From NCBI GenBank assembly GCA_026770025.1, contig JAMXDE010000019.1, positions 1,320,206-1,384,205 on the forward strand: a stretch of 64,000 bases of DNA, written 5' to 3'. The notes under the pieces were generated by a model. It was not told the origin of the DNA. It made no database searches and was given only the letters and a program-made list of their open reading frames with translations. The DNA is from Craspedostauros australis (Eukaryota; Bacillariophyta; Bacillariophyceae; Mastogloiales; Achnanthaceae). A program made the translations under genes and the position numbers. Positions 1-64,000 of this stretch are shown one piece after another. The stretch's first letter is position 1; the number at the start of each line of letters is the position of its first letter.

Positions 1-2385
1 TTCCAAGGCACGATGTTTCTGATCTTCAATTTGTTTCTTGTTGTCGTCGGGCGTCGTGACGATACTCGTGGGCCGTTTGGCAATATACGACGGTGGTTCG
101 ACGGGTGGTTCTGGTGTGATTGCCACGGGCGGTTCTGCGTTGCTGCGTTCCTTGGCGGCGGCGGCGGCCTTCGCGGCTCGTTTGGATTGCTTCGTGGAGT
201 CGCTGGCGTTGTTGCGTTTGGACTCCGTCTTCCTCTTGGAGGCTTGGCTGGCATCTTCGTTGGAATCCGTTTCGGCCGATTTGTTGCTCTTCTGCTTGGT
301 GGATGTCGAGGATGCGTCGCGTTTGCTTTTGGACTTCTTCTTGGAGGACTTGGTTTCGGAGCCGGATCGCGTTTTGGAGACGCGGGCGGTGGCTGCCGCT
401 GTTGCTGCTGGTTGTTGGGATGCGAAGGAGGCGTTGTGATTGTTGGTGGTGTTGTTGCTGCTGGGCTTGTTGTGCAAGGTTCCCGCTCGCCTGTATTCTG
501 CGATGGCCTCCTCGAACTGCTGGTAGGTGTATAGCTTGTCGCCGGCGAGGAGATGTCGGTAGCTGTCGTCCCATAGAATGGCCTGCAGATCGTAGGACCA
601 TGAGTGGGCGATGCGATCGAGGTCGGCCATGAGGACCTCCGCGTCCTCGACCTCATCCGGCTTCTGCATGCTGAGGAGGCAGGCGAGCTTCCTCCAGAGG
701 AAGCATAGGTTGATATTCCAGCTGCCGAAGGTGGAGTCCTCGAAGATGACGGCCTTCTCGTACTCCACGATGGCGCCGTGTATGTTGCCGTCCCTGCGGT
801 GCTTGTCGCCCGTCTTCTCGTAGCGCAGGGACTTGGCCATGTCCCTGCGGTGGTCGGCGATCCACTCGTTGTGGTAGTGGTGGTGCGCCGATGGCGTGGA
901 GGAAGAGGGCGGGAAGCCGTTGAAGGAGAGGAGGGAGTGGAGGTAGGACTCGGAGGTCTCGTCTAGGCCGAGCAGGATGATGGCGGGCGAGACGGTGAGG
1001 AGGCCGAAGAGGTACTGTTGGATGCGCGCCGAGACGCGGAACATGATGACGGCGAGCTCCACCTTGCCCATGGCCTGGTAGGAGAGGCCCATGCCGTGGT
1101 AGGTGCGCAGCGTGTTGCCGTGGTACCTGCCGACCGTAGCCTCGTAGAGCTCGAGCGAGTCCTGGTAGTACTGCAGGGACTGCTTGTAGTCCTCCTGGCA
1201 GTAGTTGCAGCGGCCGATCCAGTAGAGGATGCGCGCTGACGTTTCTGTGTACTCCTGCAGCTGGTGCCTTTGCGTGTAGTTGGGGTTGCCCTTGATGGAG
1301 GCCATGAAGCCTGAGTGGACGGCGTAGGCGGCTTGCAGGTCGGCCATGCCGTAGTCGAACGTGTCCGCTTTGGCCTTTGAGGTTGGCGAGAGGGTGAGGG
1401 CCGTTGAGATGGTGGGCTTGGCCATTGCGTCATTGATGTTGCTGTCGTTGTTATTGTCATTGGTGTTAACATCGGTGTTAACATTGGTGTTGACGTTGAC
1501 ACCGAACTGAGCCGAAGAGGAGGAACCCACGAGATCGATCTGAGGAATGGCGCTGCTGCCCTGACACGCACGGATGCCTCGCTCCAGCGTGGACTTGAGA
1601 AACTGGGCTGACAAAGCAAAGACCTTGGACTGCTGGTCCTGATTGTGGGAGTTGGCGCTGCTGGCGGCAGCTGAGGGAACGGGCAGAGCGGCTACCATGG
1701 CGGCATGCCTCCCAGAGAAGGATCCATCGCGATCACCGCGCGTTTCTGAGTAGAAGCTCGGGTGAGCGCTGTCGTAATCGTCTTCGTCGTCGGAATCGTC
1801 CATGTAGAATGATGAGGTCTTGTCAGCTTCTGTTGTTCTGTCGTTGGTTATACTGACTGTGCTGACTGTGCTGATGTTGGTTGTGCTGACGTTGGTTATA
1901 CTGACTCTGGGTGGCGTCACCGTTCTTGGGACGCTCTGCCTTGACGCAGTCTCGGGTGGTGGGAGTTTGGTTGTTCTGGGGATTGCTGCTGGTTTCTTAT
2001 CTGATGATGAGTCTGATGATGAGTCTGAGTCCTCTATTGAGTCTGATGATGAGTCTGAGGACGGTGAAGCAGGGACCTGCCGGTGCGTTGGCGTTACACG
2101 GGCCGGTGCCGCTTTCCGTTGCCGTTCCTTCTGCTCCTCCAGCTGTTCGTGTTCGTACTCGTCGTCTCGCAGTTTGTGCTTGGATGGCAGTTTCGGAATC
2201 AATGAGACTTTGGAAGGCGAAGGGCAGGATGAATGCGTTCGGCTTTTCTTCTTGGTGGAGCTGTTCTTGCTCTTGTTCTTGCTGCTGCTCTTGCTGCTGC
2301 TCTTGCTACTGCTCTTGCCGCTATTCTTGTTCTTGCTCTTGGTTGCTTTTTCTCCTTGACTGACAGAGGTACTGCCACTTGGCAT
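1..2385 (-). CDS. TPR-like repeat protein, C-terminus cut by window edge
   Basis: An open frame runs on the minus strand from ATG at 2385 to base 1 without a stop, giving 795 residues of a longer protein; an in-frame TGA lies just upstream of the ATG. Residues 1-60 are Lys/Ser-rich, 60-250 are low-complexity with Asp/Ser acidic runs. Residue 255 on begins a helical segment (FLKSTLERGIRAC) and about 375-620 holds TPR-like helical pairs, with motifs such as YKQSLQYYQDSLELY, GAIVEYEKAVIFEDSTFG and FLWRKLACLL. The visible C-terminal part is again Lys/Ser/Ala-rich. The same order of motifs occurs in the divergent gene at 6181, so the two are paralogues. TPR-like arrays usually bind protein partners; the partner is unknown. 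Codon use (strong C/G at third positions) fits a real gene. Confidence 0.8.
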   Translation of the reverse strand, partial: MPSGSTSVSQGEKATKSKNKNSGKSSSKSSSKSSSKNKSKNSSTKKKSRTHSSCPSPSKVSLIPKLPSKHKLRDDEYEHEQLEEQKERQRKAAPARVTPTHRQVPASPSSDSSSDSIEDSDSSSDSSSDKKPAAIPRTTKLPPPETASRQSVPRTVTPPRVSITNVSTTNISTVSTVSITNDRTTEADKTSSFYMDDSDDEDDYDSAHPSFYSETRGDRDGSFSGRHAAMVAALPVPSAAASSANSHNQDQQSKVFALSAQFLKSTLERGIRACQGSSAIPQIDLVGSSSSAQFGVNVNTNVNTDVNTNDNNNDSNINDAMAKPTISTALTLSPTSKAKADTFDYGMADLQAAYAVHSGFMASIKGNPNYTQRHQLQEYTETSARILYWIGRCNYCQEDYKQSLQYYQDSLELYEATVGRYHGNTLRTYHGMGLSYQAMGKVELAVIMFRVSARIQQYLFGLLTVSPAIILLGLDETSESYLHSLLSFNGFPPSSSTPSAHHHYHNEWIADHRRDMAKSLRYEKTGDKHRRDGNIHGAIVEYEKAVIFEDSTFGSWNINLCFLWRKLACLLSMQKPDEVEDAEVLMADLDRIAHSWSYDLQAILWDDSYRHLLAGDKLYTYQQFEEAIAEYRRAGTLHNKPSSNNTTNNHNASFASQQPAATAAATARVSKTRSGSETKSSKKKSKSKRDASSTSTKQKSNKSAETDSNEDASQASKRKTESKRNNASDSTKQSKRAAKAAAAAKERSNAEPPVAITPEPPVEPPSYIAKRPTSIVTTPDDNKKQIEDQKHRALE

Positions 2386-4452
2386 CTTCCGGTGGAAGGG
2401 GATCGGCACGTCACTCCACGCTACTAATCGAGTGCTATTGCATTCGACTCAACCCAACCGCGCTCAACTGACTTGATCTGCAGAAGCACGTTCCGCGCGA
2501 TGCGGTGATGATTGGTTGACTTTCTCTTGTCGTGCCGTGACGATGCTGTTGGCGGCGGCGATTGAGTCCAAATGAGGATCGTCGAGCCTCTTATGCGACG
2601 GTCGACTCTATTGGTGATGCTCTGGTGATGAGGATCGTGCTCCAGGAAACTTCTCCGGCCTCAACGGAAGCTGCGATCTGCGAAAAGTGGAGCAACGATG
2701 TCAACGACGATGTCAACAACGATGCCAACGACAAGATGAATGAGTGCGCGGCCCCCCGAAGAACTTTTTCTTGGTCGATGGATCTTTTCGCTGAGTACGT
2801 ATGTGCTCACTGGTGCAAGTGTGTATTGTAATGCATGTATCGTAGAGTACTCTGCAGAGCATCGATAGTAGTCGAGTGGTCGAGTCCAGTTGTCAAGCAG
2901 ACGAGGTGCTCCGCCCTTCTCTTCTGTGCTCAGTCAGCCCTTGGGGAGCGTTTCGTATTGGTGCTGCGATTGGGGACGATTCAGCGACGCCAATGAAGAA
3001 GCCGCGATGCAATGTTGCAACCTCCCAGGGGGCTTGTGTGGAGTATCTTATTCAACGATACTCGGTACTTTGGTTGCGCTTGAGATGCGCTTTCGTTGCA
3101 CCAGCTTTTCGCAGACTATTCAATGTTCAATCACAATAATAGAAGTCGTAGAGTGCCCTATCACATCTACCAGCACATCCCGGCACGGAGCATGCGGACG
3201 TTTCCTCCAAGTGGCCTTCGCAGTGTGGATGGCCGCGGTGATTGAGAGAGTGGAGCTGAACGGGAAATTTCTTGGAGTCCAGCGCGGTGCTCGGGGCGTA
3301 TCAAGGGGTGCTCGATGAGCAGCTGGTGTAGTCAGATTTTGGCTCTCTTGCCGCGAAGCTGTGAGTGTTGGCGGGAGTTTGTCGCGGGAAAATACTGCTG
3401 ATCGTTGAAACGGCCGATTTGGCTGTCGTTCTGCTCTCAACCTGCGCGATGTTTCCTGCACCTCTCGTTACGGTATCGACGTTGCTCCTTTCTTTTCGTT
3501 TGCTGTTGTTGATGCTGTTGTTGTCGTTGCTGTTATTGTTGTTGTTGATGCTGTTGATGCTGCCGCTCTTGGCGAGATATTCATCAGTCACAAATTACGA
3601 TCAAGCCAACGATGACGATCGCGATGTTGTGAATTGAGATGCACACTGAGCAACACCGCTTCCACTCATGCCGACACACACACACAGAGAGAGAAAGGTG
3701 TCGCTTGTTGGCGCCCGGTCATCGCGAACGACACCACGAGTTTTTTCCATCTCCATTCGTATCACGGTTGAGTCATGAGACCGATCCAGTTCTCGCATCT
3801 TGACAGCATGGCAGCCATGTGGATGGCGATGGCTCACACACAGACACAGATACACACACGCATTGTTGGTGGTGGTGCGACCCACTATACTTCCATCCTT
3901 GGATTTCCCTTCTTCCGACTTGGCATGTGAGAAGCGTCACCTTGTTGGACACCCGACTCCTCGTTGCCTCGACGACAATGATGGCGACGATGAGGATGGA
4001 ATCAACGAATTTGGTGATGGGCATCACTTGCAACAGCAATCATGGGGCGTGCCCTCTTCTTTGCGCTCGACGAAGGCACCGAGAAAGGTTGCGAGGAACA
4101 GACAGACAGATAAGCAAAGATGCGATCCGACTTTGACAATTCGGCGGTTTCTTGCTGTCGTGAAATGGCGATGCCCGAAATGCGCGCATTTTTTCGTGTG
4201 CTTGGTTGTTTGTGTGTTCCGGACAATGTCCGCTACGACATGCCGGCCTTGCCTTTCATCGGCGAGGGAAATTTCCATTCGTGGAAATTAGGAACGAGAC
4301 GGTCATGACGTTAAATGAAGAACCGACAAAAATGTGCCTGAACCAAAGCGTTCCAGCAACGACGCTGTCGTGACCAAAATTATGTATGTGACGTGGGATT
4401 GGCAACAAATTTGATTCCCATCCGTCACGCAAAATGGTGATTCGGGACATGG

Positions 4453-5976
4453 ATGGCACACCGTCCAACAACCGACAATGGCGTTTTCGGCCACAGAGAT
4501 GTGATTGTTCGCGGAGTGTGGACGTGCGTGTTCGCTTGCTTGCGATGGGGAGAGGCGGAACTGTCCATCACAGAGGAACGGCTAACGACGACTATACTCC
4601 ACTGCCGTGTGCCACGAGCTTACGAGCTATACATAGAGTCACGCCATGCCCAGGGGGAGAGCCTTCAACAAAAGACCGCAAGACAGAGAGACAGCCACGA
4701 CAGCCGATTCGAGCTTCGACGACGGAAACAGAAGGAGTTGGAGGCCAAAGACGCGACGAACACAGGACCACAACACTTTTCGAATGCGATCGGCCATCGT
4801 GCAGGAGTTGGTGTGAGTTTTTGCGGAAGTGAGCGTGCTGGTGATTGCATGGACACCACATCGATACTTTGGCAGCAAGTGGAGGTGCGGTGCAACGAGG
4901 CGACCAACAGAGAGAGAGAGAGAGAGCGATTGCGACGACAGAATCAACCACAGTGCAATCATCTGCGATATTCTTCTTCTTCCTTGGCGAGAGAATCACA
5001 CCAGAGTCCTTCCATATTGGTTCCGTACACACAACAGCAACAGCAACATCAACGGCAACGGAGTCGGCAACAAAGACAACGAAGAGAACGGAGTCAACAA
5101 AGAAGACAAAGTCAGCGAAGTCGACAGGCAGAGAAAGAGAAAGAGAAGAGGGAGAGAGGAGAAAGAGGGAGGAACCCCTTCGGCATCCTTAGCAACAACG
5201 AGAGGGTGACCACCGTTGACGGCGTTGCTTCGTTTCTTGTTGCCACAATCTTCCAAGTGAATAGAGCACGGACACAGCCATCCTTGGCTACGACGGCAAC
5301 AAGTGCGATCCAAGACCAACCAGCATCAGCACCAAGAGGTCGTCCTCTGCCGCCATCACAATCGTCATCACCATCACTTGTTTTCAGCAGCTCACAAAAT
5401 CAGCCACTCTGCGAGTTATCCGAATCTTGCTTTGACGCGACCGTCGGCTTCCATCTTTGCCACTTTGTGTGTGTATCGCTGCGTCGTCCTTCCATCTCCA
5501 GCTTCCGGGAAACTTCAGCAGCCACAGCACTCCAATACTTCCCAGTGACGCTGATCTGCATAGAGCCCACACGCACGCACACGCAAACTCGCGCCAACGC
5601 TAACGCTCTGAACACCAACACACATAATACCATACGGGCAAGCACATCCATTTCCCGACACAGGTTAGTTGTCACCAATTCATCACGAATTGAAATTGGC
5701 GCGCAAATCGATCCGACGAGACCGCGCTCCATCGAAGCACAGCAACCGCAAGCAGGCAGCAGGCAGCAGACAGTAACCGCACCGAACAAAGAGAAAGGAC
5801 AGGAACATCCATCGCTTCCATCCATCGACGCAGCCTCTTCAGCACTGCTCAGGGGATCGCCGACAATCGCAAAAGACGGCAACTGCGACCACAAAAACGC
5901 TGCACCACGAGCTACCTATTATACTACCCATCGATTGTGTGTCCATCCATTGGAGCTTTCATCATCTGTTCACTGA
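4453..5976 (+). other. Long low-complexity open frame of doubtful coding status
   Basis: An ATG-initiated frame of 507 codons lies upstream of the TPR-like gene at 6181. Its translation is dominated by Gln, Arg, Ser and Thr runs (for example around 4905-5160) with no recognisable domain. The sense strand is CA- and GA-rich, a composition that rarely makes stop codons, so the frame may be open by chance inside a long 5' leader. It is listed because of its length; I favour non-coding leader sequence. Confidence 0.2.
4910..4927. repeat. GA dinucleotide run
   Basis: About nine GA units follow each other directly within the leader-like region upstream of the plus-strand TPR gene. Confidence 0.75.
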
Positions 5977-6180
5977 GGAACCGCATCTCAAGGGCACAGT
6001 CGTGACACCTTCCATAGCTAGCTGCTATACTACCATTCAAAGAACGAGCACGAGCTCTGCGACGACGACTGCCGCGAACGTGACGACCAAATTGTGAGGC
6101 GGGACAGCTCTTTCTCTCGTTCGCTCTCATTGCGCTTCGCTGGAATCAGCAGCAGACGAGCAGCGCCGAAGCTCGGCACC

Positions 6181-7500
6181 ATGACGATCACGGATCTGGC
6201 ATCCCGCCTGGCCGCCAAGACGCTGGAGAGCGGCATTCGGCAGTGCGAGATGGGCCTGGGGGACTGCGGTCTGGCGGACCTGCGCAACGCGCTGCACATC
6301 GAGCAGGAGACCGTCATCCCGCGCAACAACATCCACACGGCCAAGATACACTTCTGGATGGGACGCGCCTACACCAAGCAGTCGCAGTTCCAGGACGGCA
6401 TCAACAGCTTCCACATGGCCCTGCACATCCAGGAGGCCCTGGTGGGCCGCAACCACGAGGACACCATGACCACGTACCATTACCTTGGCCTGCTGCACCT
6501 CAAACGACCCCAGTACTACCAGCACCAGCTCCTGCTGCAGCACAGGGAGCATCAGCGGCAGCAGCGCGAGAACCACCGATTCACATTCACCGCCAATCCC
6601 AACATGCACAACGCCGCCGGCAATGCCAGCCACAACTACGACGGCATCATCCCGCAGTTGCAGCTATCGCAATCTCTGTCGCCAACGTCGCAAGGCTCCA
6701 TGCAGGGGTCACCCCACAGTTTCAATGCCGCCGCTCAGGCAGCAGCCGCAGCCGCCATCGCCACGAACCACCAAAGCAACAAGGAAGATCCCTTCCATGC
6801 CCTCATCTTCCTGCGAACCTGCACGCGCGTGCAGATGTGGAAGTACGGGACCTACAATGCCTGCGCCGAACCCAATTCACGCCAGCTCCTTTACCAGCTC
6901 CTTGATCCGTTGGCGATGCAGAACATCAACAACAACAACGGCGGCAGCGGCCTTCGCAAACATGACAACAACAACGGCAACGACAACGACAACCACAACA
7001 ACACCATCGAACGTGTGCAAACCGATCTGCTGGAACATCACCGCGCCATGGCGGAATCCATTCAGCTCGAGAAATCTGCCGACACCTACCGCCAGCAGGG
7101 ACAGTACAAGCTGGCCATCCAGGAATACGAAAAGGCCTGCAAGCTCGAAGAATTCGCATTCGGCAGCACCAACCCCACCCTGTGCTGGCTCTGGCGCAAG
7201 CTCGCCGTCCTCAATTGCATCAAATCCTTCACCGATGACACAGCCATCGACTGGAGCATCGCCGATCTCGTTTCGCGCAACTGGATGGAAGCGCAGATTA
7301 TGCATCCCAAGAACATACAGCTATCCAGCGAGGCGACGGAGGTGGTCTTTCGGGGCGATGATCACTACCAGCAGAACCGCTACGAAGCATCGATACGTTG
7401 CTACACCAAGGCTATCTCGATCGGACGCAGCCGACGGAAGTCCTCCAAGAAATCCAGCAGCAGTGGTCATCATTCGTCTTCCAAATCGCGGTCGAGATAG
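6181..7500 (+). CDS. TPR-like repeat protein, paralogue of the gene at 1-2385
   Basis: 439 residues from ATG at 6181 (context CACCATGA) to TAG at 7500; an upstream in-frame GTG at 6094 is not needed. Residues 1-110 carry helical repeats including LESGIRQCEMG and FWMGRAYTKQSQFQDGINSF. Residues 115-210 are a Gln/Asn/Ala-rich linker; about 285-345 repeats the TPR-like signature YKLAIQEYEKACKLEEFAFG followed by LWRKLAVLN; about 390-420 is a last helical pair (YQQNRYEASIRCYTKAISIG). The tail is Ser/Lys/Arg-rich. The LEYEKA...FGS...LWRKLA block matches the neighbouring minus-strand gene, showing common ancestry; this copy has a much shorter N-terminus. A kinesin-light-chain-like scaffold role is possible but not shown by the sequence. 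Confidence 0.85.
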   Translation: MTITDLASRLAAKTLESGIRQCEMGLGDCGLADLRNALHIEQETVIPRNNIHTAKIHFWMGRAYTKQSQFQDGINSFHMALHIQEALVGRNHEDTMTTYHYLGLLHLKRPQYYQHQLLLQHREHQRQQRENHRFTFTANPNMHNAAGNASHNYDGIIPQLQLSQSLSPTSQGSMQGSPHSFNAAAQAAAAAAIATNHQSNKEDPFHALIFLRTCTRVQMWKYGTYNACAEPNSRQLLYQLLDPLAMQNINNNNGGSGLRKHDNNNGNDNDNHNNTIERVQTDLLEHHRAMAESIQLEKSADTYRQQGQYKLAIQEYEKACKLEEFAFGSTNPTLCWLWRKLAVLNCIKSFTDDTAIDWSIADLVSRNWMEAQIMHPKNIQLSSEATEVVFRGDDHYQQNRYEASIRCYTKAISIGRSRRKSSKKSSSSGHHSSSKSRSR

Positions 7501-7975
7501 CGGTGGCGGTGGCGGTGGCGGACTAGAAAGGAGGGTGAGACGCTCTGCTTGAAGGGTAACGAGTCTCAGCACATGATAAAAGTATGAGACCATCTCGTAC
7601 AAACCATTGTGCTCTACGCCGAAAGAATCATCCAGAGGCATGCACGTAGACTCGTACAGAGGGAACATGGCGAGCGGTGAGATGCGATGTTCCAATAATA
7701 CAAACTATTATACCATACAAGACATATTGCACAACTCGAGTACTCGCGCGAGCAGAATCATGAAACAATAGTGTCCTCTCCAGAGAGAGTCTTCAACTAT
7801 CGCATTACGTGACTCCATCGTGAAATTGCACACATTGTCGAGATTGAATGTTGATTGTTGACAATGATGATACACTCGTACAACATGATAACATTGTGGC
7901 ATTCCATTCCTACACGTTATGGGTACATGATTACAGATACATGTGTGTTACTGACAAGTTTCATCCCTTCGATGA
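7501..7975. other. Intergenic 3' region between convergent genes
   Basis: The plus-strand TPR gene and the minus-strand IQ gene end towards each other here. The segment has a (GGTGGC)-like run just after the stop codon, is AT-richer than the flanking genes, and contains the palindrome GAGTACTC at 7738-7745. No gene is visible. Confidence 0.6.
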
Positions 7976-10900
7976 TTAAATTTCATGGTGGTATGGCGAT
8001 GATGAACGGCTGGAAATGCGATGGCGGTTCTTTGTTGACGCGGACGGTGGTGGTGGTGGCACGCCGCGTCCGTGCGGTGATGGATACGAATGGTATTGCT
8101 GCTGTTGCTGTTGCTGCCGGCCGTGTCTTCCGTTCGCAGAAGAGGAAGGCGTGTCTGCAAAACCACCGTTGTTACTCCCGCTGCGTTGCTGGCTGTTCAT
8201 CTTGCGACGTTCCTTCGCATTCAGGATCTCCGCATCGATGAACGCCTCCTCCAAGTCGAAGTCTTCGTCAATCTCAGTTGTGCTCAGAGCGAGCGAACGA
8301 GACGGCGGGATGCGGAGTGGGCGGTGGCTGTACCGGTCGGACGAAGACTGGTGGGGATACTGCTGTTGCTGTTGGTAGGGGTGGTGGTAATGAGGGCGGA
8401 GATGCTTGTTGTTGTCGCCGTGGCTGTGGGAAGCATATGGGAATGGCATCCCAGTCTGCTCAGTCAAGCCAGAAAACACGGTCTGATCATCTTCGTTGAC
8501 CCGGACAACACCTCCTGATCGCTGGACCTTCGTTTCATCTGGCATCGAAAAGGCCGGGTTCAAGACCGGCTGCCGCTTCGTGTACTGGTGAAGCTGCCGC
8601 TGCTGATCGAAACGTTCTCGCATCTTGCCACGGATGCTACTTCGGCCGCCGCCATGCTGCTGCTCGCGGTGCTGTTGCTTGTGACTCTGTTGGTGGTTGG
8701 AGGACCGACTCATGCTACGGCTGCGGCTGCCACGGCGACGGTCTGGCGACTGCTGCTGCGTTGGCTGACGCACGTTGCTTTGACTGTGGCTGCGAGTACG
8801 AGTGCGACTGCGACTGCGCGCGCGGCTGGAGCTGCGATGCGGGCGCTGTTGCTTTGCTTCTTCCATCGCCGTCGGGGAATCATGGTCATACCGGTGCTGG
8901 TTTGCGTGCTGTCCGTAGTGATCGTGCTGTTGCTGGTAGTACTGGTCATCGTGGCTTTCATGCCGACTACCGTACTGACGAACCATCGTGGAAGTACGTT
9001 CGGCACCTTCGCCGCCGTCGCCTCCAGACACGGTTCTGGAGGACGATGATTGGCGACCGCGTCGGTGCCGGCGGCGGTACTTCGGTGCGGAGGTCAGCCC
9101 CGAAAGCTGAGAGTAAACGCTGGCATCGTCCGCCGTGCGGTCAACGACGGCGGATCTCCAGGCGTCTTCCAGCAGGGCATCTTCGATCTTGTTGCTGCGG
9201 TGCTTGAGCTTCTTGCGCCACGTCTTGCGCTTCTTGGCGGCGCGGATCTCGCGATCCACCTCCTTCTTGACCATGAGGAAGAAGCGCTGGATGACGCGCG
9301 CCCCACGTTCACGGTCGTCGCGCTCCTGCTTGCTCCTCCAGCGGTCCTGGATGACCAATGCGGCAACGCGCTTCTCCTTCTCCTTGCGGGACGTCGAGAT
9401 GAGCATCATGATGAACTTGCGCTGCAGGAACTCCTGCCTCGCGATGATGTACCGACCGAAGGATTGCAGCTTGAGCCGTGCCCGGTGCTGCTTTTCGAGC
9501 ATGACCATCACTAACCGACCACGCAGCCAGCTCTGGATTTGCATCGTGCAACCCAGCGTGTACCAATAACGCTGACGCGCGATGAATCCACGGCAGGCTC
9601 TTTGAATCTGGATGCTGGCATCGTTCTCCGTCCTCTTCTGCTGGATCATGCGCTTCAGCTCCTTCCCTGTCGTCACGCGGGTCACGAAGCCACGGGCGAT
9701 GCGCTGGACCGTGACGACGTCGGCAACTGTGAAGATGTAATCCGTGTAACTCACAAATCCCCTCCACGCGCTCTGGATCAAGGTCGCGGCCAAGATCTCG
9801 CCGCGCAAGATGAGGACGTCCTCTCGGGCCTTGACGCCGCGGTAATTCGTCTGGATGCGGAGGGCGGCACGGTAGTGCATGTACGCATTGCGATGATGCT
9901 TGCCTCTCCAGAACGTCTGGATGCGTCGTGCTGAGATGTAGGTCCTGTAGCTGATGCATGGCAGGTACCCACGCCAGATCTTCTGAATCTTCCGCGCGCT
10001 CACGTACATGTTGATGGCTGTCCTGGCCTGCACGCCGCGGACGACTGCCTGGATGCTTCTCGCGCTGCAGTAAAGCTTGAGCCTGCTACGGAGGAGGAAG
10101 CCACGGAAGTTCTTCTGGATGGTGGTGGCGAAGTAGTTCTCCTTCGCTGAGATCACGATGCTGGAGCTTTCCACTGCCTGCACCGTTCGGATATGCGCCG
10201 CCTCGTCGGCTCCCTGCAGGCGTCGGAAGTAACATTGGATGACGGCAGCCGATTCGTGCTGGTTAAGTAGAGCCTTGCGCTGCAAATGACCACGGGCGAC
10301 GGCCTGGATCTGGATGGTGCAATCCAACGCGATGATGAAGTTGGAGAATGCCCAGAACCGACGCCAGCCGGTCTGAATGGTCCTTGCCGCATAGTGCTCG
10401 TACTTGGCAACGACGAATTCGGTCTGGTCCATGAAGCCACGCCAAGTCTTCTGGATCACGATGGAAGCCTCGTGACGCTGGCCCACGAACATCTTGAGCC
10501 TCCATGCCCTTTGGATGCACCGTGCACACCTGAATTCTCTCCAGTGGCGCTGCACCACTTTAGCGGCAGCGATCTCCTTCTTGAAACGCAGGTTCTTCAA
10601 GACCTGCTTCGCCAGGAAGGAACGGGCGACCTTCTGCGTCGTGATGATGTCGGAGACAGTGAACATGTAGTCAGCGTAGCATACGAATCCGCGCCAGACA
10701 GTCTGGATCTTTCGTGCCGCCGTGTACTCCCTGTAGCGACCTTGACACATCGCTCGTCTCCACGCCGTTTGGATCTTCCTCGTGCTCATGTAGTCGGTGT
10801 AATCGTCGTAACACACACAGCGTCTCCAGGCAGCCTGGATGCTGCGCGCCGCTTTGTGCTTACCAAGGAGCTTCTGGGATTCGCGACGACGCAGGCTGGT

Positions 10901-13900
10901 CTGAATCGTCCGTGCTGCGATGTACTTCGCGTACTTGCGCTCGCACAACAGGCGTCGCCAGCATGCCTGGATGCTGGATGCTGCCAGGAATTTGCCCAGC
11001 GCGATTTGACACGACAACCGTCGCCACTGAGATTGGATGGATCGAGCGGACAGGTACTCGATGTAGGCGATTTCGTCCACGCAACGTCGCCATTGAGCTT
11101 GGATCTTGCGGGCTGCCATGTACTCCTGGTAATCAACCTCGCACACACGACGACGGTAGCTGGTCTGGATGGTCTTGGCCGCCAGATGCTGGGTGTAAAG
11201 TAACTCGCATGCCACACGGCGCCAGTGCTTTTGGATCTTGCGTGCCGCGGTGAACTCGGTGAAGTCCGTTTGCAGGACATGACGTCTCCACGCGGTTTGG
11301 ACCATGCGTGCGGCGACGTACTCGTTGTAGTCTGTCTCGAGCACGTGACGTCTCCACGACGTCTGGATCGTCCTCACCGCCATGTACCTGGTGTACTTGG
11401 TCTCGCACACATGGCGTCTCCACGACGTCTGGATCGTCCTCACCGCCATGTACCTGGTGTACTTGGTTTCGAGCACGTGACGTCTCCAGCAGGACTGGAT
11501 CCATCGCGCCGCCATGTAGTCGTAGTACCGATTGAAACAGTTGAAACCACGGGCCGCGCTTTGGATCGTGCGCGCCGCCAGGTAACGTTTCTTGTGCAAC
11601 ACACACGAGTAGCCTCTCCAGATGGTCTGGATGGTGATGGCAGCTGATCTCTTCATGCGCTCCACCCGCTTCAAGGCCAGGAATCGTCGTACCGCGCTCT
11701 GTGCGATCAGGACGTCCGCCAGGAAGTGGAGGTAGTTCATGGTGCAGTCGTACGACTTCCACTGAGACTGGATCTTGGTGGCACAGCAGTTGTGATGCTC
11801 CAACCTGCGTTGTGCCACAGCCTTCGTCGCCGCGCGTTGCCTCCACGCGCTCTGCACAATGATGACGTCGAGCAGATCGAACTGGTAGCTGAGACGTTCG
11901 AAGAAGCAGCGCCACTTGGCCTGGATCATAATGGCCGACCTTTGCTCTCTTGCCATTTGCTGGCGAGCCAACCAGCTCCTGGCTATGGACTGCAGCTGAA
12001 TGACGAAGGCGAGTCGGTACGTCGCCTTGTCGATTGCCTGCCTTCTTCGAATGATGCTCTGAACCATGGTCACCTTGACGATGTCTTCGTAGACACGCAT
12101 GGTGGCGAGGTACCCACGCACCACACGTTGGATCTCCATCGCGCACGCATGCTTATACATGATGTCCATCCTCGCCATATCACCGCGCACGACGGCTTGC
12201 ATCTTGATGATCGCCCGCTGGCACTTGTCGTAATGTCGCCGTGCGATCCAACGCCTCGTGTACGTCTGGATGACGATCAGCGCCCACATCCGTGTCAGTG
12301 CATGACGCATCGCCAGGAAGCGACGAACTTCCGTCTGGATGGGCATGATTGCCGCTGACAGCAGGCGTAGTCCCGCACGTTGCATCGGATCAGTGATATT
12401 GGATTCGTCGTAGGTCGTGTACCCAGGTTGCTTGCGGCGCACGATCGGCTTCGGTTGCGGATGCGCCCCGCGAGGGCGTCGCAGGATCGATCGCAGGACG
12501 CGAATATCGGAACTAGAGTGGTTCGAGTTGCTGGATGCGATAGATCGCACGGATGCGTCTGTATTGTCGCGGCTGTTCTTGTGAGAGCCGCTGCCACGGC
12601 TTCCATTGGAGCTCAGTGTGCGAAGGCTGCTGGAGCTGCGACTGTGTCCCTTCTTGCTGGCCTCGACCATGTTCGAGGTCCGGGTTGGTTGCTGGTGCTG
12701 GTGCTGCTTCTGCCGAAGCCTCTGGTTTTGCTGGGATAAGATGGCCTTGCTGTTGAATCCTCGCTGCTTGTTGGCGCGGTAGGTGTTTTGCGTGCCGGTT
12801 GAGTTGCTATCACTATCATGATGAGCGCTCGGATCCGAACCGTCGCTCTGTGGCACCGTCACGCCTGAGCCGCGGTTGGCATTCAATTTGCTGTTTTTGC
12901 GCGTGCTCGTGGCGCGAAGACTCCGACTTTCTGCGTCGATCCCGGAAGAACTATTGCTGTTTGAAGTGCTGCTGGCTGTGGTGTCGTTGTCGTCGACTCC
13001 TCCTGACCCCCTCTTGCTGGACAGATGGCTGCGGATTCGAGAATCACGACGGAGTCGCGCCAGTTTATTCTTTTCACCAGACAGCGACTGCTTGATGGAT
13101 GTATCGTCCTGTGATCGAGCTGATTGCACAGTTGTTGCCGCAGCAGAAGCGGGTGCTTGTGACGGTGGTAGTGTTGCTTTCGTCATGCGTTCGATTTTTG
13201 GTGGATTGATGAGGTTGTCTGCGCTTGGTTTCGACCTCTGTCTCATTCGGATCTTGTGTCGTGGGGACACATTTGCGTTTGGTGACAGATGTTCCTGTGA
13301 TTTCGCGGAGCTGTTCTTCCCCGACCCTATTGCTGCTTCTGCGGTTGCACGCGGTGGTGTGAGTGTTAGTGCACCAACGCCAGCAACACCACCACCATCG
13401 GCTGCAGGGGATGATGTGTCAGGGACCGTATGCAAAGGATGTCTTCTGCCTGCTGGCCGCCGGCGCAGACTCAACGAGCGGGACGTGCTTCCCGATGACA
13501 CGGATGAAGCGTCTCGTCCTGATGCCCGACGTGTGGGCGCTGCTGCGGACAGAGAATCCTCTTCTGATTGTTCGCTGTGATCGACGGTTGCTGCTGATGG
13601 CTCGTCTGGATGAGTGACCATCTCGTTCGCCTGCGGTTGAGGTTGCTGCGGCTGTGAATCTTGTGTGGGCATGCGTTTGGGCGGTGGTGGGCCAGGTGGA
13701 GGAGGTGGTGGCATCGTGATTTGCATGTCGCGGAAGACCTCATCGTCTTGCAAGTCTGGCGCGATGGGTTGCTGTTTGGCCAAGTCGTCGCCTTCACTGT
13801 CGTCAGCATCCGAATCGCTGCTGCTCATCATGGCCAGATGATCCAAAGCCGGGTCGCTTGGGTCTTCCGCCATCACGGCTCTTCCAGGAGATGCTCCTGC

Positions 13901-16900
13901 CGCTACCGTCGCTCTTGTTGCTGGTACTTCGGTTTGTGGGGCTTCCTCCCCTTGTCGTCTTTGCTGCTGCAACATTGAGCGAGATGGCGAGGTCTTGGTG
14001 GCAGTGTCATCAGCTACCGCTAGCCGCGAGTGAGCCATGCTGGTATCGACAACAACCTGACGCGCCACTGGGCTTCGTCGTTCTTCGGAGCTAGGAAAGG
14101 ATGAGTTCTGGATATTGCTGTTCAATGCCTTCGAGAGAGCCGCTGCCGCCGGTGCTATTGCTGATGTCGACGTGAATGGATCTCCATCCGAAAAGACTGG
14201 CGAATTGATGTTGAAAGCATCATCGCTGGTAGTGCCATCACCGCGATCACCACCATCCTTCCTGTCGGAATTTTGTTCCACCTTGTCAAAATCCACGACA
14301 TCGTACTTCCGATTGCCATTCTGATCGGTTGTGATGCTGAGGTGGGCCTTCGGACTGACTCGCGGTTGTGCTTGAGGTTGCAGTTCGTCGACCTGGCTGA
14401 TATCCACGACCACTGGTGCTGCCTGTCGAGGCATGGTGATCTCGCTCACCATCGTGGTGTCTTCGTCCATGATCTGGCTGTCGCCACTGTTGTTGTTGTT
14501 GCTGCTGCTGCTGATGCGCATGTCGCGGGGTCTTGCGTGCGATGGGGCATTCTCACTCACTGCAGCAGGCTGAGCAGGAGTTGCTTGCGGCTGTTGTTTT
14601 GAGTGTACGGATGCCTTGGCCGGAGACCAAGCCTTCTTGAGCGCGCTGACTCTGCTGCCCTTGGTGCTGCTACTCGTGCTGTTGTTGCTACTGGAGTTGT
14701 TGGCATTGGCGACGACCGATGATGATGGCTTCGGAGCTGTTCCAGGTGCATTAGGGACGCGCTTAGATTCCTTCGAAGCCATCGACGAAGACGACTGCTG
14801 CTTGCGACGGAAGGCGCCGCCTCCACCGCTATTGCGCTTCTTGTCTTTCTTGCCGCCCCCGAAGAATTTGAGGATGCCGCTCATGCCCTTCTTCTTGCTT
14901 TTAGTGTTCGGCGTTGGCTGCGTCACGACCGCTGCCGGTGCTGGTGCAGGAGTTGTTTTGGTTTTGGCTGTGCGCAGAGAGACGGGGGCGACCTGTTGCT
15001 GTTTCTGCTTTGTGGCTGCTGCAGCGACGCGATCGTCTTCGTACCGCAAGCTGGAGCGATCATCACTGATGCGATCCACAGATTTCCGCCTCTCGTGCTT
15101 GTCGGTGGAATGTGAGGACGTCGTTTGCATCGACAGTTCTGATTTTCGGGCAACCTCGAATGGTTGCGGAGCATTCCCGAAGGAATCGTTGAATCCATCA
15201 TTGGTGGCAAGGCTAGAAGATGTTTGCTGCGATTGCCACGGCTGTTGTTGTTGCGGATTGCTGGTGGAAACATGCGGAGCGGAAGGCACACCAAGCGCAC
15301 CGCCGCGAGACATCTTCTTCCTCTTGGCCTGTTCCAGGACATCCCTGTCCCGGAAGGCGGCAAGGCTCGCTGCGGCCGTGGTGTAGTCATCGGTGTCATC
15401 GGGGAAGTAACCGGTGGCACCTTGAGACGATTGTGCGATGCTGTGCTGAGCGTTGCGGGCGTCGCCCAGAGTGTTCTTGGTCGCGGCCGATGGGGGCATC
15501 GTTGGAGGTGGTATGTCGGATTCGAGCTTCTTCTCTTCTGTGACAGGGCTGCCGTAGGCATCGATGCCTTGGAAAAGGTCACTGTCGTCGGTGGCGGCTG
15601 GCATGAGGTCTGGGTCGTCCGCGTCGTCCACCGTGAAGGTTCCTTGGACCATCCAGGTGTTGTCGTCTTCCTCGCCGGCCGGTGGATTGTTCCATTGACC
15701 GAAGTCGTCCGAATCATGCGATCCATTGCCTGCGTTGATCGGTGGCCCCAGCCCCGGTGTCGAAGTCTGCCCTGCCTTCCTTGGGCTGCGGAAGCCCTGG
15801 CGGTGACTGTTGTTGCTGTTGTCTTGCGATCCTGCTGCAGTGGCGTAATGAGCGTTCGCCGCGGATGTGGACACGGATGGCTGCTGCCATCTTCTGCTGG
15901 CTTTGGAGGGTGCAGCGGTGCGTGGTCCTGGTGGTTGCGACTTGTTGTTGTTGTTGAGGAACTTGTTGTGTCGCACGGTTCCCTCCGGTATCTCGGTGGA
16001 GACCTGCCACGAAGAGTCTGTCGATTCTGAAGCGTTGGTCGATCTGTTGCTGCTGTTGTTGTTGTTGTTGCCTTGTGCAGCCATTGCCATTTGGTCATCT
16101 TCCATGAGACGTCCTCGCATCGTCCACGAGGCAGTGCTGTCGGTGTTGTCCGTGCTGAACGCGTCAGTCGGAAATCCCGTCGTGTCGACAGGCACTGGAG
16201 ATGGTCCCGGTTGCCGATTGTTGGGCCTGTTGCCTGAATTGGAGCGTCCTGTCCAAGAGCTGCCATTGGCATTCATGGCAGAAGGCTGCTGCTTGGAGGA
16301 TGCCTGCAATGGTGCACCTCGTCCCGTGCTATAGTTCTTGGGTTCCAGATAGTTAACCACTGGACTTGGCTGAGATCCTCGCTGCCTTCGGTTCGATGAG
16401 AGCTGGCGTTGCTGTTGATACTGCTGTTGATACTGTTGCTGCTGGTGTTGCTGCTGCCTGTTCTGATGCTTGGGCTGTTGCTTTGGCTGGTACTTGGGCT
16501 GCCCGTACGATCTGCCGTTGCTCTCCATCTCCGACACATCGTGGAAGCCATCATCGCGGAAGGTGTTTCGGTTGGAACTGGCTGCGCTGCTGCTGGCATC
16601 GGAGGCATAGCGCCCTTGCTGTTCGCTGGAGGTGGCTGCGGAGGAACCGTCACGATACCGGCTGCCACCCCCGGTCCTCATGCCCATGCGCGCCGCTTGC
16701 ACCATGCCACGGGGGATATCCCTGGAGGCGTCCCACTGATTCTTGAACTTGAGCTGGTCCTGCAGCGGTTCTGGTTCTGGCGGCGGCGGCTGCTTTGGGA
16801 GGAAGGGGTTGTTGCGGACCGTTCCGGACGGGATCTCGTCCCTGGGGTTCCATCCGCTGGAGTTGGAGGACGATGCCATGGTGATGTCCACTGGATGATC

Positions 16901-17041
16901 GTAGTCGGTGTGGGCGAAGCTGCTGCTGCCGTTGGATCGTCCCGTGCTGTGTCCGCCGCGCGAGTCTCTTCGATTCGTCTGCGAACGTGCCGATGGCTTC
17001 GTCGGCGACGGCTGGTACGAGAATAGCTTGGCTCTGTCCAT
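7976..17041 (-). CDS. Giant IQ-motif protein (about 44 IQ-type repeats)
   Basis: A single 3,021-residue frame from ATG at 17041 to TAA at 7976. Residues 1 to about 1550 are disordered, with Gln, Asn and Ser runs, a basic glycine-rich patch near 720 (SGILKFFGGGKKDKKR) and a polyproline patch near 1107. Residues about 1560-2620 are an almost continuous array of IQ motifs, many spaced 22 residues apart, of the form AARxIQxxWRRxxxxxxY; I count about 44 including weak ones. The C-terminal 400 residues are again Gln/Arg/Ser/His-rich. IQ motifs bind calmodulin, centrin or myosin light chains; arrays this long are known in ASPM-type spindle-pole proteins. No myosin motor or calponin-homology domain is visible, so ASPM orthology is not supported. 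Likely role (inference): a calmodulin- or centrin-binding cytoskeletal scaffold. Confidence 0.93.
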   Translation of the reverse strand: MDRAKLFSYQPSPTKPSARSQTNRRDSRGGHSTGRSNGSSSFAHTDYDHPVDITMASSSNSSGWNPRDEIPSGTVRNNPFLPKQPPPPEPEPLQDQLKFKNQWDASRDIPRGMVQAARMGMRTGGGSRYRDGSSAATSSEQQGRYASDASSSAASSNRNTFRDDGFHDVSEMESNGRSYGQPKYQPKQQPKHQNRQQQHQQQQYQQQYQQQRQLSSNRRQRGSQPSPVVNYLEPKNYSTGRGAPLQASSKQQPSAMNANGSSWTGRSNSGNRPNNRQPGPSPVPVDTTGFPTDAFSTDNTDSTASWTMRGRLMEDDQMAMAAQGNNNNNSSNRSTNASESTDSSWQVSTEIPEGTVRHNKFLNNNNKSQPPGPRTAAPSKASRRWQQPSVSTSAANAHYATAAGSQDNSNNSHRQGFRSPRKAGQTSTPGLGPPINAGNGSHDSDDFGQWNNPPAGEEDDNTWMVQGTFTVDDADDPDLMPAATDDSDLFQGIDAYGSPVTEEKKLESDIPPPTMPPSAATKNTLGDARNAQHSIAQSSQGATGYFPDDTDDYTTAAASLAAFRDRDVLEQAKRKKMSRGGALGVPSAPHVSTSNPQQQQPWQSQQTSSSLATNDGFNDSFGNAPQPFEVARKSELSMQTTSSHSTDKHERRKSVDRISDDRSSLRYEDDRVAAAATKQKQQQVAPVSLRTAKTKTTPAPAPAAVVTQPTPNTKSKKKGMSGILKFFGGGKKDKKRNSGGGGAFRRKQQSSSSMASKESKRVPNAPGTAPKPSSSVVANANNSSSNNSTSSSTKGSRVSALKKAWSPAKASVHSKQQPQATPAQPAAVSENAPSHARPRDMRISSSSNNNNSGDSQIMDEDTTMVSEITMPRQAAPVVVDISQVDELQPQAQPRVSPKAHLSITTDQNGNRKYDVVDFDKVEQNSDRKDGGDRGDGTTSDDAFNINSPVFSDGDPFTSTSAIAPAAAALSKALNSNIQNSSFPSSEERRSPVARQVVVDTSMAHSRLAVADDTATKTSPSRSMLQQQRRQGEEAPQTEVPATRATVAAGASPGRAVMAEDPSDPALDHLAMMSSSDSDADDSEGDDLAKQQPIAPDLQDDEVFRDMQITMPPPPPPGPPPPKRMPTQDSQPQQPQPQANEMVTHPDEPSAATVDHSEQSEEDSLSAAAPTRRASGRDASSVSSGSTSRSLSLRRRPAGRRHPLHTVPDTSSPAADGGGVAGVGALTLTPPRATAEAAIGSGKNSSAKSQEHLSPNANVSPRHKIRMRQRSKPSADNLINPPKIERMTKATLPPSQAPASAAATTVQSARSQDDTSIKQSLSGEKNKLARLRRDSRIRSHLSSKRGSGGVDDNDTTASSTSNSNSSSGIDAESRSLRATSTRKNSKLNANRGSGVTVPQSDGSDPSAHHDSDSNSTGTQNTYRANKQRGFNSKAILSQQNQRLRQKQHQHQQPTRTSNMVEASKKGHSRSSSSLRTLSSNGSRGSGSHKNSRDNTDASVRSIASSNSNHSSSDIRVLRSILRRPRGAHPQPKPIVRRKQPGYTTYDESNITDPMQRAGLRLLSAAIMPIQTEVRRFLAMRHALTRMWALIVIQTYTRRWIARRHYDKCQRAIIKMQAVVRGDMARMDIMYKHACAMEIQRVVRGYLATMRVYEDIVKVTMVQSIIRRRQAIDKATYRLAFVIQLQSIARSWLARQQMAREQRSAIMIQAKWRCFFERLSYQFDLLDVIIVQSAWRQRAATKAVAQRRLEHHNCCATKIQSQWKSYDCTMNYLHFLADVLIAQSAVRRFLALKRVERMKRSAAITIQTIWRGYSCVLHKKRYLAARTIQSAARGFNCFNRYYDYMAARWIQSCWRRHVLETKYTRYMAVRTIQTSWRRHVCETKYTRYMAVRTIQTSWRRHVLETDYNEYVAARMVQTAWRRHVLQTDFTEFTAARKIQKHWRRVACELLYTQHLAAKTIQTSYRRRVCEVDYQEYMAARKIQAQWRRCVDEIAYIEYLSARSIQSQWRRLSCQIALGKFLAASSIQACWRRLLCERKYAKYIAARTIQTSLRRRESQKLLGKHKAARSIQAAWRRCVCYDDYTDYMSTRKIQTAWRRAMCQGRYREYTAARKIQTVWRGFVCYADYMFTVSDIITTQKVARSFLAKQVLKNLRFKKEIAAAKVVQRHWREFRCARCIQRAWRLKMFVGQRHEASIVIQKTWRGFMDQTEFVVAKYEHYAARTIQTGWRRFWAFSNFIIALDCTIQIQAVARGHLQRKALLNQHESAAVIQCYFRRLQGADEAAHIRTVQAVESSSIVISAKENYFATTIQKNFRGFLLRSRLKLYCSARSIQAVVRGVQARTAINMYVSARKIQKIWRGYLPCISYRTYISARRIQTFWRGKHHRNAYMHYRAALRIQTNYRGVKAREDVLILRGEILAATLIQSAWRGFVSYTDYIFTVADVVTVQRIARGFVTRVTTGKELKRMIQQKRTENDASIQIQRACRGFIARQRYWYTLGCTMQIQSWLRGRLVMVMLEKQHRARLKLQSFGRYIIARQEFLQRKFIMMLISTSRKEKEKRVAALVIQDRWRSKQERDDRERGARVIQRFFLMVKKEVDREIRAAKKRKTWRKKLKHRSNKIEDALLEDAWRSAVVDRTADDASVYSQLSGLTSAPKYRRRHRRGRQSSSSRTVSGGDGGEGAERTSTMVRQYGSRHESHDDQYYQQQHDHYGQHANQHRYDHDSPTAMEEAKQQRPHRSSSRARSRSRTRTRSHSQSNVRQPTQQQSPDRRRGSRSRSMSRSSNHQQSHKQQHREQQHGGGRSSIRGKMRERFDQQRQLHQYTKRQPVLNPAFSMPDETKVQRSGGVVRVNEDDQTVFSGLTEQTGMPFPYASHSHGDNNKHLRPHYHHPYQQQQQYPHQSSSDRYSHRPLRIPPSRSLALSTTEIDEDFDLEEAFIDAEILNAKERRKMNSQQRSGSNNGGFADTPSSSANGRHGRQQQQQQQYHSYPSPHGRGVPPPPPSASTKNRHRISSRSSSPYHHEI
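11349..11480 (-). repeat. 66-bp direct duplication inside the IQ array
   Basis: Two consecutive IQ units (starts 11349 and 11415, spacing 66 bp) are almost identical at the DNA level for over 50 bases and encode the same RTIQTSWRRHV unit. Other units differ at many positions, so this pair is a recent tandem duplication of one 22-residue IQ module. Confidence 0.85.
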
Positions 17042-17473
17042 GGTGGCGCCCAGTTAATGCTGAGACTTGGATATGAAACTTGGGACTGATGGCAAATCTG
17101 ATGATGGCCTTGAGAGCTGTCGCGAGAATATCACGAGAATATCACGAAGGACCAAGACGCAGTTGCTATGGCCACCGTCGCACCTCTGCCGAACTCCACC
17201 GCAGCGCACTCCAAATGCTCCTGCAGCGGCGTGGGCGCTTTTTGTGAGCAACGCCGCACCTCACGTTCGACGAAACGATCTCCTCGAGGCAGAGCAGAAT
17301 CCTGGTTCGATGCTGCAAAGTGGATGGGATACGATCTGCTCTCTCTGTCTGTTGGGATCAATGGAGAGCAGTTCGGCACGTTTCGACGTTCACAATCTCC
17401 TGCGTTACGTTGCCTTGCGAGGTGCCGTTGCGGATGCGCTCCAGCTGCTTTCGTTGTCCTCGTTGGTGTTGTG

Positions 17474-17564
17474 AAGTCAGGAGACGAAGTCAGGAGATGA
17501 AGTCAGGAGATGGAGTCAGGAGATGAAGTCAGGAGATGGAGTCAGGAGATGAAGTCAGGAAAGG
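17474..17564. repeat. 13-bp minisatellite, about seven units
   Basis: Seven consecutive copies of a 13-bp unit (consensus RAGTCAGGAGATG) start at 17474 and end in a decayed copy at about 17552-17564. The first base alternates between A and G in successive units. Confidence 0.9.
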
Positions 17565-19115
17565 GGAGGGAATGAACTTCTGAAAAGCAAGACAGTCGTC
17601 GCCCAGCCCTTCGTTCTGCTTGGTCCGATGTTGTGGCAAGAAAGATGGGTTGTGCGGGCCGTCTGTCCCACAATGGACTGGGCGAGTCAATCTTGGTGTC
17701 GCCGCGGTGGTGATCGCTGAACGATCTCTCCATCTCGGCGATTGCAAACAAGTTGGCGCCGGACCTATTACTTTATTCATTCTTGAATAAACTTCAATAT
17801 TTCACTGCACAAACGAACACGCCGGACATGTCTTCATTCGTTGGCACATGAATTTCACAAAAATATAATCGAACGAATCAAATGCCAATGAGCTGAAACA
17901 AAACGATTCTCAACAAAAGGGCAGAGTAACATGCTAGGATAGTACGGTACTATCATAGTAGAGCACAGTACTATACTCATGCTCTATGATTGGCGACATT
18001 GAGCAAGTGCACTCTTGCTCTTGTAAGTACATTACTTGGAGTTGTCCTCCATATACTATACCTCCATGCGTGGGAAATAGCAGCTTACGACTACTCCACC
18101 GGCCGAATCGGACAACTCCATTCCAATCCATTTCATTGGTGTCTGCATTTGAGTGTTGGTTTTCAAGTTTTGACGGTGCGAGTTGGCTGACAGTTCATTT
18201 CGTTCCTCGCAAGCGGACATGCTGACGAACAAACGTTCAAAAGCGTCGGCTCAATCTTGGGAACGGGCTGTTTTTCCGATTTCATGATGCCATCGAGATT
18301 TTAGCCATCGCGACACAAGGCTCATTGGAAGATGATCTCCCGATGGTGTGCCGATGTTTCGGCATGAACAGACACCCGTCCTCCTCGCACCTCCGGGGAT
18401 CGAATGCTAGAGTAAGTATACTAGATCGTATTATATTACATTAAACATATTATTGATCGCAAGTCTTGGTCCTCTTGATTGTGCGGTGCCATGCTTGCAT
18501 CGTAACATACAACTACCACACCGTACTGATAGTACGTCCTGCTTCTTCATCCTCGCTCTAACGCTTTGTTGCTTCTGCTGTTAACTTGACGTTACTGAAC
18601 GTGTGTTTCAATTTTTTCGCTCTGTCTCGGGACTGATTATTGTGAAGCACTCTCAGTCGAGTGGATCGGCTGGTATCTTTTGATTTGATCGGCGGTCGGC
18701 GGTCGGACTCTGAACACGTGCGTATCTTCGTGACGAGCTGGAAGAAGGCACACATCAACGATGGCGCACAACCGCATCTCTTCTCACGCGTGTTGCGGCG
18801 ACGCCATCAATCAATCACCCAAGACAGCCAATCAGTCAACGCAATCAAACAACCAGGCATCTCCCAGGCTCTTCCTCTCGTTGACATCATCGACCGCTTC
18901 TTTGTCTCCGTCTCTGTCATCGTCGCCATCTTCGTTGTGAGCATCATCGTCGACACCTCCAACATCAACATCACCATCACCTTTGCCTCACTGCCAACGG
19001 CCTTGCCAATATCTATAATCCGAGCGAAAAGACCATCCAACGTAGAAACGACACCGATCCATCAGCAATCATCATCCAAAGAACCCGCCCATCACTCTAC
19101 CAAACACCGATCAAC

Positions 19116-19192
19116 ATTGGATTGGATTGGATTGGATTCATTGAGTTGACTTGACTTGACTTGACTTGACTTGAGTTCAGTTTAGTTTAGTT
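19116..19192. repeat. Pentanucleotide runs ATTGG and TTGAC
   Basis: Four to five ATTGG units (19116-19138) are followed by about five TTGAC units (19146-19171) and short TTTAG units. They lie 170-240 bp upstream of the LPD start codon. Confidence 0.8.
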
Positions 19193-19359
19193 GAACACCA
19201 CCAGCTACCTCCCAGGACAACAACATCGACGAACCCGCTTTTGCGTTCACATTCGTACCAATAGCTCGTCATACAAAAGAACGGACACACACTCGCACAT
19301 CAACAGCATTGAAGAACTGCACCATACCCCACTAAAAGTACCCGTAGCGATAGCACAAG

Positions 19360-21841
19360 ATGAGAACCTCTTCCACAGCCATCCTGTTCCTGGCCACCCT
19401 TGGCTGCGCCTCCGCCTTCGCGCCAACCCATCAGCACCACCGTCGCGCAACCCTGCTGCGCGCCGAAGAATCCAGCAGCGAATTCGATTTTGACGTTGCC
19501 ATCATCGGCTGCGGCGTCGGCGGACATGGTGCCGCCTTGCACAGCCGCGCACAGGACCTCAGCACGGTCGTCTTCGCGGGCGGCGATGTCGGCGGGACCT
19601 GCGTCAACCGTGGATGCGTCCCCAGCAAGGCCTTGCTCGCAGCCTCTGGTCGCGTGCGCGAAATGCAGAACGCAGACCATCTCTCCAGCCTGGGCATCCA
19701 GGTGGATGGCAAGATCACCTACGATCGCGAGGGCATCGCCAACCACGCCTCCAACCTGGCCTCCAGGATTCAGGGCAACCTCGCCAACTCCCTCACGGGT
19801 CTCGGCGTAGATGTCGTCGAGGGACGTGGTATGCTCACCGGCAATCCACATGAGGTCAAGGATCAGGCTACAGGAAAGGTCTTCACTGCCAAGGTGCGTC
19901 ATTCTGGTCTCCATTCTGTGTTGTGCTGTGCTGTGTTGTGGTGCCATATGCGGTCATTCTGGATCCTGTTACTCTATGCTGCCCTACTATTGTCTTTTTC
20001 CAAATAATTGTCAACAAGCACTATGGACCATACTCGTACCATGCCTCACATTACCTTGGTTCCAATCATTCCAATTCAACACAATATCGATGAATACATG
20101 CATCGTCGAACCCACACAAATCCATCGATGCGCCATTGCATGGTATTGTCCGGTCGAAACTCACCGTTGTTGGTTGATCTGCCATTCCATTGGTCTGGCC
20201 TCGACATGATGCGTACATTGATCTGCGGATGCAAAACACATCGACAACATACACCAACATCACCAATCAAATGAAATGCCAATCTTGTGATCAATCCGAT
20301 GGTGGATTGCATATCAACAACAAATCAATGGATCGAATCTCCCATACGCACCTGGTTGCCGGGGTGGGCGCGTTGAATCCGCTGGTGTGATGGCTTGGAT
20401 GCATGGCACACCTCTTCGTCCCACCATGTGTGTTCCACCCTCGCGCCTCGCACACAATAACGCAACTTGCAACACATACCACACCATTCCACATCATACT
20501 ATACCATACCACGCCGTACCATATCGACAATTACAGAACATCATCCTCGCTCCAGGCTCCATCCCGTTCGTCCCACCAGGCGTCCAGGTCGACGAGGAGA
20601 CCGTCTACACATCCGACGGCGCCCTGCAGCTCAAGTTCGTCCCCGAATGGGTGGCCATCATCGGTTCGGGTTACATCGGCCTCGAGTTCAGCGATGTTTA
20701 CACGGCTCTCGGTTCCGAGGTCACCTTCATCGAGGCTTTGCCGCAGCTCATGCCAACCTTCGATCGCGAGATCGCCAAGCAGGCCGAACGTCTCCTCATC
20801 CGCGACCGACCCATCGATTTCCGCACAAACGTCTTTGCTTCCGAAGTTATTCCAGGTATTCCAGGAGAGAAGCCAGTCACCATCAAGATGATCGATGCCG
20901 ATACCAAGTGAGTTGTCGGCGATGCGCGCGTTGAGGCTGCCGACGCTTCCATTTGCTTGTCAACGGGGAGTTTGCTACAGCACAATGCAGTGCGTCGTGT
21001 TCCCTCCGTTCCTCTTTGCTTGGCAGTTGATTCCATCACGATCGTCGCATGCAAATGACACATCACTCACGTTGTCTCCCGCTCGCACATTCGAACAACG
21101 ACATGATATTCCACAATCACGCTGTCACTTTTCTGTTCTCTCTCCTTCATCCCTCTCCCCGCACCTCCTGACACAAGGGAGCATGTTGAGACCATCGAGG
21201 TCGATGCCGCCATGGTCGCCACCGGCCGCGTCCCCAACACCAACAACATGGGACTCGAGGATGCCGGCATCGAAACCCAGCGTGGTTTCGTTGCCGTCAA
21301 CGAGAAGATGGAGGTCCTCACCAAGCACGAGGACGGAGAGGTCATCCCAAACGTCTACTGCATCGGGGATGCCAACGGCAAGATGATGCTCGCCCATGCC
21401 GCCTCCGCGCAGGGCATTTCCGCCATCGAGAACATCTGCGGACGCGAGCACGCCGTCGATCACGATTCCGTTCCTGCCGCCTGCTTCACCCACCCAGAGA
21501 TCTCCATGGTGGGACCCACGGAAGAGCAGGCCATCGAACGCGCCGAGAAGGAAGGCTGGACGCTGGGCAAGTCCATGGGCAGCTTCCGAGCGAACTCCAA
21601 AGCATTGGCCGAGGGCGAAGGCAACGGTATGGCCAAGGTCCTCTTCAACAAGGAGACCGGCAAGGTCGTCGCCGTCCACATCATCGGACTTCATGCTGCC
21701 GACCTGATTCAGGAATGCGCCAACGCCGTCGCGGCTGGCACCACCGTCAAGGAGCTGTCCATGATGGTCCACACGCATCCAACCCTCTCCGAAGTCATGG
21801 ATGAAGCATTCAAGGGTGCTGTTGGCATGTCGTCGCATTAA
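19360..21841 (+). CDS. LPD: Plastid dihydrolipoamide dehydrogenase (E3 of plastid pyruvate dehydrogenase)
   Basis: Three exons: 19360-19893, 20537-20907 and 21178-21841, giving 522 residues. Intron 1 (GTGCGT...TTACAG, 643 bp) is phase 0 and intron 2 (GTGAGT...ACAAG, 270 bp) is phase 2; both junctions restore the family sequence. Residues 1-19 are a signal peptide ending at ASA, with F20-A-P: the stramenopile ASAFAP plastid-targeting motif. An FAD-binding GxGxxG lies near residue 50, the redox disulfide is C81/C86 in [16 protein letters not shown], exon 2 has the NAD-binding [15 protein letters not shown], and the catalytic His-Glu pair is H502/E507 in HPTLSE. The RGCVPSK version is the plant/algal plastid type. 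The enzyme reoxidises lipoyl groups of plastid pyruvate dehydrogenase with NAD+, feeding acetyl-CoA to fatty acid synthesis. Confidence 0.95.
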
Positions 21842-22519
21842 ATATGAAATGCGAAATACTCAACGCACGCCTTTGTGAACACACGCACACGCAGTGACGA
21901 AATCCGCAGCACGAAGTAAACTTGCAATATGCAGTACGCACCACTCCAAACAAGTGTACAGCATGTCTAAAGTACGGTAATATCAACGAACATGCTGCCA
22001 TCATCGATGTCTCAATCCTGTCTTCCTCTTCGCTCAGGGCTGCGCGTGTTGGCAGTGTACCAGTAGACCTCAGGCCCGATGCCTGCCACCACCCTCAAAA
22101 AGCCATTGCTACGCAAGGGCAGATCATTCGTGCAATGCGCGAGCTACCAGATGTAACAGTTGGTGCAAAAGCTCAGCATGGAATGGAATGGAGTACTCTG
22201 CGAGCTACGGATATGCTCGTTGAGTAGTCCGAATTGTATCTGCGCAATCGTAGAGCATGCGGAGGGACACAGCGTGCTTGCATGGGCTCGGACTGATGGT
22301 GTCGTTGGATCGCAATTTCCCATACATCCAGTGCGACCTCGGAAGGCAGCGCGAGAGCCTTGCTGCATGAAGATCCAACGTGGCGAGTGCTCGTACTGCT
22401 GGTCGCACTGCTAGTTGTACTGCTAGTTGTACTGCTAGTTGTACTGCGAGTTGTACTGCTAGTTGTACTGCTAGTTGTACTCTTCCTCGTATGGCACCAT
22501 CCTCCACACACACCCCAAT
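21842..22519. other. Intergenic 3' region between convergent LPD and DUF2061 genes
   Basis: The two genes converge on this segment. It holds the palindrome GAGTACTC at 22191-22198 and the 12-bp minisatellite at 22399-22482. No gene was recognised. Confidence 0.6.
22399..22482. repeat. 12-bp minisatellite, seven units
   Basis: Seven consecutive units with consensus CTAGTTGTACTG begin at 22399; the first unit and one later unit differ by one to three bases and the last ends in C. The array stops about 40 bp past the 3' end of the minus-strand DUF2061 gene stop codon. Confidence 0.9.
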
Positions 22520-22960
22520 CTAAATCCGAATCTTGGCCCAGATGCGCTCATGGGCGTAGTAGATCGCCAGCTTGGCGAAGAATTCAGCGGCGCCGATCTT
22601 CAATGCAGTGGCGACCTCTCCGTTGGTGATGAGGAACGACACGATGATCGTCGTGGTGGTGGCCACTAATCGCCATGAAATGCCCTTCAGCAGAGACCTC
22701 GTGTGGCTCTCTTCCACCACGTCGCTCCTGTTCGCCTCCGCGTTCTGGGCGGGATCCTCGGGATCAGCGTGGCCATTCTCCAGCTGCGACAACGATGATG
22801 CTGATTCCAGCAGCGGCGAAGTCAAAGAGGTTTCCGTGGATTTGTACGCAGGGCCGCTCGACGGACCCTGCTGATTCTGGAGGATGGATCCGCCTTCACC
22901 GTTCGATGCCATGGCATCATCGTCCAATGGACTGCTCCTCTTGCGTTCGTAAATCGGCAT
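22520..22960 (-). CDS. DUF2061 small membrane protein
   Basis: 146 residues from ATG at 22960 to TAG at 22520. Residues 1-87 are polar and probably disordered. Residues 89-143 match the DUF2061 family as I know it: LLKGISWRLVATTTTIIVSF, a hydrophobic segment, NGEVATALKIGAAEFFAKL, a second hydrophobic stretch, then YYAHERIWAKI. In bacteria this domain is a predicted two-helix membrane protein, sometimes linked to sulfate-assimilation genes; its biochemical role is unknown. The start has no competing upstream ATG in frame. It lies tail-to-tail with LPD and upstream of the acetyl-CoA synthetase gene in transcriptional direction only by position; no functional link is shown. Confidence 0.85.
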   Translation of the reverse strand: MPIYERKRSSPLDDDAMASNGEGGSILQNQQGPSSGPAYKSTETSLTSPLLESASSLSQLENGHADPEDPAQNAEANRSDVVEESHTRSLLKGISWRLVATTTTIIVSFLITNGEVATALKIGAAEFFAKLAIYYAHERIWAKIRI

Positions 22961-23386
22961 GGCAGCGATCCTCTGCGTTGCTTTATTTGCGTCAGGTTGG
23001 TGGTCGCGGTACTATATTGTGAGTAGTCGTATACTAGTATAGAATAATAATAATAATAATAGTATTATGGTGGTGCTGAATTGTGTCTGTTCTCTCTCTT
23101 GTCGTGCTTGTCTTGGTCGTTCTTGTTTCCTCCCTCTTTTTGCGCGCAGCAATAGTGATATTTAATCCTGATTACCGTGTATCCCATGGATTGCGCACGG
23201 CGGCCAGACATTTTGTTGTCCCAAGATAGTACACCGACTTGGAGCGAGAATGCTCTCTCTATCTCTCTCTCCACTCGCACCAGCACACTCGAAGGTACCA
23301 TACTCTACGGATGCTACTCCTCTGTCATTCAATATATCGAAATGCAATGCACCGCAATGCAATGTGCTATTATATATTGTAATTTA
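22961..23386. other. Intergenic region between two minus-strand genes
   Basis: This 426-bp segment holds the 5' flank of the DUF2061 gene and the 3' flank of acetyl-CoA synthetase. It includes an AAT trinucleotide run at about 23043-23061. No gene seen. Confidence 0.6.
23043..23061. repeat. AAT trinucleotide run
   Basis: About six AAT units sit 80-100 bp upstream of the DUF2061 start codon (minus-strand direction), within an AT-rich stretch that could be promoter-associated. Confidence 0.7.
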
Positions 23387-25600
23387 TTATTTCTTGGATG
23401 AACCACGGGGTTTGACCATGGCGATGAGGGTGTCGACGATGGATGGATCCGCCAGCGTGCTGGTGTCACCCAGCGAGTCAGTTTCATCGCACACGATCTT
23501 GCGCAGGATGCGTCGCATGATCTTTCCGGACCGCGTCATCGGCAGCGACGGGGCAATGACGATCATATCTGGCGTACAGAAGGCGCCCATGTCCTTGCGG
23601 ACCTCCATGCGGAGCTCCTGCCGCAGATCGTCGTTCTCTTCGTACCCGACCTTCAACATGCAGAACGCGCAGATGGACTGCCCCTTAATCTCGTGCGGAC
23701 GACCGACAACGGCCGCCTGGGCGACTGCGGGGTGGTTGACCAGGGCGGATTCCACCTCGGCCGTTCCAATGCGATGTCCGCTGACGTTCAGCACGTCGTC
23801 CATGCGCCCAATGATGAAATGGTACCCATCCTTGTCCTTCATGACGGAGTCTCCCGTGAAGTAGAATCCGGGATACGGTTTGTAGTACACTGTGAGGAAT
23901 CGCTCGTGATCGCCGAGACAGGTGCGTGCCATGCCAGGCCACGGCTGACGGATGGCCATCACGCCTTCGACCTGTTCGACGGCACCGTCGTCACCATCCT
24001 CGTCGCCGTCGCTGCCACGCTCCGACAACTCCAGGACATGGCCATCCTGCGCATCCAGCACCACTGTGTCAATTCCGTAGAATGGCAGCGTGCAGGATCC
24101 TGGCTTCATGGGTGTGACGCCCGGCAGGTTGGTGATGACGTGACCGCCCGTCTCCGTCTGCCAGTAGGTGTCGACCACGGTGCATTCGCTGCGACCGACC
24201 ACCTCGTAGTACCATCGCCACGCCTCCGGGTTGATGGGCTCGCCGACGCTGCCCAGAATGCGCAACGAGCTGAGATCGTACTTTTCGACGGCTGCGCTGC
24301 CGTAGCGCATGAGCAGACGGATGGCAGTGGGCGCCGTGTAGAACTGCGTGATCTTGTGTCGCTGCACCATGTCCCAGTACCGACCTTCGTTAGGGTAGAC
24401 GGGCGTGGATTCGAAGAGGAAGGTGGTGCCGCCATTCAGCAATGGGCCGTAGACCACGTAGGTGTGTCCCGTGATCCATCCGCAGTCGGCGACGCAGGCG
24501 AAGATGTCACCCGGCTGCAGATCGAAAGTTGTCTGGGTGGTCATCTTTGCGTACAACGCGTAGCCTCCGGTGGTGTGCAACAATCCCTTTGGCTGACCAG
24601 TGGATCCCGACGTGTAGAGGATGAAGAGGGAGTCCTCCGCATCGAGCTCGACAGGCGGGCAGTAGGGGCGCATCTTGGCAACGAGCGGATCCATGCGAAC
24701 GTCCTTGGAGGTGGTTTCGTAATCGACCTTGTAGTCGTCCGCTGCCGTCTTCGGGTCGTAGAATCGCTCCCACACCATGACGTGCTGGCAGATGGAATTG
24801 CAGTCCATCTTCTGCAGCGCCTCGTTGACGATGGGCTTCAGCGCGATGGTCTTGCCACCTCGCTTGCCGATGTCCGCCGTGATGACAACCTTCGACTGAG
24901 CGGCCGAGATGCGCTGGGCCAGTGCCTCTGCAGAGAAGCCAGCGAAGACGACAGAATGCACAGCACCGATTCTGGAACACGCCATCATGCACATGGCCAG
25001 CTCTGGGATCATGGGCATGTAGATGGTGACGATGTCGCCCTTCTGCACGCCCTGGGTCTGCAAGGCGTTGGCAATCTGACTCACTTTCTGAAGGAGCTGG
25101 TTGTAGGTGATCTTGCGTATGTCGGAGGGTTCGTCGCCCTCCCAAATCATGGCAATTTCATTGCCCCTGCCTGCGTTGATGTGACGGTCCAGACAGTTGT
25201 AGGACATGTTGAGCTTGCCGCCAGCGAACCAGCGCACGTCACCCTGATCCAAGGATCCCTGCAACACGCAACGGTCGTCGAAGGGACGGAACCAGTCCAG
25301 ATGCTCCTTGGCCTTTTCGGACCAGAATTGTTCCGGATTGGCGATGGAATACGCGTGCTCTCGCTTGTACTGCTCGAGCCTGCTCTCGGTGGACTCCTTG
25401 GCATCGAAGACCTTGGCCAGGCCTGGAGCGTCGCCGCTCTTCTTGGCTGCGAACAAAGAGGAGGGTGTTGAAGCAGAGACGAAGGTCGACGACGAAGACG
25501 CCGTGAAGGATGCCTTCGGTGAGAAAGCATCGATGCCTTGAATGGCGGAGCTGCACGAGGCAGCGATGATGGCGAGGAGACTGATGCTGGTGAACCTCAT
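23387..25600 (-). CDS. ACS: Acetyl-CoA synthetase (AMP-forming), probably plastid-targeted
   Basis: 737 residues in one exon, starting at ATG 25600; the frame is open further upstream only from a GTG and is CA-rich leader there. The enzyme makes acetyl-CoA from acetate, ATP and CoA through acetyl-AMP. Family motifs: YTSGSTGQPKG near residue 328 (AMP-binding P-loop), YWQTETGG, GYHFIIGRMDDVLNVSGHRI, and the C-terminal catalytic lysine in MTRSGKIMRRILRK near residue 692. Residues 1-25 form a signal peptide and the following F26-S-P (IDAFSPKASF) then a Ser/Ala-rich stretch resembles the stramenopile plastid presequence, though not the perfect ASAFAP. A short acidic insertion (SDGDEDGDDG) lies between the two subdomains. 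Together with LPD it points to plastid acetyl-CoA supply; the plastid location is a prediction. Confidence 0.94.
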   Translation of the reverse strand: MRFTSISLLAIIAASCSSAIQGIDAFSPKASFTASSSSTFVSASTPSSLFAAKKSGDAPGLAKVFDAKESTESRLEQYKREHAYSIANPEQFWSEKAKEHLDWFRPFDDRCVLQGSLDQGDVRWFAGGKLNMSYNCLDRHINAGRGNEIAMIWEGDEPSDIRKITYNQLLQKVSQIANALQTQGVQKGDIVTIYMPMIPELAMCMMACSRIGAVHSVVFAGFSAEALAQRISAAQSKVVITADIGKRGGKTIALKPIVNEALQKMDCNSICQHVMVWERFYDPKTAADDYKVDYETTSKDVRMDPLVAKMRPYCPPVELDAEDSLFILYTSGSTGQPKGLLHTTGGYALYAKMTTQTTFDLQPGDIFACVADCGWITGHTYVVYGPLLNGGTTFLFESTPVYPNEGRYWDMVQRHKITQFYTAPTAIRLLMRYGSAAVEKYDLSSLRILGSVGEPINPEAWRWYYEVVGRSECTVVDTYWQTETGGHVITNLPGVTPMKPGSCTLPFYGIDTVVLDAQDGHVLELSERGSDGDEDGDDGAVEQVEGVMAIRQPWPGMARTCLGDHERFLTVYYKPYPGFYFTGDSVMKDKDGYHFIIGRMDDVLNVSGHRIGTAEVESALVNHPAVAQAAVVGRPHEIKGQSICAFCMLKVGYEENDDLRQELRMEVRKDMGAFCTPDMIVIAPSLPMTRSGKIMRRILRKIVCDETDSLGDTSTLADPSIVDTLIAMVKPRGSSKK

Positions 25601-26726
25601 CGTTTCGTTTTGATTCGTCTGGCTTTGCGTTGCTTTGATGTGCGTCGCTTTCGTTTCTGTGGATACTATTATGGTACTAAAATGGTACTGATGCGTATGC
25701 TGGCACCTGAAGATCGTGTTGTGTTGGGAGGTGAGACAGTGTCGGACAGGAGCCAAGCTCGTGCAGTACGATCTACTCGTTCGGGGATGGCAGGACACAC
25801 GTCGGCCGTATTATAATAGAATAGTCGGATATTGTAATGGAGTAGAGGCTAGTGCAGCGCCGATGTTGTGGTTCGCAGTCAAACAACAAAAGGAAGGACG
25901 CTTGTTGGTGTGGCGCGATCGGGGGTGCTGGTGAATGGAGGTGTTCACCTGCGAGGTGATGTGATGGCCTCCTCTGTTGGCCTCTGCGAGTGTGTGCGGA
26001 GGTGAGAATCGTTGGATTCGATGTCGACGATCTTCCAATGCCTTTGTTTGTGTTGCGGTTTGTTGGGAGACCAAAAAGTGATGGGAATCGCGAGTGTCTG
26101 TCAGCCAACCGAGGCTAGAAGTTGAACAATGATGTTCTTAACGGCTGTTTGGGATCGCGTCAAACTGTGAAAGGTGTCACGCCCAGTCGAAATGTATGTC
26201 GTATAGTACACGAAACACAGGCCGAACTTGGTTCGCGTTGATGCAAACCGATGTTCTTTCCATCACTGAAATGCGAACTCGCCACATTGTGTGTGTTTCT
26301 GCGAACTCGTTGTTTGTGGCGCGAAAAGCGCCGTCTTTCGACGCAGCGGATGCAAAAGGCGCCAAGGGCCCGACAGGAGAGGCACTTCCATCCGTCTCGC
26401 ATCTCCTTGTGGCAATGGCGCGATCTGCTCTGGGCGATCTGATTCTGCCGTCCAGCGACAGGTGTGGTTGGCCTCCTCCCTCATCACAACGCAAAGAGGA
26501 TGGAGAGATGAATGGGCCATGGCCTGCTACCACACGATTAGAAGCCATGGTGCGCTGGTTGTGTTGTCTGCGAAGCATGGAGGTACTCTAGAGAGAGACT
26601 CGAGGAACACGAGTGCTCGTACTTCATCCATCTACGCTACTGATAGAAGTAGGCTGATTATGTATCATGTGACAACGTCGCTTGTATCGCCTTTTCTCGT
26701 ACGACTACTCGTGCTGACACCCAATT
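25601..26726. other. Intergenic region, 5' flank of ACS and 3' flank of cyclase gene
   Basis: About 1.1 kb between two minus-strand genes. Several short frames exist but none has a recognisable domain or gene-like codon use. A cluster of short palindromic GTAC/CTCGAG sequences lies near 26580-26625, close to the 3' end of the cyclase gene. Confidence 0.55.
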
Positions 26727-29700
26727 TTAGTATTTCGACAGATACCCTTGAACGATCTGCTTGCCCTTGGCTTCCCACTCGGCGCGGTTGGCCAGGGCGT
26801 AGTTCAGGTACTCATCCGACGTGACGCCGAACACCCCGCAAGTTGCCAGCTTCTTTCCCAACGGGATGAGGTAGAAATCAAAGAATCCAAGCTCCCCCTC
26901 GTACCATGCCAATGATGGGTCGTCCTCGGAACGGCCTGCCAGGTAGGACGCGTACATCTCGTGGAACAACCGTTCGTTCCATTTCAGATACACGTGCCAG
27001 TGCTGCATCGTGTGGGACACGTCCGATGCCTGGATGAGATGCTCGATGACGATGGTCGCCTTGCGGTTCGTGGCGGTCCTGGAGGACTCCCTCTTCGACC
27101 TTGGCCTTCTCTTGCTTGTCTCGCCATCGCCGTGCGTGTTGCCCGCGTTGTCGAGTTGGCTGACCGTCGAAGTAGAGGCCGCGTCATCGAGGCTGCTGGA
27201 TCGCGAGTCGTCGGCAAACGCCTTCTCCCACCGTGCCTTTCTTAGCGTCCCCAGACCCTTGTCGGCGATATCGGTTGCCATGACCGAATTTACAACCAGC
27301 TGCCGGAATCGACGCAACTCCTCCTTGGTTTGGTAGATGCAGGCTCGCAGTGACTTGAATTCGGGCTGGTTCAGCAGCTCCCACGCCAGATCCACCGAGT
27401 TCTGCTCGGCGACGCTCTTGTTGTTGTAGTGCGCGGCAACGTCGGTCTGCTCCTTGATCAAGATGGAGTTGGGCACGCCGGTATGATCGACGTCGTGGAT
27501 CAGCGCGGAAAAGGCGCAGGCAAACTGCGTCAGCGGATCGGACGCGATGCCGTACGTGAACTCGTGCATCTTGGCTGCGCCTAGCTGCTGCTTGTACGCC
27601 ATCTCCTGGTAATCGATGGAATCCGGGGTGACCACGCGGGACAGGAGCTTCGTCACGGACTGCACGACGTGGGAAGCATGCTCAAAGCCGTGGAAAGAGT
27701 TGGGGCGGTACATCTGCGCGATGCTAGAAACGTAATCCTGGAGCTGCCGGGTGACGTCAGGATGGAGCTCGATAGTGGCAGGGTCATGATGGTACTTGGC
27801 TGCCTTGCCTGGGAGATGGATGATCTCCTCCACTTCGTCAAGGACCGTTCGGTCCTGACCCGAGTGGATGAGCAGGTCGGTGCAGGGTGCGTTCGGGTTG
27901 TTGCGCATGGCGATGATCTTTTGGAGCAGCCCCTGCAGCACCTCCGCGTTCCACTCGATCAACCGCTGGATCTTGCGCTCGTGACCCAGCTGCTTCATGA
28001 TCTTGCTTCGCCTCACGGAATGGACAGTCTGCTGCAGTTCGTCGTTGGGGTTGATTCGTGCGGGCGACGACGACTCCTCATGGTTGCCTCGGCCGGACTT
28101 GCCGAGGCCTGCAGGTCCTGAGGATGCAGCAGACGCTGTGGATGCCGCAGCAGACCTCCGTGCTGACGCCCAGTAAGTCTGAGTGTCACCCTTGCCCTTG
28201 ACGTGCACCGTCTCCTCCCGGGCCGACACCCAATGGCCCTTCCCGCAAGACCGAAGCAACGCGGCCGTTTCCGCAGATATGTGGATTCGATTCCGGATGC
28301 CCGTGCTCTCCATCCGCGCTGCCGTGTTCACGGTGTCGCCGAAGAGCTGGAATCTTGTCTTCTCCCCACGCAGGACCCCGGCAGTGACAGAGCCAGAATG
28401 AATGCCAACCCGCATGGCGAGTTCCGCGGTGTCCGGTCCAAGCAGAACCTCCAGCGACTGCACGGCCTCCACCATCTCGTGGAGGCATTCGCGGGCGAAT
28501 CGGATCATGACCACGGCATGATCATCGCGAGCTTCAGGCAACCCGCATGCTGCCACGTAGCAATCACCGATGGTCTCGACCTTGAAGACACGGCGGCGGT
28601 TGGCGACGACATCGAAGGAGCTGTAGATTTGTTCCAGCAACGTGAACACCTGCGACGGCTCTCGCACGCTGGACCAAGCCGTGAAGCCAGCGATGTCAGC
28701 AAACATCACCGTCACGGATGGAAACAAATCGGCGATCGGGCGCGACATCAGTAGCCTCGTCTTCTCATTCTCGCCACGATTGGCTTGCTGCATCCTGCTG
28801 TCGACTCCCTGCGGCTGCGCGCTGTTCCAGGCGTTGCTGCCACCATTCAGTGTCTTTTGTTTCGCTGCGTCATCTTCGATGACCCGGTCGCGGAACTGGG
28901 CTGGGAACAGCGAACTGACAATGGCGCCGGTCCTGACGGCGGAGTGCATCACGAGAGTTTGGCGCTTCTCCACGAGGCAATCGTACAGCGTGAAGATGGC
29001 TGATGTAACGACAAAGATGAGCACCACGGCGATTGTGTAGAGCAGGGGATACCGCGACTTGTAGCCGTCTTCGAAGTCTTGAGTTGGGTAGAGGTGCACA
29101 GAGTACGTGCACACGGAATCTCCTTCCAGCGGGTTCAACGCATCGAAGCTTCTGCTGAGTGCCATATGCCTGAACTTTTTGTCGTGGAGATCTTCGTTGC
29201 CCATGTAGAAGACGTCAGGCCCATCGATACGGTAGGTGACGGTCTGGTCGCATGTGTTTTTGACGACAGCCAGGAGGCTCTGGACGTTGTCGGGGAGGAC
29301 GCGCTCGAAGTAGTTCTGCCATGGAATTGCGGCGCCAAACAGGGCCACGATGGGCGAACCCGCCTCGAGAGTTTCGTGGATTGGTTGCAGGAGGTAGCTG
29401 AATGGCCAGGTGCCGGGATCTGTCAGATTTGCCTCCTTGATCGACATGGGGGATAGAACGGCCGTGCCTGCCTCAAGCATAGTGTCGTAGACGTTTTCAA
29501 AGATGCCTCCGAATGCCAGCGCATTGAAGTTGACGATGTTGGAAGCTGGCGGAGTGACTTGCCAGAACACGCAGTAGTACGGATCAGGAATGCTCGTGTC
29601 CGGGATGGGAATGAAGCTGCCATCATCGCCAAACGTGTAGATGTACGGGACGATCTTGGACGAGGCTCCGGGACCAGATCCGGGCCATTCCCCACCCGAA

Positions 29701-30927
29701 AACTTGTCTCCATCCTCCCCATCACCACCGCCACCATAGCCACCACCATCACCACCACCGCCACCATAGTCACCACCACCATAGTCACCGCTGCCACCGG
29801 AAGCACCATTGGATGTGACGTTGGCATCCGCGCTTGGTGGCGAGCCCGCAGGCATGTCGTTACCGAATGAGAACAGTCCACGGGCACGGGACCTGACACC
29901 AAAGCTGCCACTGCCTGCGTTCAACAAGCTTTCGGGCAGCGGATCATCTAGCCACCCTGCGTTCTCTTGAGAATAGGTTTCCCACTTCGGTCGGTTTTCT
30001 GCGGTGACGAGAGGTAGCAGTCCAAGGTAGGTGGAGCCGGACAGCTCGAGCAGATTGCTGCCCCTGTGAGCGTAGTCTGGGATTGTCACGAACGGCCATG
30101 TTGCGTTGGTGGCCTGTGCGAAGGACGTGATGACCACGCTCATTGATTCAATCGTTGCGAAGATGTTTTGTGCGGTGATGACGGAACTGTCGAGGACTTC
30201 GTTGCCGTAGGCGTTGAACTGATACGCCAATGTGCATCCGTCGCAAGGAACGGCAAGGATTGTAGAGCATGGCGGGGAAGCGGGTGGTCGCAACCATTGA
30301 TGTAACATCAACAAGATTGGCAAAGCAAGGCAAAGACAGGCAACAAGATAGGGCGGAGTAACACGATGTCGTAAAGATAGTGAGATCAAGGAGAGCCAGC
30401 AGAGCATTGGCACCATCATAATAATATCATATAATCGTTCGCACGAGAACAATTCTGTATGGCACGAAGTGGGGGCTTGGCCACACCATGAAGGAGCGAC
30501 ATACCTCAAAGTTAAATTCATCGTCCTCCTTGTTTGAGAAGATGGTGAATGTGAAGTATCCCATCAGACCTGCTGCTAACCCCAGCACGGCCAGCATCAA
30601 GGCCTTCGAGTATCGGATCTGGCTGCTTTCTCTGTGCGCCAACCGCCGTCGATGGTTGCCAGCATCTCCCCCACGAGTGCCTTGCTGCTTTGGCTTCACC
30701 AGATTGATGGTCGAAGCAGAATCGCGGCCGCCGTACGTGGATCCGCCGTTCGAGCCTGTGTCCTCCGCGAAGCTGGACAACGACCTGGTGTCCGCTTCAT
30801 TCCCGTTCTGATTGATGCCTTCGGTGCTGCTGCTGCTGCTGCTGTTGCTCACAACACTAGTGGTGTTGGTGTTGGTGTTATTGATCGCCATTGCATCACA
30901 ATGATGGTTCTCCTGGTTGCTGTTCAT
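26727..30927 (-). CDS. Membrane class III nucleotide cyclase fused to cyclic-nucleotide phosphodiesterase
   Basis: Two exons, 30927-30505 and 30218-26727, joined across a 286-bp phase-0 intron (donor GTATGT, acceptor CGTATCAG), give about 1,304 residues. Start ATG 30927 is chosen; the frame stays open upstream, so an earlier ATG at 31131 is possible. Order: polar N-terminus; TM about 109-130; extracellular-type sensor region about 140-525 with a Gly/Asp insertion at about 274-313; TM about 527-550; class III cyclase catalytic domain about 640-825 with metal-binding aspartates in MFADIAGFTAW and ETIGDCYV; then a 3',5'-cyclic nucleotide phosphodiesterase domain with SFHGFEHASH near 982 and HDVDHTG near 1048. 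It can therefore both make and break cyclic nucleotide. Substrate (cAMP or cGMP) cannot be decided from the sequence. The architecture is common in diatoms. Confidence 0.92.
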
Positions 30928-32313
30928 GATGCGATGCAGCTGGTCGATCCCTCTTATCTTTGTTCCTTCCTTCGTTCGCTTGGTTGGTGGGTTGGTTGGT
31001 GGGTTGATTCCTGGAGCTGTTGCTTTCTTTGTTGCTGCGTGTGCGAGTATCTGTGCTGTGCCTTTGATCGAAGATGAGGCCGGAAGCACTGGAACGAGGA
31101 TGGTACAATTTGTGTGAACTTCTCTATCCATCGTCCCAACCACGGCTACGCAGATACAAGCACTCGTTGCTCGTGGGCACAAGAAGATGTACAAACACGA
31201 AGCAGTTGCCTGCGAGCTATGTACGACCTATGTATGCTCCCATACTCGCACACGCATCATGCAAACAGAGGCCATCATGACCACACAGCTTCTGACACAA
31301 ACGCATTCCACAAACAACGTCGGGAATGGCTCAACTCCAATGATAATTGTATCATGTGCCCACGATCCACGAACGGCGCGGCCGTCCACAGAGATACACG
31401 CGCCAGGGCGAACTTCACACCGTGAATTGCCCACTTCCGTTGCCTCCAAGCTGCTGTTGCTGTTGCCACTGGTGACGAAACAAGCGATTCGGTTGGTCTT
31501 GGGTGCGCGAACTGCGGAGGAGCACGACCTTGGAACCAGATCACAGGTTCAACGTTGGTGCCATGACGAGAGAACGAAAGGAAACAGACACGATTGTCTT
31601 CCACAAGCGAACACTGCAGCGGGCATTGACAAAAAGGATAAGAATTGTGAAGCCAGAACCTGGTCGCGAGAAACGGAATTTGTGGAATGGACATTGGTTC
31701 TGTGACACTCACCCATGTCAGTCCTGATTTCGTCCCGTCGAGCACAATCACACAGGCATCTTTGTACTTGTGGCGCGCGTTCACAGCACCATAGTCGTCG
31801 CGCCTTCCGGAGTGGTGCGCCGACCGACTTGAAAGTCTGCATATTATGCTGTTCTGTACGGTGCAGTGGTGCTGTTGTTCCTGTGGATGTGTCACCGAAT
31901 GGGGTCGCATGCTGCTCACCGGAGGTTCAGCGACGATGTATTGGTGACCAAGGCTCATCACATTCCATTCAGCGAAGATTGTTTGGGCAAAAACTACCGG
32001 GTCCAGATTCAGGCGAGGCCTGCTGACCGGAGGCGTCTTCGTTGGTGGATGGTCATTCACTCGGTGTGGGGTGTGTTACGAGTGCAGTTAAGTATAGTAG
32101 AGAATTTGCGAACATGATGGGGAAGGGGTTCTTTTCATGCCCGAAAGAAGAGCGTTTGCATCCTGCGAGCCGTCCCGACAAAGATGCGTTGGCTCCCCAA
32201 AACCGCCAACCTGTTCCCCCACGCCAACTGGAGAACATGCTTCTTTCACTCTTTTCGTCTCTCTCATGCCCCGCCAAGTGCCGATGCGTTTCCATCACGT
32301 GCCAACACACCCC
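30928..32313. other. Intergenic region between cyclase and AAA+-like genes
   Basis: About 1.4 kb: the cyclase 5' flank and the 3' flank of the AAA+-like gene. The sense-strand leader of the cyclase gene carries a CCAACC-type run (GGTTGG on the plus strand near 30980-31005). Open frames on both strands (for instance 31275-32060) show no domain. An extra upstream cyclase exon or a last exon of the AAA+-like gene here cannot be excluded. Confidence 0.5.
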
Positions 32314-35300
32314 TCACAACTGCACACGACACAGAAGATCGCAGTGCTGATCAATGCCAGACCTGCCACTTCCATCGCCATCATCATCACCACCACCGTC
32401 TCCGCGAACGGCAGATTCCGGGCCACCACCAACGTCGCCATTTCCTTCGACGGTGTCAACATCTGGAATGATACTGCCTGCATTGCACATCCGGACGATC
32501 ATCACGTACTCGCTGTTGTGTTCCAGCCCCAACGTCAGCATCCTGTGAGTCTTTGCCTCTGTTCCTTGTGGTGACCGGGCTGGAGAAAAGAGCAGACCCC
32601 AAGGAATCAGCTGCCAACGTGACGGTGTTGGTACAGAGGTATCTGGGCCGATGGCCTTCCAACAAGAACCCATGGACCGTGCCATTTGTTGGACCAAAGG
32701 ATCGATCGAATGAGCACCGTGCGTTGCGTACGAAAAGAGCTCTTGGTTGGTGGCTTTATGTATCCATGTTTGGAATTCGATGTTGCGCCGCAGCAAAGAA
32801 TCCAGCAAGCGCCTGTTCGTATGGATCTGCGTTATGTACAATGCAGGGTCTGCTTGTCGCATCATCGACGCTTCGAGGCGTTTTTGCAGGATCCTCCTCA
32901 TCGTACCTGGTGTGAGAGGCAGAAGAGGTGTGATCACATGGAATGCCTGCGCGCCCAATGTCGAATGTGCATTGAAGGTGCATTGAAAGTGGATGGATGG
33001 ATGGATAAAAGAGCCCACAACCGAGCGCACAGTCCACCAAACAAGAAAGACCAAGGAATGGGATGTATGAGTCAATCAGCGGCAGCTTCCAGGACTTGTT
33101 CTTCGACTTGGTCGCAGCTCTATGGATGCACACATGGACATGGACATTGACGTGGGATTGGGAATGAATGTAGAGCAGAAATACGAGTATTCGTACATAA
33201 TACATGACAACTGCACCGTACGCACCTTTGAAATTCCCACAGATTTGTCGAGGTCGATCGACCCATGCTTGCGATCCAGCTCATAAGCCAGAAAGGACGG
33301 GAGCTCCCGCTGTGCCTGCTCGGCTCCAAACTTTTGGATGGTCTTTTCGATTATCTTCGTGGTTGTGGATGGTTGGGATGGAGGCGACGACGATGGCAAT
33401 GCGCCAGGAGATGTTGTAATGATAACGATTACATCCTTGAGCACATCCAGATAGTCTTGCACCTCATTCCAAAGGTCATGCAAACTGTACGGTGATGACT
33501 TCTCGTCGGGCATCATACGAGTGCCGGTGTCAACGCTGCCACTGCCACCACCAGCAGCCATGACAGGCTCAGGGAGGATGGCTATGAATGCACTGGATTC
33601 CATTCTCTGAAAATCAACCAGCCTCTTCACCAAATCGTGTTCGACGCTTGTCTCGCTAGAACCATCGTGGGATATGAGCCATTCCCTCAAATCGAGCACA
33701 GCTTGATCGCTGGTGCAGGATGTCGGCTTGAACAGTACCTCTGCCAGTATCGATACCAGATGCGTCCTTCCGGCTCCAACGGCCCCACTGGCCAAGTACA
33801 TGAAGAAAGGTCCAGCTCTGTGTTGTTTACCAAGTGTCGTTCTGTTGCCATCATCGACGCGTGAGTTCGAAAATCTCCAGTGCAACAAGGCTTCGGAGAG
33901 TTTGGACATCGCAATGGAATGGCCCATGAAGTCCTTCTCCAATGTATGCTGCAGCTGCTCTACGAGAGTATGGGGTACGATCTCCGGCTGCTCACTCCTC
34001 ATTTGAGCGCCGCTGTGCGCTGTTGGTTTTTTGGATGTGATGAGATGCGATTGACCCGCAATCGAAGGCGCCCACTGACAACCCGTCTGTGGTGCAACAT
34101 CAAAGTCGCTGGCGCGTCCAAGCATCACCTTGTGAAGGAGATCGTCTTGGATCCCTGTCCAGCACCAGCTCGCGACGTGACCGGGCAGCTGGAAACACCA
34201 AAGATACACGAGGTGGATCAGCAGGCTTCCTTGCTGCAGCATGAAACTCGACCAAGACAAATTTTTCAGCTCCTCACCTGTTGCATCAGCAGCTGGCAAC
34301 CTGTGGTCGCCTCCAGCCATCGTGGGGATGGGCGGTGCTGGTGGGCCGTACGCAAGGAGCACATTCGTGACGATGGCCAGAAAAGTCACCAGCACCACCC
34401 AGGGGGAGCACCACTTCGGCAAGTTGAGATACGGAGGCATGGTCCATCTATGGCCTTCGGGGTTCCCCGTAGCGTCGGCATTTTCTGCAGTGCTGTCGTC
34501 GACACTGGTGTTGTCATTACCGTCGCCCTTGCCGTTGGTATCACCAACACCAATAGCTATGCTGCTGCTACTGGTGCGGGTATTGTTGGAAGGAGCTGGA
34601 GGCGTGATATAGTAGACGTGATAGTGATTCTGGGCAATAGCATGACCGTTGTCGCGATCATCGTGTTGCATGAGCGAATCTTCCGAATCGTGATCATGCC
34701 TTGCGACCACCCCTCCTTCATCCCGATATCTGTTGGTACTGGTGTGCAGACGAGAATCGTCGTCCGAGTACAAGTGATCTCGTCTGGAGTTTGAATCGAT
34801 TGAACCATCGTCGACCTCATCGTCGCGGTCGGCAGATCGTCTTGAGAAGAATCGCGAGATGTGATTTCGTTTGCTCCGATTGTCGCCTCCACGACGGGAT
34901 CTTCGTTGCTGGACATCGTCGTACGCATCCTGGTAATCCCGCCGGTGTCGTGGCACATTTCGTCCACGTTGAGGGTGACGTTGATCCTGACCTGCCTCTC
35001 GGGAAGATCGTGGATGTCTGTGTCGACTATATCGGTCATACCGCGTGTCGCCCCGATCCCCTTTGTCGTTGATCCCATCGTATCTGTTGCCATGATACCT
35101 ACGGCCATCATTCGTGTAATCGGAATACTCACTTTGATCGCTTTCACTATAATACGAGGAGCCTCGGCCATGGTCATAATCATAATCCTGGCTGTCGGAA
35201 TCATCGTCGTAGTCATTCGTATGGTCCTGCCAAGGCCACCCGCGACTGCGGCTCTGACCGCCAAAGAAACGAGATTGACCCGATTTCTGATGATAATCCT

Positions 35301-35778
35301 TCTCGTCCTCGTACTTGCCGTCTCCGTACCTGTGCGGATCATCTTCATTCCACTGATCATGACGACGATCGTCATTCGGATACTGATGCTCGCGTCGGTT
35401 GCCGTTGTTTCGCTCGGCACGATTCTTGCGGTCGTAATTGGTGTAGCTGTCGCCACCATCGACGCTCATGGCACTTCCATCATCATAGCCATCACCATAG
35501 CCATCACCATTACCATCATGGCACATGACAGCTCGATGCAACGGCCGCCAGAAGCTCCCGCTGTGAGATGCAGGACGTCCGTTGTGATGCTCTTCCTCGG
35601 TTGGAATCCCATCAATCAACTCCCCCTCCTCGCCCGATTTGTCCTGTCCATGGGCCACCAACGCGTTGTTGTTGCTGCTGCCGGTGTGGCCATTGTCATA
35701 TTCGTCATGACCAACATCACCGTCATGATCGCGATCATCGTCGTGATCGTCGTCAAAGTTGAGTTGATACCGTCCCAT
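32314..35778 (-). CDS. Membrane protein with degenerate torsin/ClpB-like AAA+ domain
   Basis: Exon 1 35778-33226 (851 residues) and exon 2 32946-32314 (210 residues) are joined by a 279-bp phase-0 intron (donor GTGCGT, acceptor GCGCGCAG). Residues 1-450 are highly charged and disordered, rich in Asp, His, Arg, Tyr and Asn. A TM segment lies at about 455-476 and another hydrophobic stretch at about 505-535. Residues about 630-930 resemble a torsin/ClpB-type AAA+ module: LEKDFMGHSIAMSKLSEAL, then GAVGAGRTHLV at about 663-673 in the Walker A place, AFIAILPEPVMAAG at about 729-742 in the Walker B place, VIVIITTSPG as sensor-1 strand, and TPLLPLTPGTMRRIL in the lid. The Walker A lysine is Arg and Walker B lacks the Asp-Glu pair, so ATP hydrolysis is doubtful. 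The exact 3' end is less certain, since another small intron is possible after residue 920. Confidence 0.75.
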
Positions 35779-36869
35779 GGTTGATGTCCCTGCTGGAATC
35801 GTTTCAGTTGTGGCACATCGTATTTTAATAGTTCGCACTCACACGGATGCTGGCGAGGTTCTGTGTCAGGGACACAATGATGTAATCCGGCAGGTCCGCG
35901 CTCCACGCAGCGCGAGCTGCTCGTATCGTGTCTCTCTCGCGCACAAACACAATCAAGATCGAGTTCCGAATCAGTTTGCTTGGGTCCTTGCGCGTTGTTG
36001 TCGAATTTGAATTTGAATTTCTCCGTTCGCACATCCCCGACATTACCGACGACGTACAGTCTGGTCCACTGTGTCAATAAAGTCAAATGAATCAATACTC
36101 AGTATTCCATGTCGGGATCTGCGGTATAATTACAATATAAATTGCTCCCACCATGTCGAAATTGAGGAAGCAAAGTTGGCTCAAAAGCGCTACTATATTT
36201 TGTTGAGGTTGTTCGAATTTTGGGAATTCAAAACTGAGACATGAGACACACATGGTCATGTGAACGATGAACAACCGTTGCCAACGTTAATTGCGTAATC
36301 GACTCCGATGTCGCGGGCATTGTTGAGAAGAAGACGAATTTGTCGTTGCGCGCGTTGGTTGTATGTTGGATGGGGTTGTTGGCGCGTTATTGATGTTGTG
36401 TTGTTGGAGGTGTGGTGTGCCCACCATGGTCGGGCTTTGTCGGAAGTGAGATGTTTGTGGGTGGTTTGCGCGTAGGAAGGCGGAGACAAGAGAATTGTGG
36501 GTCCGCACCCACCGCTGCATGTTCTTGGCTGCCAAGACTTCAGCAGGGTTGGTGCTGATCCAAGGTGCTCCTGTTCATCATCGAAACACTCTATCAACAC
36601 GCTTCGTCTTTCTCCATTGACTCCGGCACTGACACAGTGAACTCCCACCGTACTCTATTCCGCTTCTCTCAGCAAGCACAAGGGCAATTGGAATTGCCGC
36701 CAGTCCATCTTATTGTATTGAATAGCATGTAATACTTACTATTGTATTCTATGATATTCTATATTACTACAAACAGCATCATTCACCACACCGATCACAA
36801 CCGTCGAGAGCAAAGGCAACCGCAGAGACAATTGTGCAAGCAACAGTCGTTCCAATCAAGAGGGCGAAC
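35779..36869. other. Intergenic region between divergent genes
   Basis: About 1.1 kb between the starts of the AAA+-like gene and the orphan disordered-protein gene, so it should hold both promoters. AT-rich patches occur at 36110-36140 and 36715-36775. The last 100 bp before 36870 are CA-rich on the plus strand. No gene recognised. Confidence 0.55.
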
Positions 36870-38999
36870 ATGACCGTGAGCTCATCCCTCCACCTCCGTG
36901 CGGCGAACAAGCGCGACCAGCAACGACCCACAAGTACGAGCATGACACCAGTGACACCAGTGACACCAGTGACAACAATGACAACAATGACACCATGGGC
37001 GCCAAGCAAGGACAGCGCACAACCTCGGCAACAGAGCGACGCCCATCGCAATGGATTGGCGCGGAGGACAGGCCACATCGTCGATAAGCTGTCGCCGCCA
37101 ACTCAGCCCAAATCATACTTCCAGCGATCCACCTCCTTCGCCTGTCGGCTGCCGAATATCCTTGCTGACCCTGCGGCCAGGACTGACACTGTGGCAGATG
37201 GTCAGCACGCAGATGGCGAGCATGCCGCAACTCAGGAGTTCTACGATGATGACGACGATGATGACAATGACGACGACAACAGCATCTCATTGATGGATGC
37301 TGATGCTCCAACCCAACGCAGAGCAGCTCAAACCTCCGCAAACGATCGCCACAGCATGTCATGCCCAATCCCACCGTCGCATCGTCGCCTGATTTCGGAG
37401 CTCACGCTGGGGAGCGAGCTTGATGATTGCGGCTCCTACAACCTCGAAGTCCCGGACGCCAACGATGGACATGATGCACACCATAATCATTCGCAGGACA
37501 ACCGTGGGCTCACGTCAACCGATTTCCGCGTCCGTCAATCCGAAACTGCGCACTCGTCTGCTCCTCTTCATTTCAGCGCGACGCCTTCCCCCGATTTGCA
37601 GGTCCAGACCGGCCTCAACGACTCGTCTCGAAAGCCCATTGTCTTCTCCAGACCGATCCGATTCGACAAGTGGTCCAATGCTTCGCATACTGGATTGACG
37701 GCGGCGCATCGCGCCTCGCATCGACAAGCTCCACATTCTGCAAAAGCAGGCGATTCTTCCTCCGGTCTCCCTGTGCTCCCCATTCGGCAGGAGAGCTGCC
37801 ATGGCGCCGATGTCTCCATCGACACCATCTCGTGCGATCCTGAACCAACAGCCCAGATTTCCTTGTCGACCCACGCCGATGCGCCAAAGCATCACCAGCG
37901 GTCGGGACTCTCGCCACCACGGCCGCCACCGCGATCATCCGCCATCACGCCATCTCCTGCACGAGCAAACGGAAAACCAGCTTGCGGAACCCAATCCAGG
38001 CTGCAATTAATCTCGCATCCAATCTCTCGTTCGCAAAGATGCGACGACGGTAACACACGCAGCAGCATCATCATCAACAACGACGGCAACAACGACAATC
38101 GCACACTAAAAATATCGGAATTCTCCCTCCTCGCAAAGGCGAGCGAGAGCAACTCGATCATCAACGCATCGCCTTCGTACGATGAAAGTGTGGATACCTT
38201 TGGATGTGCGTCCGAATCGGCCGTCTCAATTGCCACCAATAGCGAGGTAGGAGATTGTGGTGCGCTGCATCAATTTCACCAAAGCAGCGCTGAAAATGCC
38301 GTCAGCTCCCGCCATATGCACAGAATGACGGATGCGGAGACTTGTGACAAAATGCCATCATTACAATCAACATCGCTGGTATCGCCACCACCAGCAGCAA
38401 CCCGATCGCATACGCCACCACGATCTCAGCCACGGACGCAGCCGGGGAAGGCACAGCGCGCATCTGCCTCCAGCTACTTCCCTCCGCGCCAACCAATCCG
38501 CAAGCTGTCTCCGATGCCACCAGCACCCAAGAGGCCGAATCCAGCATCAGCAAAGGACAGCGCGTCATCTCAACCTCCCGATGAAGCGCCAGATCGCACC
38601 GGAGGATATAAAGATCGTCAGGGTACCATGAACGACGAGCAACGTCAACGAGGATCGACGCAAATCAAAGATCCACCACATGACAGACAGAGCGATGCCC
38701 GTGCAGCGGCTCCAGCAGGGGATCTTGCCCCAACGAATACAACGCCTGCATCTTGCGACGGCTGTGAACAGAAGGCCAATATGGAAGAAGTCATCGTGCC
38801 AGCACCGGCGTCATCTCCATCCATTCGGAAGCCATCTGAACATCTGCAACAGCAACCCACGAGGATACTGCACTCGTCACCCCGCTCTGTCGTGGTGGCG
38901 AACCTCTTGGCTGATCGCATCGCCGAAGCTCAGCAACGCCATTTCGAATTGCTCGTGAGGGCTGTGAGGGAAGGGTCAGCCGCTGATCTCACCAGGTGA
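36870..38999 (+). CDS. Hypothetical disordered protein
   Basis: 709 residues from ATG at 36870 to TGA at 38999; an upstream in-frame GTG at 36834 was not used. The protein is rich in Ser, Pro, Asp and His and has no recognisable domain, signal peptide or membrane segment. Features seen: a TPVT repeat near residues 25-45, an acidic run DDDDDDDNDDDN near 127-138, several PPRxPP-type segments, and a short amphipathic helical end (VVVANLLADRIAEAQQRHFE). The stop codon falls in CACCAG|GTGAAT, which also looks like a splice donor, so the true C-terminus could lie in a further exon. The length of the frame and its third-position bias support coding. Function unknown. Confidence 0.6.
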   Translation: MTVSSSLHLRAANKRDQQRPTSTSMTPVTPVTPVTTMTTMTPWAPSKDSAQPRQQSDAHRNGLARRTGHIVDKLSPPTQPKSYFQRSTSFACRLPNILADPAARTDTVADGQHADGEHAATQEFYDDDDDDDNDDDNSISLMDADAPTQRRAAQTSANDRHSMSCPIPPSHRRLISELTLGSELDDCGSYNLEVPDANDGHDAHHNHSQDNRGLTSTDFRVRQSETAHSSAPLHFSATPSPDLQVQTGLNDSSRKPIVFSRPIRFDKWSNASHTGLTAAHRASHRQAPHSAKAGDSSSGLPVLPIRQESCHGADVSIDTISCDPEPTAQISLSTHADAPKHHQRSGLSPPRPPPRSSAITPSPARANGKPACGTQSRLQLISHPISRSQRCDDGNTRSSIIINNDGNNDNRTLKISEFSLLAKASESNSIINASPSYDESVDTFGCASESAVSIATNSEVGDCGALHQFHQSSAENAVSSRHMHRMTDAETCDKMPSLQSTSLVSPPPAATRSHTPPRSQPRTQPGKAQRASASSYFPPRQPIRKLSPMPPAPKRPNPASAKDSASSQPPDEAPDRTGGYKDRQGTMNDEQRQRGSTQIKDPPHDRQSDARAAAPAGDLAPTNTTPASCDGCEQKANMEEVIVPAPASSPSIRKPSEHLQQQPTRILHSSPRSVVVANLLADRIAEAQQRHFELLVRAVREGSAADLTR

Positions 39000-39350
39000 A
39001 TTGTGCGATGTTTATCATCAGAGAGCACTCTATTCCCCGTGGATAGACAAACGCGTTCCGACGAATCCGAGCGAAGTGCGGCAAAATCGAGGTGTGTAAT
39101 TTATGAGCACTCTACATCTACTCTCTGGAGAGAGAGAGAGAGACCAGAGTGTTGGCAATAGTGCCATAGTATGAACAAATCCCGTTTTGTCAGCGAAGCA
39201 TGAGGGAATAGCTTGGAGTACTCTAATGGAGAGTATAATAGTATGGTGTGTATGATAATAAGGCATAGGTAAGTGCGCATGCTTCATGAACGTTTGTGTT
39301 TGACACAATCATCTGAACTCCTGTCTGCGCGAGTGTGGAGAGATTGTCTG

Positions 39351-39368
39351 GTACTCTGCGGAGAGTAC
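39351..39368. other. Short perfect inverted repeat (7-bp arms, 4-bp loop)
   Basis: GTACTCT and AGAGTAC flank GCGG. It lies about 350 bp past the stop of the orphan gene and 420 bp before the PhyH-family start. Function unknown; a chance occurrence is possible. Confidence 0.6.
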
Positions 39369-39699
39369 GGTGCGGCCTTCCGACACGAGAACCATTGGCG
39401 TACGAGTATCCCTGCGGGTGTACCTTGCTCCCCAAAGTTGATTCGCTGGTGGCCTGCCTGTTCATCCGTCTTCGATCTCCAGTTGCCGATGTTCTCCTCA
39501 TTGGACGAAACCAGCCACAATTGTTGCAGGTCCGAGATGCTCTCCATCCGTGCGACCTGGTCGTATTGGTGGAGAGGATCTCCGCTCTCGCTGCAACGAT
39601 GCATCCCATCACATCTGTCAAGATGCCACCGATTTTGTTCTTCTGATACTCCGCATTGCGCTGCGTTAGCTGTACGACAACTTCACCGCGCTACTCACC

Positions 39700-39790
39700 A
39701 CTTGTCATTCAGCACTTGTCATTCAGCATTCAGCACTCATCACTTGTCACTCATCACTTGTCTCTCAGCACTCAGCACTCAGCACTCAGC
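39700..39790 (+). repeat. Heptamer-rich leader touching the PhyH start codon
   Basis: Variants of CACTCAG/CACTTGTCATTCAG repeat through the leader, and the last four heptamers (ending CTCAGC) run directly into ATG at 39791. This is probably the 5' untranslated region. Confidence 0.6.
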
Positions 39791-41092
39791 ATGCCACCCT
39801 CTGCCAAGCAGCAACAAAAGCGTCGCGGATTGCTTCGTGGATCTGCCGGGCGTCCTCACCGTTCCTCCGCCCCGTCGCTCCGATCCTTCGCGTTCCTCTC
39901 TGTGGTGGCATCGGCATCTTTGTCGGTGCCGGTGTCGGCGTTGCTGTCGGCGTTCCCCATTCAACAACATCCTCCGCAATTCGCGGACGCGTTCTGCGAT
40001 CACCGCGGGAACAACAAACGCCGAACATGCCGCCGTGCTCGTGCGAGGACATCAAGTCGCGTTGCATTGGCAGCATCCGATTTGCTGTACCAAGAGCAGG
40101 AGCGGCTTCTCGTGGAGCGCGGCGAACTGGAAGAAACCATGATGAAAGGCGCTGCTAGGGCCTTGGAGGCCAACAAAGTCAAGACGCGCGGGACAGGCAA
40201 AGCTGGTGGATTTGGTGGCGGCGGCAGAAGCAGCAGCAACAACACCAAAGGATCTGCCGCCGCATTCAAAATGGAAGGCAAGGCGCATGCCAAGGTGCTC
40301 AAGAAGGATGGCGTCGTCCGAATCGACGACGTCCTGTCCGCATCCGCGGCGGACGCCCTCCGCGAGCTCCTGTACAACCTACGCGCCACAGCTGAACAGG
40401 AGGTTGCCAGCGGCAGCGTGCCGCAGCAGCAACGATTCGCCGACGTCCTCCTGCGCAAGGATCGTTGCGATTTGACCGTTCCTGTCGGCAATGCCATCAT
40501 CACGGAGGCTTTGGACGAGGTGCTGCGATGCAGTTCCGTCGGTTCCACCATCTCATCTCAATTCACGAATGCTGCCGTGCTGCATGAGCTCTCCTGTCTC
40601 ATGTCGGATCCTGGGAGTCAACGGCAGGTCATCCATCCCGACACGCCCGTGCTGGACGGCAAGGGCCCCGTGCTCTTCACCTGCTTCATCGCCTTGCAGG
40701 ATGTCCGATTGGACATGGGACCCACAACGTGGTTGCCAGGTACGCACACCATGAAAGCTCACGCGGCGTTCCAAGATACCAGTGGCCCAAAGGATGATCT
40801 CATCCAAACCACCCCGGCTGTCCTTGGCTTGCTCCCCAAAGGCTGCTGCGCCATCTTCGATTCCCGATGTTTGCATTGCGGTACGGCCAACCAATCCAAA
40901 TCCGATTCGCGAGCACTGTTCTACTTTTCCTTCAAACTCCCCGCGGTTGGCTATCCCGGCAACCCACCAAGCATCCGACCAGAGTTGGGTGCGGCGCAAG
41001 TCACGCTGGAGCAACTGCTCGACGATTTGGCCTGCTTTTCGCTGGGCAATGGCCAGCCGCTGATGGATGAATTGTCGGAAAGATTACGATGA
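39791..41092 (+). CDS. Phytanoyl-CoA dioxygenase (PhyH) family protein
   Basis: 433 residues from ATG 39791 to TGA 41092. The N-terminus is basic, followed by a hydrophobic segment at about 35-60 (SFAFLSVVASASLSVP), which could be a signal peptide or anchor. Coiled/linker sequence with a GGFGGGG patch precedes the catalytic core at about 165-410. The Fe(II) ligands of the 2-oxoglutarate dioxygenase fold can be placed at H282 and D284 (VIHPDTP) and H362 (LHCGTANQS), with R374 in SDSRALFYFSF as the likely 2-oxoglutarate-binding arginine. Family members hydroxylate small molecules or lipids using O2 and 2-oxoglutarate; the substrate here is unknown. Close diatom relatives with an N-terminal targeting segment exist as a general pattern, so organelle or secretory location is likely but unproven. 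Confidence 0.85.
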   Translation: MPPSAKQQQKRRGLLRGSAGRPHRSSAPSLRSFAFLSVVASASLSVPVSALLSAFPIQQHPPQFADAFCDHRGNNKRRTCRRARARTSSRVALAASDLLYQEQERLLVERGELEETMMKGAARALEANKVKTRGTGKAGGFGGGGRSSSNNTKGSAAAFKMEGKAHAKVLKKDGVVRIDDVLSASAADALRELLYNLRATAEQEVASGSVPQQQRFADVLLRKDRCDLTVPVGNAIITEALDEVLRCSSVGSTISSQFTNAAVLHELSCLMSDPGSQRQVIHPDTPVLDGKGPVLFTCFIALQDVRLDMGPTTWLPGTHTMKAHAAFQDTSGPKDDLIQTTPAVLGLLPKGCCAIFDSRCLHCGTANQSKSDSRALFYFSFKLPAVGYPGNPPSIRPELGAAQVTLEQLLDDLACFSLGNGQPLMDELSERLR

Positions 41093-41614
41093 TTCAATGA
41101 ACTGCCTCCTGCAGACCAAACTTCAGACAGACCGCACTCCGTCCACAACTGCATGCCGCACGGATTGGTCAGCCTCACCATAAGTATTCGTATCAGAGTA
41201 CCTAACTGTTACCAGTGCGAGTCATTACACTCGCACATGCTAATGCTCCATGGTACACACTTCGGGACTTACGAGTGCGTACACGTTTAAGCTATGTTCC
41301 AGATAGATGCAAATGTTTCGTGCTTCAAGGATATGGGTTGGTTTGTGGTTCGAGCGCTCTTGAATTAAATGTTCTCTGCGTATACAACCATGGTGTTCAG
41401 TGATCGTATTGCGCGATCTGCCTGCTTGGTGGCTGGCTTGCATGGGACGGCAGGAGGTGGAGCATGATTGGCACTGCAGCCCAAGTCCTCCACCTGAGTT
41501 TTGTTGTCTGCTGTCTGCGCGACCACGTCCGCGTCCTGACACTGGCACTGTGACACAGCACTCAGGGCACGTCTATCCACTGTTGCCAATGTGGCCATAT
41601 CAAATCATCTCAAT
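41093..41614. other. Intergenic 3' region between convergent genes
   Basis: The PhyH-family and palmitoyltransferase genes converge here. Short palindromic motifs such as AGTATTCGTATCAGAGTAC occur near 41180. No gene seen. Confidence 0.55.
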
Positions 41615-44024
41615 TCAGGTCAATTCGAGTCCACGGTCCGAAGTTCTGCCGAGTGGGTTCCCCAGCAAGCTTGCGTGTTCTTCTGGAAGTGTGTACGATC
41701 GTTCAGTCGGGAAAAACTTCTCCATTGCATTTCCCATCCATCCTTTGTACCACGGATTTTTGTACTGACGCTTGCCATCCACTTTCGGGTAGAAGTACTT
41801 GTACTTTCGGATGTTCATGTGCTCGTTCGTTGTGAGGTTGACCATGGTAAGCTGAGCATGGTAGATGAGCATCGTGGCAACGGGGAACAGGATGACGCTG
41901 ATGATCAACCCCGCGAAGAAGGTCACCCAAGGGAAATCATTGTGGCGCCAATACCGACGGAGATAGATCACGAAGGTAATGATGAAGGAGAGTATGGACA
42001 CGTTGATCGAAATGAGGAAGGATAGGAACCATTTGTAGTTGTTGAGCCCGACGGTGTTGTCGACGAACGGACAGTAATGATCGAACATCAGCACGCATTT
42101 TCCTGTGATGCGGCAGTGCTTTGATCGGTGAGGCCGAGCGACGTGGCATGTATGGCACAATTGCTTCGTTGATATGTCATCGCAGGTAAAGATTGCCCGT
42201 CCGTTGTTGTGTTGATTCGTTCATCCATTCGTTGTTTGTACGTTTGAAGGCACGGCCACGGCGGGAAGGCGCAGAGAAGTGGAAAAGAAAACGGAGGAAT
42301 GCCCAACCAGCAAGGGGTGTCATGTTAGACCAAATGCAACACAATTAAATGCTCCGTAACATAATACAATACAAAACAACGTGGCATAATTCATAGGTGA
42401 CAAGCTTGCTGCTGGTTTGCGGAGGCATCCATCGTCAACATCACACATGGGATAGGGAGGTGAAGGGCAGAAAAAAACGAGGCGCAGTATGCCGTGGCGC
42501 ATAGCACTGCCAGCTGCTGCTTACCGGAAGAGAATCCATCTGAGCTGCCTTGGTCTCGTCAGCATAGGCCTCCAACGTGTCTTCGTAGAGCCTGCGCCAC
42601 TTGTCGATTTTCGGGTTCGACCCATCGACGTATCCTGGACTGGTCGTCCATGTCTTGAAGAAGCAGAACCAAGTGGAGATCATGGTCATCACGTTCCATG
42701 CAAGCCAGCCGGCCTTGTCCCACATGATTCCCGCCCCTGCGTTCGTGACAGGTGCGAAGATGCCGAACATGAAGACGAGGTGGACAGCGTACTGGCTGAG
42801 CACAAAGTAGAAGGGGAACCTGATGGGCTCATCCATGTCATCCCCGCCGCTCGACAGTCCGAGCCAGATTCGCCAGGTCTTCCATGAGAGACAGTCTCGG
42901 ATGTTCCCCAAAAGCGTCTTTCTCAAGAAGTGACCCCTTGGATCTCGGATAGCTGTCATAGCCTCACGAAGGACGGCCTCGACCGTGGGGCGGTTCTTGT
43001 ATATGGCCAGGTCCAGGGGGGTTCGCTGATTCTTGTCCTTGAGGAAAAGGACGTCTTTCTTGGAGGTTGGCAATGACGCCAAGATGTACCTGACCACGGC
43101 TGTGTTGCCTCGAAGGGATGCGAGGTGGAGCGGCGTTTGGCCGTAGGCATCGGGCGTCGTGAAATCGAGTCGCTGGTTGAAATGCAGCAAGCCGCACACC
43201 TGGATGCTGCCCTTGTACGCTGCCCAGTGCATCGCCGTGTCACGCGACGAGTCGACAGCATTGACGTTGGCTCCCTTCTGAACGAGGAAGGCCACGACTT
43301 CTACCTGGCCGTACTGCGCCGCAATGAGCAACGGCGTGCAGCCTGAGGCATCCTTCGCTTCGATGTCGGCCCCGTTTTTGATGAGCAAGGCCACGTGCGG
43401 GATGGATCCCTCCGTGGAGGCCCAGTGCAAGGGCATCATCCCGACCGCATCAGAGCTCGGCTTGTTGAGCAGCTGCGTTTGCCCCAGCCGCACGAGGGAG
43501 TCGACGAAGAACTGCAGGAAGCGGAGGTCATCCACTCGCTTGGAGGCCCAGTGGAGCAAGGAATGCCCCCCGTCATCCTCGTCGTTGAAGATCTGCGCGA
43601 TGATCTCGCCTCCGCGGCTCTTCTCCACCTCTTCCAGGAGCGGCTTGACGGCCTCAAGTCGACCAAATCTGCACAGCGTGCTCAGCGACTGGTTGATCTC
43701 GTGCACAGAGGCCTGCGCCAAATCTGCCAGGGATGGGTTCGTCATCATCTGGGCTTGTCCCTGTCCTTGAGAGTGTCCATGAGAGTGGGAGTGCCCATGA
43801 GAGTGACCTTGGGAGTGCCCATGAGAGTGGCCTTGGGAGTGCCCATGAGAATGAGCGCCAGGATGCGGCCCTGCCGCGTTCCCTGCACTCGCCGTACCTT
43901 TTCCTCCGGAATGCATCAGCCCTGTCTTGGTCACAGAGAAGGATCCCTGCTGTTGCTGTTGCTGCTCCGCTGCCTTTCTGCTTGTGCTGGAGATCGTCGC
44001 TCCCGTCAAAGTGATTGCTTCCAT
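41615..44024 (-). CDS. Ankyrin-repeat palmitoyltransferase with DHYC active site (Akr1/HIP14-like)
   Basis: Exon 1 44024-42525 (500 residues) and exon 2 42163-41615 (182 residues) are joined by a 361-bp phase-0 intron (donor GTAAGC, acceptor ACGAAG), total 682 residues. Residues 21-26 are six Gln; 54-84 is a His/Gly/Ser repeat; about 120-385 holds six or seven ankyrin repeats (for example GCTPLLIAAQYGQVEVVAFL and GQTPLHLASLRGNTAVVRYI). Two TM segments follow, then the cysteine-rich domain from C503: CHTCxxxRPHRSKHC, D528-H-Y-C531 in place of DHHC, PF instead of PW and NT in place of NC, then two further TM segments. Such enzymes S-palmitoylate proteins at Golgi or endosomal membranes, with ankyrin repeats binding substrate. 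DHYC is known from active yeast Akr1, which has the same ankyrin-DHHC layout, so the enzyme is probably active. Confidence 0.92.
43773..43865 (-). repeat. Repeat coding for a His-Ser-Gly tract
   Basis: An 18-bp-scale DNA repeat (variants of GAGTGGCCTTGGGAGTGCCCAT on the plus strand) encodes HSHGHSQG-type units in the disordered N-terminus of the ankyrin palmitoyltransferase, giving about 12 histidines in 31 residues. Confidence 0.8.
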
Positions 44025-45850
44025 CGTCGCCAGCGTCTCAACCGAAGGGAGGGTGCGTTATGACACGACTCGACAACCACACTCATCCAGGTTGCCCAGA
44101 CTCGCTTCTGCACGCTTCTGCACACTTCTGCGCACTTCTGCGACATCACACAAACAGACACAAATGCAAACGATCCAACGGCTTCGCCACACCAACACCA
44201 CCCCGGTCACAATCTGGGCGAAAAAAAGAGGCCTATCGCATTTCACATGAGGTACCATAGTATCGAACATCGATATCTGCCATATGAGACAATAGTATCC
44301 GCTTTGTTGGAAAGTACTGACATTTGTGTCTCGAAACCAAATATTCATACGGGTCCCGTGTTGTATGTTGCGGTAATTACATACAAAACGAAACCTATTC
44401 ACTTTGTTGGTCCGCTGCGACTTGGGGGAGATTCGTCCTCAGCCGTTGTCTGCTCGCTCGTCCGAACTTCGCAACCACGCCACGCTACTCTACTCCATTC
44501 AACTCAACTGTACTGCTATACTCCCTGTACTCTACATGCTCTACATGCTCTACACACTCTGTTCTGGAGTAATAGTGCATTTTGGGTGTCATGAAATCAA
44601 TGCATACAAAGAATAGTAAGCTTCGGCTCATGCTTGTGGAATTCATCCTCGAAATGGCAAAGCACGAGGTATCATTTTGCGTGTTTGTAGATGGCCAACA
44701 CTGTTGCTGTACGGTGCAGAACCGGAAACTTGCGCGTCCTTGTCATCATAGTCGTACCCGTGTGGTAAATGTTGTTCCACGGACGCTACCTTGCACACTC
44801 CTAGCTCTCTCCGTGTGCGATGATGTTGGCATACGCTGAAGCTGCGGATTGATAGTTGGTTGTCTGTTGTCGTCGATCTCGGTTGACTCTGCAACAAGAA
44901 TGAGATTCCCTGTGTAAGAGCCACGAGTATGGCACTTGCACGGCACTTGCACGGCACTCGAATGGTACCATCGATGCGCCATATGCTTCTGCTGCGGCAA
45001 ATCCCGCAATCATGTTTGTTGCCCCTTACTCGAACCTCCCTTTAGCTCCTTGCATGTCCCTTCATCCAATGCTTCCATTCGCCACCTTCCACAAGTCTGC
45101 AACTTCTTTCCATAGGAGCTTGAGTTGTTGAACTTTCGTCGAGCAATGTCACGCAACGCCCCTCTCATCTCTACTGTGCAACAGCTGCTCACAACAGCGC
45201 ATCTCACTCCTGGGAGCTGCACATCATCCGTCGTACAGTGCAGATGGTACCAACGGCATCCCATCCCAATTCTCTTCCGTGTTTGGCACAGTCAGACCGA
45301 ACGCCCACCGACGTCCTTCGCATCAAGCCCATACCCCTCTCTACGAAGGATGCTCTGGAGTAGAGGTGCCGTAGAATGTAGTGCACGCAGAATGGAGTTG
45401 AGTAGGTATTTTGAGGATATTCGTGGAGTCGCGAATGGGAATCTCGGCATGGACTTGAACAAGCAAGCCGCCAACCTCCCCTCCCCCCGATCATTTGCTC
45501 CCTAACTCCGACACAAATAGCATGGGTCTATCCACATGCCCACTGGAGATCGACCAAAGACATGGCGATGAGGACCATCACGACGAACCTGTCCCACGCC
45601 AATGATGCCGCAATAATAGCCCTGATGATCTCTGACTTTGTCCGCACTCCGGCGACAGCACCGAGCCTGCTAGAAGGTGGTTACACCATAGTCAGAGAGA
45701 ACACAGCGATAAGCACACCAGCAGGCAGGCAGGCAGCAGTAAGTAAATGGGCGAGCAAACATTGCGAGACATGCGCGTATGAAAGGTATGATAGTTGGCT
45801 CGAGCTATTGGTTAAGTTGATCAATCGGCCTTGCCGGGCATGGATCTGAT
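44025..45850. other. Intergenic region between two minus-strand genes
   Basis: About 1.8 kb: the 5' flank of the palmitoyltransferase gene and the 3' flank of the giant repeat gene. It contains small direct repeats (CTTCTGCACA-like at 44104-44146, CTCTACATG at 44528-44556, GGCACTTGCAC at 44933-44963, GGCA at 45723-45738). The short frames present show no domain. No gene recognised. Confidence 0.55.
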
Positions 45851-48800
45851 TTACTGGCCATCGCACTTTCCGCAGTAATCCGAAGAGTACAAACGAAGGA
45901 TGTCGGAGTCTGCCTCTGGCACGCAGAAAGTTTGGTATCCCTTCGTGACAGAGTAATGGCAGACGTACACCATGTTGGGCGAGTCGCCCTCACACGGGAA
46001 GTCTTCGGCAGCGCAGTATGGATCTTCATCACCTTCAGCCGGCAAATCTGTTTCCAAGGAGGTCTTCTTGAACGATTCCATGAGAATGCTTGAGCTCAGG
46101 CCTGGCGCGTAAGACTCTTCCTTCACTTCCTTCATGTGGCTGCGGATCTTCTGCATTCGGCGGTTGCTGTCGCACATCATGTCCGCGTTACATGGGATGA
46201 CAAACGAGTATCCGCAAGTATGGTCAGGATCGGTGGGTTGGTCGCATTCGTCCGGGATCTCCGCGCTGCTGTCCTTGGGGAAGGTACTGTCATGCACGAA
46301 GATCTCGACCTGTGCAAGCCCGTTGCTGTTGCACTGAGCTGTGTATGTGTCCAAATATCCGGCGGCTGGTTCGAGTCTCGTTGTGCAACCCATGGAATTT
46401 TCTCCCTGGGCCTTGTACCGGATCGACATCTGGCTCAGCGCAGCTGGGACGACACCCAAGGCATGAGTCTGTGCTATGTCCCACGTGTGAGACACAGAGA
46501 ACTTGACTGTGCTGCCGTGCTGCGATACGATTGACACAGGGCTCGCATCATACACACACGTTCCAGAAGAGTCATCCAGAACCACATCGTCGTAGCAGTT
46601 CGATGCCTCTGTCTCTGATGTCGGGGTTGGTGGTGCGCATTCAGAGTTGCATGGCATCTCGAAGTAGAACAGTGCGACGCCATCGTCGATGTCCGTTGGC
46701 TGTTTACATGCTTCACATGTCGTTGGATCGAAATCATCGCCGGTGTACAGATAGATACCAACGGACGCGAAACCGTCGAAGCAGACAGCGGTATGTTCAT
46801 ACGTTGTTCCAAAGTCAACGGTTGTGTCCGGGAAGCACTTCTCCGCAGATGCGGTTTCGCGATATTGGAACGCCAACATCTTCACGTCCACATCTTTCCA
46901 CAATTGTGTGACCTTGAACTTGACAGTGGCGCCATCATGCTCCACAATGGTCACTGCACCCTCCGGAATAGCCATGTCGTCTCCAGCCTTTCTGACCGGA
47001 GCGACGTTGACGCGATCGTAGCAATTGGTTGGTGCTGATGTTGGCGCGATAGTGTCATAACAGTCGGTCTCGCACGGCAACTCGAACACGTACGCAACAG
47101 AGTCGTCACTGTCTTCATCAGGTGTCTCACAGTATTCGCACTGCTCCGGATCCTCCAAGGGTTCTCCAAAGTAGATGTAGACTGTCACCATTGTCCAACC
47201 ATCGAAGCACACCGCTTCCAAGTCGAACGCCGCCTCAGGGGCGACATCGAACTCGGTCTTGCACTCAGAATGGGTCACGTTAGGTCTGTACTCGATGGAC
47301 ACGGCAGTGATGTTGGAGTCGGTGTCTTCGCCGATGGCTGGGTTCACAGCGAACGACACATGGGTGCCGTTCAGACCGGTGATGACAATGAGGTCGCTGT
47401 CCAATGGCAGAGGGACGTCAGCACCGTATGTTCCCGTTGGTTTTGGTGTGACCTGGTCGATGCACTCGGAAGGTGCTGGGCTGGTTGTCGGAGAACTTGT
47501 TGGGCTTTGGCTCGGGGAATCCGAAAGATCACATCCAGACTCACATGGGACTTCAAAGACCCAGACCACCTTGTCTGTGTCGTCTTCGTCCGGTGACCTG
47601 CATGCGTCGCAATCCTCGGCGTCCTCAGTGGCATTACCCAACACAAGGAAGACTCGCACTTCCGCGTAGGAGTCGAAGCAGGTGGCGATGAAGGACACAG
47701 TTGTTCCAAACGTCACTCCCGAGCTCTTCTCACAGGATTCGGCTGTCGAGTTTCTGTATTGCACAGCAAGCATCGAGGCTCCGTCTTCCGAGTTCTCAAT
47801 AACTTGTCGAACTTCAATGCCCACGTGCGTTCCATTTTGGCTGGTGATGACGATGAGATCGTCGTTCTCTGGAATATTCACGTCTGCGCCGGATTGGTGC
47901 GTAAGTTTTGGCAAGAGTTGTTCGTAGCAGTCGGTTGGCGCAGGGCTTGCAGTTGGACCACTGGTAGGTCCCGACGTTGGCATCGATGTTGGCGCGATAG
48001 TGTCATAACAGTCGGTCTCGCACGGCAACTCGAACACGTACGCAACAGAGTCGTCACTGTCTTCATCAGGTGTCTCACAGTATTCGCACTGCTCCGGATC
48101 CTCCAAGGGTTCTCCAAAGTAGATGTAGACTGTCACCATTGTCCAACTATCGAAGCACACCGCTTCCAAGTCGAACGCCGCCTCAGGGACGACATCGAAC
48201 TCGGTCTTGCACTCAGAATGGGTCACGTTAGGTCTGTACTCGATGGACACGGCAGTGATGTTGGAGTCGGTGTCTTCGCCGATGGCTGGGTTCACAGCGA
48301 ACGACACATGGGTGCCGTTCAGACCGGTGATGACAATGAGGTCGCTGTCCAATGGCAGAGGGACGTCAGCGCCGTATGTTCCCGTTGGTTTTGGTGTGAC
48401 CTGGTCGATGCACTCGGAAGGTGCTGGGCTGGTTGTTGGTCCGGAAGTAGGTCCGCTGGTTGGTCCAGAAGTAGGTCCAGAGGTTGGTCCTGAGGTTGGT
48501 CCAGATGTCGGTCCCGACGTTGGCCCCGAAGTTGGTCCACTTGTTGGTCCGGAGGTAGGTCCGCTAGTTGGTCCGCTGGTTGGTCCGGATGTTGGTCCAG
48601 AGGTGGGTCCAGATGTTGGTCCGGAGGTTGGTCCGGATGTTGGTCCGCTGGTTGGTCCACTAGTTGGTCCGGATGTTGGTCCACTGGTTGGTCCGGAGGT
48701 TGGTCCGCTGGTTGGTCCAGATGTTGGTCCGGAGGTTGGTCCGGATGTTGGTCCGGAGGTTGGTCCGGATGTTGGTCCGGATGTTGGTCCGGATGTTGGT

Positions 48801-51800
48801 CCACTGGTTGGTCCGGAGGTTGGTCCACTGGTTGGTCCGGAGGTTGGTCCGGAGGTTGGTCCGGAGGTTGGTCCGGAGGTTGGTCCGGAGGTTGGTCCGG
48901 AGGTTGGTCCGGAGGTTGGTCCGGAGGTTGGTCCGCTGGTTGGTCCGCTGGTTGGTCCGCTGGTTGGTCCACTAGTTGGTCCGGATGTTGGTCCACTAGT
49001 TGGTCCGGATGTTGGTCCACTGGTTGGTCCGGATGTTGGTCCACTGGTTGGTCCGGAGGTTGGTCCACTGGTTGGTCCACTGGTTGGTCCACTGGTTGGT
49101 CCACTGGTTGGTCCACTGGTTGGTCCGGAGGTTGGTCCGGAGGTTGGTCCGGAGGTTGGTCCGGAGGTTGGTCCACTGGTTGGTCCACTGGTTGGTCCAC
49201 TGGTTGGTCCACTGGTTGGTCCGGAGGTTGGTCCGGAGGTTGGTCCGCTGGTTGGTCCGCTGGTTGGTCCGCTGGTTGGTCCACTAGTTGGTCCGGATGT
49301 TGGTCCACTAGTTGGTCCGGATGTTGGTCCGGAGGTTGGTCCGGAGGTTGGTCCGCTGGTTGGTCCAGAGGTTGGTCCGCTAGTTGGTCCGGATGTTGGT
49401 CCGGAGGTTGGTCCGGATGTTGGTCCGGATGTTGGTCCACTGGTTGGTCCGGATGTTGGTCCACTGGTTGGTCCGGAGGTTGGTCCACTGGTTGGTCCAC
49501 TGGTTGGTCCGGAGGTTGGTCCGCTGGTTGGTCCAGAGGTTGGTCCGCTAGTTGGTCCGGATGTTGGTCCGGAGGTTGGTCCGGATGTTGGTCCGGATGT
49601 TGGTCCACTGGTTGGTCCGGAGGTTGGTCCACTGGTTGGTCCGGAGGTTGGTCCGGAGGTTGGTCCGGAGGTTGGTCCACTGGTTGGTCCACTGGTTGGT
49701 CCACTGGTTGGTCCGCTGGTTGGTCCAGATGTTGGGCCGGAGGTTGGTCCGGAGGTTGGCCCGGAGGTTGGTCCAGATGTTGGTCCGCTAGTTGGTCCAG
49801 AAGTTGGGCCGGATGTTGGTCCGCTGGTTGGTCCGGATGTTGGTCCACTGGTTGGTCCAGATGTTGGTCCGGAGGTTGGTCCACTAGTTGGTCCAGATGT
49901 TGGTCCGGAGGTTGGTCCGCTGGTTGGTCCACTAGTTGGTCCAGAGGTTGGTCCGCTAGTTGGTCCGGATGTTGGTCCGCTGGTTGGTCCGCTGGTTGGT
50001 CCACTAGTTGGTCCGGAAGTTGGTCCAGATGTTGGTCCACTGGTTGGTCCACTGGTTGGTCCGGATGTTGGTCCGCTGGTTGGTCCAGATGTTGGTCCGC
50101 TGGTTGGTCCAGATGTTGGTCCGCTGGTTGGTCCGGATGTTGGTCCGCTGGTTGGTCCACTAGTTGGTCCAGATGTTGGTCCGGAGGTTGGTCCGCTGGT
50201 TGGTCCGGATGTTGGTCCGCTGGTTGGTCCGGATGTTGGTCCAGAGGTGGGTCCGCTGGTTGGTCCAGATGTAGGCCCCGAAGTTGGTCCGCTAGTTGGT
50301 CCGCTTGTAGGTCCGCTAGTTGGTCCAGAGGTGGGTCCAGAAGTTGGTCCGCTTGTAGGTCCAGAAGTTGGGCCGGAGGTTGGTCCGCTAGTTGGTCCAC
50401 TAGTTGGTCCAGAAGTAGGTCCGCTGGTTGGTCCAGATGTTGGTCCACTGGTTGGTCCGGATGTTGGTCCGCTCGTAGGTCCGGATGTTGGTCCAGATGT
50501 TGGTCCGCTTGTAGGTCCAGAAGTTGGGCCGGAGGTTGGTCCAGAAGTAGGTCCAGAAGTTGGTCCAGAGGTTGGCCCGCTGGTTGGTGAGGCTGACAAA
50601 TCACAGTTTGCTGTGCATGGCACCTCGAAGACATATGCGACTGAGTCGTCACTGTCCTCATCAGGAGTTTCGCAGAAATCGCACTGCTCCGGATCCTCCA
50701 AAGGCTCGCCAAAATAGATGTAGACTGTCACCATAGTCCAACCATCGAAGCACACCGCTTCCAAGTCGAACGCCGCCTCAGGGGCGACATCGAACTCGGT
50801 CTTGCACTCAGAGTAGGTAACATTCGCTCTGTATTGGATTGACACAGTCGTGATGTTGGAGTCGGTATCTTCGCCGATGGATGGATTGACTTCGAAAGAC
50901 ACGTGCGTTCCGTTCTGACTAGTGACAACGATCAAATCGTTGTCTTCAGGAAGGGAAACGCTTGCACCTTCCTGGCGAACGAACTTGGCGCGGAGTTGGT
51001 CGTAGCAATCGGTTGGAGCAGCACTGGTGGTTGGCTCGCCTGTCGGCGCTGGGCTTGTCGTTGGCTGTGACGTCGGTTCCAGTGTTGCTGACGGGCTGTT
51101 GTCTCCTTGCGGGGGTGGCGTATTTGGGTCACGGCATACTCCAATAGATGCGATGGCACCCGGAGCTGTGAACGTCACGATGACTTGATTCATCATTGAA
51201 ACGTCAATCTCAACCTTTGTAAATCCACCTGGGTTGGCGCTGGCTGTCGTGGTCTGTGCGAGTCCACCCTCGGATGGATCGGCCGTAGTTCTCGCTGTGA
51301 TTGTCACATCCGCGGCAAGATCGTAGAAAGTAAGTTCAATTGTTTCGGTTGATTGCCCGTTGAAGGTGAACACAATATCACCACCAGTCGGGCTCGGAAC
51401 AGCGTCGTTCATATTGCTCTCTTGGATGATGATAGCTGTGCCTGCCTCTGAGTCACCAGTGACCCAGTATCTTGCGTTCTTCCCAGTGGGCCCGCCGTAC
51501 GACGAAGGACTATCGCCAAGATCAACGGTGATCGAGTCAATGTCGAATATATCGTATATCTCAGAGGGAACATAGCCATTGCCAGTTGGCTGGTTGTCGC
51601 CGTCAGCGGCGAAGTCAAGAACTGTGTAGATGCAAATGGTCTCAGTTGGGCCGCTGGTTGGACCACTGGTAGGTCCCGACGTTGGCATCGATGTTGGCGC
51701 GATAGTGTCATAACAGTCGGTCTCGCACGGCAACTCGAACACGTACGCAACAGAGTCGTCACTGTCTTCATCAGGTGTCTCACAGTATTCGCACTGCTCC

Positions 51801-54800
51801 GGATCCTCCAAGGGTTCTCCAAAGTAGATGTAGACTGTCACCATTGTCCAACCATCGAAGCACACCGCTTCCAAGTCGAACGCCGCCTCAGGGACGACAT
51901 CGAACTCGGTCTTGCACTCAGAATGGGTCACGTTAGGTCTGTACTCGATGGACACGGCAGTGATGTTGGAGTCGGTGTCTTCGCCGATGGCTGGGTTCAC
52001 AGCGAACGACACATGGGTGCCGTTCAGACCGGTGATGACAATGAGGTCGCTGTCCAATGGCAGAGGGACGTCAGCACCGTATGTTCCCGTTGGTTTTGGT
52101 GTGACCTGGTCGATGCACTCGGAAGGTGCTGGGCTGGTTGTTGGTCCGGAAGTAGGTCCGCTGGTTGGTCCAGAAGTAGGTCCAGAGGTTGGTCCTGAGG
52201 TTGGTCCAGATGTCGGTCCCGACGTTGGCCCCGAAGTTGGTCCACTTGTTGGTCCGGAGGTAGGTCCGCTAGTTGGTCCGCTGGTTGGTCCGGATGTTGG
52301 TCCAGAGGTGGGTCCAGATGTTGGTCCGGAGGTTGGTCCGGATGTTGGTCCGCTGGTTGGTCCACTAGTTGGTCCGGATGTTGGTCCACTGGTTGGTCCG
52401 GAGGTTGGTCCGCTGGTTGGTCCAGAGGTTGGTCCGCTAGTTGGTCCAGATGTTGGTCCGGAGGTTGGTCCGGATGTTGGTCCGGATGTTGGTCCGGATG
52501 TTGGTCCACTGGTTGGTCCGGATGTTGGTCCGGATGTTGGTCCGCTGGTTGGTCCAGAGGTTGGTCCGCTAGTTGGTCCAGATGTTGGTCCGGAGGTTGG
52601 TCCGGATGTTGGTCCGGATGTTGGTCCACTGGTTGGTCCACTGGTTGGTCCGGAGGTTGGTCCGGAGGTTGGTCCACTGGTTGGTCCACTGGTTGGTCCA
52701 CTGGTTGGTCCGGAGGTTGGTCCGGAGGTTGGTCCACTGGTTGGTCCGGAGGTTGGTCCGGAGGTTGGTCCGGAGGTTGGTCCGCTGGTTGGTCCACTAG
52801 TTGGTCCGGATGTTGGTCCACTAGTTGGTCCGGATGTTGGTCCACTGGTTGGTCCGGAGGTTGGTCCGCTGGTTGGTCCAGAGGTTGGTCCACTAGTTGG
52901 TCCGGATGTTGGTCCACTGGTTGGTCCGGAGGTTGGTCCGCTGGTTGGTCCAGAGGTTGGTCCGGAGGTTGGTCCAGATGTTGGTCCGGAGGTTGGTCCG
53001 GATGTTGGTCCAGAGGTTGGTCCGCTAGTTGGTCCGCTAGTTGGTGCAGATGTTGGGCCGGAGGTTGGTCCAGATGTTGGTCCGCTGGTTGGTCCACTAG
53101 TTGGTCCAGATGTTGGTCCGGAGGTTGGTCCGCTGGTTGGTCCGGAGGTTGGTCCGGAGGTTGGTCCAGATGTTGGTCCGCTAGTTGGTCCAGAAGTTGG
53201 GCCGCTGGTTGGTCCACTGGTTGGTCCACTGGTTGGTCCAGATGTTGGTCCAGATGTTGGTCCGGATGTTGGTCCACTAGTTGGTCCGGAGGTTGGTCCG
53301 GATGTTGGTCCGGAGGTTGGTCCAGAGGTTGGTCCGGATGTTGGGCCGGAGGTAGGTCCAGAAGTTGGGCCGCTGGTTGGTCCACTGGTTGGTCCAGATG
53401 TTGGGCCGGAGGTTGGTCCAGATGTTGGTCCGCTGGTTGGTCCACTAGTTGGTCCAGATGTTGGTCCGGATGTTGGTCCGCTGGTTGGTCCGGAGGTTGG
53501 TCCAGATGTTGGTCCAGATGTTGGTCCGCTGGTTGGTCCGGATGTTGGGCCGGAGGTTGGTCCAGAGGTTGGTCCGGAGGTAGGTCCAGAAGTTGGTCCG
53601 GATGTTGGGCCGGAGGTAGGTCCAGAAGTTGGTCCGCTGGTTGGTCCGCTGGTTGGTCCGCTAGTTGGTCCACTGGTTGGTCCGGATGTTGGTCCGGAGG
53701 TGGGTCCAGAAGTTGGTCCGCTGGTTGGTCCGCTGGTTGGTCCAGATGTTGGGCCGGAGGTTGGTCCGGAGGTTGGTCCGGATGTTGGTCCAGATGTTGG
53801 GCCGGATGTTGGTCCGGATGTTGGTCCACTAGTTGGTCCAGATGTTGGGCCGGATGTTGGTCCGGATGTTGGTCCGGATGTTGGTCCGGATGTTGGTCCA
53901 CTAGTTGGTCCACTAGTTGGTCCAGAGGTTGGGCCTGAAGTAGGTCCAGAGGTTGGTCCGCTGGTTGGTCCGCTGGTTGGTCCGCTGGTTGGTCCGCTGG
54001 TTGGTCCGCTGGTTGGTCCGCTGGTTGGTCCGCTGGTTGGTCCACTGGTTGGTCCACTGGTTGGTCCACTGGTTGGTCCGCTGGTTGGTCCAGAAGTTGG
54101 TCCAGATGTTGGTCCGCTGGTTGGTCCGGATGTTGGTCCAGAGGTTGGTCCAGAGGTTGGTCCGGATGTTGGGCCGGAGGTAGGTCCAGAAGTTGGGCCG
54201 CTGGTTGGTCCACTGGTTGGTCCACTGGTTGGTCCACTGGTTGGTCCACTGGTTGGTCCGGAGGTTGGTCCGGAGGTTGGTCCACTGGTTGGTCCGGAGG
54301 TTGGTCCGGAGGTTGGTCCGGAGGTTGGTCCGGAGGTTGGTCCGGAGGTTGGTCCAGATGTTGGGCCGGAGGTAGGTCCAGAAGTTGGTCCACTGGTTGG
54401 TCCAGATGTTGGGCCGGAGGTGGGTCCAGAAGTTGGTCCGCTGGTTGGTCCGCTGGTTGGTCCACTGGTTGGTCCGGAGGTTGGTCCACTGGTTGGTCCA
54501 GAAGTTGGTCCAGATGTTGGTCCAGATGTTGGTCCGGAGGTAGGTCCAGAAGTTGGTCCGCTGGTTGGTCCGCTAGTTGGTCCGCTAGTTGGTCCAGATG
54601 TTGGTCCGCTGGTTGGTCCGCTGGTTGGTCCGCTGGTTGGTCCGCTGGTTGGTCCGCTAGTTGGTCCAGAAGTTGGGCCGGAGGTTGGTCCAGAGGTTGG
54701 TCCAGAAGTTGGTCCGCTGGTTGGTCCGCTAGTTGGTCCGCTAGTTGGTCCAGATGTTGGTCCGCTGGTTGGTCCGCTGGTTGGTCCGCTGGTTGGTCCG

Positions 54801-57800
54801 CTAGTTGGTCCAGAAGTTGGGCCGGAGGTTGGTCCAGAGGTTGGTCCAGAAGTTGGTCCACTGGTTGGTCCAGATGTTGGGCCGGAGGTTGGTCCAGAAG
54901 TTGGTCCGCTGGTTGGTCCGCTGGTTGGTCCGGAGGTAGGTCCAGATGTTGGTCCGCTGGTTGGTCCAGAGGTTGGTCCGGATGTTGGGCCGGAGGTAGG
55001 TCCAGAAGTTGGTCCGCTGGTTGGTCCAGATGTTGGGCCGGACGTTGGTCCAGATGTTGGTCCAGATGTTGGGCCGGAGGTTGGTCCGCTGGTTGGTCCG
55101 CTGGTTGGTCCGCTGGTTGGTCCGCTGGTTGGTCCAGAGGTTGGTCCAGAGGTTGGTCCGGATGTTGGGCCGGATGTTGGGCCGGAGGTAGGTCCAGAAG
55201 TTGGGCCGGAGGTAGGTCCAGAAGTTGGTCCACTGGTTGGTCCACTGGTTGGTCCAGATGTTGGGCCGGAGGTTGGTCCGCTGGTTGGTCCGCTGGTTGG
55301 TCCAGATGTTGGGCCGGACGTTGGTCCAGATGTTGGTCCACTGGTTGGTCCAGATGTTGGGCCGGAGGTTGGTCCAGAAGTTGGTCCGCTGGTTGGTCCG
55401 CTGGTTGGTCCACTGGTTGGTCCACTGGTTGGTCCAGATGTTGGGCCGGAGGTGGGTCCAGATGTTGGTCCGCTGGTTGGTCCGCTGGTTGGTCCGCTGG
55501 TTGGTCCGCTGGTTGGTCCACTGGTTGGTCCAGAGGTGGGTCCGGAAGTCGGTCCAGAAGTTGGGCCGCTGGTTGGGCCGGATGTTGGTCCGGATGTTGG
55601 TCCGCTGGTTGGTCCACTGGTTGGTCCGCTAGTTGGTTCAGAGGTGGGTACAGAGGTTGGTCCAGAAGTTGGGCCGGAGGTTGGTCCGCTGGTTGGTCCT
55701 CCAGTCGGAGAGGCGGAGAGATCGCACTCGGAGTTGCATGGAATCTCGAAGTGGAATACCATGATGTCTTCATCATCTTCTTCAGGCGTTTCGCAGATGT
55801 CACATTCTTCCTCCGAAAAGTCGTCTGCTGTATAGATGTACACAGTGACATCAGCCCACTCATCGAAACACTTCGCCAAATACAACGACGATGAATCTGG
55901 TGTCACATCGTATTGGCGACTGCATTCGGTGTATGTAAAGTTCACATGGTGATTCACAGCAATCAGGCTGATGTTTGCCCCTGATCCCCACACCTGGTTG
56001 ACTTCAAAGCCAACGTGTGTGCCGTTCTGGGACGTAACGACGATCAGTTCTTCATCCTCTGGTACAGGAGTAGAATCCGTTCCTACCTGGTCGACAAGTT
56101 TCGCACGGAGTTGATCGTAACAGTCAGTTGGTGCTGAACTTTCTGTGGGCTCGCCCGTTGGTGCGGGGCTTGTTGTTGGCATGGCAGTGGGACTCTTTGT
56201 CTCGGATGGAGGCGCGAATCGTACTGGACCAGGAGTCGTGGAACCGTCAAAACAAATTTCGATGGCCGTCACAGACAATGTCCCGCCAAAGGTAACGTTC
56301 ATTTCGAGAGCCTCAAAGACACCAATATCAATCGTCTGGGTGGCATTCGGAGATGCCATGATTGGGAAGGACTCGATGGTGCCACCTTCTGTGAGAACGG
56401 TAACAATTCCGCCCTCCGAAACATCCCAAAGCTGCAGCCCAATCACTTCTTCCACAGTGGCTTGGAAAGTGAACGACAAGACTCCTCCTTCAGCGTTTGG
56501 AATGATATCTCTGACATTCGATTCTTGAATGAAGATGGCATTCCCCTCCGTGGGGGTCTCCATGACCCTGGCCATATCGCTTGGGGTGTGCCCAGTGCCA
56601 TTAGAACCGAATGCCTCGATCGAGATACCAGATTCAATGAGTGCTGTTGGGAAAAGATAGGCATTAGTCTTCACATCGTCCCCATCAAAGTCGGCCACAA
56701 CATATTCACAGTTTCTCGATGGGGCAGAACTTGGAACGTTACTGGTGGGCGCCAATGTTGGTCCGGACGTAGGCCCACTTGTGGGTCCACTTGTAGGTCC
56801 ACTTGTAGGTCCACTTGTAGGTCCACTTGTAGGTCCACTTGTAGGTCCACTTGTAGGTCCACTTGTAGGTCCACTTGTAGGTCCACTTGTAGGTCCACTT
56901 GTAGGTCCACTTGTAGGTCCACTTGTAGGTCCACTTGTAGGTCCACTTGTAGGTCCACTTGTAGGCCCGCTGGTTGGTCCGCTGGTTGGTCCAGAAGTTG
57001 GACCAGATGTTGGGCCAGATGTTGGGCCAGATGTAGGGCCGCTGGTTGGTCCGCTGGTTGGTCCGCTTGTAGGTCCAGACGTTGGTCCACTGGTTGGTCC
57101 TGATGTTGGTCCACTGGTTGGTCCTGATGTTGGTCCACTAGTTGGTCCGCCAGTTGGTCCAGATGTTGGGCCGGAAGTTGGTCCGCTGGTTGGTCCAGAA
57201 GTAGGTCCAGAGGTTGGGCCGGATGTTGGTCCAGAAGTTGGGTCGGATGTTGGTCCAGAAGTAGGTCCGCTGGTTGGTCCAGAAGTAGGTCCAGAAGTTG
57301 GGCCGGATGTTGGTCCAGATGTTGGTCCAGATGTTGGTCCAGAAGTAGGTCCGCTGGTTGGTCCAGATGTTGGGCCGGATGTTGGTCCGCTAGTTGGTCC
57401 AGAAGTTGGGCCGGATGTTGGTCCAGATGTTGGTCCAGAAGTAGGTCCGCTGGTTGGTCCAGATGTTGGGCCGGATGTTGGTCCGCTAGTTGGTCCAGAG
57501 GTTGGGCCGCTAGTTGGTCCAGAGGTTGGGCCTCCAGTTGGTCCGCTGGTTGGTCCAGATGTTGGTCCAGAAGTAGGTCCGCTGGTTGGTCCGCTAGTTG
57601 GTCCAGAAGTTGGGCCGGATGTTGGTCCAGATGTTGGTCCAGAAGTAGGTCCGCTGGTTGGTCCAGATGTTGGGCCGGATGTTGGTCCGCTAGTTGGTCC
57701 AGAAGTTGGGCCGGATGTTGGTCCAGATGTTGGTCCAGAAGTAGGTCCGCTGGTTGGTCCGGAAGTTGGTCCGGATGTTGGTCCGCTGGTTGGTCCGCTA

Positions 57801-60800
57801 GTTGGTCCAGAGGTTGGGCCTCCAGTTGGTCCGCTGGTTGGACCGGATGTTGGTCCAGAAGTTGGGCCGGATGTTGGTCCGCTGGTTGGTCCGCTAGTTG
57901 GTCCAGAGGTTGGGCCTCCAGTTGGTCCGCTGGTTGGACCGGATGTTGGTCCAGAAGTTGGGCCGGATGTTGGTCCGCTGGTTGGTCCAGAAGTAGGTCC
58001 AGAGGTTGGGCCTCCAGTTGGTCCGCTAGTTGGCCCAGAAGTTGGTCCGCTGGTTGGTCCAGAAGTCGGTCCAGAAGTTGGGCCGGATGTTGGTCCGCTT
58101 GTTGGTCCGCTGGTTGGTCCAGAGGTTGGTCCGCTGGTTGGACCAGAAGTAGGTCCAGAGGTTGGTCCGGATGTTGGTCCAGAAGTAGGTCCAGAGGTTG
58201 GTCCGCTGGTTGGTCCAGAAGTTGGGCCTCCGGTTGGTGCGTCGGTTGGGACAGACGTTGGAGATCCTTCGCAAGAGTACTGGCATGGAACCACGTACTT
58301 GTACACGATCACTGGAGTGCTGGATGGTCCGCTCTCGAATGGAACGCCGCATCCGCTTGTGCCCAGGGCGCTCTCGCCACCTGCCGCTCCGATCAAGGAA
58401 CCGGATGGATCCTCCTGAGTGTTGGCGCTGTCGGCGACGACAACGTACACAATCGCAACAGTGGTTCCGGCGAAATCATCATCCTCGACACACTGTGCCA
58501 CGTACTCCTCGGCTGGGCCGGTGGCCTCAGTCACGGATGTCTCCGTGCAGAAGTCGTTCTCGGTCACTTCGTTGCCGTCGTTGTCGGTGCTGATTCTGTC
58601 GAACACGACAGCCACAGATCCGAGCTCGCCGTCCTCGCCTACAGCACCGCCGGTGCGAAGGGCCTCGATGGCATCAAGGAGTGGCTCAAGGGAGATCTTC
58701 ACGCTGTCGACTTCACGCTCGCTCACCTCGAATGGAATACCATCGTCGCCGGTGATCTCGTCATCAAGGCCTTCATCGTACTTGGTGTTGCCACCGTCCT
58801 TGTCGACGAGGCGGGCCTCAGTGCTACAGACGTAGGTTGGCTGGCTGGTTGGTCCAGAGGTTGGGCCAGAGGTTGGTCCAGAAGTAGGTCCGCTGGTTGG
58901 TCCGCTAGTTGGTCCAGAAGTTGGGCCGGATGTTGGTCCAGATGTTGGTCCAGAAGTAGGTCCGCTGGTTGGTCCAGATGTTGGGCCGGATGTTGGTCCG
59001 CTAGTTGGTCCAGAAGTTGGGCCGGATGTTGGTCCAGATGTTGGTCCAGAAGTAGGTCCGCTGGTTGGTCCAGATGTTGGGCCGGATGTTGGTCCGCTAG
59101 TTGGTCCAGAAGTTGGGCCGGATGTTGGTCCAGATGTTGGTCCAGAAGTAGGTCCGCTGGTTGGTCCGGAAGTTGGTCCGGATGTTGGTCCGCTGGTTGG
59201 TCCGCTAGTTGGTCCAGAGGTTGGGCCTCCAGTTGGTCCGCTGGTTGGACCGGATGTTGGTCCAGAAGTTGGGCCGGATGTTGGTCCGCTGGTTGGTCCA
59301 GAAGTAGGTCCAGAGGTTGGGCCTCCAGTTGGTCCGCTGGTTGGACCGGATGTTGGTCCAGAAGTTGGGCCGGATGTTGGTCCGCTGGTTGGTCCAGAAG
59401 TAGGTCCAGAGGTTGGGCCTCCAGTTGGTCCGCTAGTTGGCCCAGAAGTTGGTCCGCTGGTTGGTCCAGAAGTCGGTCCAGAAGTTGGGCCGGATGTTGG
59501 TCCGCTTGTTGGTCCGCTGGTTGGTCCAGAGGTTGGTCCGCTGGTTGGACCAGAAGTAGGTCCAGAGGTTGGTCCGGATGTTGGGCCAGAAGTTGGTCCA
59601 GAGGTTGGTCCGCTGGTTGGTCCAGAAGTTGGGCCTCCGGTTGGTGCGTCGGTTGGGACAGACGTTGGAGATCCTTCGCAAGAGTACTGGCATGGAACCA
59701 CGTACTTGTACACGATCACTGGAGTGCTGGATGGTCCGCTCTCGAATGGAACGCCGCATCCGCTTGTGCCCAGGGCGCTCTCGCCACCTGCCGCTCCGAT
59801 CAAGGAACCGGATGGATCCTCCTGAGTGTTGGCGCTGTCGGCGACGACAACGTACACAATCGCAACAGTGGTTCCGGCGAAATCATCATCCTCGACACAC
59901 TGTGCCACGTACTCCTCGGCTGGGCCGGTGGCCTCAGTCACGGATGTCTCCGTGCAGAAGTCGTTCTCGGTCACTTCGTTGCCGTCGTTGTCGGTGCTGA
60001 TTCTGTCGAACACGACAGCCACAGATCCGAGCTCGCCGTCCTCGCCTACAGCACCGCCGGTGCGAAGGGCCTCGATGGCATCAAGGAGTGGCTCAAGGGA
60101 GATCTTCACGCTGTCGACTTCACGCTCGCTCACCTCGAATGGAATACCATCGTCGCCGGTGATCTCGTCATCAAGGCCTTCATCGTACTTGGTGTTGCCA
60201 CCGTCCTTGTCGACGAGGCGGGCCTCAGTGCTACAGACGTAGGTTGGCTGGCTGGTTGGTCCAGAGGTTGGGCCAGAGGTTGGTCCAGAAGTAGGTCCGC
60301 TGGTTGGTCCGCTAGTTGGTCCAGAAGTTGGGCCGGATGTTGGTCCAGATGTTGGTCCAGAAGTAGGTCCGCTGGTTGGTCCAGATGTTGGGCCGGATGT
60401 TGGTCCGCTAGTTGGTCCAGAAGTTGGGCCGGATGTTGGTCCAGATGTTGGTCCAGAAGTAGGTCCGCTGGTTGGTCCAGATGTTGGGCCGGATGTTGGT
60501 CCGCTAGTTGGTCCAGAAGTTGGGCCGGATGTTGGTCCAGATGTTGGTCCAGAAGTAGGTCCGCTGGTTGGTCCGGAAGTTGGTCCGGATGTTGGTCCGC
60601 TGGTTGGTCCGCTAGTTGGTCCAGAGGTTGGGCCTCCAGTTGGTCCGCTGGTTGGACCGGATGTTGGTCCAGAAGTTGGGCCGGATGTTGGTCCGCTGGT
60701 TGGTCCAGAAGTAGGTCCAGAGGTTGGGCCTCCAGTTGGTCCGCTGGTTGGACCGGATGTTGGTCCAGAAGTTGGGCCGGATGTTGGTCCGCTGGTTGGT

Positions 60801-63800
60801 CCAGAAGTAGGTCCAGAGGTTGGGCCTCCAGTTGGTCCGCTAGTTGGCCCAGAAGTTGGTCCGCTGGTTGGTCCAGAAGTCGGTCCAGAAGTTGGGCCGG
60901 ATGTTGGTCCGCTTGTTGGTCCGCTGGTTGGTCCAGAGGTTGGTCCGCTGGTTGGACCAGAAGTAGGTCCAGAGGTTGGTCCGGATGTTGGGCCAGAAGT
61001 TGGTCCAGAGGTTGGTCCGCTGGTTGGTCCAGAAGTTGGGCCTCCGGTTGGTGCGTCGGTTGGGACAGACGTTGGAGATCCTTCGCAAGAGTACTGGCAT
61101 GGAACCACGTACTTGTACACGATCACTGGAGTGCTGGATGGTCCGCTCTCGAATGGAACGCCGCATCCGCTTGTGCCCAGGGCGCTCTCGCCACCTGCCG
61201 CTCCGATCAAGGAACCGGATGGATCCTCCTGAGTGTTGGCGCTGTCGGCGACGACAACGTACACAATCGCAACAGTGGTTCCGGCGAAATCATCATCCTC
61301 GACACACTGTGCCACGTACTCCTCGGCTGGGCCGGTGGCCTCAGTCACGGATGTCTCCGTGCAGAAGTCGTTCTCGGTCACTTCGTTGCCGTCGTTGTCG
61401 GTGCTGATTCTGTCGAACACGACAGCCACAGATCCGAGCTCGCCGTCCTCGCCTACAGCACCGCCGGTGCGAAGGGCCTCGATGGCATCAAGGAGTGGCT
61501 CAAGGGAGATCTTCACGCTGTCGACTTCACGCTCGCTCACCTCGAATGGAATACCATCGTCGCCGGTGATCTCGTCATCAAGGCCTTCATCGTACTTGGT
61601 GTTGCCACCGTCCTTGTCGACGAGGCGGGCCTCAGTGCTACAGACGTAGGTTGGCTGGCTGGTTGGTCCAGAGGTTGGGCCAGAGGTTGGTCCAGAAGTA
61701 GGTCCGCTGGTTGGTCCGGAAGTTGGTCCGGATGTTGGTCCGCTGGTTGGTCCGCTAGTTGGTCCAGAGGTTGGGCCTCCAGTTGGTCCGCTGGTTGGAC
61801 CGGATGTTGGTCCAGAAGTTGGGCCGGATGTTGGTCCGCTGGTTGGTCCAGAAGTAGGTCCAGAGGTTGGGCCTCCAGTTGGTCCGCTGGTTGGACCGGA
61901 TGTTGGTCCAGAAGTTGGGCCGGATGTTGGTCCGCTGGTTGGTCCAGAAGTAGGTCCAGAGGTTGGGCCTCCAGTTGGTCCGCTAGTTGGCCCAGAAGTT
62001 GGTCCGCTGGTTGGTCCAGAAGTCGGTCCAGAAGTTGGGCCGGATGTTGGTCCGCTTGTTGGTCCGCTGGTTGGTCCAGAGGTTGGTCCGCTGGTTGGAC
62101 CAGAAGTAGGTCCAGAGGTTGGTCCGGATGTTGGGCCAGAAGTTGGTCCAGAGGTTGGTCCGCTGGTTGGTCCAGAAGTTGGGCCTCCGGTTGGTGCGTC
62201 GGTTGGGACAGACGTTGGAGATCCTTCGCAAGAGTACTGGCATGGAACCACGTACTTGTACACGATCACTGGAGTGCTGAATGGTCCGCTCTCGAATGGA
62301 ACGCCGCATCCGCTTGTGCCCAGGGCGCTCTCGCCACCTGCCGCTCCGATCAAGGAACCGGATGGATCCTCCTGAGTGTTGGCGCTGTCGGCGACGACAA
62401 CGTACACAATCGCAACAGTGGTTCCGGCGAAATCATCATCCTCGACACATTGTGCCACGTACTCCTCGGCTGGGCCGGTGGCCTCAGTCACGGATGTCTC
62501 CGTGCAGAAGTCGTTCTCGGTCACTTCGTTGCCGTCGTTGTCGGTGCTGATTCTGTCGAACACGACAGCCACAGATCCGAGCTCGCCGTCCTCGCCTACA
62601 GCACCGCCGGTGCGAAGGGCCTCGATGGCATCAAGGAGTGGCTCAAGGGAGATCTTCACGCTGTCGACTTCACGCTCGCTCACCTCGAATGGAATACCAT
62701 CGTCGCCGGTGATCTCGTCATCAAGGCCTTCATCGTACTTGGTGTTGCCACCGTCCTTGTCGACGAGGCGGGCCTCAGTGCTACAGACGTAGGTTGGCTG
62801 GCTGGTTGGTCCAGAGGTTGGGCCAGAGGTTGGTCCAGAAGTAGGTCCGCTGGTTGGTCCGCTAGTTGGTCCAGAAGTTGGGCCGGATGTTGGTCCAGAT
62901 GTTGGTCCAGAAGTAGGTCCGCTGGTTGGTCCAGATGTTGGGCCGGATGTTGGTCCGCTAGTTGGTCCAGAAGTTGGGCCGGATGTTGGTCCAGATGTTG
63001 GTCCAGAAGTAGGTCCGCTGGTTGGTCCGGAAGTTGGTCCGGATGTTGGTCCGCTGGTTGGTCCGCTAGTTGGTCCAGAGGTTGGGCCTCCAGTTGGTCC
63101 GCTGGTTGGACCGGATGTTGGTCCAGAAGTTGGGCCGGATGTTGGTCCGCTGGTTGGTCCAGAAGTAGGTCCAGAGGTTGGGCCTCCAGTTGGTCCGCTG
63201 GTTGGACCGGATGTTGGTCCAGAAGTTGGGCCGGATGTTGGTCCGCTGGTTGGTCCAGAAGTAGGTCCAGAGGTTGGGCCTCCAGTTGGTCCGCTAGTTG
63301 GCCCAGAAGTTGGTCCGCTGGTTGGTCCAGAAGTCGGTCCAGAAGTTGGGCCGGATGTTGGTCCGCTTGTTGGTCCGCTGGTTGGTCCAGAGGTTGGTCC
63401 GCTGGTTGGACCAGAAGTAGGTCCAGAGGTTGGTCCGGATGTTGGGCCAGAAGTTGGTCCAGAGGTTGGTCCGCTGGTTGGTCCAGAAGTTGGGCCTCCG
63501 GTTGGTGCGTCGGTTGGGACAGACGTTGGAGATCCTTCGCAAGAGTACTGGCATGGAACCACGTACTTGTACACGATCACTGGAGTGCTGGATGGTCCGC
63601 TCTCGAATGGAACGCCGCATCCGCTTGTGCCCAGGGCGCTCTCGCCACCTGCCGCTCCGATCAAGGAACCGGATGGATCCTCCTGAGTGTTGGCGCTGTC
63701 GGCGACGACAACGTACACAATCGCAACAGTGGTTCCGGCGAAATCATCATCCTCGACACACTGTGCCACGTACTCCTCGGCTGGGCCGGTGGCCTCAGTC

Positions 63801-64000
63801 ACGGATGTCTCCGTGCAGAAGTCGTTCTCGGTCACTTCGTTGCCGTCGTTGTCGGTGCTGATTCTGTCGAACACGACAGCCACAGATCCGAGCTCGCCGT
63901 CCTCGCCTACAGCACCGCCGGTGCGAAGGGCCTCGATGGCATCAAGGAGTGGCTCAAGGGAGATCTTCACGCTGTCGACTTCACGCTCGCTCACCTCGAA
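45851..64000 (-). CDS. Giant secreted-type PTSG-repeat protein with cysteine-rich modules, N-terminus off the window
   Basis: One uninterrupted frame of 6,049 residues runs from the right edge to TAA at 45851; no start is seen because the protein begins beyond 64000. From the N-terminal side: four intervals of PTSG repeat separated by five copies of module A; a longer PTSG block; module B; module C; a 3.6-kb PTSG block; module C; module B; module C; a 2.2-kb PTSG block; five more C modules; and a Cys-containing tail of about 100 residues ending GKCDGQ. Module C (about 140 residues) has seven spaced cysteines and NxS/T sequons; module A is a longer relative with six. Roughly 840 PTSG units make up more than half of the visible protein. 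Ser/Thr/Pro repeats with cysteine modules suggest an O-glycosylated or phosphorylated extracellular wall, mucilage or adhesion protein. This role is inference; signal peptide and anchor lie outside or are absent. Confidence 0.92.
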   Translation of the reverse strand, partial: FEVSEREVDSVKISLEPLLDAIEALRTGGAVGEDGELGSVAVVFDRISTDNDGNEVTENDFCTETSVTEATGPAEEYVAQCVEDDDFAGTTVAIVYVVVADSANTQEDPSGSLIGAAGGESALGTSGCGVPFESGPSSTPVIVYKYVVPCQYSCEGSPTSVPTDAPTGGPTSGPTSGPTSGPTSGPTSGPTSGPTSGPTSGPTSGPTSGPTSGPTSGPTSGPTSGPTSGPTSGPTSGPTGGPTSGPTSGPTSGPTSGPTSGPTSGPTSGPTGGPTSGPTSGPTSGPTSGPTSGPTSGPTSGPTGGPTSGPTSGPTSGPTSGPTSGPTSGPTSGPTSGPTSGPTSGPTSGPTSGPTSGPTSGPTSGPTSGPTSGPTSGPTSGPTSGPTSGPTSGPTSGPTSQPTYVCSTEARLVDKDGGNTKYDEGLDDEITGDDGIPFEVSEREVDSVKISLEPLLDAIEALRTGGAVGEDGELGSVAVVFDRISTDNDGNEVTENDFCTETSVTEATGPAEEYVAQCVEDDDFAGTTVAIVYVVVADSANTQEDPSGSLIGAAGGESALGTSGCGVPFESGPFSTPVIVYKYVVPCQYSCEGSPTSVPTDAPTGGPTSGPTSGPTSGPTSGPTSGPTSGPTSGPTSGPTSGPTSGPTSGPTSGPTSGPTSGPTSGPTSGPTSGPTGGPTSGPTSGPTSGPTSGPTSGPTSGPTSGPTGGPTSGPTSGPTSGPTSGPTSGPTSGPTSGPTGGPTSGPTSGPTSGPTSGPTSGPTSGPTSGPTSGPTSGPTSQPTYVCSTEARLVDKDGGNTKYDEGLDDEITGDDGIPFEVSEREVDSVKISLEPLLDAIEALRTGGAVGEDGELGSVAVVFDRISTDNDGNEVTENDFCTETSVTEATGPAEEYVAQCVEDDDFAGTTVAIVYVVVADSANTQEDPSGSLIGAAGGESALGTSGCGVPFESGPSSTPVIVYKYVVPCQYSCEGSPTSVPTDAPTGGPTSGPTSGPTSGPTSGPTSGPTSGPTSGPTSGPTSGPTSGPTSGPTSGPTSGPTSGPTSGPTSGPTSGPTGGPTSGPTSGPTSGPTSGPTSGPTSGPTSGPTGGPTSGPTSGPTSGPTSGPTSGPTSGPTSGPTGGPTSGPTSGPTSGPTSGPTSGPTSGPTSGPTSGPTSGPTSGPTSGPTSGPTSGPTSGPTSGPTSGPTSGPTSGPTSGPTSGPTSGPTSGPTSGPTSGPTSGPTSGPTSGPTSGPTSGPTSGPTSGPTSQPTYVCSTEARLVDKDGGNTKYDEGLDDEITGDDGIPFEVSEREVDSVKISLEPLLDAIEALRTGGAVGEDGELGSVAVVFDRISTDNDGNEVTENDFCTETSVTEATGPAEEYVAQCVEDDDFAGTTVAIVYVVVADSANTQEDPSGSLIGAAGGESALGTSGCGVPFESGPSSTPVIVYKYVVPCQYSCEGSPTSVPTDAPTGGPTSGPTSGPTSGPTSGPTSGPTSGPTSGPTSGPTSGPTSGPTSGPTSGPTSGPTSGPTSGPTSGPTSGPTGGPTSGPTSGPTSGPTSGPTSGPTSGPTSGPTGGPTSGPTSGPTSGPTSGPTSGPTSGPTSGPTGGPTSGPTSGPTSGPTSGPTSGPTSGPTSGPTSGPTSGPTSGPTSGPTSGPTSGPTSGPTSGPTSGPTSGPTSGPTSGPTSGPTSGPTSGPTSGPTSGPTSGPTSGPTSGPTSGPTSGPTSGPTSGPTSQPTYVCSTEARLVDKDGGNTKYDEGLDDEITGDDGIPFEVSEREVDSVKISLEPLLDAIEALRTGGAVGEDGELGSVAVVFDRISTDNDGNEVTENDFCTETSVTEATGPAEEYVAQCVEDDDFAGTTVAIVYVVVADSANTQEDPSGSLIGAAGGESALGTSGCGVPFESGPSSTPVIVYKYVVPCQYSCEGSPTSVPTDAPTGGPTSGPTSGPTSGPTSGPTSGPTSGPTSGPTSGPTSGPTSGPTSGPTSGPTSGPTSGPTSGPTSGPTSGPTGGPTSGPTSGPTSGPTSGPTSGPTSGPTSGPTGGPTSGPTSGPTSGPTSGPTSGPTSGPTSGPTGGPTSGPTSGPTSGPTSGPTSGPTSGPTSGPTSGPTSGPTSGPTSGPTSGPTSGPTSGPTSGPTSGPTSGPTSGPTSGPTSGPTSGPTSGPTSGPTGGPTSGPTSGPTSGPTSGPTSGPTSGPTSGPTSGPTSGPTSGPTSGPTSGPTSGPTSGPTSGPTSGPTSGPTSGPTSGPTSGPTSGPTSGPTSGPTSDPTSGPTSGPTSGPTSGPTSGPTSGPTSGPTGGPTSGPTSGPTSGPTSGPTSGPTSGPTSGPTSGPTSGPTSGPTSGPTSGPTSGPTSGPTSGPTSGPTSGPTSGPTSGPTSGPTSGPTSGPTSGPTSGPTSGPTSGPTSGPTSGPTSGPTSGPTSGPTSGPTLAPTSNVPSSAPSRNCEYVVADFDGDDVKTNAYLFPTALIESGISIEAFGSNGTGHTPSDMARVMETPTEGNAIFIQESNVRDIIPNAEGGVLSFTFQATVEEVIGLQLWDVSEGGIVTVLTEGGTIESFPIMASPNATQTIDIGVFEALEMNVTFGGTLSVTAIEICFDGSTTPGPVRFAPPSETKSPTAMPTTSPAPTGEPTESSAPTDCYDQLRAKLVDQVGTDSTPVPEDEELIVVTSQNGTHVGFEVNQVWGSGANISLIAVNHHVNFTYTECSRQYDVTPDSSSLYLAKCFDEWADVTVYIYTADDFSEEECDICETPEEDDEDIMVFHFEIPCNSECDLSASPTGGPTSGPTSGPTSGPTSVPTSEPTSGPTSGPTSGPTSGPTSGPTSGPTSGPTSGPTSGPTSGPTSGPTSGPTSGPTSGPTSGPTSGPTSGPTSGPTSGPTSGPTSGPTSGPTSGPTSGPTSGPTSGPTSGPTSGPTSGPTSGPTSGPTSGPTSGPTSGPTSGPTSGPTSGPTSGPTSGPTSGPTSGPTSGPTSGPTSGPTSGPTSGPTSGPTSGPTSGPTSGPTSGPTSGPTSGPTSGPTSGPTSGPTSGPTSGPTSGPTSGPTSGPTSGPTSGPTSGPTSGPTSGPTSGPTSGPTSGPTSGPTSGPTSGPTSGPTSGPTSGPTSGPTSGPTSGPTSGPTSGPTSGPTSGPTSGPTSGPTSGPTSGPTSGPTSGPTSGPTSGPTSGPTSGPTSGPTSGPTSGPTSGPTSGPTSGPTSGPTSGPTSGPTSGPTSGPTSGPTSGPTSGPTSGPTSGPTSGPTSGPTSGPTSGPTSGPTSGPTSGPTSGPTSGPTSGPTSGPTSGPTSGPTSGPTSGPTSGPTSGPTSGPTSGPTSGPTSGPTSGPTSGPTSGPTSGPTSGPTSGPTSGPTSGPTSGPTSGPTSGPTSGPTSGPTSGPTSGPTSGPTSGPTSGPTSGPTSGPTSGPTSGPTSGPTSGPTSGPTSGPTSGPTSGPTSGPTSGPTSGPTSGPTSGPTSGPTSGPTSGPTSGPTSGPTSGPTSGPTSGPTSGPTSGPTSGPTSGPTSGPTSGPTSGPTSGPTSGPTSGPTSGPTSGPTSGPTSGPTSGPTSGPTSGPTSGPTSGPTSGPTSGPTSGPTSGPTSGPTSGPTSGPTSGPTSGPTSGPTSGPTSGPTSGPTSGPTSGPTSGPTSGPTSGPTSGPTSGPTSGPTSGPTSGPTSGPTSGPTSGPTSAPTSGPTSGPTSGPTSGPTSGPTSGPTSGPTSGPTSGPTSGPTSGPTSGPTSGPTSGPTSGPTSGPTSGPTSGPTSGPTSGPTSGPTSGPTSGPTSGPTSGPTSGPTSGPTSGPTSGPTSGPTSGPTSGPTSGPTSGPTSGPTSGPTSGPTSGPTSGPTSGPTSGPTSGPTSGPTSGPTSGPTSGPTSGPTSGPTSGPTSGPTSGPTSGPTSGPTSGPTSGPTSGPTSGPTSGPTSGPTSGPTSGPTSGPTSGPTSGPTSGPTSGPTSGPTSGPTSGPTSGPTSGPTSGPTSGPTSGPTSGPTTSPAPSECIDQVTPKPTGTYGADVPLPLDSDLIVITGLNGTHVSFAVNPAIGEDTDSNITAVSIEYRPNVTHSECKTEFDVVPEAAFDLEAVCFDGWTMVTVYIYFGEPLEDPEQCEYCETPDEDSDDSVAYVFELPCETDCYDTIAPTSMPTSGPTSGPTSGPTETICIYTVLDFAADGDNQPTGNGYVPSEIYDIFDIDSITVDLGDSPSSYGGPTGKNARYWVTGDSEAGTAIIIQESNMNDAVPSPTGGDIVFTFNGQSTETIELTFYDLAADVTITARTTADPSEGGLAQTTTASANPGGFTKVEIDVSMMNQVIVTFTAPGAIASIGVCRDPNTPPPQGDNSPSATLEPTSQPTTSPAPTGEPTTSAAPTDCYDQLRAKFVRQEGASVSLPEDNDLIVVTSQNGTHVSFEVNPSIGEDTDSNITTVSIQYRANVTYSECKTEFDVAPEAAFDLEAVCFDGWTMVTVYIYFGEPLEDPEQCDFCETPDEDSDDSVAYVFEVPCTANCDLSASPTSGPTSGPTSGPTSGPTSGPTSGPTSGPTSGPTSGPTSGPTSGPTSGPTSGPTSGPTSGPTSGPTSGPTSGPTSGPTSGPTSGPTSGPTSGPTSGPTSGPTSGPTSGPTSGPTSGPTSGPTSGPTSGPTSGPTSGPTSGPTSGPTSGPTSGPTSGPTSGPTSGPTSGPTSGPTSGPTSGPTSGPTSGPTSGPTSGPTSGPTSGPTSGPTSGPTSGPTSGPTSGPTSGPTSGPTSGPTSGPTSGPTSGPTSGPTSGPTSGPTSGPTSGPTSGPTSGPTSGPTSGPTSGPTSGPTSGPTSGPTSGPTSGPTSGPTSGPTSGPTSGPTSGPTSGPTSGPTSGPTSGPTSGPTSGPTSGPTSGPTSGPTSGPTSGPTSGPTSGPTSGPTSGPTSGPTSGPTSGPTSGPTSGPTSGPTSGPTSGPTSGPTSGPTSGPTSGPTSGPTSGPTSGPTSGPTSGPTSGPTSGPTSGPTSGPTSGPTSGPTSGPTSGPTSGPTSGPTSGPTSGPTSGPTSGPTSGPTSGPTSGPTSGPTSGPTSGPTSGPTSGPTSGPTSGPTSGPTSGPTSGPTSGPTSGPTSGPTSGPTSGPTSGPTSGPTSGPTSGPTSGPTSGPTSGPTSGPTSGPTSGPTSGPTSGPTSGPTSGPTSGPTSGPTSGPTSGPTSGPTSGPTSGPTSGPTSGPTSGPTSGPTSGPTSGPTSGPTSGPTSGPTSGPTSGPTSGPTTSPAPSECIDQVTPKPTGTYGADVPLPLDSDLIVITGLNGTHVSFAVNPAIGEDTDSNITAVSIEYRPNVTHSECKTEFDVVPEAAFDLEAVCFDSWTMVTVYIYFGEPLEDPEQCEYCETPDEDSDDSVAYVFELPCETDCYDTIAPTSMPTSGPTSGPTASPAPTDCYEQLLPKLTHQSGADVNIPENDDLIVITSQNGTHVGIEVRQVIENSEDGASMLAVQYRNSTAESCEKSSGVTFGTTVSFIATCFDSYAEVRVFLVLGNATEDAEDCDACRSPDEDDTDKVVWVFEVPCESGCDLSDSPSQSPTSSPTTSPAPSECIDQVTPKPTGTYGADVPLPLDSDLIVITGLNGTHVSFAVNPAIGEDTDSNITAVSIEYRPNVTHSECKTEFDVAPEAAFDLEAVCFDGWTMVTVYIYFGEPLEDPEQCEYCETPDEDSDDSVAYVFELPCETDCYDTIAPTSAPTNCYDRVNVAPVRKAGDDMAIPEGAVTIVEHDGATVKFKVTQLWKDVDVKMLAFQYRETASAEKCFPDTTVDFGTTYEHTAVCFDGFASVGIYLYTGDDFDPTTCEACKQPTDIDDGVALFYFEMPCNSECAPPTPTSETEASNCYDDVVLDDSSGTCVYDASPVSIVSQHGSTVKFSVSHTWDIAQTHALGVVPAALSQMSIRYKAQGENSMGCTTRLEPAAGYLDTYTAQCNSNGLAQVEIFVHDSTFPKDSSAEIPDECDQPTDPDHTCGYSFVIPCNADMMCDSNRRMQKIRSHMKEVKEESYAPGLSSSILMESFKKTSLETDLPAEGDEDPYCAAEDFPCEGDSPNMVYVCHYSVTKGYQTFCVPEADSDILRLYSSDYCGKCDGQ
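45854..46590 (-). other. C-terminal tail and last module C of the giant protein
   Basis: The tail (about 45854-46160) has charged helix-forming sequence (MQKIRSHMKEVKEE) then a Cys cluster. The preceding module (about 46160-46590, beginning CYDDVV) keeps the cysteine order of module C but is the most divergent copy. No GPI or membrane anchor is seen at the C-terminus. Confidence 0.7.
46600..48425 (-). repeat. Four consecutive module C copies
   Basis: Copies lie at about 46600-47030, 47050-47470, 47520-47930 and 47985-48425. The second and fourth are nearly identical at DNA level (both begin CIDQVTPKP), differing at only a few bases such as one Gly-to-Ser change near 48148. Each carries the order C, EC, VCF, QC-x2-C, PC, C, with NGTHV and similar sequons. 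Confidence 0.8.
48426..50590 (-). repeat. PTSG block, about 180 units of 12 bp
   Basis: Continuous 12-bp units, on the plus strand GGTTGGTCCxxx, code Pro-Thr-Ser-Gly. The third and fourth codons vary synonymously: Ser appears as both TCN and AGY and Thr as ACC, ACA or ACT. Confidence 0.95.
50591..52130 (-). other. Module C - module B - module C cassette
   Basis: Module C at about 50591-51025 (CYDQLRAKF), a Pro/Thr linker, module B at about 51125-51640 (CIYTVLDFAAD), then module C at about 51690-52130. Module B has a run AIIIQESNMNDAV, a GGDIVFTF strand and ends SIGVCRD, consistent with a beta-sandwich. Confidence 0.75.
52131..55700 (-). repeat. PTSG block, about 297 units of 12 bp
   Basis: The longest array in the window. 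One unit is PTSA (near 53043) and the N-terminal edge has PTSVPTSEPT (near 55630-55650); nearly all the rest are exactly PTSG in translation. Confidence 0.95.
55701..56740 (-). other. Module B - module C cassette, second copy
   Basis: Module C at about 55706-56135 (CYDQLRAKLV) and module B at about 56230-56715 (CEYVVADFDGDD, with AIFIQESNVRDI and GGVLSFTF). It repeats the B-then-C order of the 50591-51640 cassette, but is more divergent, so it is an older duplication. Confidence 0.75.
56741..58261 (-). repeat. PTSG block with homogeneous and mixed parts
   Basis: About 125 units. The segment 56775-56965 is very uniform: some sixteen units of the same codon version (plus strand CCACTTGTAGGT). 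The rest mixes versions. PTGG units and one PTSD unit (near 57240) occur. Confidence 0.9.
58262..58834 (-). repeat. Module A, copy 1 from the C-terminal side
   Basis: About 190 residues from VCSTEAR to QYSCEG, containing six cysteines and the strand pair TTVAIVYVVV and VIVYKYVVPC. It aligns in cysteine order with module C but has an added N-terminal acidic/helical part. Confidence 0.9.
58835..59668 (-). repeat. PTSG/PTGG block with 96-bp higher-order repeats
   Basis: Eight-unit (96-bp) higher-order repeats can be read directly: the CCGCTAGTT version starts at 58902, 58998 and 59094, and the CCTCCAGTT version (PTGG) at 59226 and 59322. Confidence 0.9.
59669..60241 (-). repeat. Module A, copy 2
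   Basis: Practically identical in DNA to copy 1, offset by 1,407 bp. Confidence 0.9.
60242..61075 (-). repeat. PTSG/PTGG block between module A copies 2 and 3
   Basis: Same length and order as the block at 58835-59668, so the whole 1,407-bp unit was duplicated. Confidence 0.9.
61076..61648 (-). repeat. Module A, copy 3
   Basis: Practically identical to copies 1 and 2, offset by 1,407 bp from copy 2. Confidence 0.9.
61649..62218 (-). repeat. Shortened PTSG/PTGG block
   Basis: 264 bp (22 units of 12 bp) shorter than the neighbouring block, keeping the reading frame; the part carrying the CCGCTAGTT higher-order repeats is missing. Confidence 0.9.
62219..62791 (-). repeat. Module A, copy 4, with private changes
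   Basis: Differs from the other copies by A at 62280 (Ser to Phe in ESGPxSTP) and T at 62450 (synonymous). Confidence 0.9.
62792..63529 (-). repeat. PTSG/PTGG block between module A copies 4 and 5
   Basis: Exactly 96 bp shorter than the 1,407-bp register, that is one higher-order repeat fewer. Confidence 0.9.
63530..64000 (-). repeat. Module A, copy 5, cut by the window edge
   Basis: Identical to copies 1-3 over the visible part; the first codons visible at 64000 encode FEVSEREV, inside the module, so the array continues beyond the window. Confidence 0.9.

Follow-up and report, generated by a model that had tools for sequence, protein, structure and literature searches.

Gliding in raphid diatoms depends on secreted strands that the cells pull on, and the molecules of these strands have only begun to be named. 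At the end of contig C17 (JAMXDE010000019.1) of Craspedostauros australis, a giant repetitive frame raises the question of what kind of protein is encoded there, and whether it could belong to such strands. The window analysed here is the whole stretch of 64,000 nucleotides that forms this contig end. Its minus-strand frame at 45851..64000 is stop-free over 6,049 residues, which are the C-terminal residues of a giant protein; the contig ends at window base 64000, and the 5′ part of the gene lies off it. This bears out the first-pass annotation, made from the letters of the window, which had described a single frame of at least 6,049 residues.

Architecture of the giant frame

The long Pro/Thr/Ser-rich arrays that characterize mucin-like proteins are present in the window protein as 864 PTxx units, which are spread over nine runs and include 811 PTSG and 23 PTGG units (811 PTSG and 24 PTGG when the whole window protein is counted). 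The giant PTSG arrays of the first-pass annotation are real, with its figure of about 840 PTSG units corrected to 811. Stretched out, the window's PT arrays would by themselves reach a computed length of about 1.0-1.2 µm. The frame looks coding and under protein-level constraint, because the 811 PTSG units are encoded by 51 different 12-mers, both serine codon blocks are used in them (AGY 314, TCN 497), and change between copies is mostly synonymous, both between modules C2 and C3 (pS 0.58, pN 0.13) and between the terminal part of the C17 A array and the matching stretch of contig C39 (28 synonymous and 4 non-synonymous base differences). Long plus-strand frames lie opposite the stop-free repeat in the same region (e.g. 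57128-64000), and we take them for a shadow of the minus-strand repeat. The window protein has about 500 acidic versus 99 basic residues, with few lysines. Its N-x-S/T sequons number 21, of which the C modules hold 18 and B1 three. A hydropathy scan found no 19-residue segment with a mean above 1.33, and therefore no membrane anchor is seen in the window protein.

Between the arrays stand several kinds of module, all on the minus strand and given here from the contig end towards the C-terminus. A module search located five copies of module A, at 63530..64000 (157 aa, cut by the contig end), 62219..62785, 61076..61642, 59669..60235 and 58262..58828, the full-length copies being 189 aa each and almost the same in sequence. 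They are followed by a PTxx array of 127 units (56738..58261, residues 1914-2421), module B1 (56246..56713, module search) and module C1 (55724..56125). An array of 298 units, 293 of them PTSG (52133..55708, residues 2765-3956), leads to C2 (51713..52120), B2 (51128..51637, module search) and C3 (50603..51010), and a further array of 180 units, 179 of them PTSG (48428..50587, residues 4472-5191), leads to C4 (48008..48415), C5 (47531..47932), C6 (47060..47467), C7 (46637..47026) and a divergent C-type module, D (46166..46600). The C-type modules are all related to DUF7633 (see below). The C-terminal region E (45854..46165) opens with an N-RRM site and continues with an acidic stretch and then a Cys-rich tail. 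These modules and the 864 PTxx units support the giant modular PT-rich protein of the first-pass annotation, together with its tally of five A, two B and eight C modules, provided that D is taken as the eighth C beside C1 to C7; tail E was absent from its list. In a sequence search of the genome, tail E has 10 matches (the window and nine other places), and module B has seven, both window copies included.

Two other long reading frames lie on the minus strand of the window. At 7976-17053, IQ calmodulin-binding motifs (PF00612, 8.5e-39) follow one another in a long series within a 3,025-residue frame, and at 26727-30560 a guanylate/adenylate cyclase domain is followed in one frame by a cyclic nucleotide phosphodiesterase domain.

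Module C and the family DUF7633

The cysteine-rich modules had been put forward as an apparently undescribed family, a claim that does not hold for module C. Ten window modules, C2 and C6 not among them, were searched against Pfam and NCBIfam. The Pfam family DUF7633 (PF24636), which has a curated cut-off of 27 bits, matched C7 (5.6e-5, 23.7 bits) and D (0.0016, 19 bits) below that cut-off and gave no match to C1, C3, C4 or C5, such that every C-type module sent to Pfam stayed under the curated threshold. Searching the genome with the same Pfam profile yielded 28 matches at E <=1, 26 of them above the cut-off, the weakest being that of the window at 23 bits. A custom profile built from the 20 best DUF7633 loci of the same genome gave 40-62 bits with each of the eight C-type modules, whereas 320 shuffled and 16 reversed control sequences reached at most 9.5 bits, and hhalign aligned the C-type modules with DUF7633 at a probability of 99.4. 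By these profile comparisons, module C is a divergent branch of DUF7633. This places module C in a family that is catalogued rather than well described, because DUF7633 is an entry without known function.

The same relationship is apparent in the cysteine framework. Across 40 domains (the 20 loci, the eight window modules and 12 modules of a giant paralogue on contig C23), five cysteine columns are invariant (40 of 40) and a sixth holds Cys in 35 of the 40; the stretch extracted for the other five domains begins behind that column. The seventh cysteine appears as CC in all 20 loci, as CxxC in 19 modules from the two giants, and not at all in D. Module C therefore shares with DUF7633 a significant profile similarity and a cysteine framework in all eight copies (except for the seventh Cys in D), whereas C1-C7 of the window differ from the Pfam family by CxxC instead of CC and by scores below the cut-off. 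With an odd count of framework cysteines, one may be left for another partner, although some domains have an eighth Cys nearby.

A PDB sequence search with module C found no match. The predicted fold of B2 plus C3 has a mean pLDDT of 57, with an all-beta C part (ten-residue means 56-84), and Foldseek returned 23 PDB matches for this model at E <=0.001 (best 8.1e-5); among the 50 matches listed, TM-scores were <=0.21 and the proteins were unrelated beta proteins, and therefore no fold was drawn from Foldseek for C or B. Stray sub-threshold Pfam matches to B1, C7 and D (E 0.022 to 0.12) were discarded, as were two stray NCBIfam matches among the ten modules (E 0.14 and 0.17). Relatives of C in viral contigs amounted to 19 pattern matches, none confirmed, and the DUF7633 domain of locus L008 gave 38 pattern matches in a collection of genome contigs, again none confirmed. 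A single-protein query of this kind finds close relatives only, and prokaryotic members of DUF7633 may therefore exist. The Pfam profile itself had a weak match, below the cut-off, in one control genome.

Module A has six cysteines and had been proposed to be a longer version of C, which could not be established: it scores 6-10 bits against the 20-locus DUF7633 profile (best shuffled control 9.5), hhalign gives a probability of 14%, and its predicted fold, from an alignment of three near-identical rows, is not usable (mean pLDDT 37). Module B2 had two weak beta-trefoil matches by sequence in the PDB (E 0.088 and 0.44), which we set aside. B aligns by hhalign (probability 87.5, 107 columns) with the domain behind DUF7633 in loci L015, L020 and L024, three of the four frames in which DUF7633 stands close behind a signal-like start judged by eye (the fourth, L025, was left out). 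This resemblance is suggestive only, and B1, B2 and the L020 domain had no acceptable match in Pfam.

Elsewhere in the genome, DUF7633 occurs in several architectures. In L006, L008, L010, L012, L023 and L048 it is combined with PT-rich linkers and B; the N-terminal parts of these frames look von Willebrand A-like by eye, this appearance notwithstanding a search of L048 and L023 pieces against Pfam that found no match. Behind PT-rich linkers, it is found with subtilase in L011 (by Pfam) and L013 (by resemblance), and with an M36 peptidase (fungalysin) in L014. It is also combined with the choice-of-anchor A (CAA) domain, by which the Trailins are defined, in L016 (by Pfam) and in L018 and L019 (by position). 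The CAA profile (PF20597) has eight matches in seven frames of the genome, none of them on C17 or C39. Five of the seven frames also carry DUF7633 or C-type modules (on C23, C12, C31, C22 and C2), and in the CAA frames on C3 and C64 no DUF7633 was found.

In addition to these domains, a short basic motif recurs behind DUF7633. We surveyed 22 frames (19 loci, L048, the C23 frame and the window; L022, which is the C23 gene, was omitted), 12 of which end with DUF7633 and a tail of more than 20 residues. All 12 (L006, L008, L009, L010, L012, L016, L018, L019, L023, L048, C23 and the window) have R-[RK]-[LM] 3 to 23 residues behind the last DUF7633, with distances taken from the end of the Pfam match in nine loci, whereas in L048, C23 and the window the reference point was the last cysteine motif, to within 2 residues either way; several of these frames are closely related and hence not independent. 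The motif is absent from four frames with tails of <=10 residues, and six frames with more sequence behind DUF7633 have no site directly after it, L024 having an RRL near its C-terminus. R-[RK]-[LM] is otherwise rare in the two giants: the window protein has one further copy in 5,943 residues, and C23 none in 9,548. Diatom silica proteins have an RXL site near the N-terminus, RRL in silicanin-1, and its removal by proteolysis is documented for silaffins (PMC5525289). The tripeptide shared with silaffins and silicanin-1 is R-x-L or M, often RRL; in those proteins it lies near the N-terminus behind the signal peptide, whereas in C. australis it lies near the C-terminus behind the last DUF7633. 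R-[RK]-[LM] behind DUF7633 is a putative cleavage site.

The missing N-terminus and the giant paralogues

Module A occurs at 11 places in the genome, five in the window and six near the left end of contig C39, and nowhere off these two contigs. A C39 frame of 4,704 residues runs off its contig on the same strand as the window gene. In the 2,000 bases read at its start, a stop is followed by MMMVTKR...GLLLVLCALVLT and then a Ser/Pro-rich stretch with repeats; further into this N-terminal part lies one C-type module (12102-12479). A hydrophobic core, GLLLVLCALVL, stands behind basic residues at the start (mean hydropathy 3.2), which makes this a putative, signal-peptide-like beginning as judged by hydropathy. 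The last 2,339 window bases are 98.6% identical to C39:274-2612, which suggests that C17 and C39 adjoin within the A array, across a gap or collapse. Because C39 is the only other place with module A, the N-terminus of the window gene is very probably on C39.

It is highly improbable that C17 and C39 hold two genes with a common A array, the true N-terminus of the window gene being elsewhere. The two contigs are unbridged by any read or sequence and differ at 32 of the 2,339 aligned bases, as two genes might; the array copies vary among themselves, however, and 98.6% identity therefore fits different copies of one array. Moreover, all 11 module A places are on C17 or C39, the sole start is on C39 and the sole C-terminus on C17, and both frames are on the same strand and broken off within the array. 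The N-terminal stretch is also unique, with one full occurrence in the genome, its four other matches being its own Ser/Pro repeats further along C39. The check for a signal peptide asked for by the first-pass annotation thus finds a signal-like start by hydropathy, if C39 carries the start of the window gene. Joined, the two parts amount to about 10,700 residues and 1.016 MDa with the gap not counted, an estimate in which 2,293 unread C39 residues enter at 93 Da each, and from which about 780 residues would be lost if the aligned ends truly overlap. Should C17 and C39 be one gene, the whole protein would be about 1.02 MDa or more.

The window gene has giant relatives in the same genome. A frame at C23:344492-373915 looks complete, with 9,649 residues from the first likely methionine and a computed 893.7 kDa. 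Behind its signal-like start it carries small Cys-rich repeats, two CAA stretches, 12 C-type modules and 1,534 PTSG units, together with B, a final DUF7633 and tail E. Parts of a third giant may lie on two contigs, C12, which has an 8,027-residue frame with CAA, and C21, which has a 3,240-residue frame with B and tail E following in another frame. On C6:2999657-3014998 (minus strand), a frame of more than 5,100 residues (5,114 read) has Ser/Pro repeats of another kind, ends in a DUF7633 domain and reaches the contig end. As an observation on the assembly, contigs C17, C39, C12, C21 and C6 all end inside or beside giant repeat genes, and such genes are therefore probably truncated in catalogues made from it. 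Separately, the silicon transporter family PF03842 has 88 matches in the genome, 32 above 760 bits and several with in-frame stops, which reflects either a large expansion or many duplicated copies.

The trails of C. australis are described in a 2024 paper as containing CaTrailin4 (~900 kDa) and Ca5609 (>1 MDa), about 2 µm long, which may serve as force transducers and adhesives (PMC11420354). By mass and CAA, the C23 gene fits as a candidate for CaTrailin4. This likely Trailin counterpart shares C-type modules, PTSG arrays, B and E with the window gene, whereas C17 and C39 have no CAA match. For the window gene, we lean narrowly towards Ca5609, as a candidate by mass and lack of CAA only, because there are other very large frames (C12 together with C21, and C6) that might equally be Ca5609. 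The window protein and Ca5609 are both very large modular proteins of the same species, and the mass of >1 MDa would be reached, at 1.016 MDa, only if C17 and C39 are one gene, with part of this figure estimated and the gap left out of it. In the description to which we compare it, Ca5609 is not called a Trailin, and the window protein with C39 likewise lacks CAA. The window protein is of a kind already known, and may itself already be published. Within the open literature, outside which the key papers lie, our search found no DUF7633 assignment, no domain map from the C39 start and no R-[RK]-[LM] site behind DUF7633.

Proposed function in the extracellular material

Taken together, we consider it probable that the window gene encodes a giant secreted, mucin-like structural or adhesive strand protein of the raphe mucilage of C. 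australis. The signal-like start, PTxx arrays, acidic excess and C modules with DUF7633 argue for a secreted mucin-like strand protein, and an N-terminus on C39 as part of this reading is strongly indicated, although the N-terminal signal, found by hydropathy, counts only if the C39 join holds. An adhesive strand role is suggested by the DUF7633 or C-type modules in five of the seven CAA frames, the C23 paralogue and the known giant trail proteins. Against it stand the lack of a detectable CAA domain in the window protein and C39, and the unbridged C17|C39 join with its 32 differences in 2,339 overlapping bases. The wall, mucilage or adhesion type of extracellular protein proposed in the first-pass annotation survives as the best inference. 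We likewise infer O-glycosylation, cleavage, cross-linking, location and strand function for the window protein. An N-terminal signal peptide would direct the chain into the secretory pathway, and dense O-glycosylation of the PTSG arrays would make it a hydrated, extended thread, along which the DUF7633-related C modules, with A and B, would form folded beads. These beads could hold on to adjacent chains or to glycans of the matrix and might give way when loaded, and a protease may cut at R-[RK]-[LM] after the last bead, freeing the Cys-rich tail. In a bolder version, which we regard as quite unlikely, DUF7633 would be a general bead of diatom extracellular material, in adhesins, secreted proteases and PT-rich giants alike, and the thiol left over by its odd count of framework cysteines would bond chains. 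The proteins would be exported with the Cys-rich tail still attached, and its removal at the C-terminal R-[RK]-[LM] would trigger curing of the mucilage strand outside the cell.

PT-rich arrays make up most of the window protein, as expected if it were instead a cell-coat mucin of the frustule surface that hydrates the wall and lowers friction with no gluing or pulling. Such a role has been proposed for CaFAP1, which with other mucin-like diatom surface proteins is PT-rich, secreted and, in this case, of the same species; the likeness is one of published description (PMC11420354). Many folded cysteine-rich modules between the arrays, common to CAA-bearing paralogues, speak against this alternative, which is unlikely and not mutually exclusive with a strand role. 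It is very unlikely that the protein is a wall or biosilica component processed as silaffins and silicanin are, with no role in motility. The resemblance of R-[RK]-[LM] to RXL sites in diatom silica proteins (PMC5525289) would fit, but those sites are N-terminal, whereas the present one lies C-terminally, the composition is acidic with few lysines, and DUF7633 is also found on subtilase and M36 protease frames, which suggests extracellular material at large. Finally, a repeat or assembly artefact without a gene is hardly conceivable, for despite long near-identical repeats with a contig end within them there are 6,049 and 4,704 stop-free residues, an excess of synonymous change, both serine codon blocks and a complete C23 paralogue, even if exact copy numbers may still be wrong.

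The secreted strand protein that we favor also has a proposed adhesive role in common with the secreted GDPH and vWD proteins of diatoms (PMC7335047). The GDPH string is missing from all 6,049 residues of the window protein and from the C23 frame; of the C39 part, the sequence read covers 1-5423 and 12301-14300. The ten window modules had no vWD match in Pfam.

These results bring DUF7633 forward as an uncharacterised domain shared within one genome by CAA adhesins, secreted proteases and PT-rich giants, and R-[RK]-[LM] after DUF7633 as a processing hypothesis open to testing. For the gliding of raphid diatoms, the domain map of what is possibly one of the largest strand proteins offers targets for tagging experiments, for force spectroscopy and for work on antifouling.
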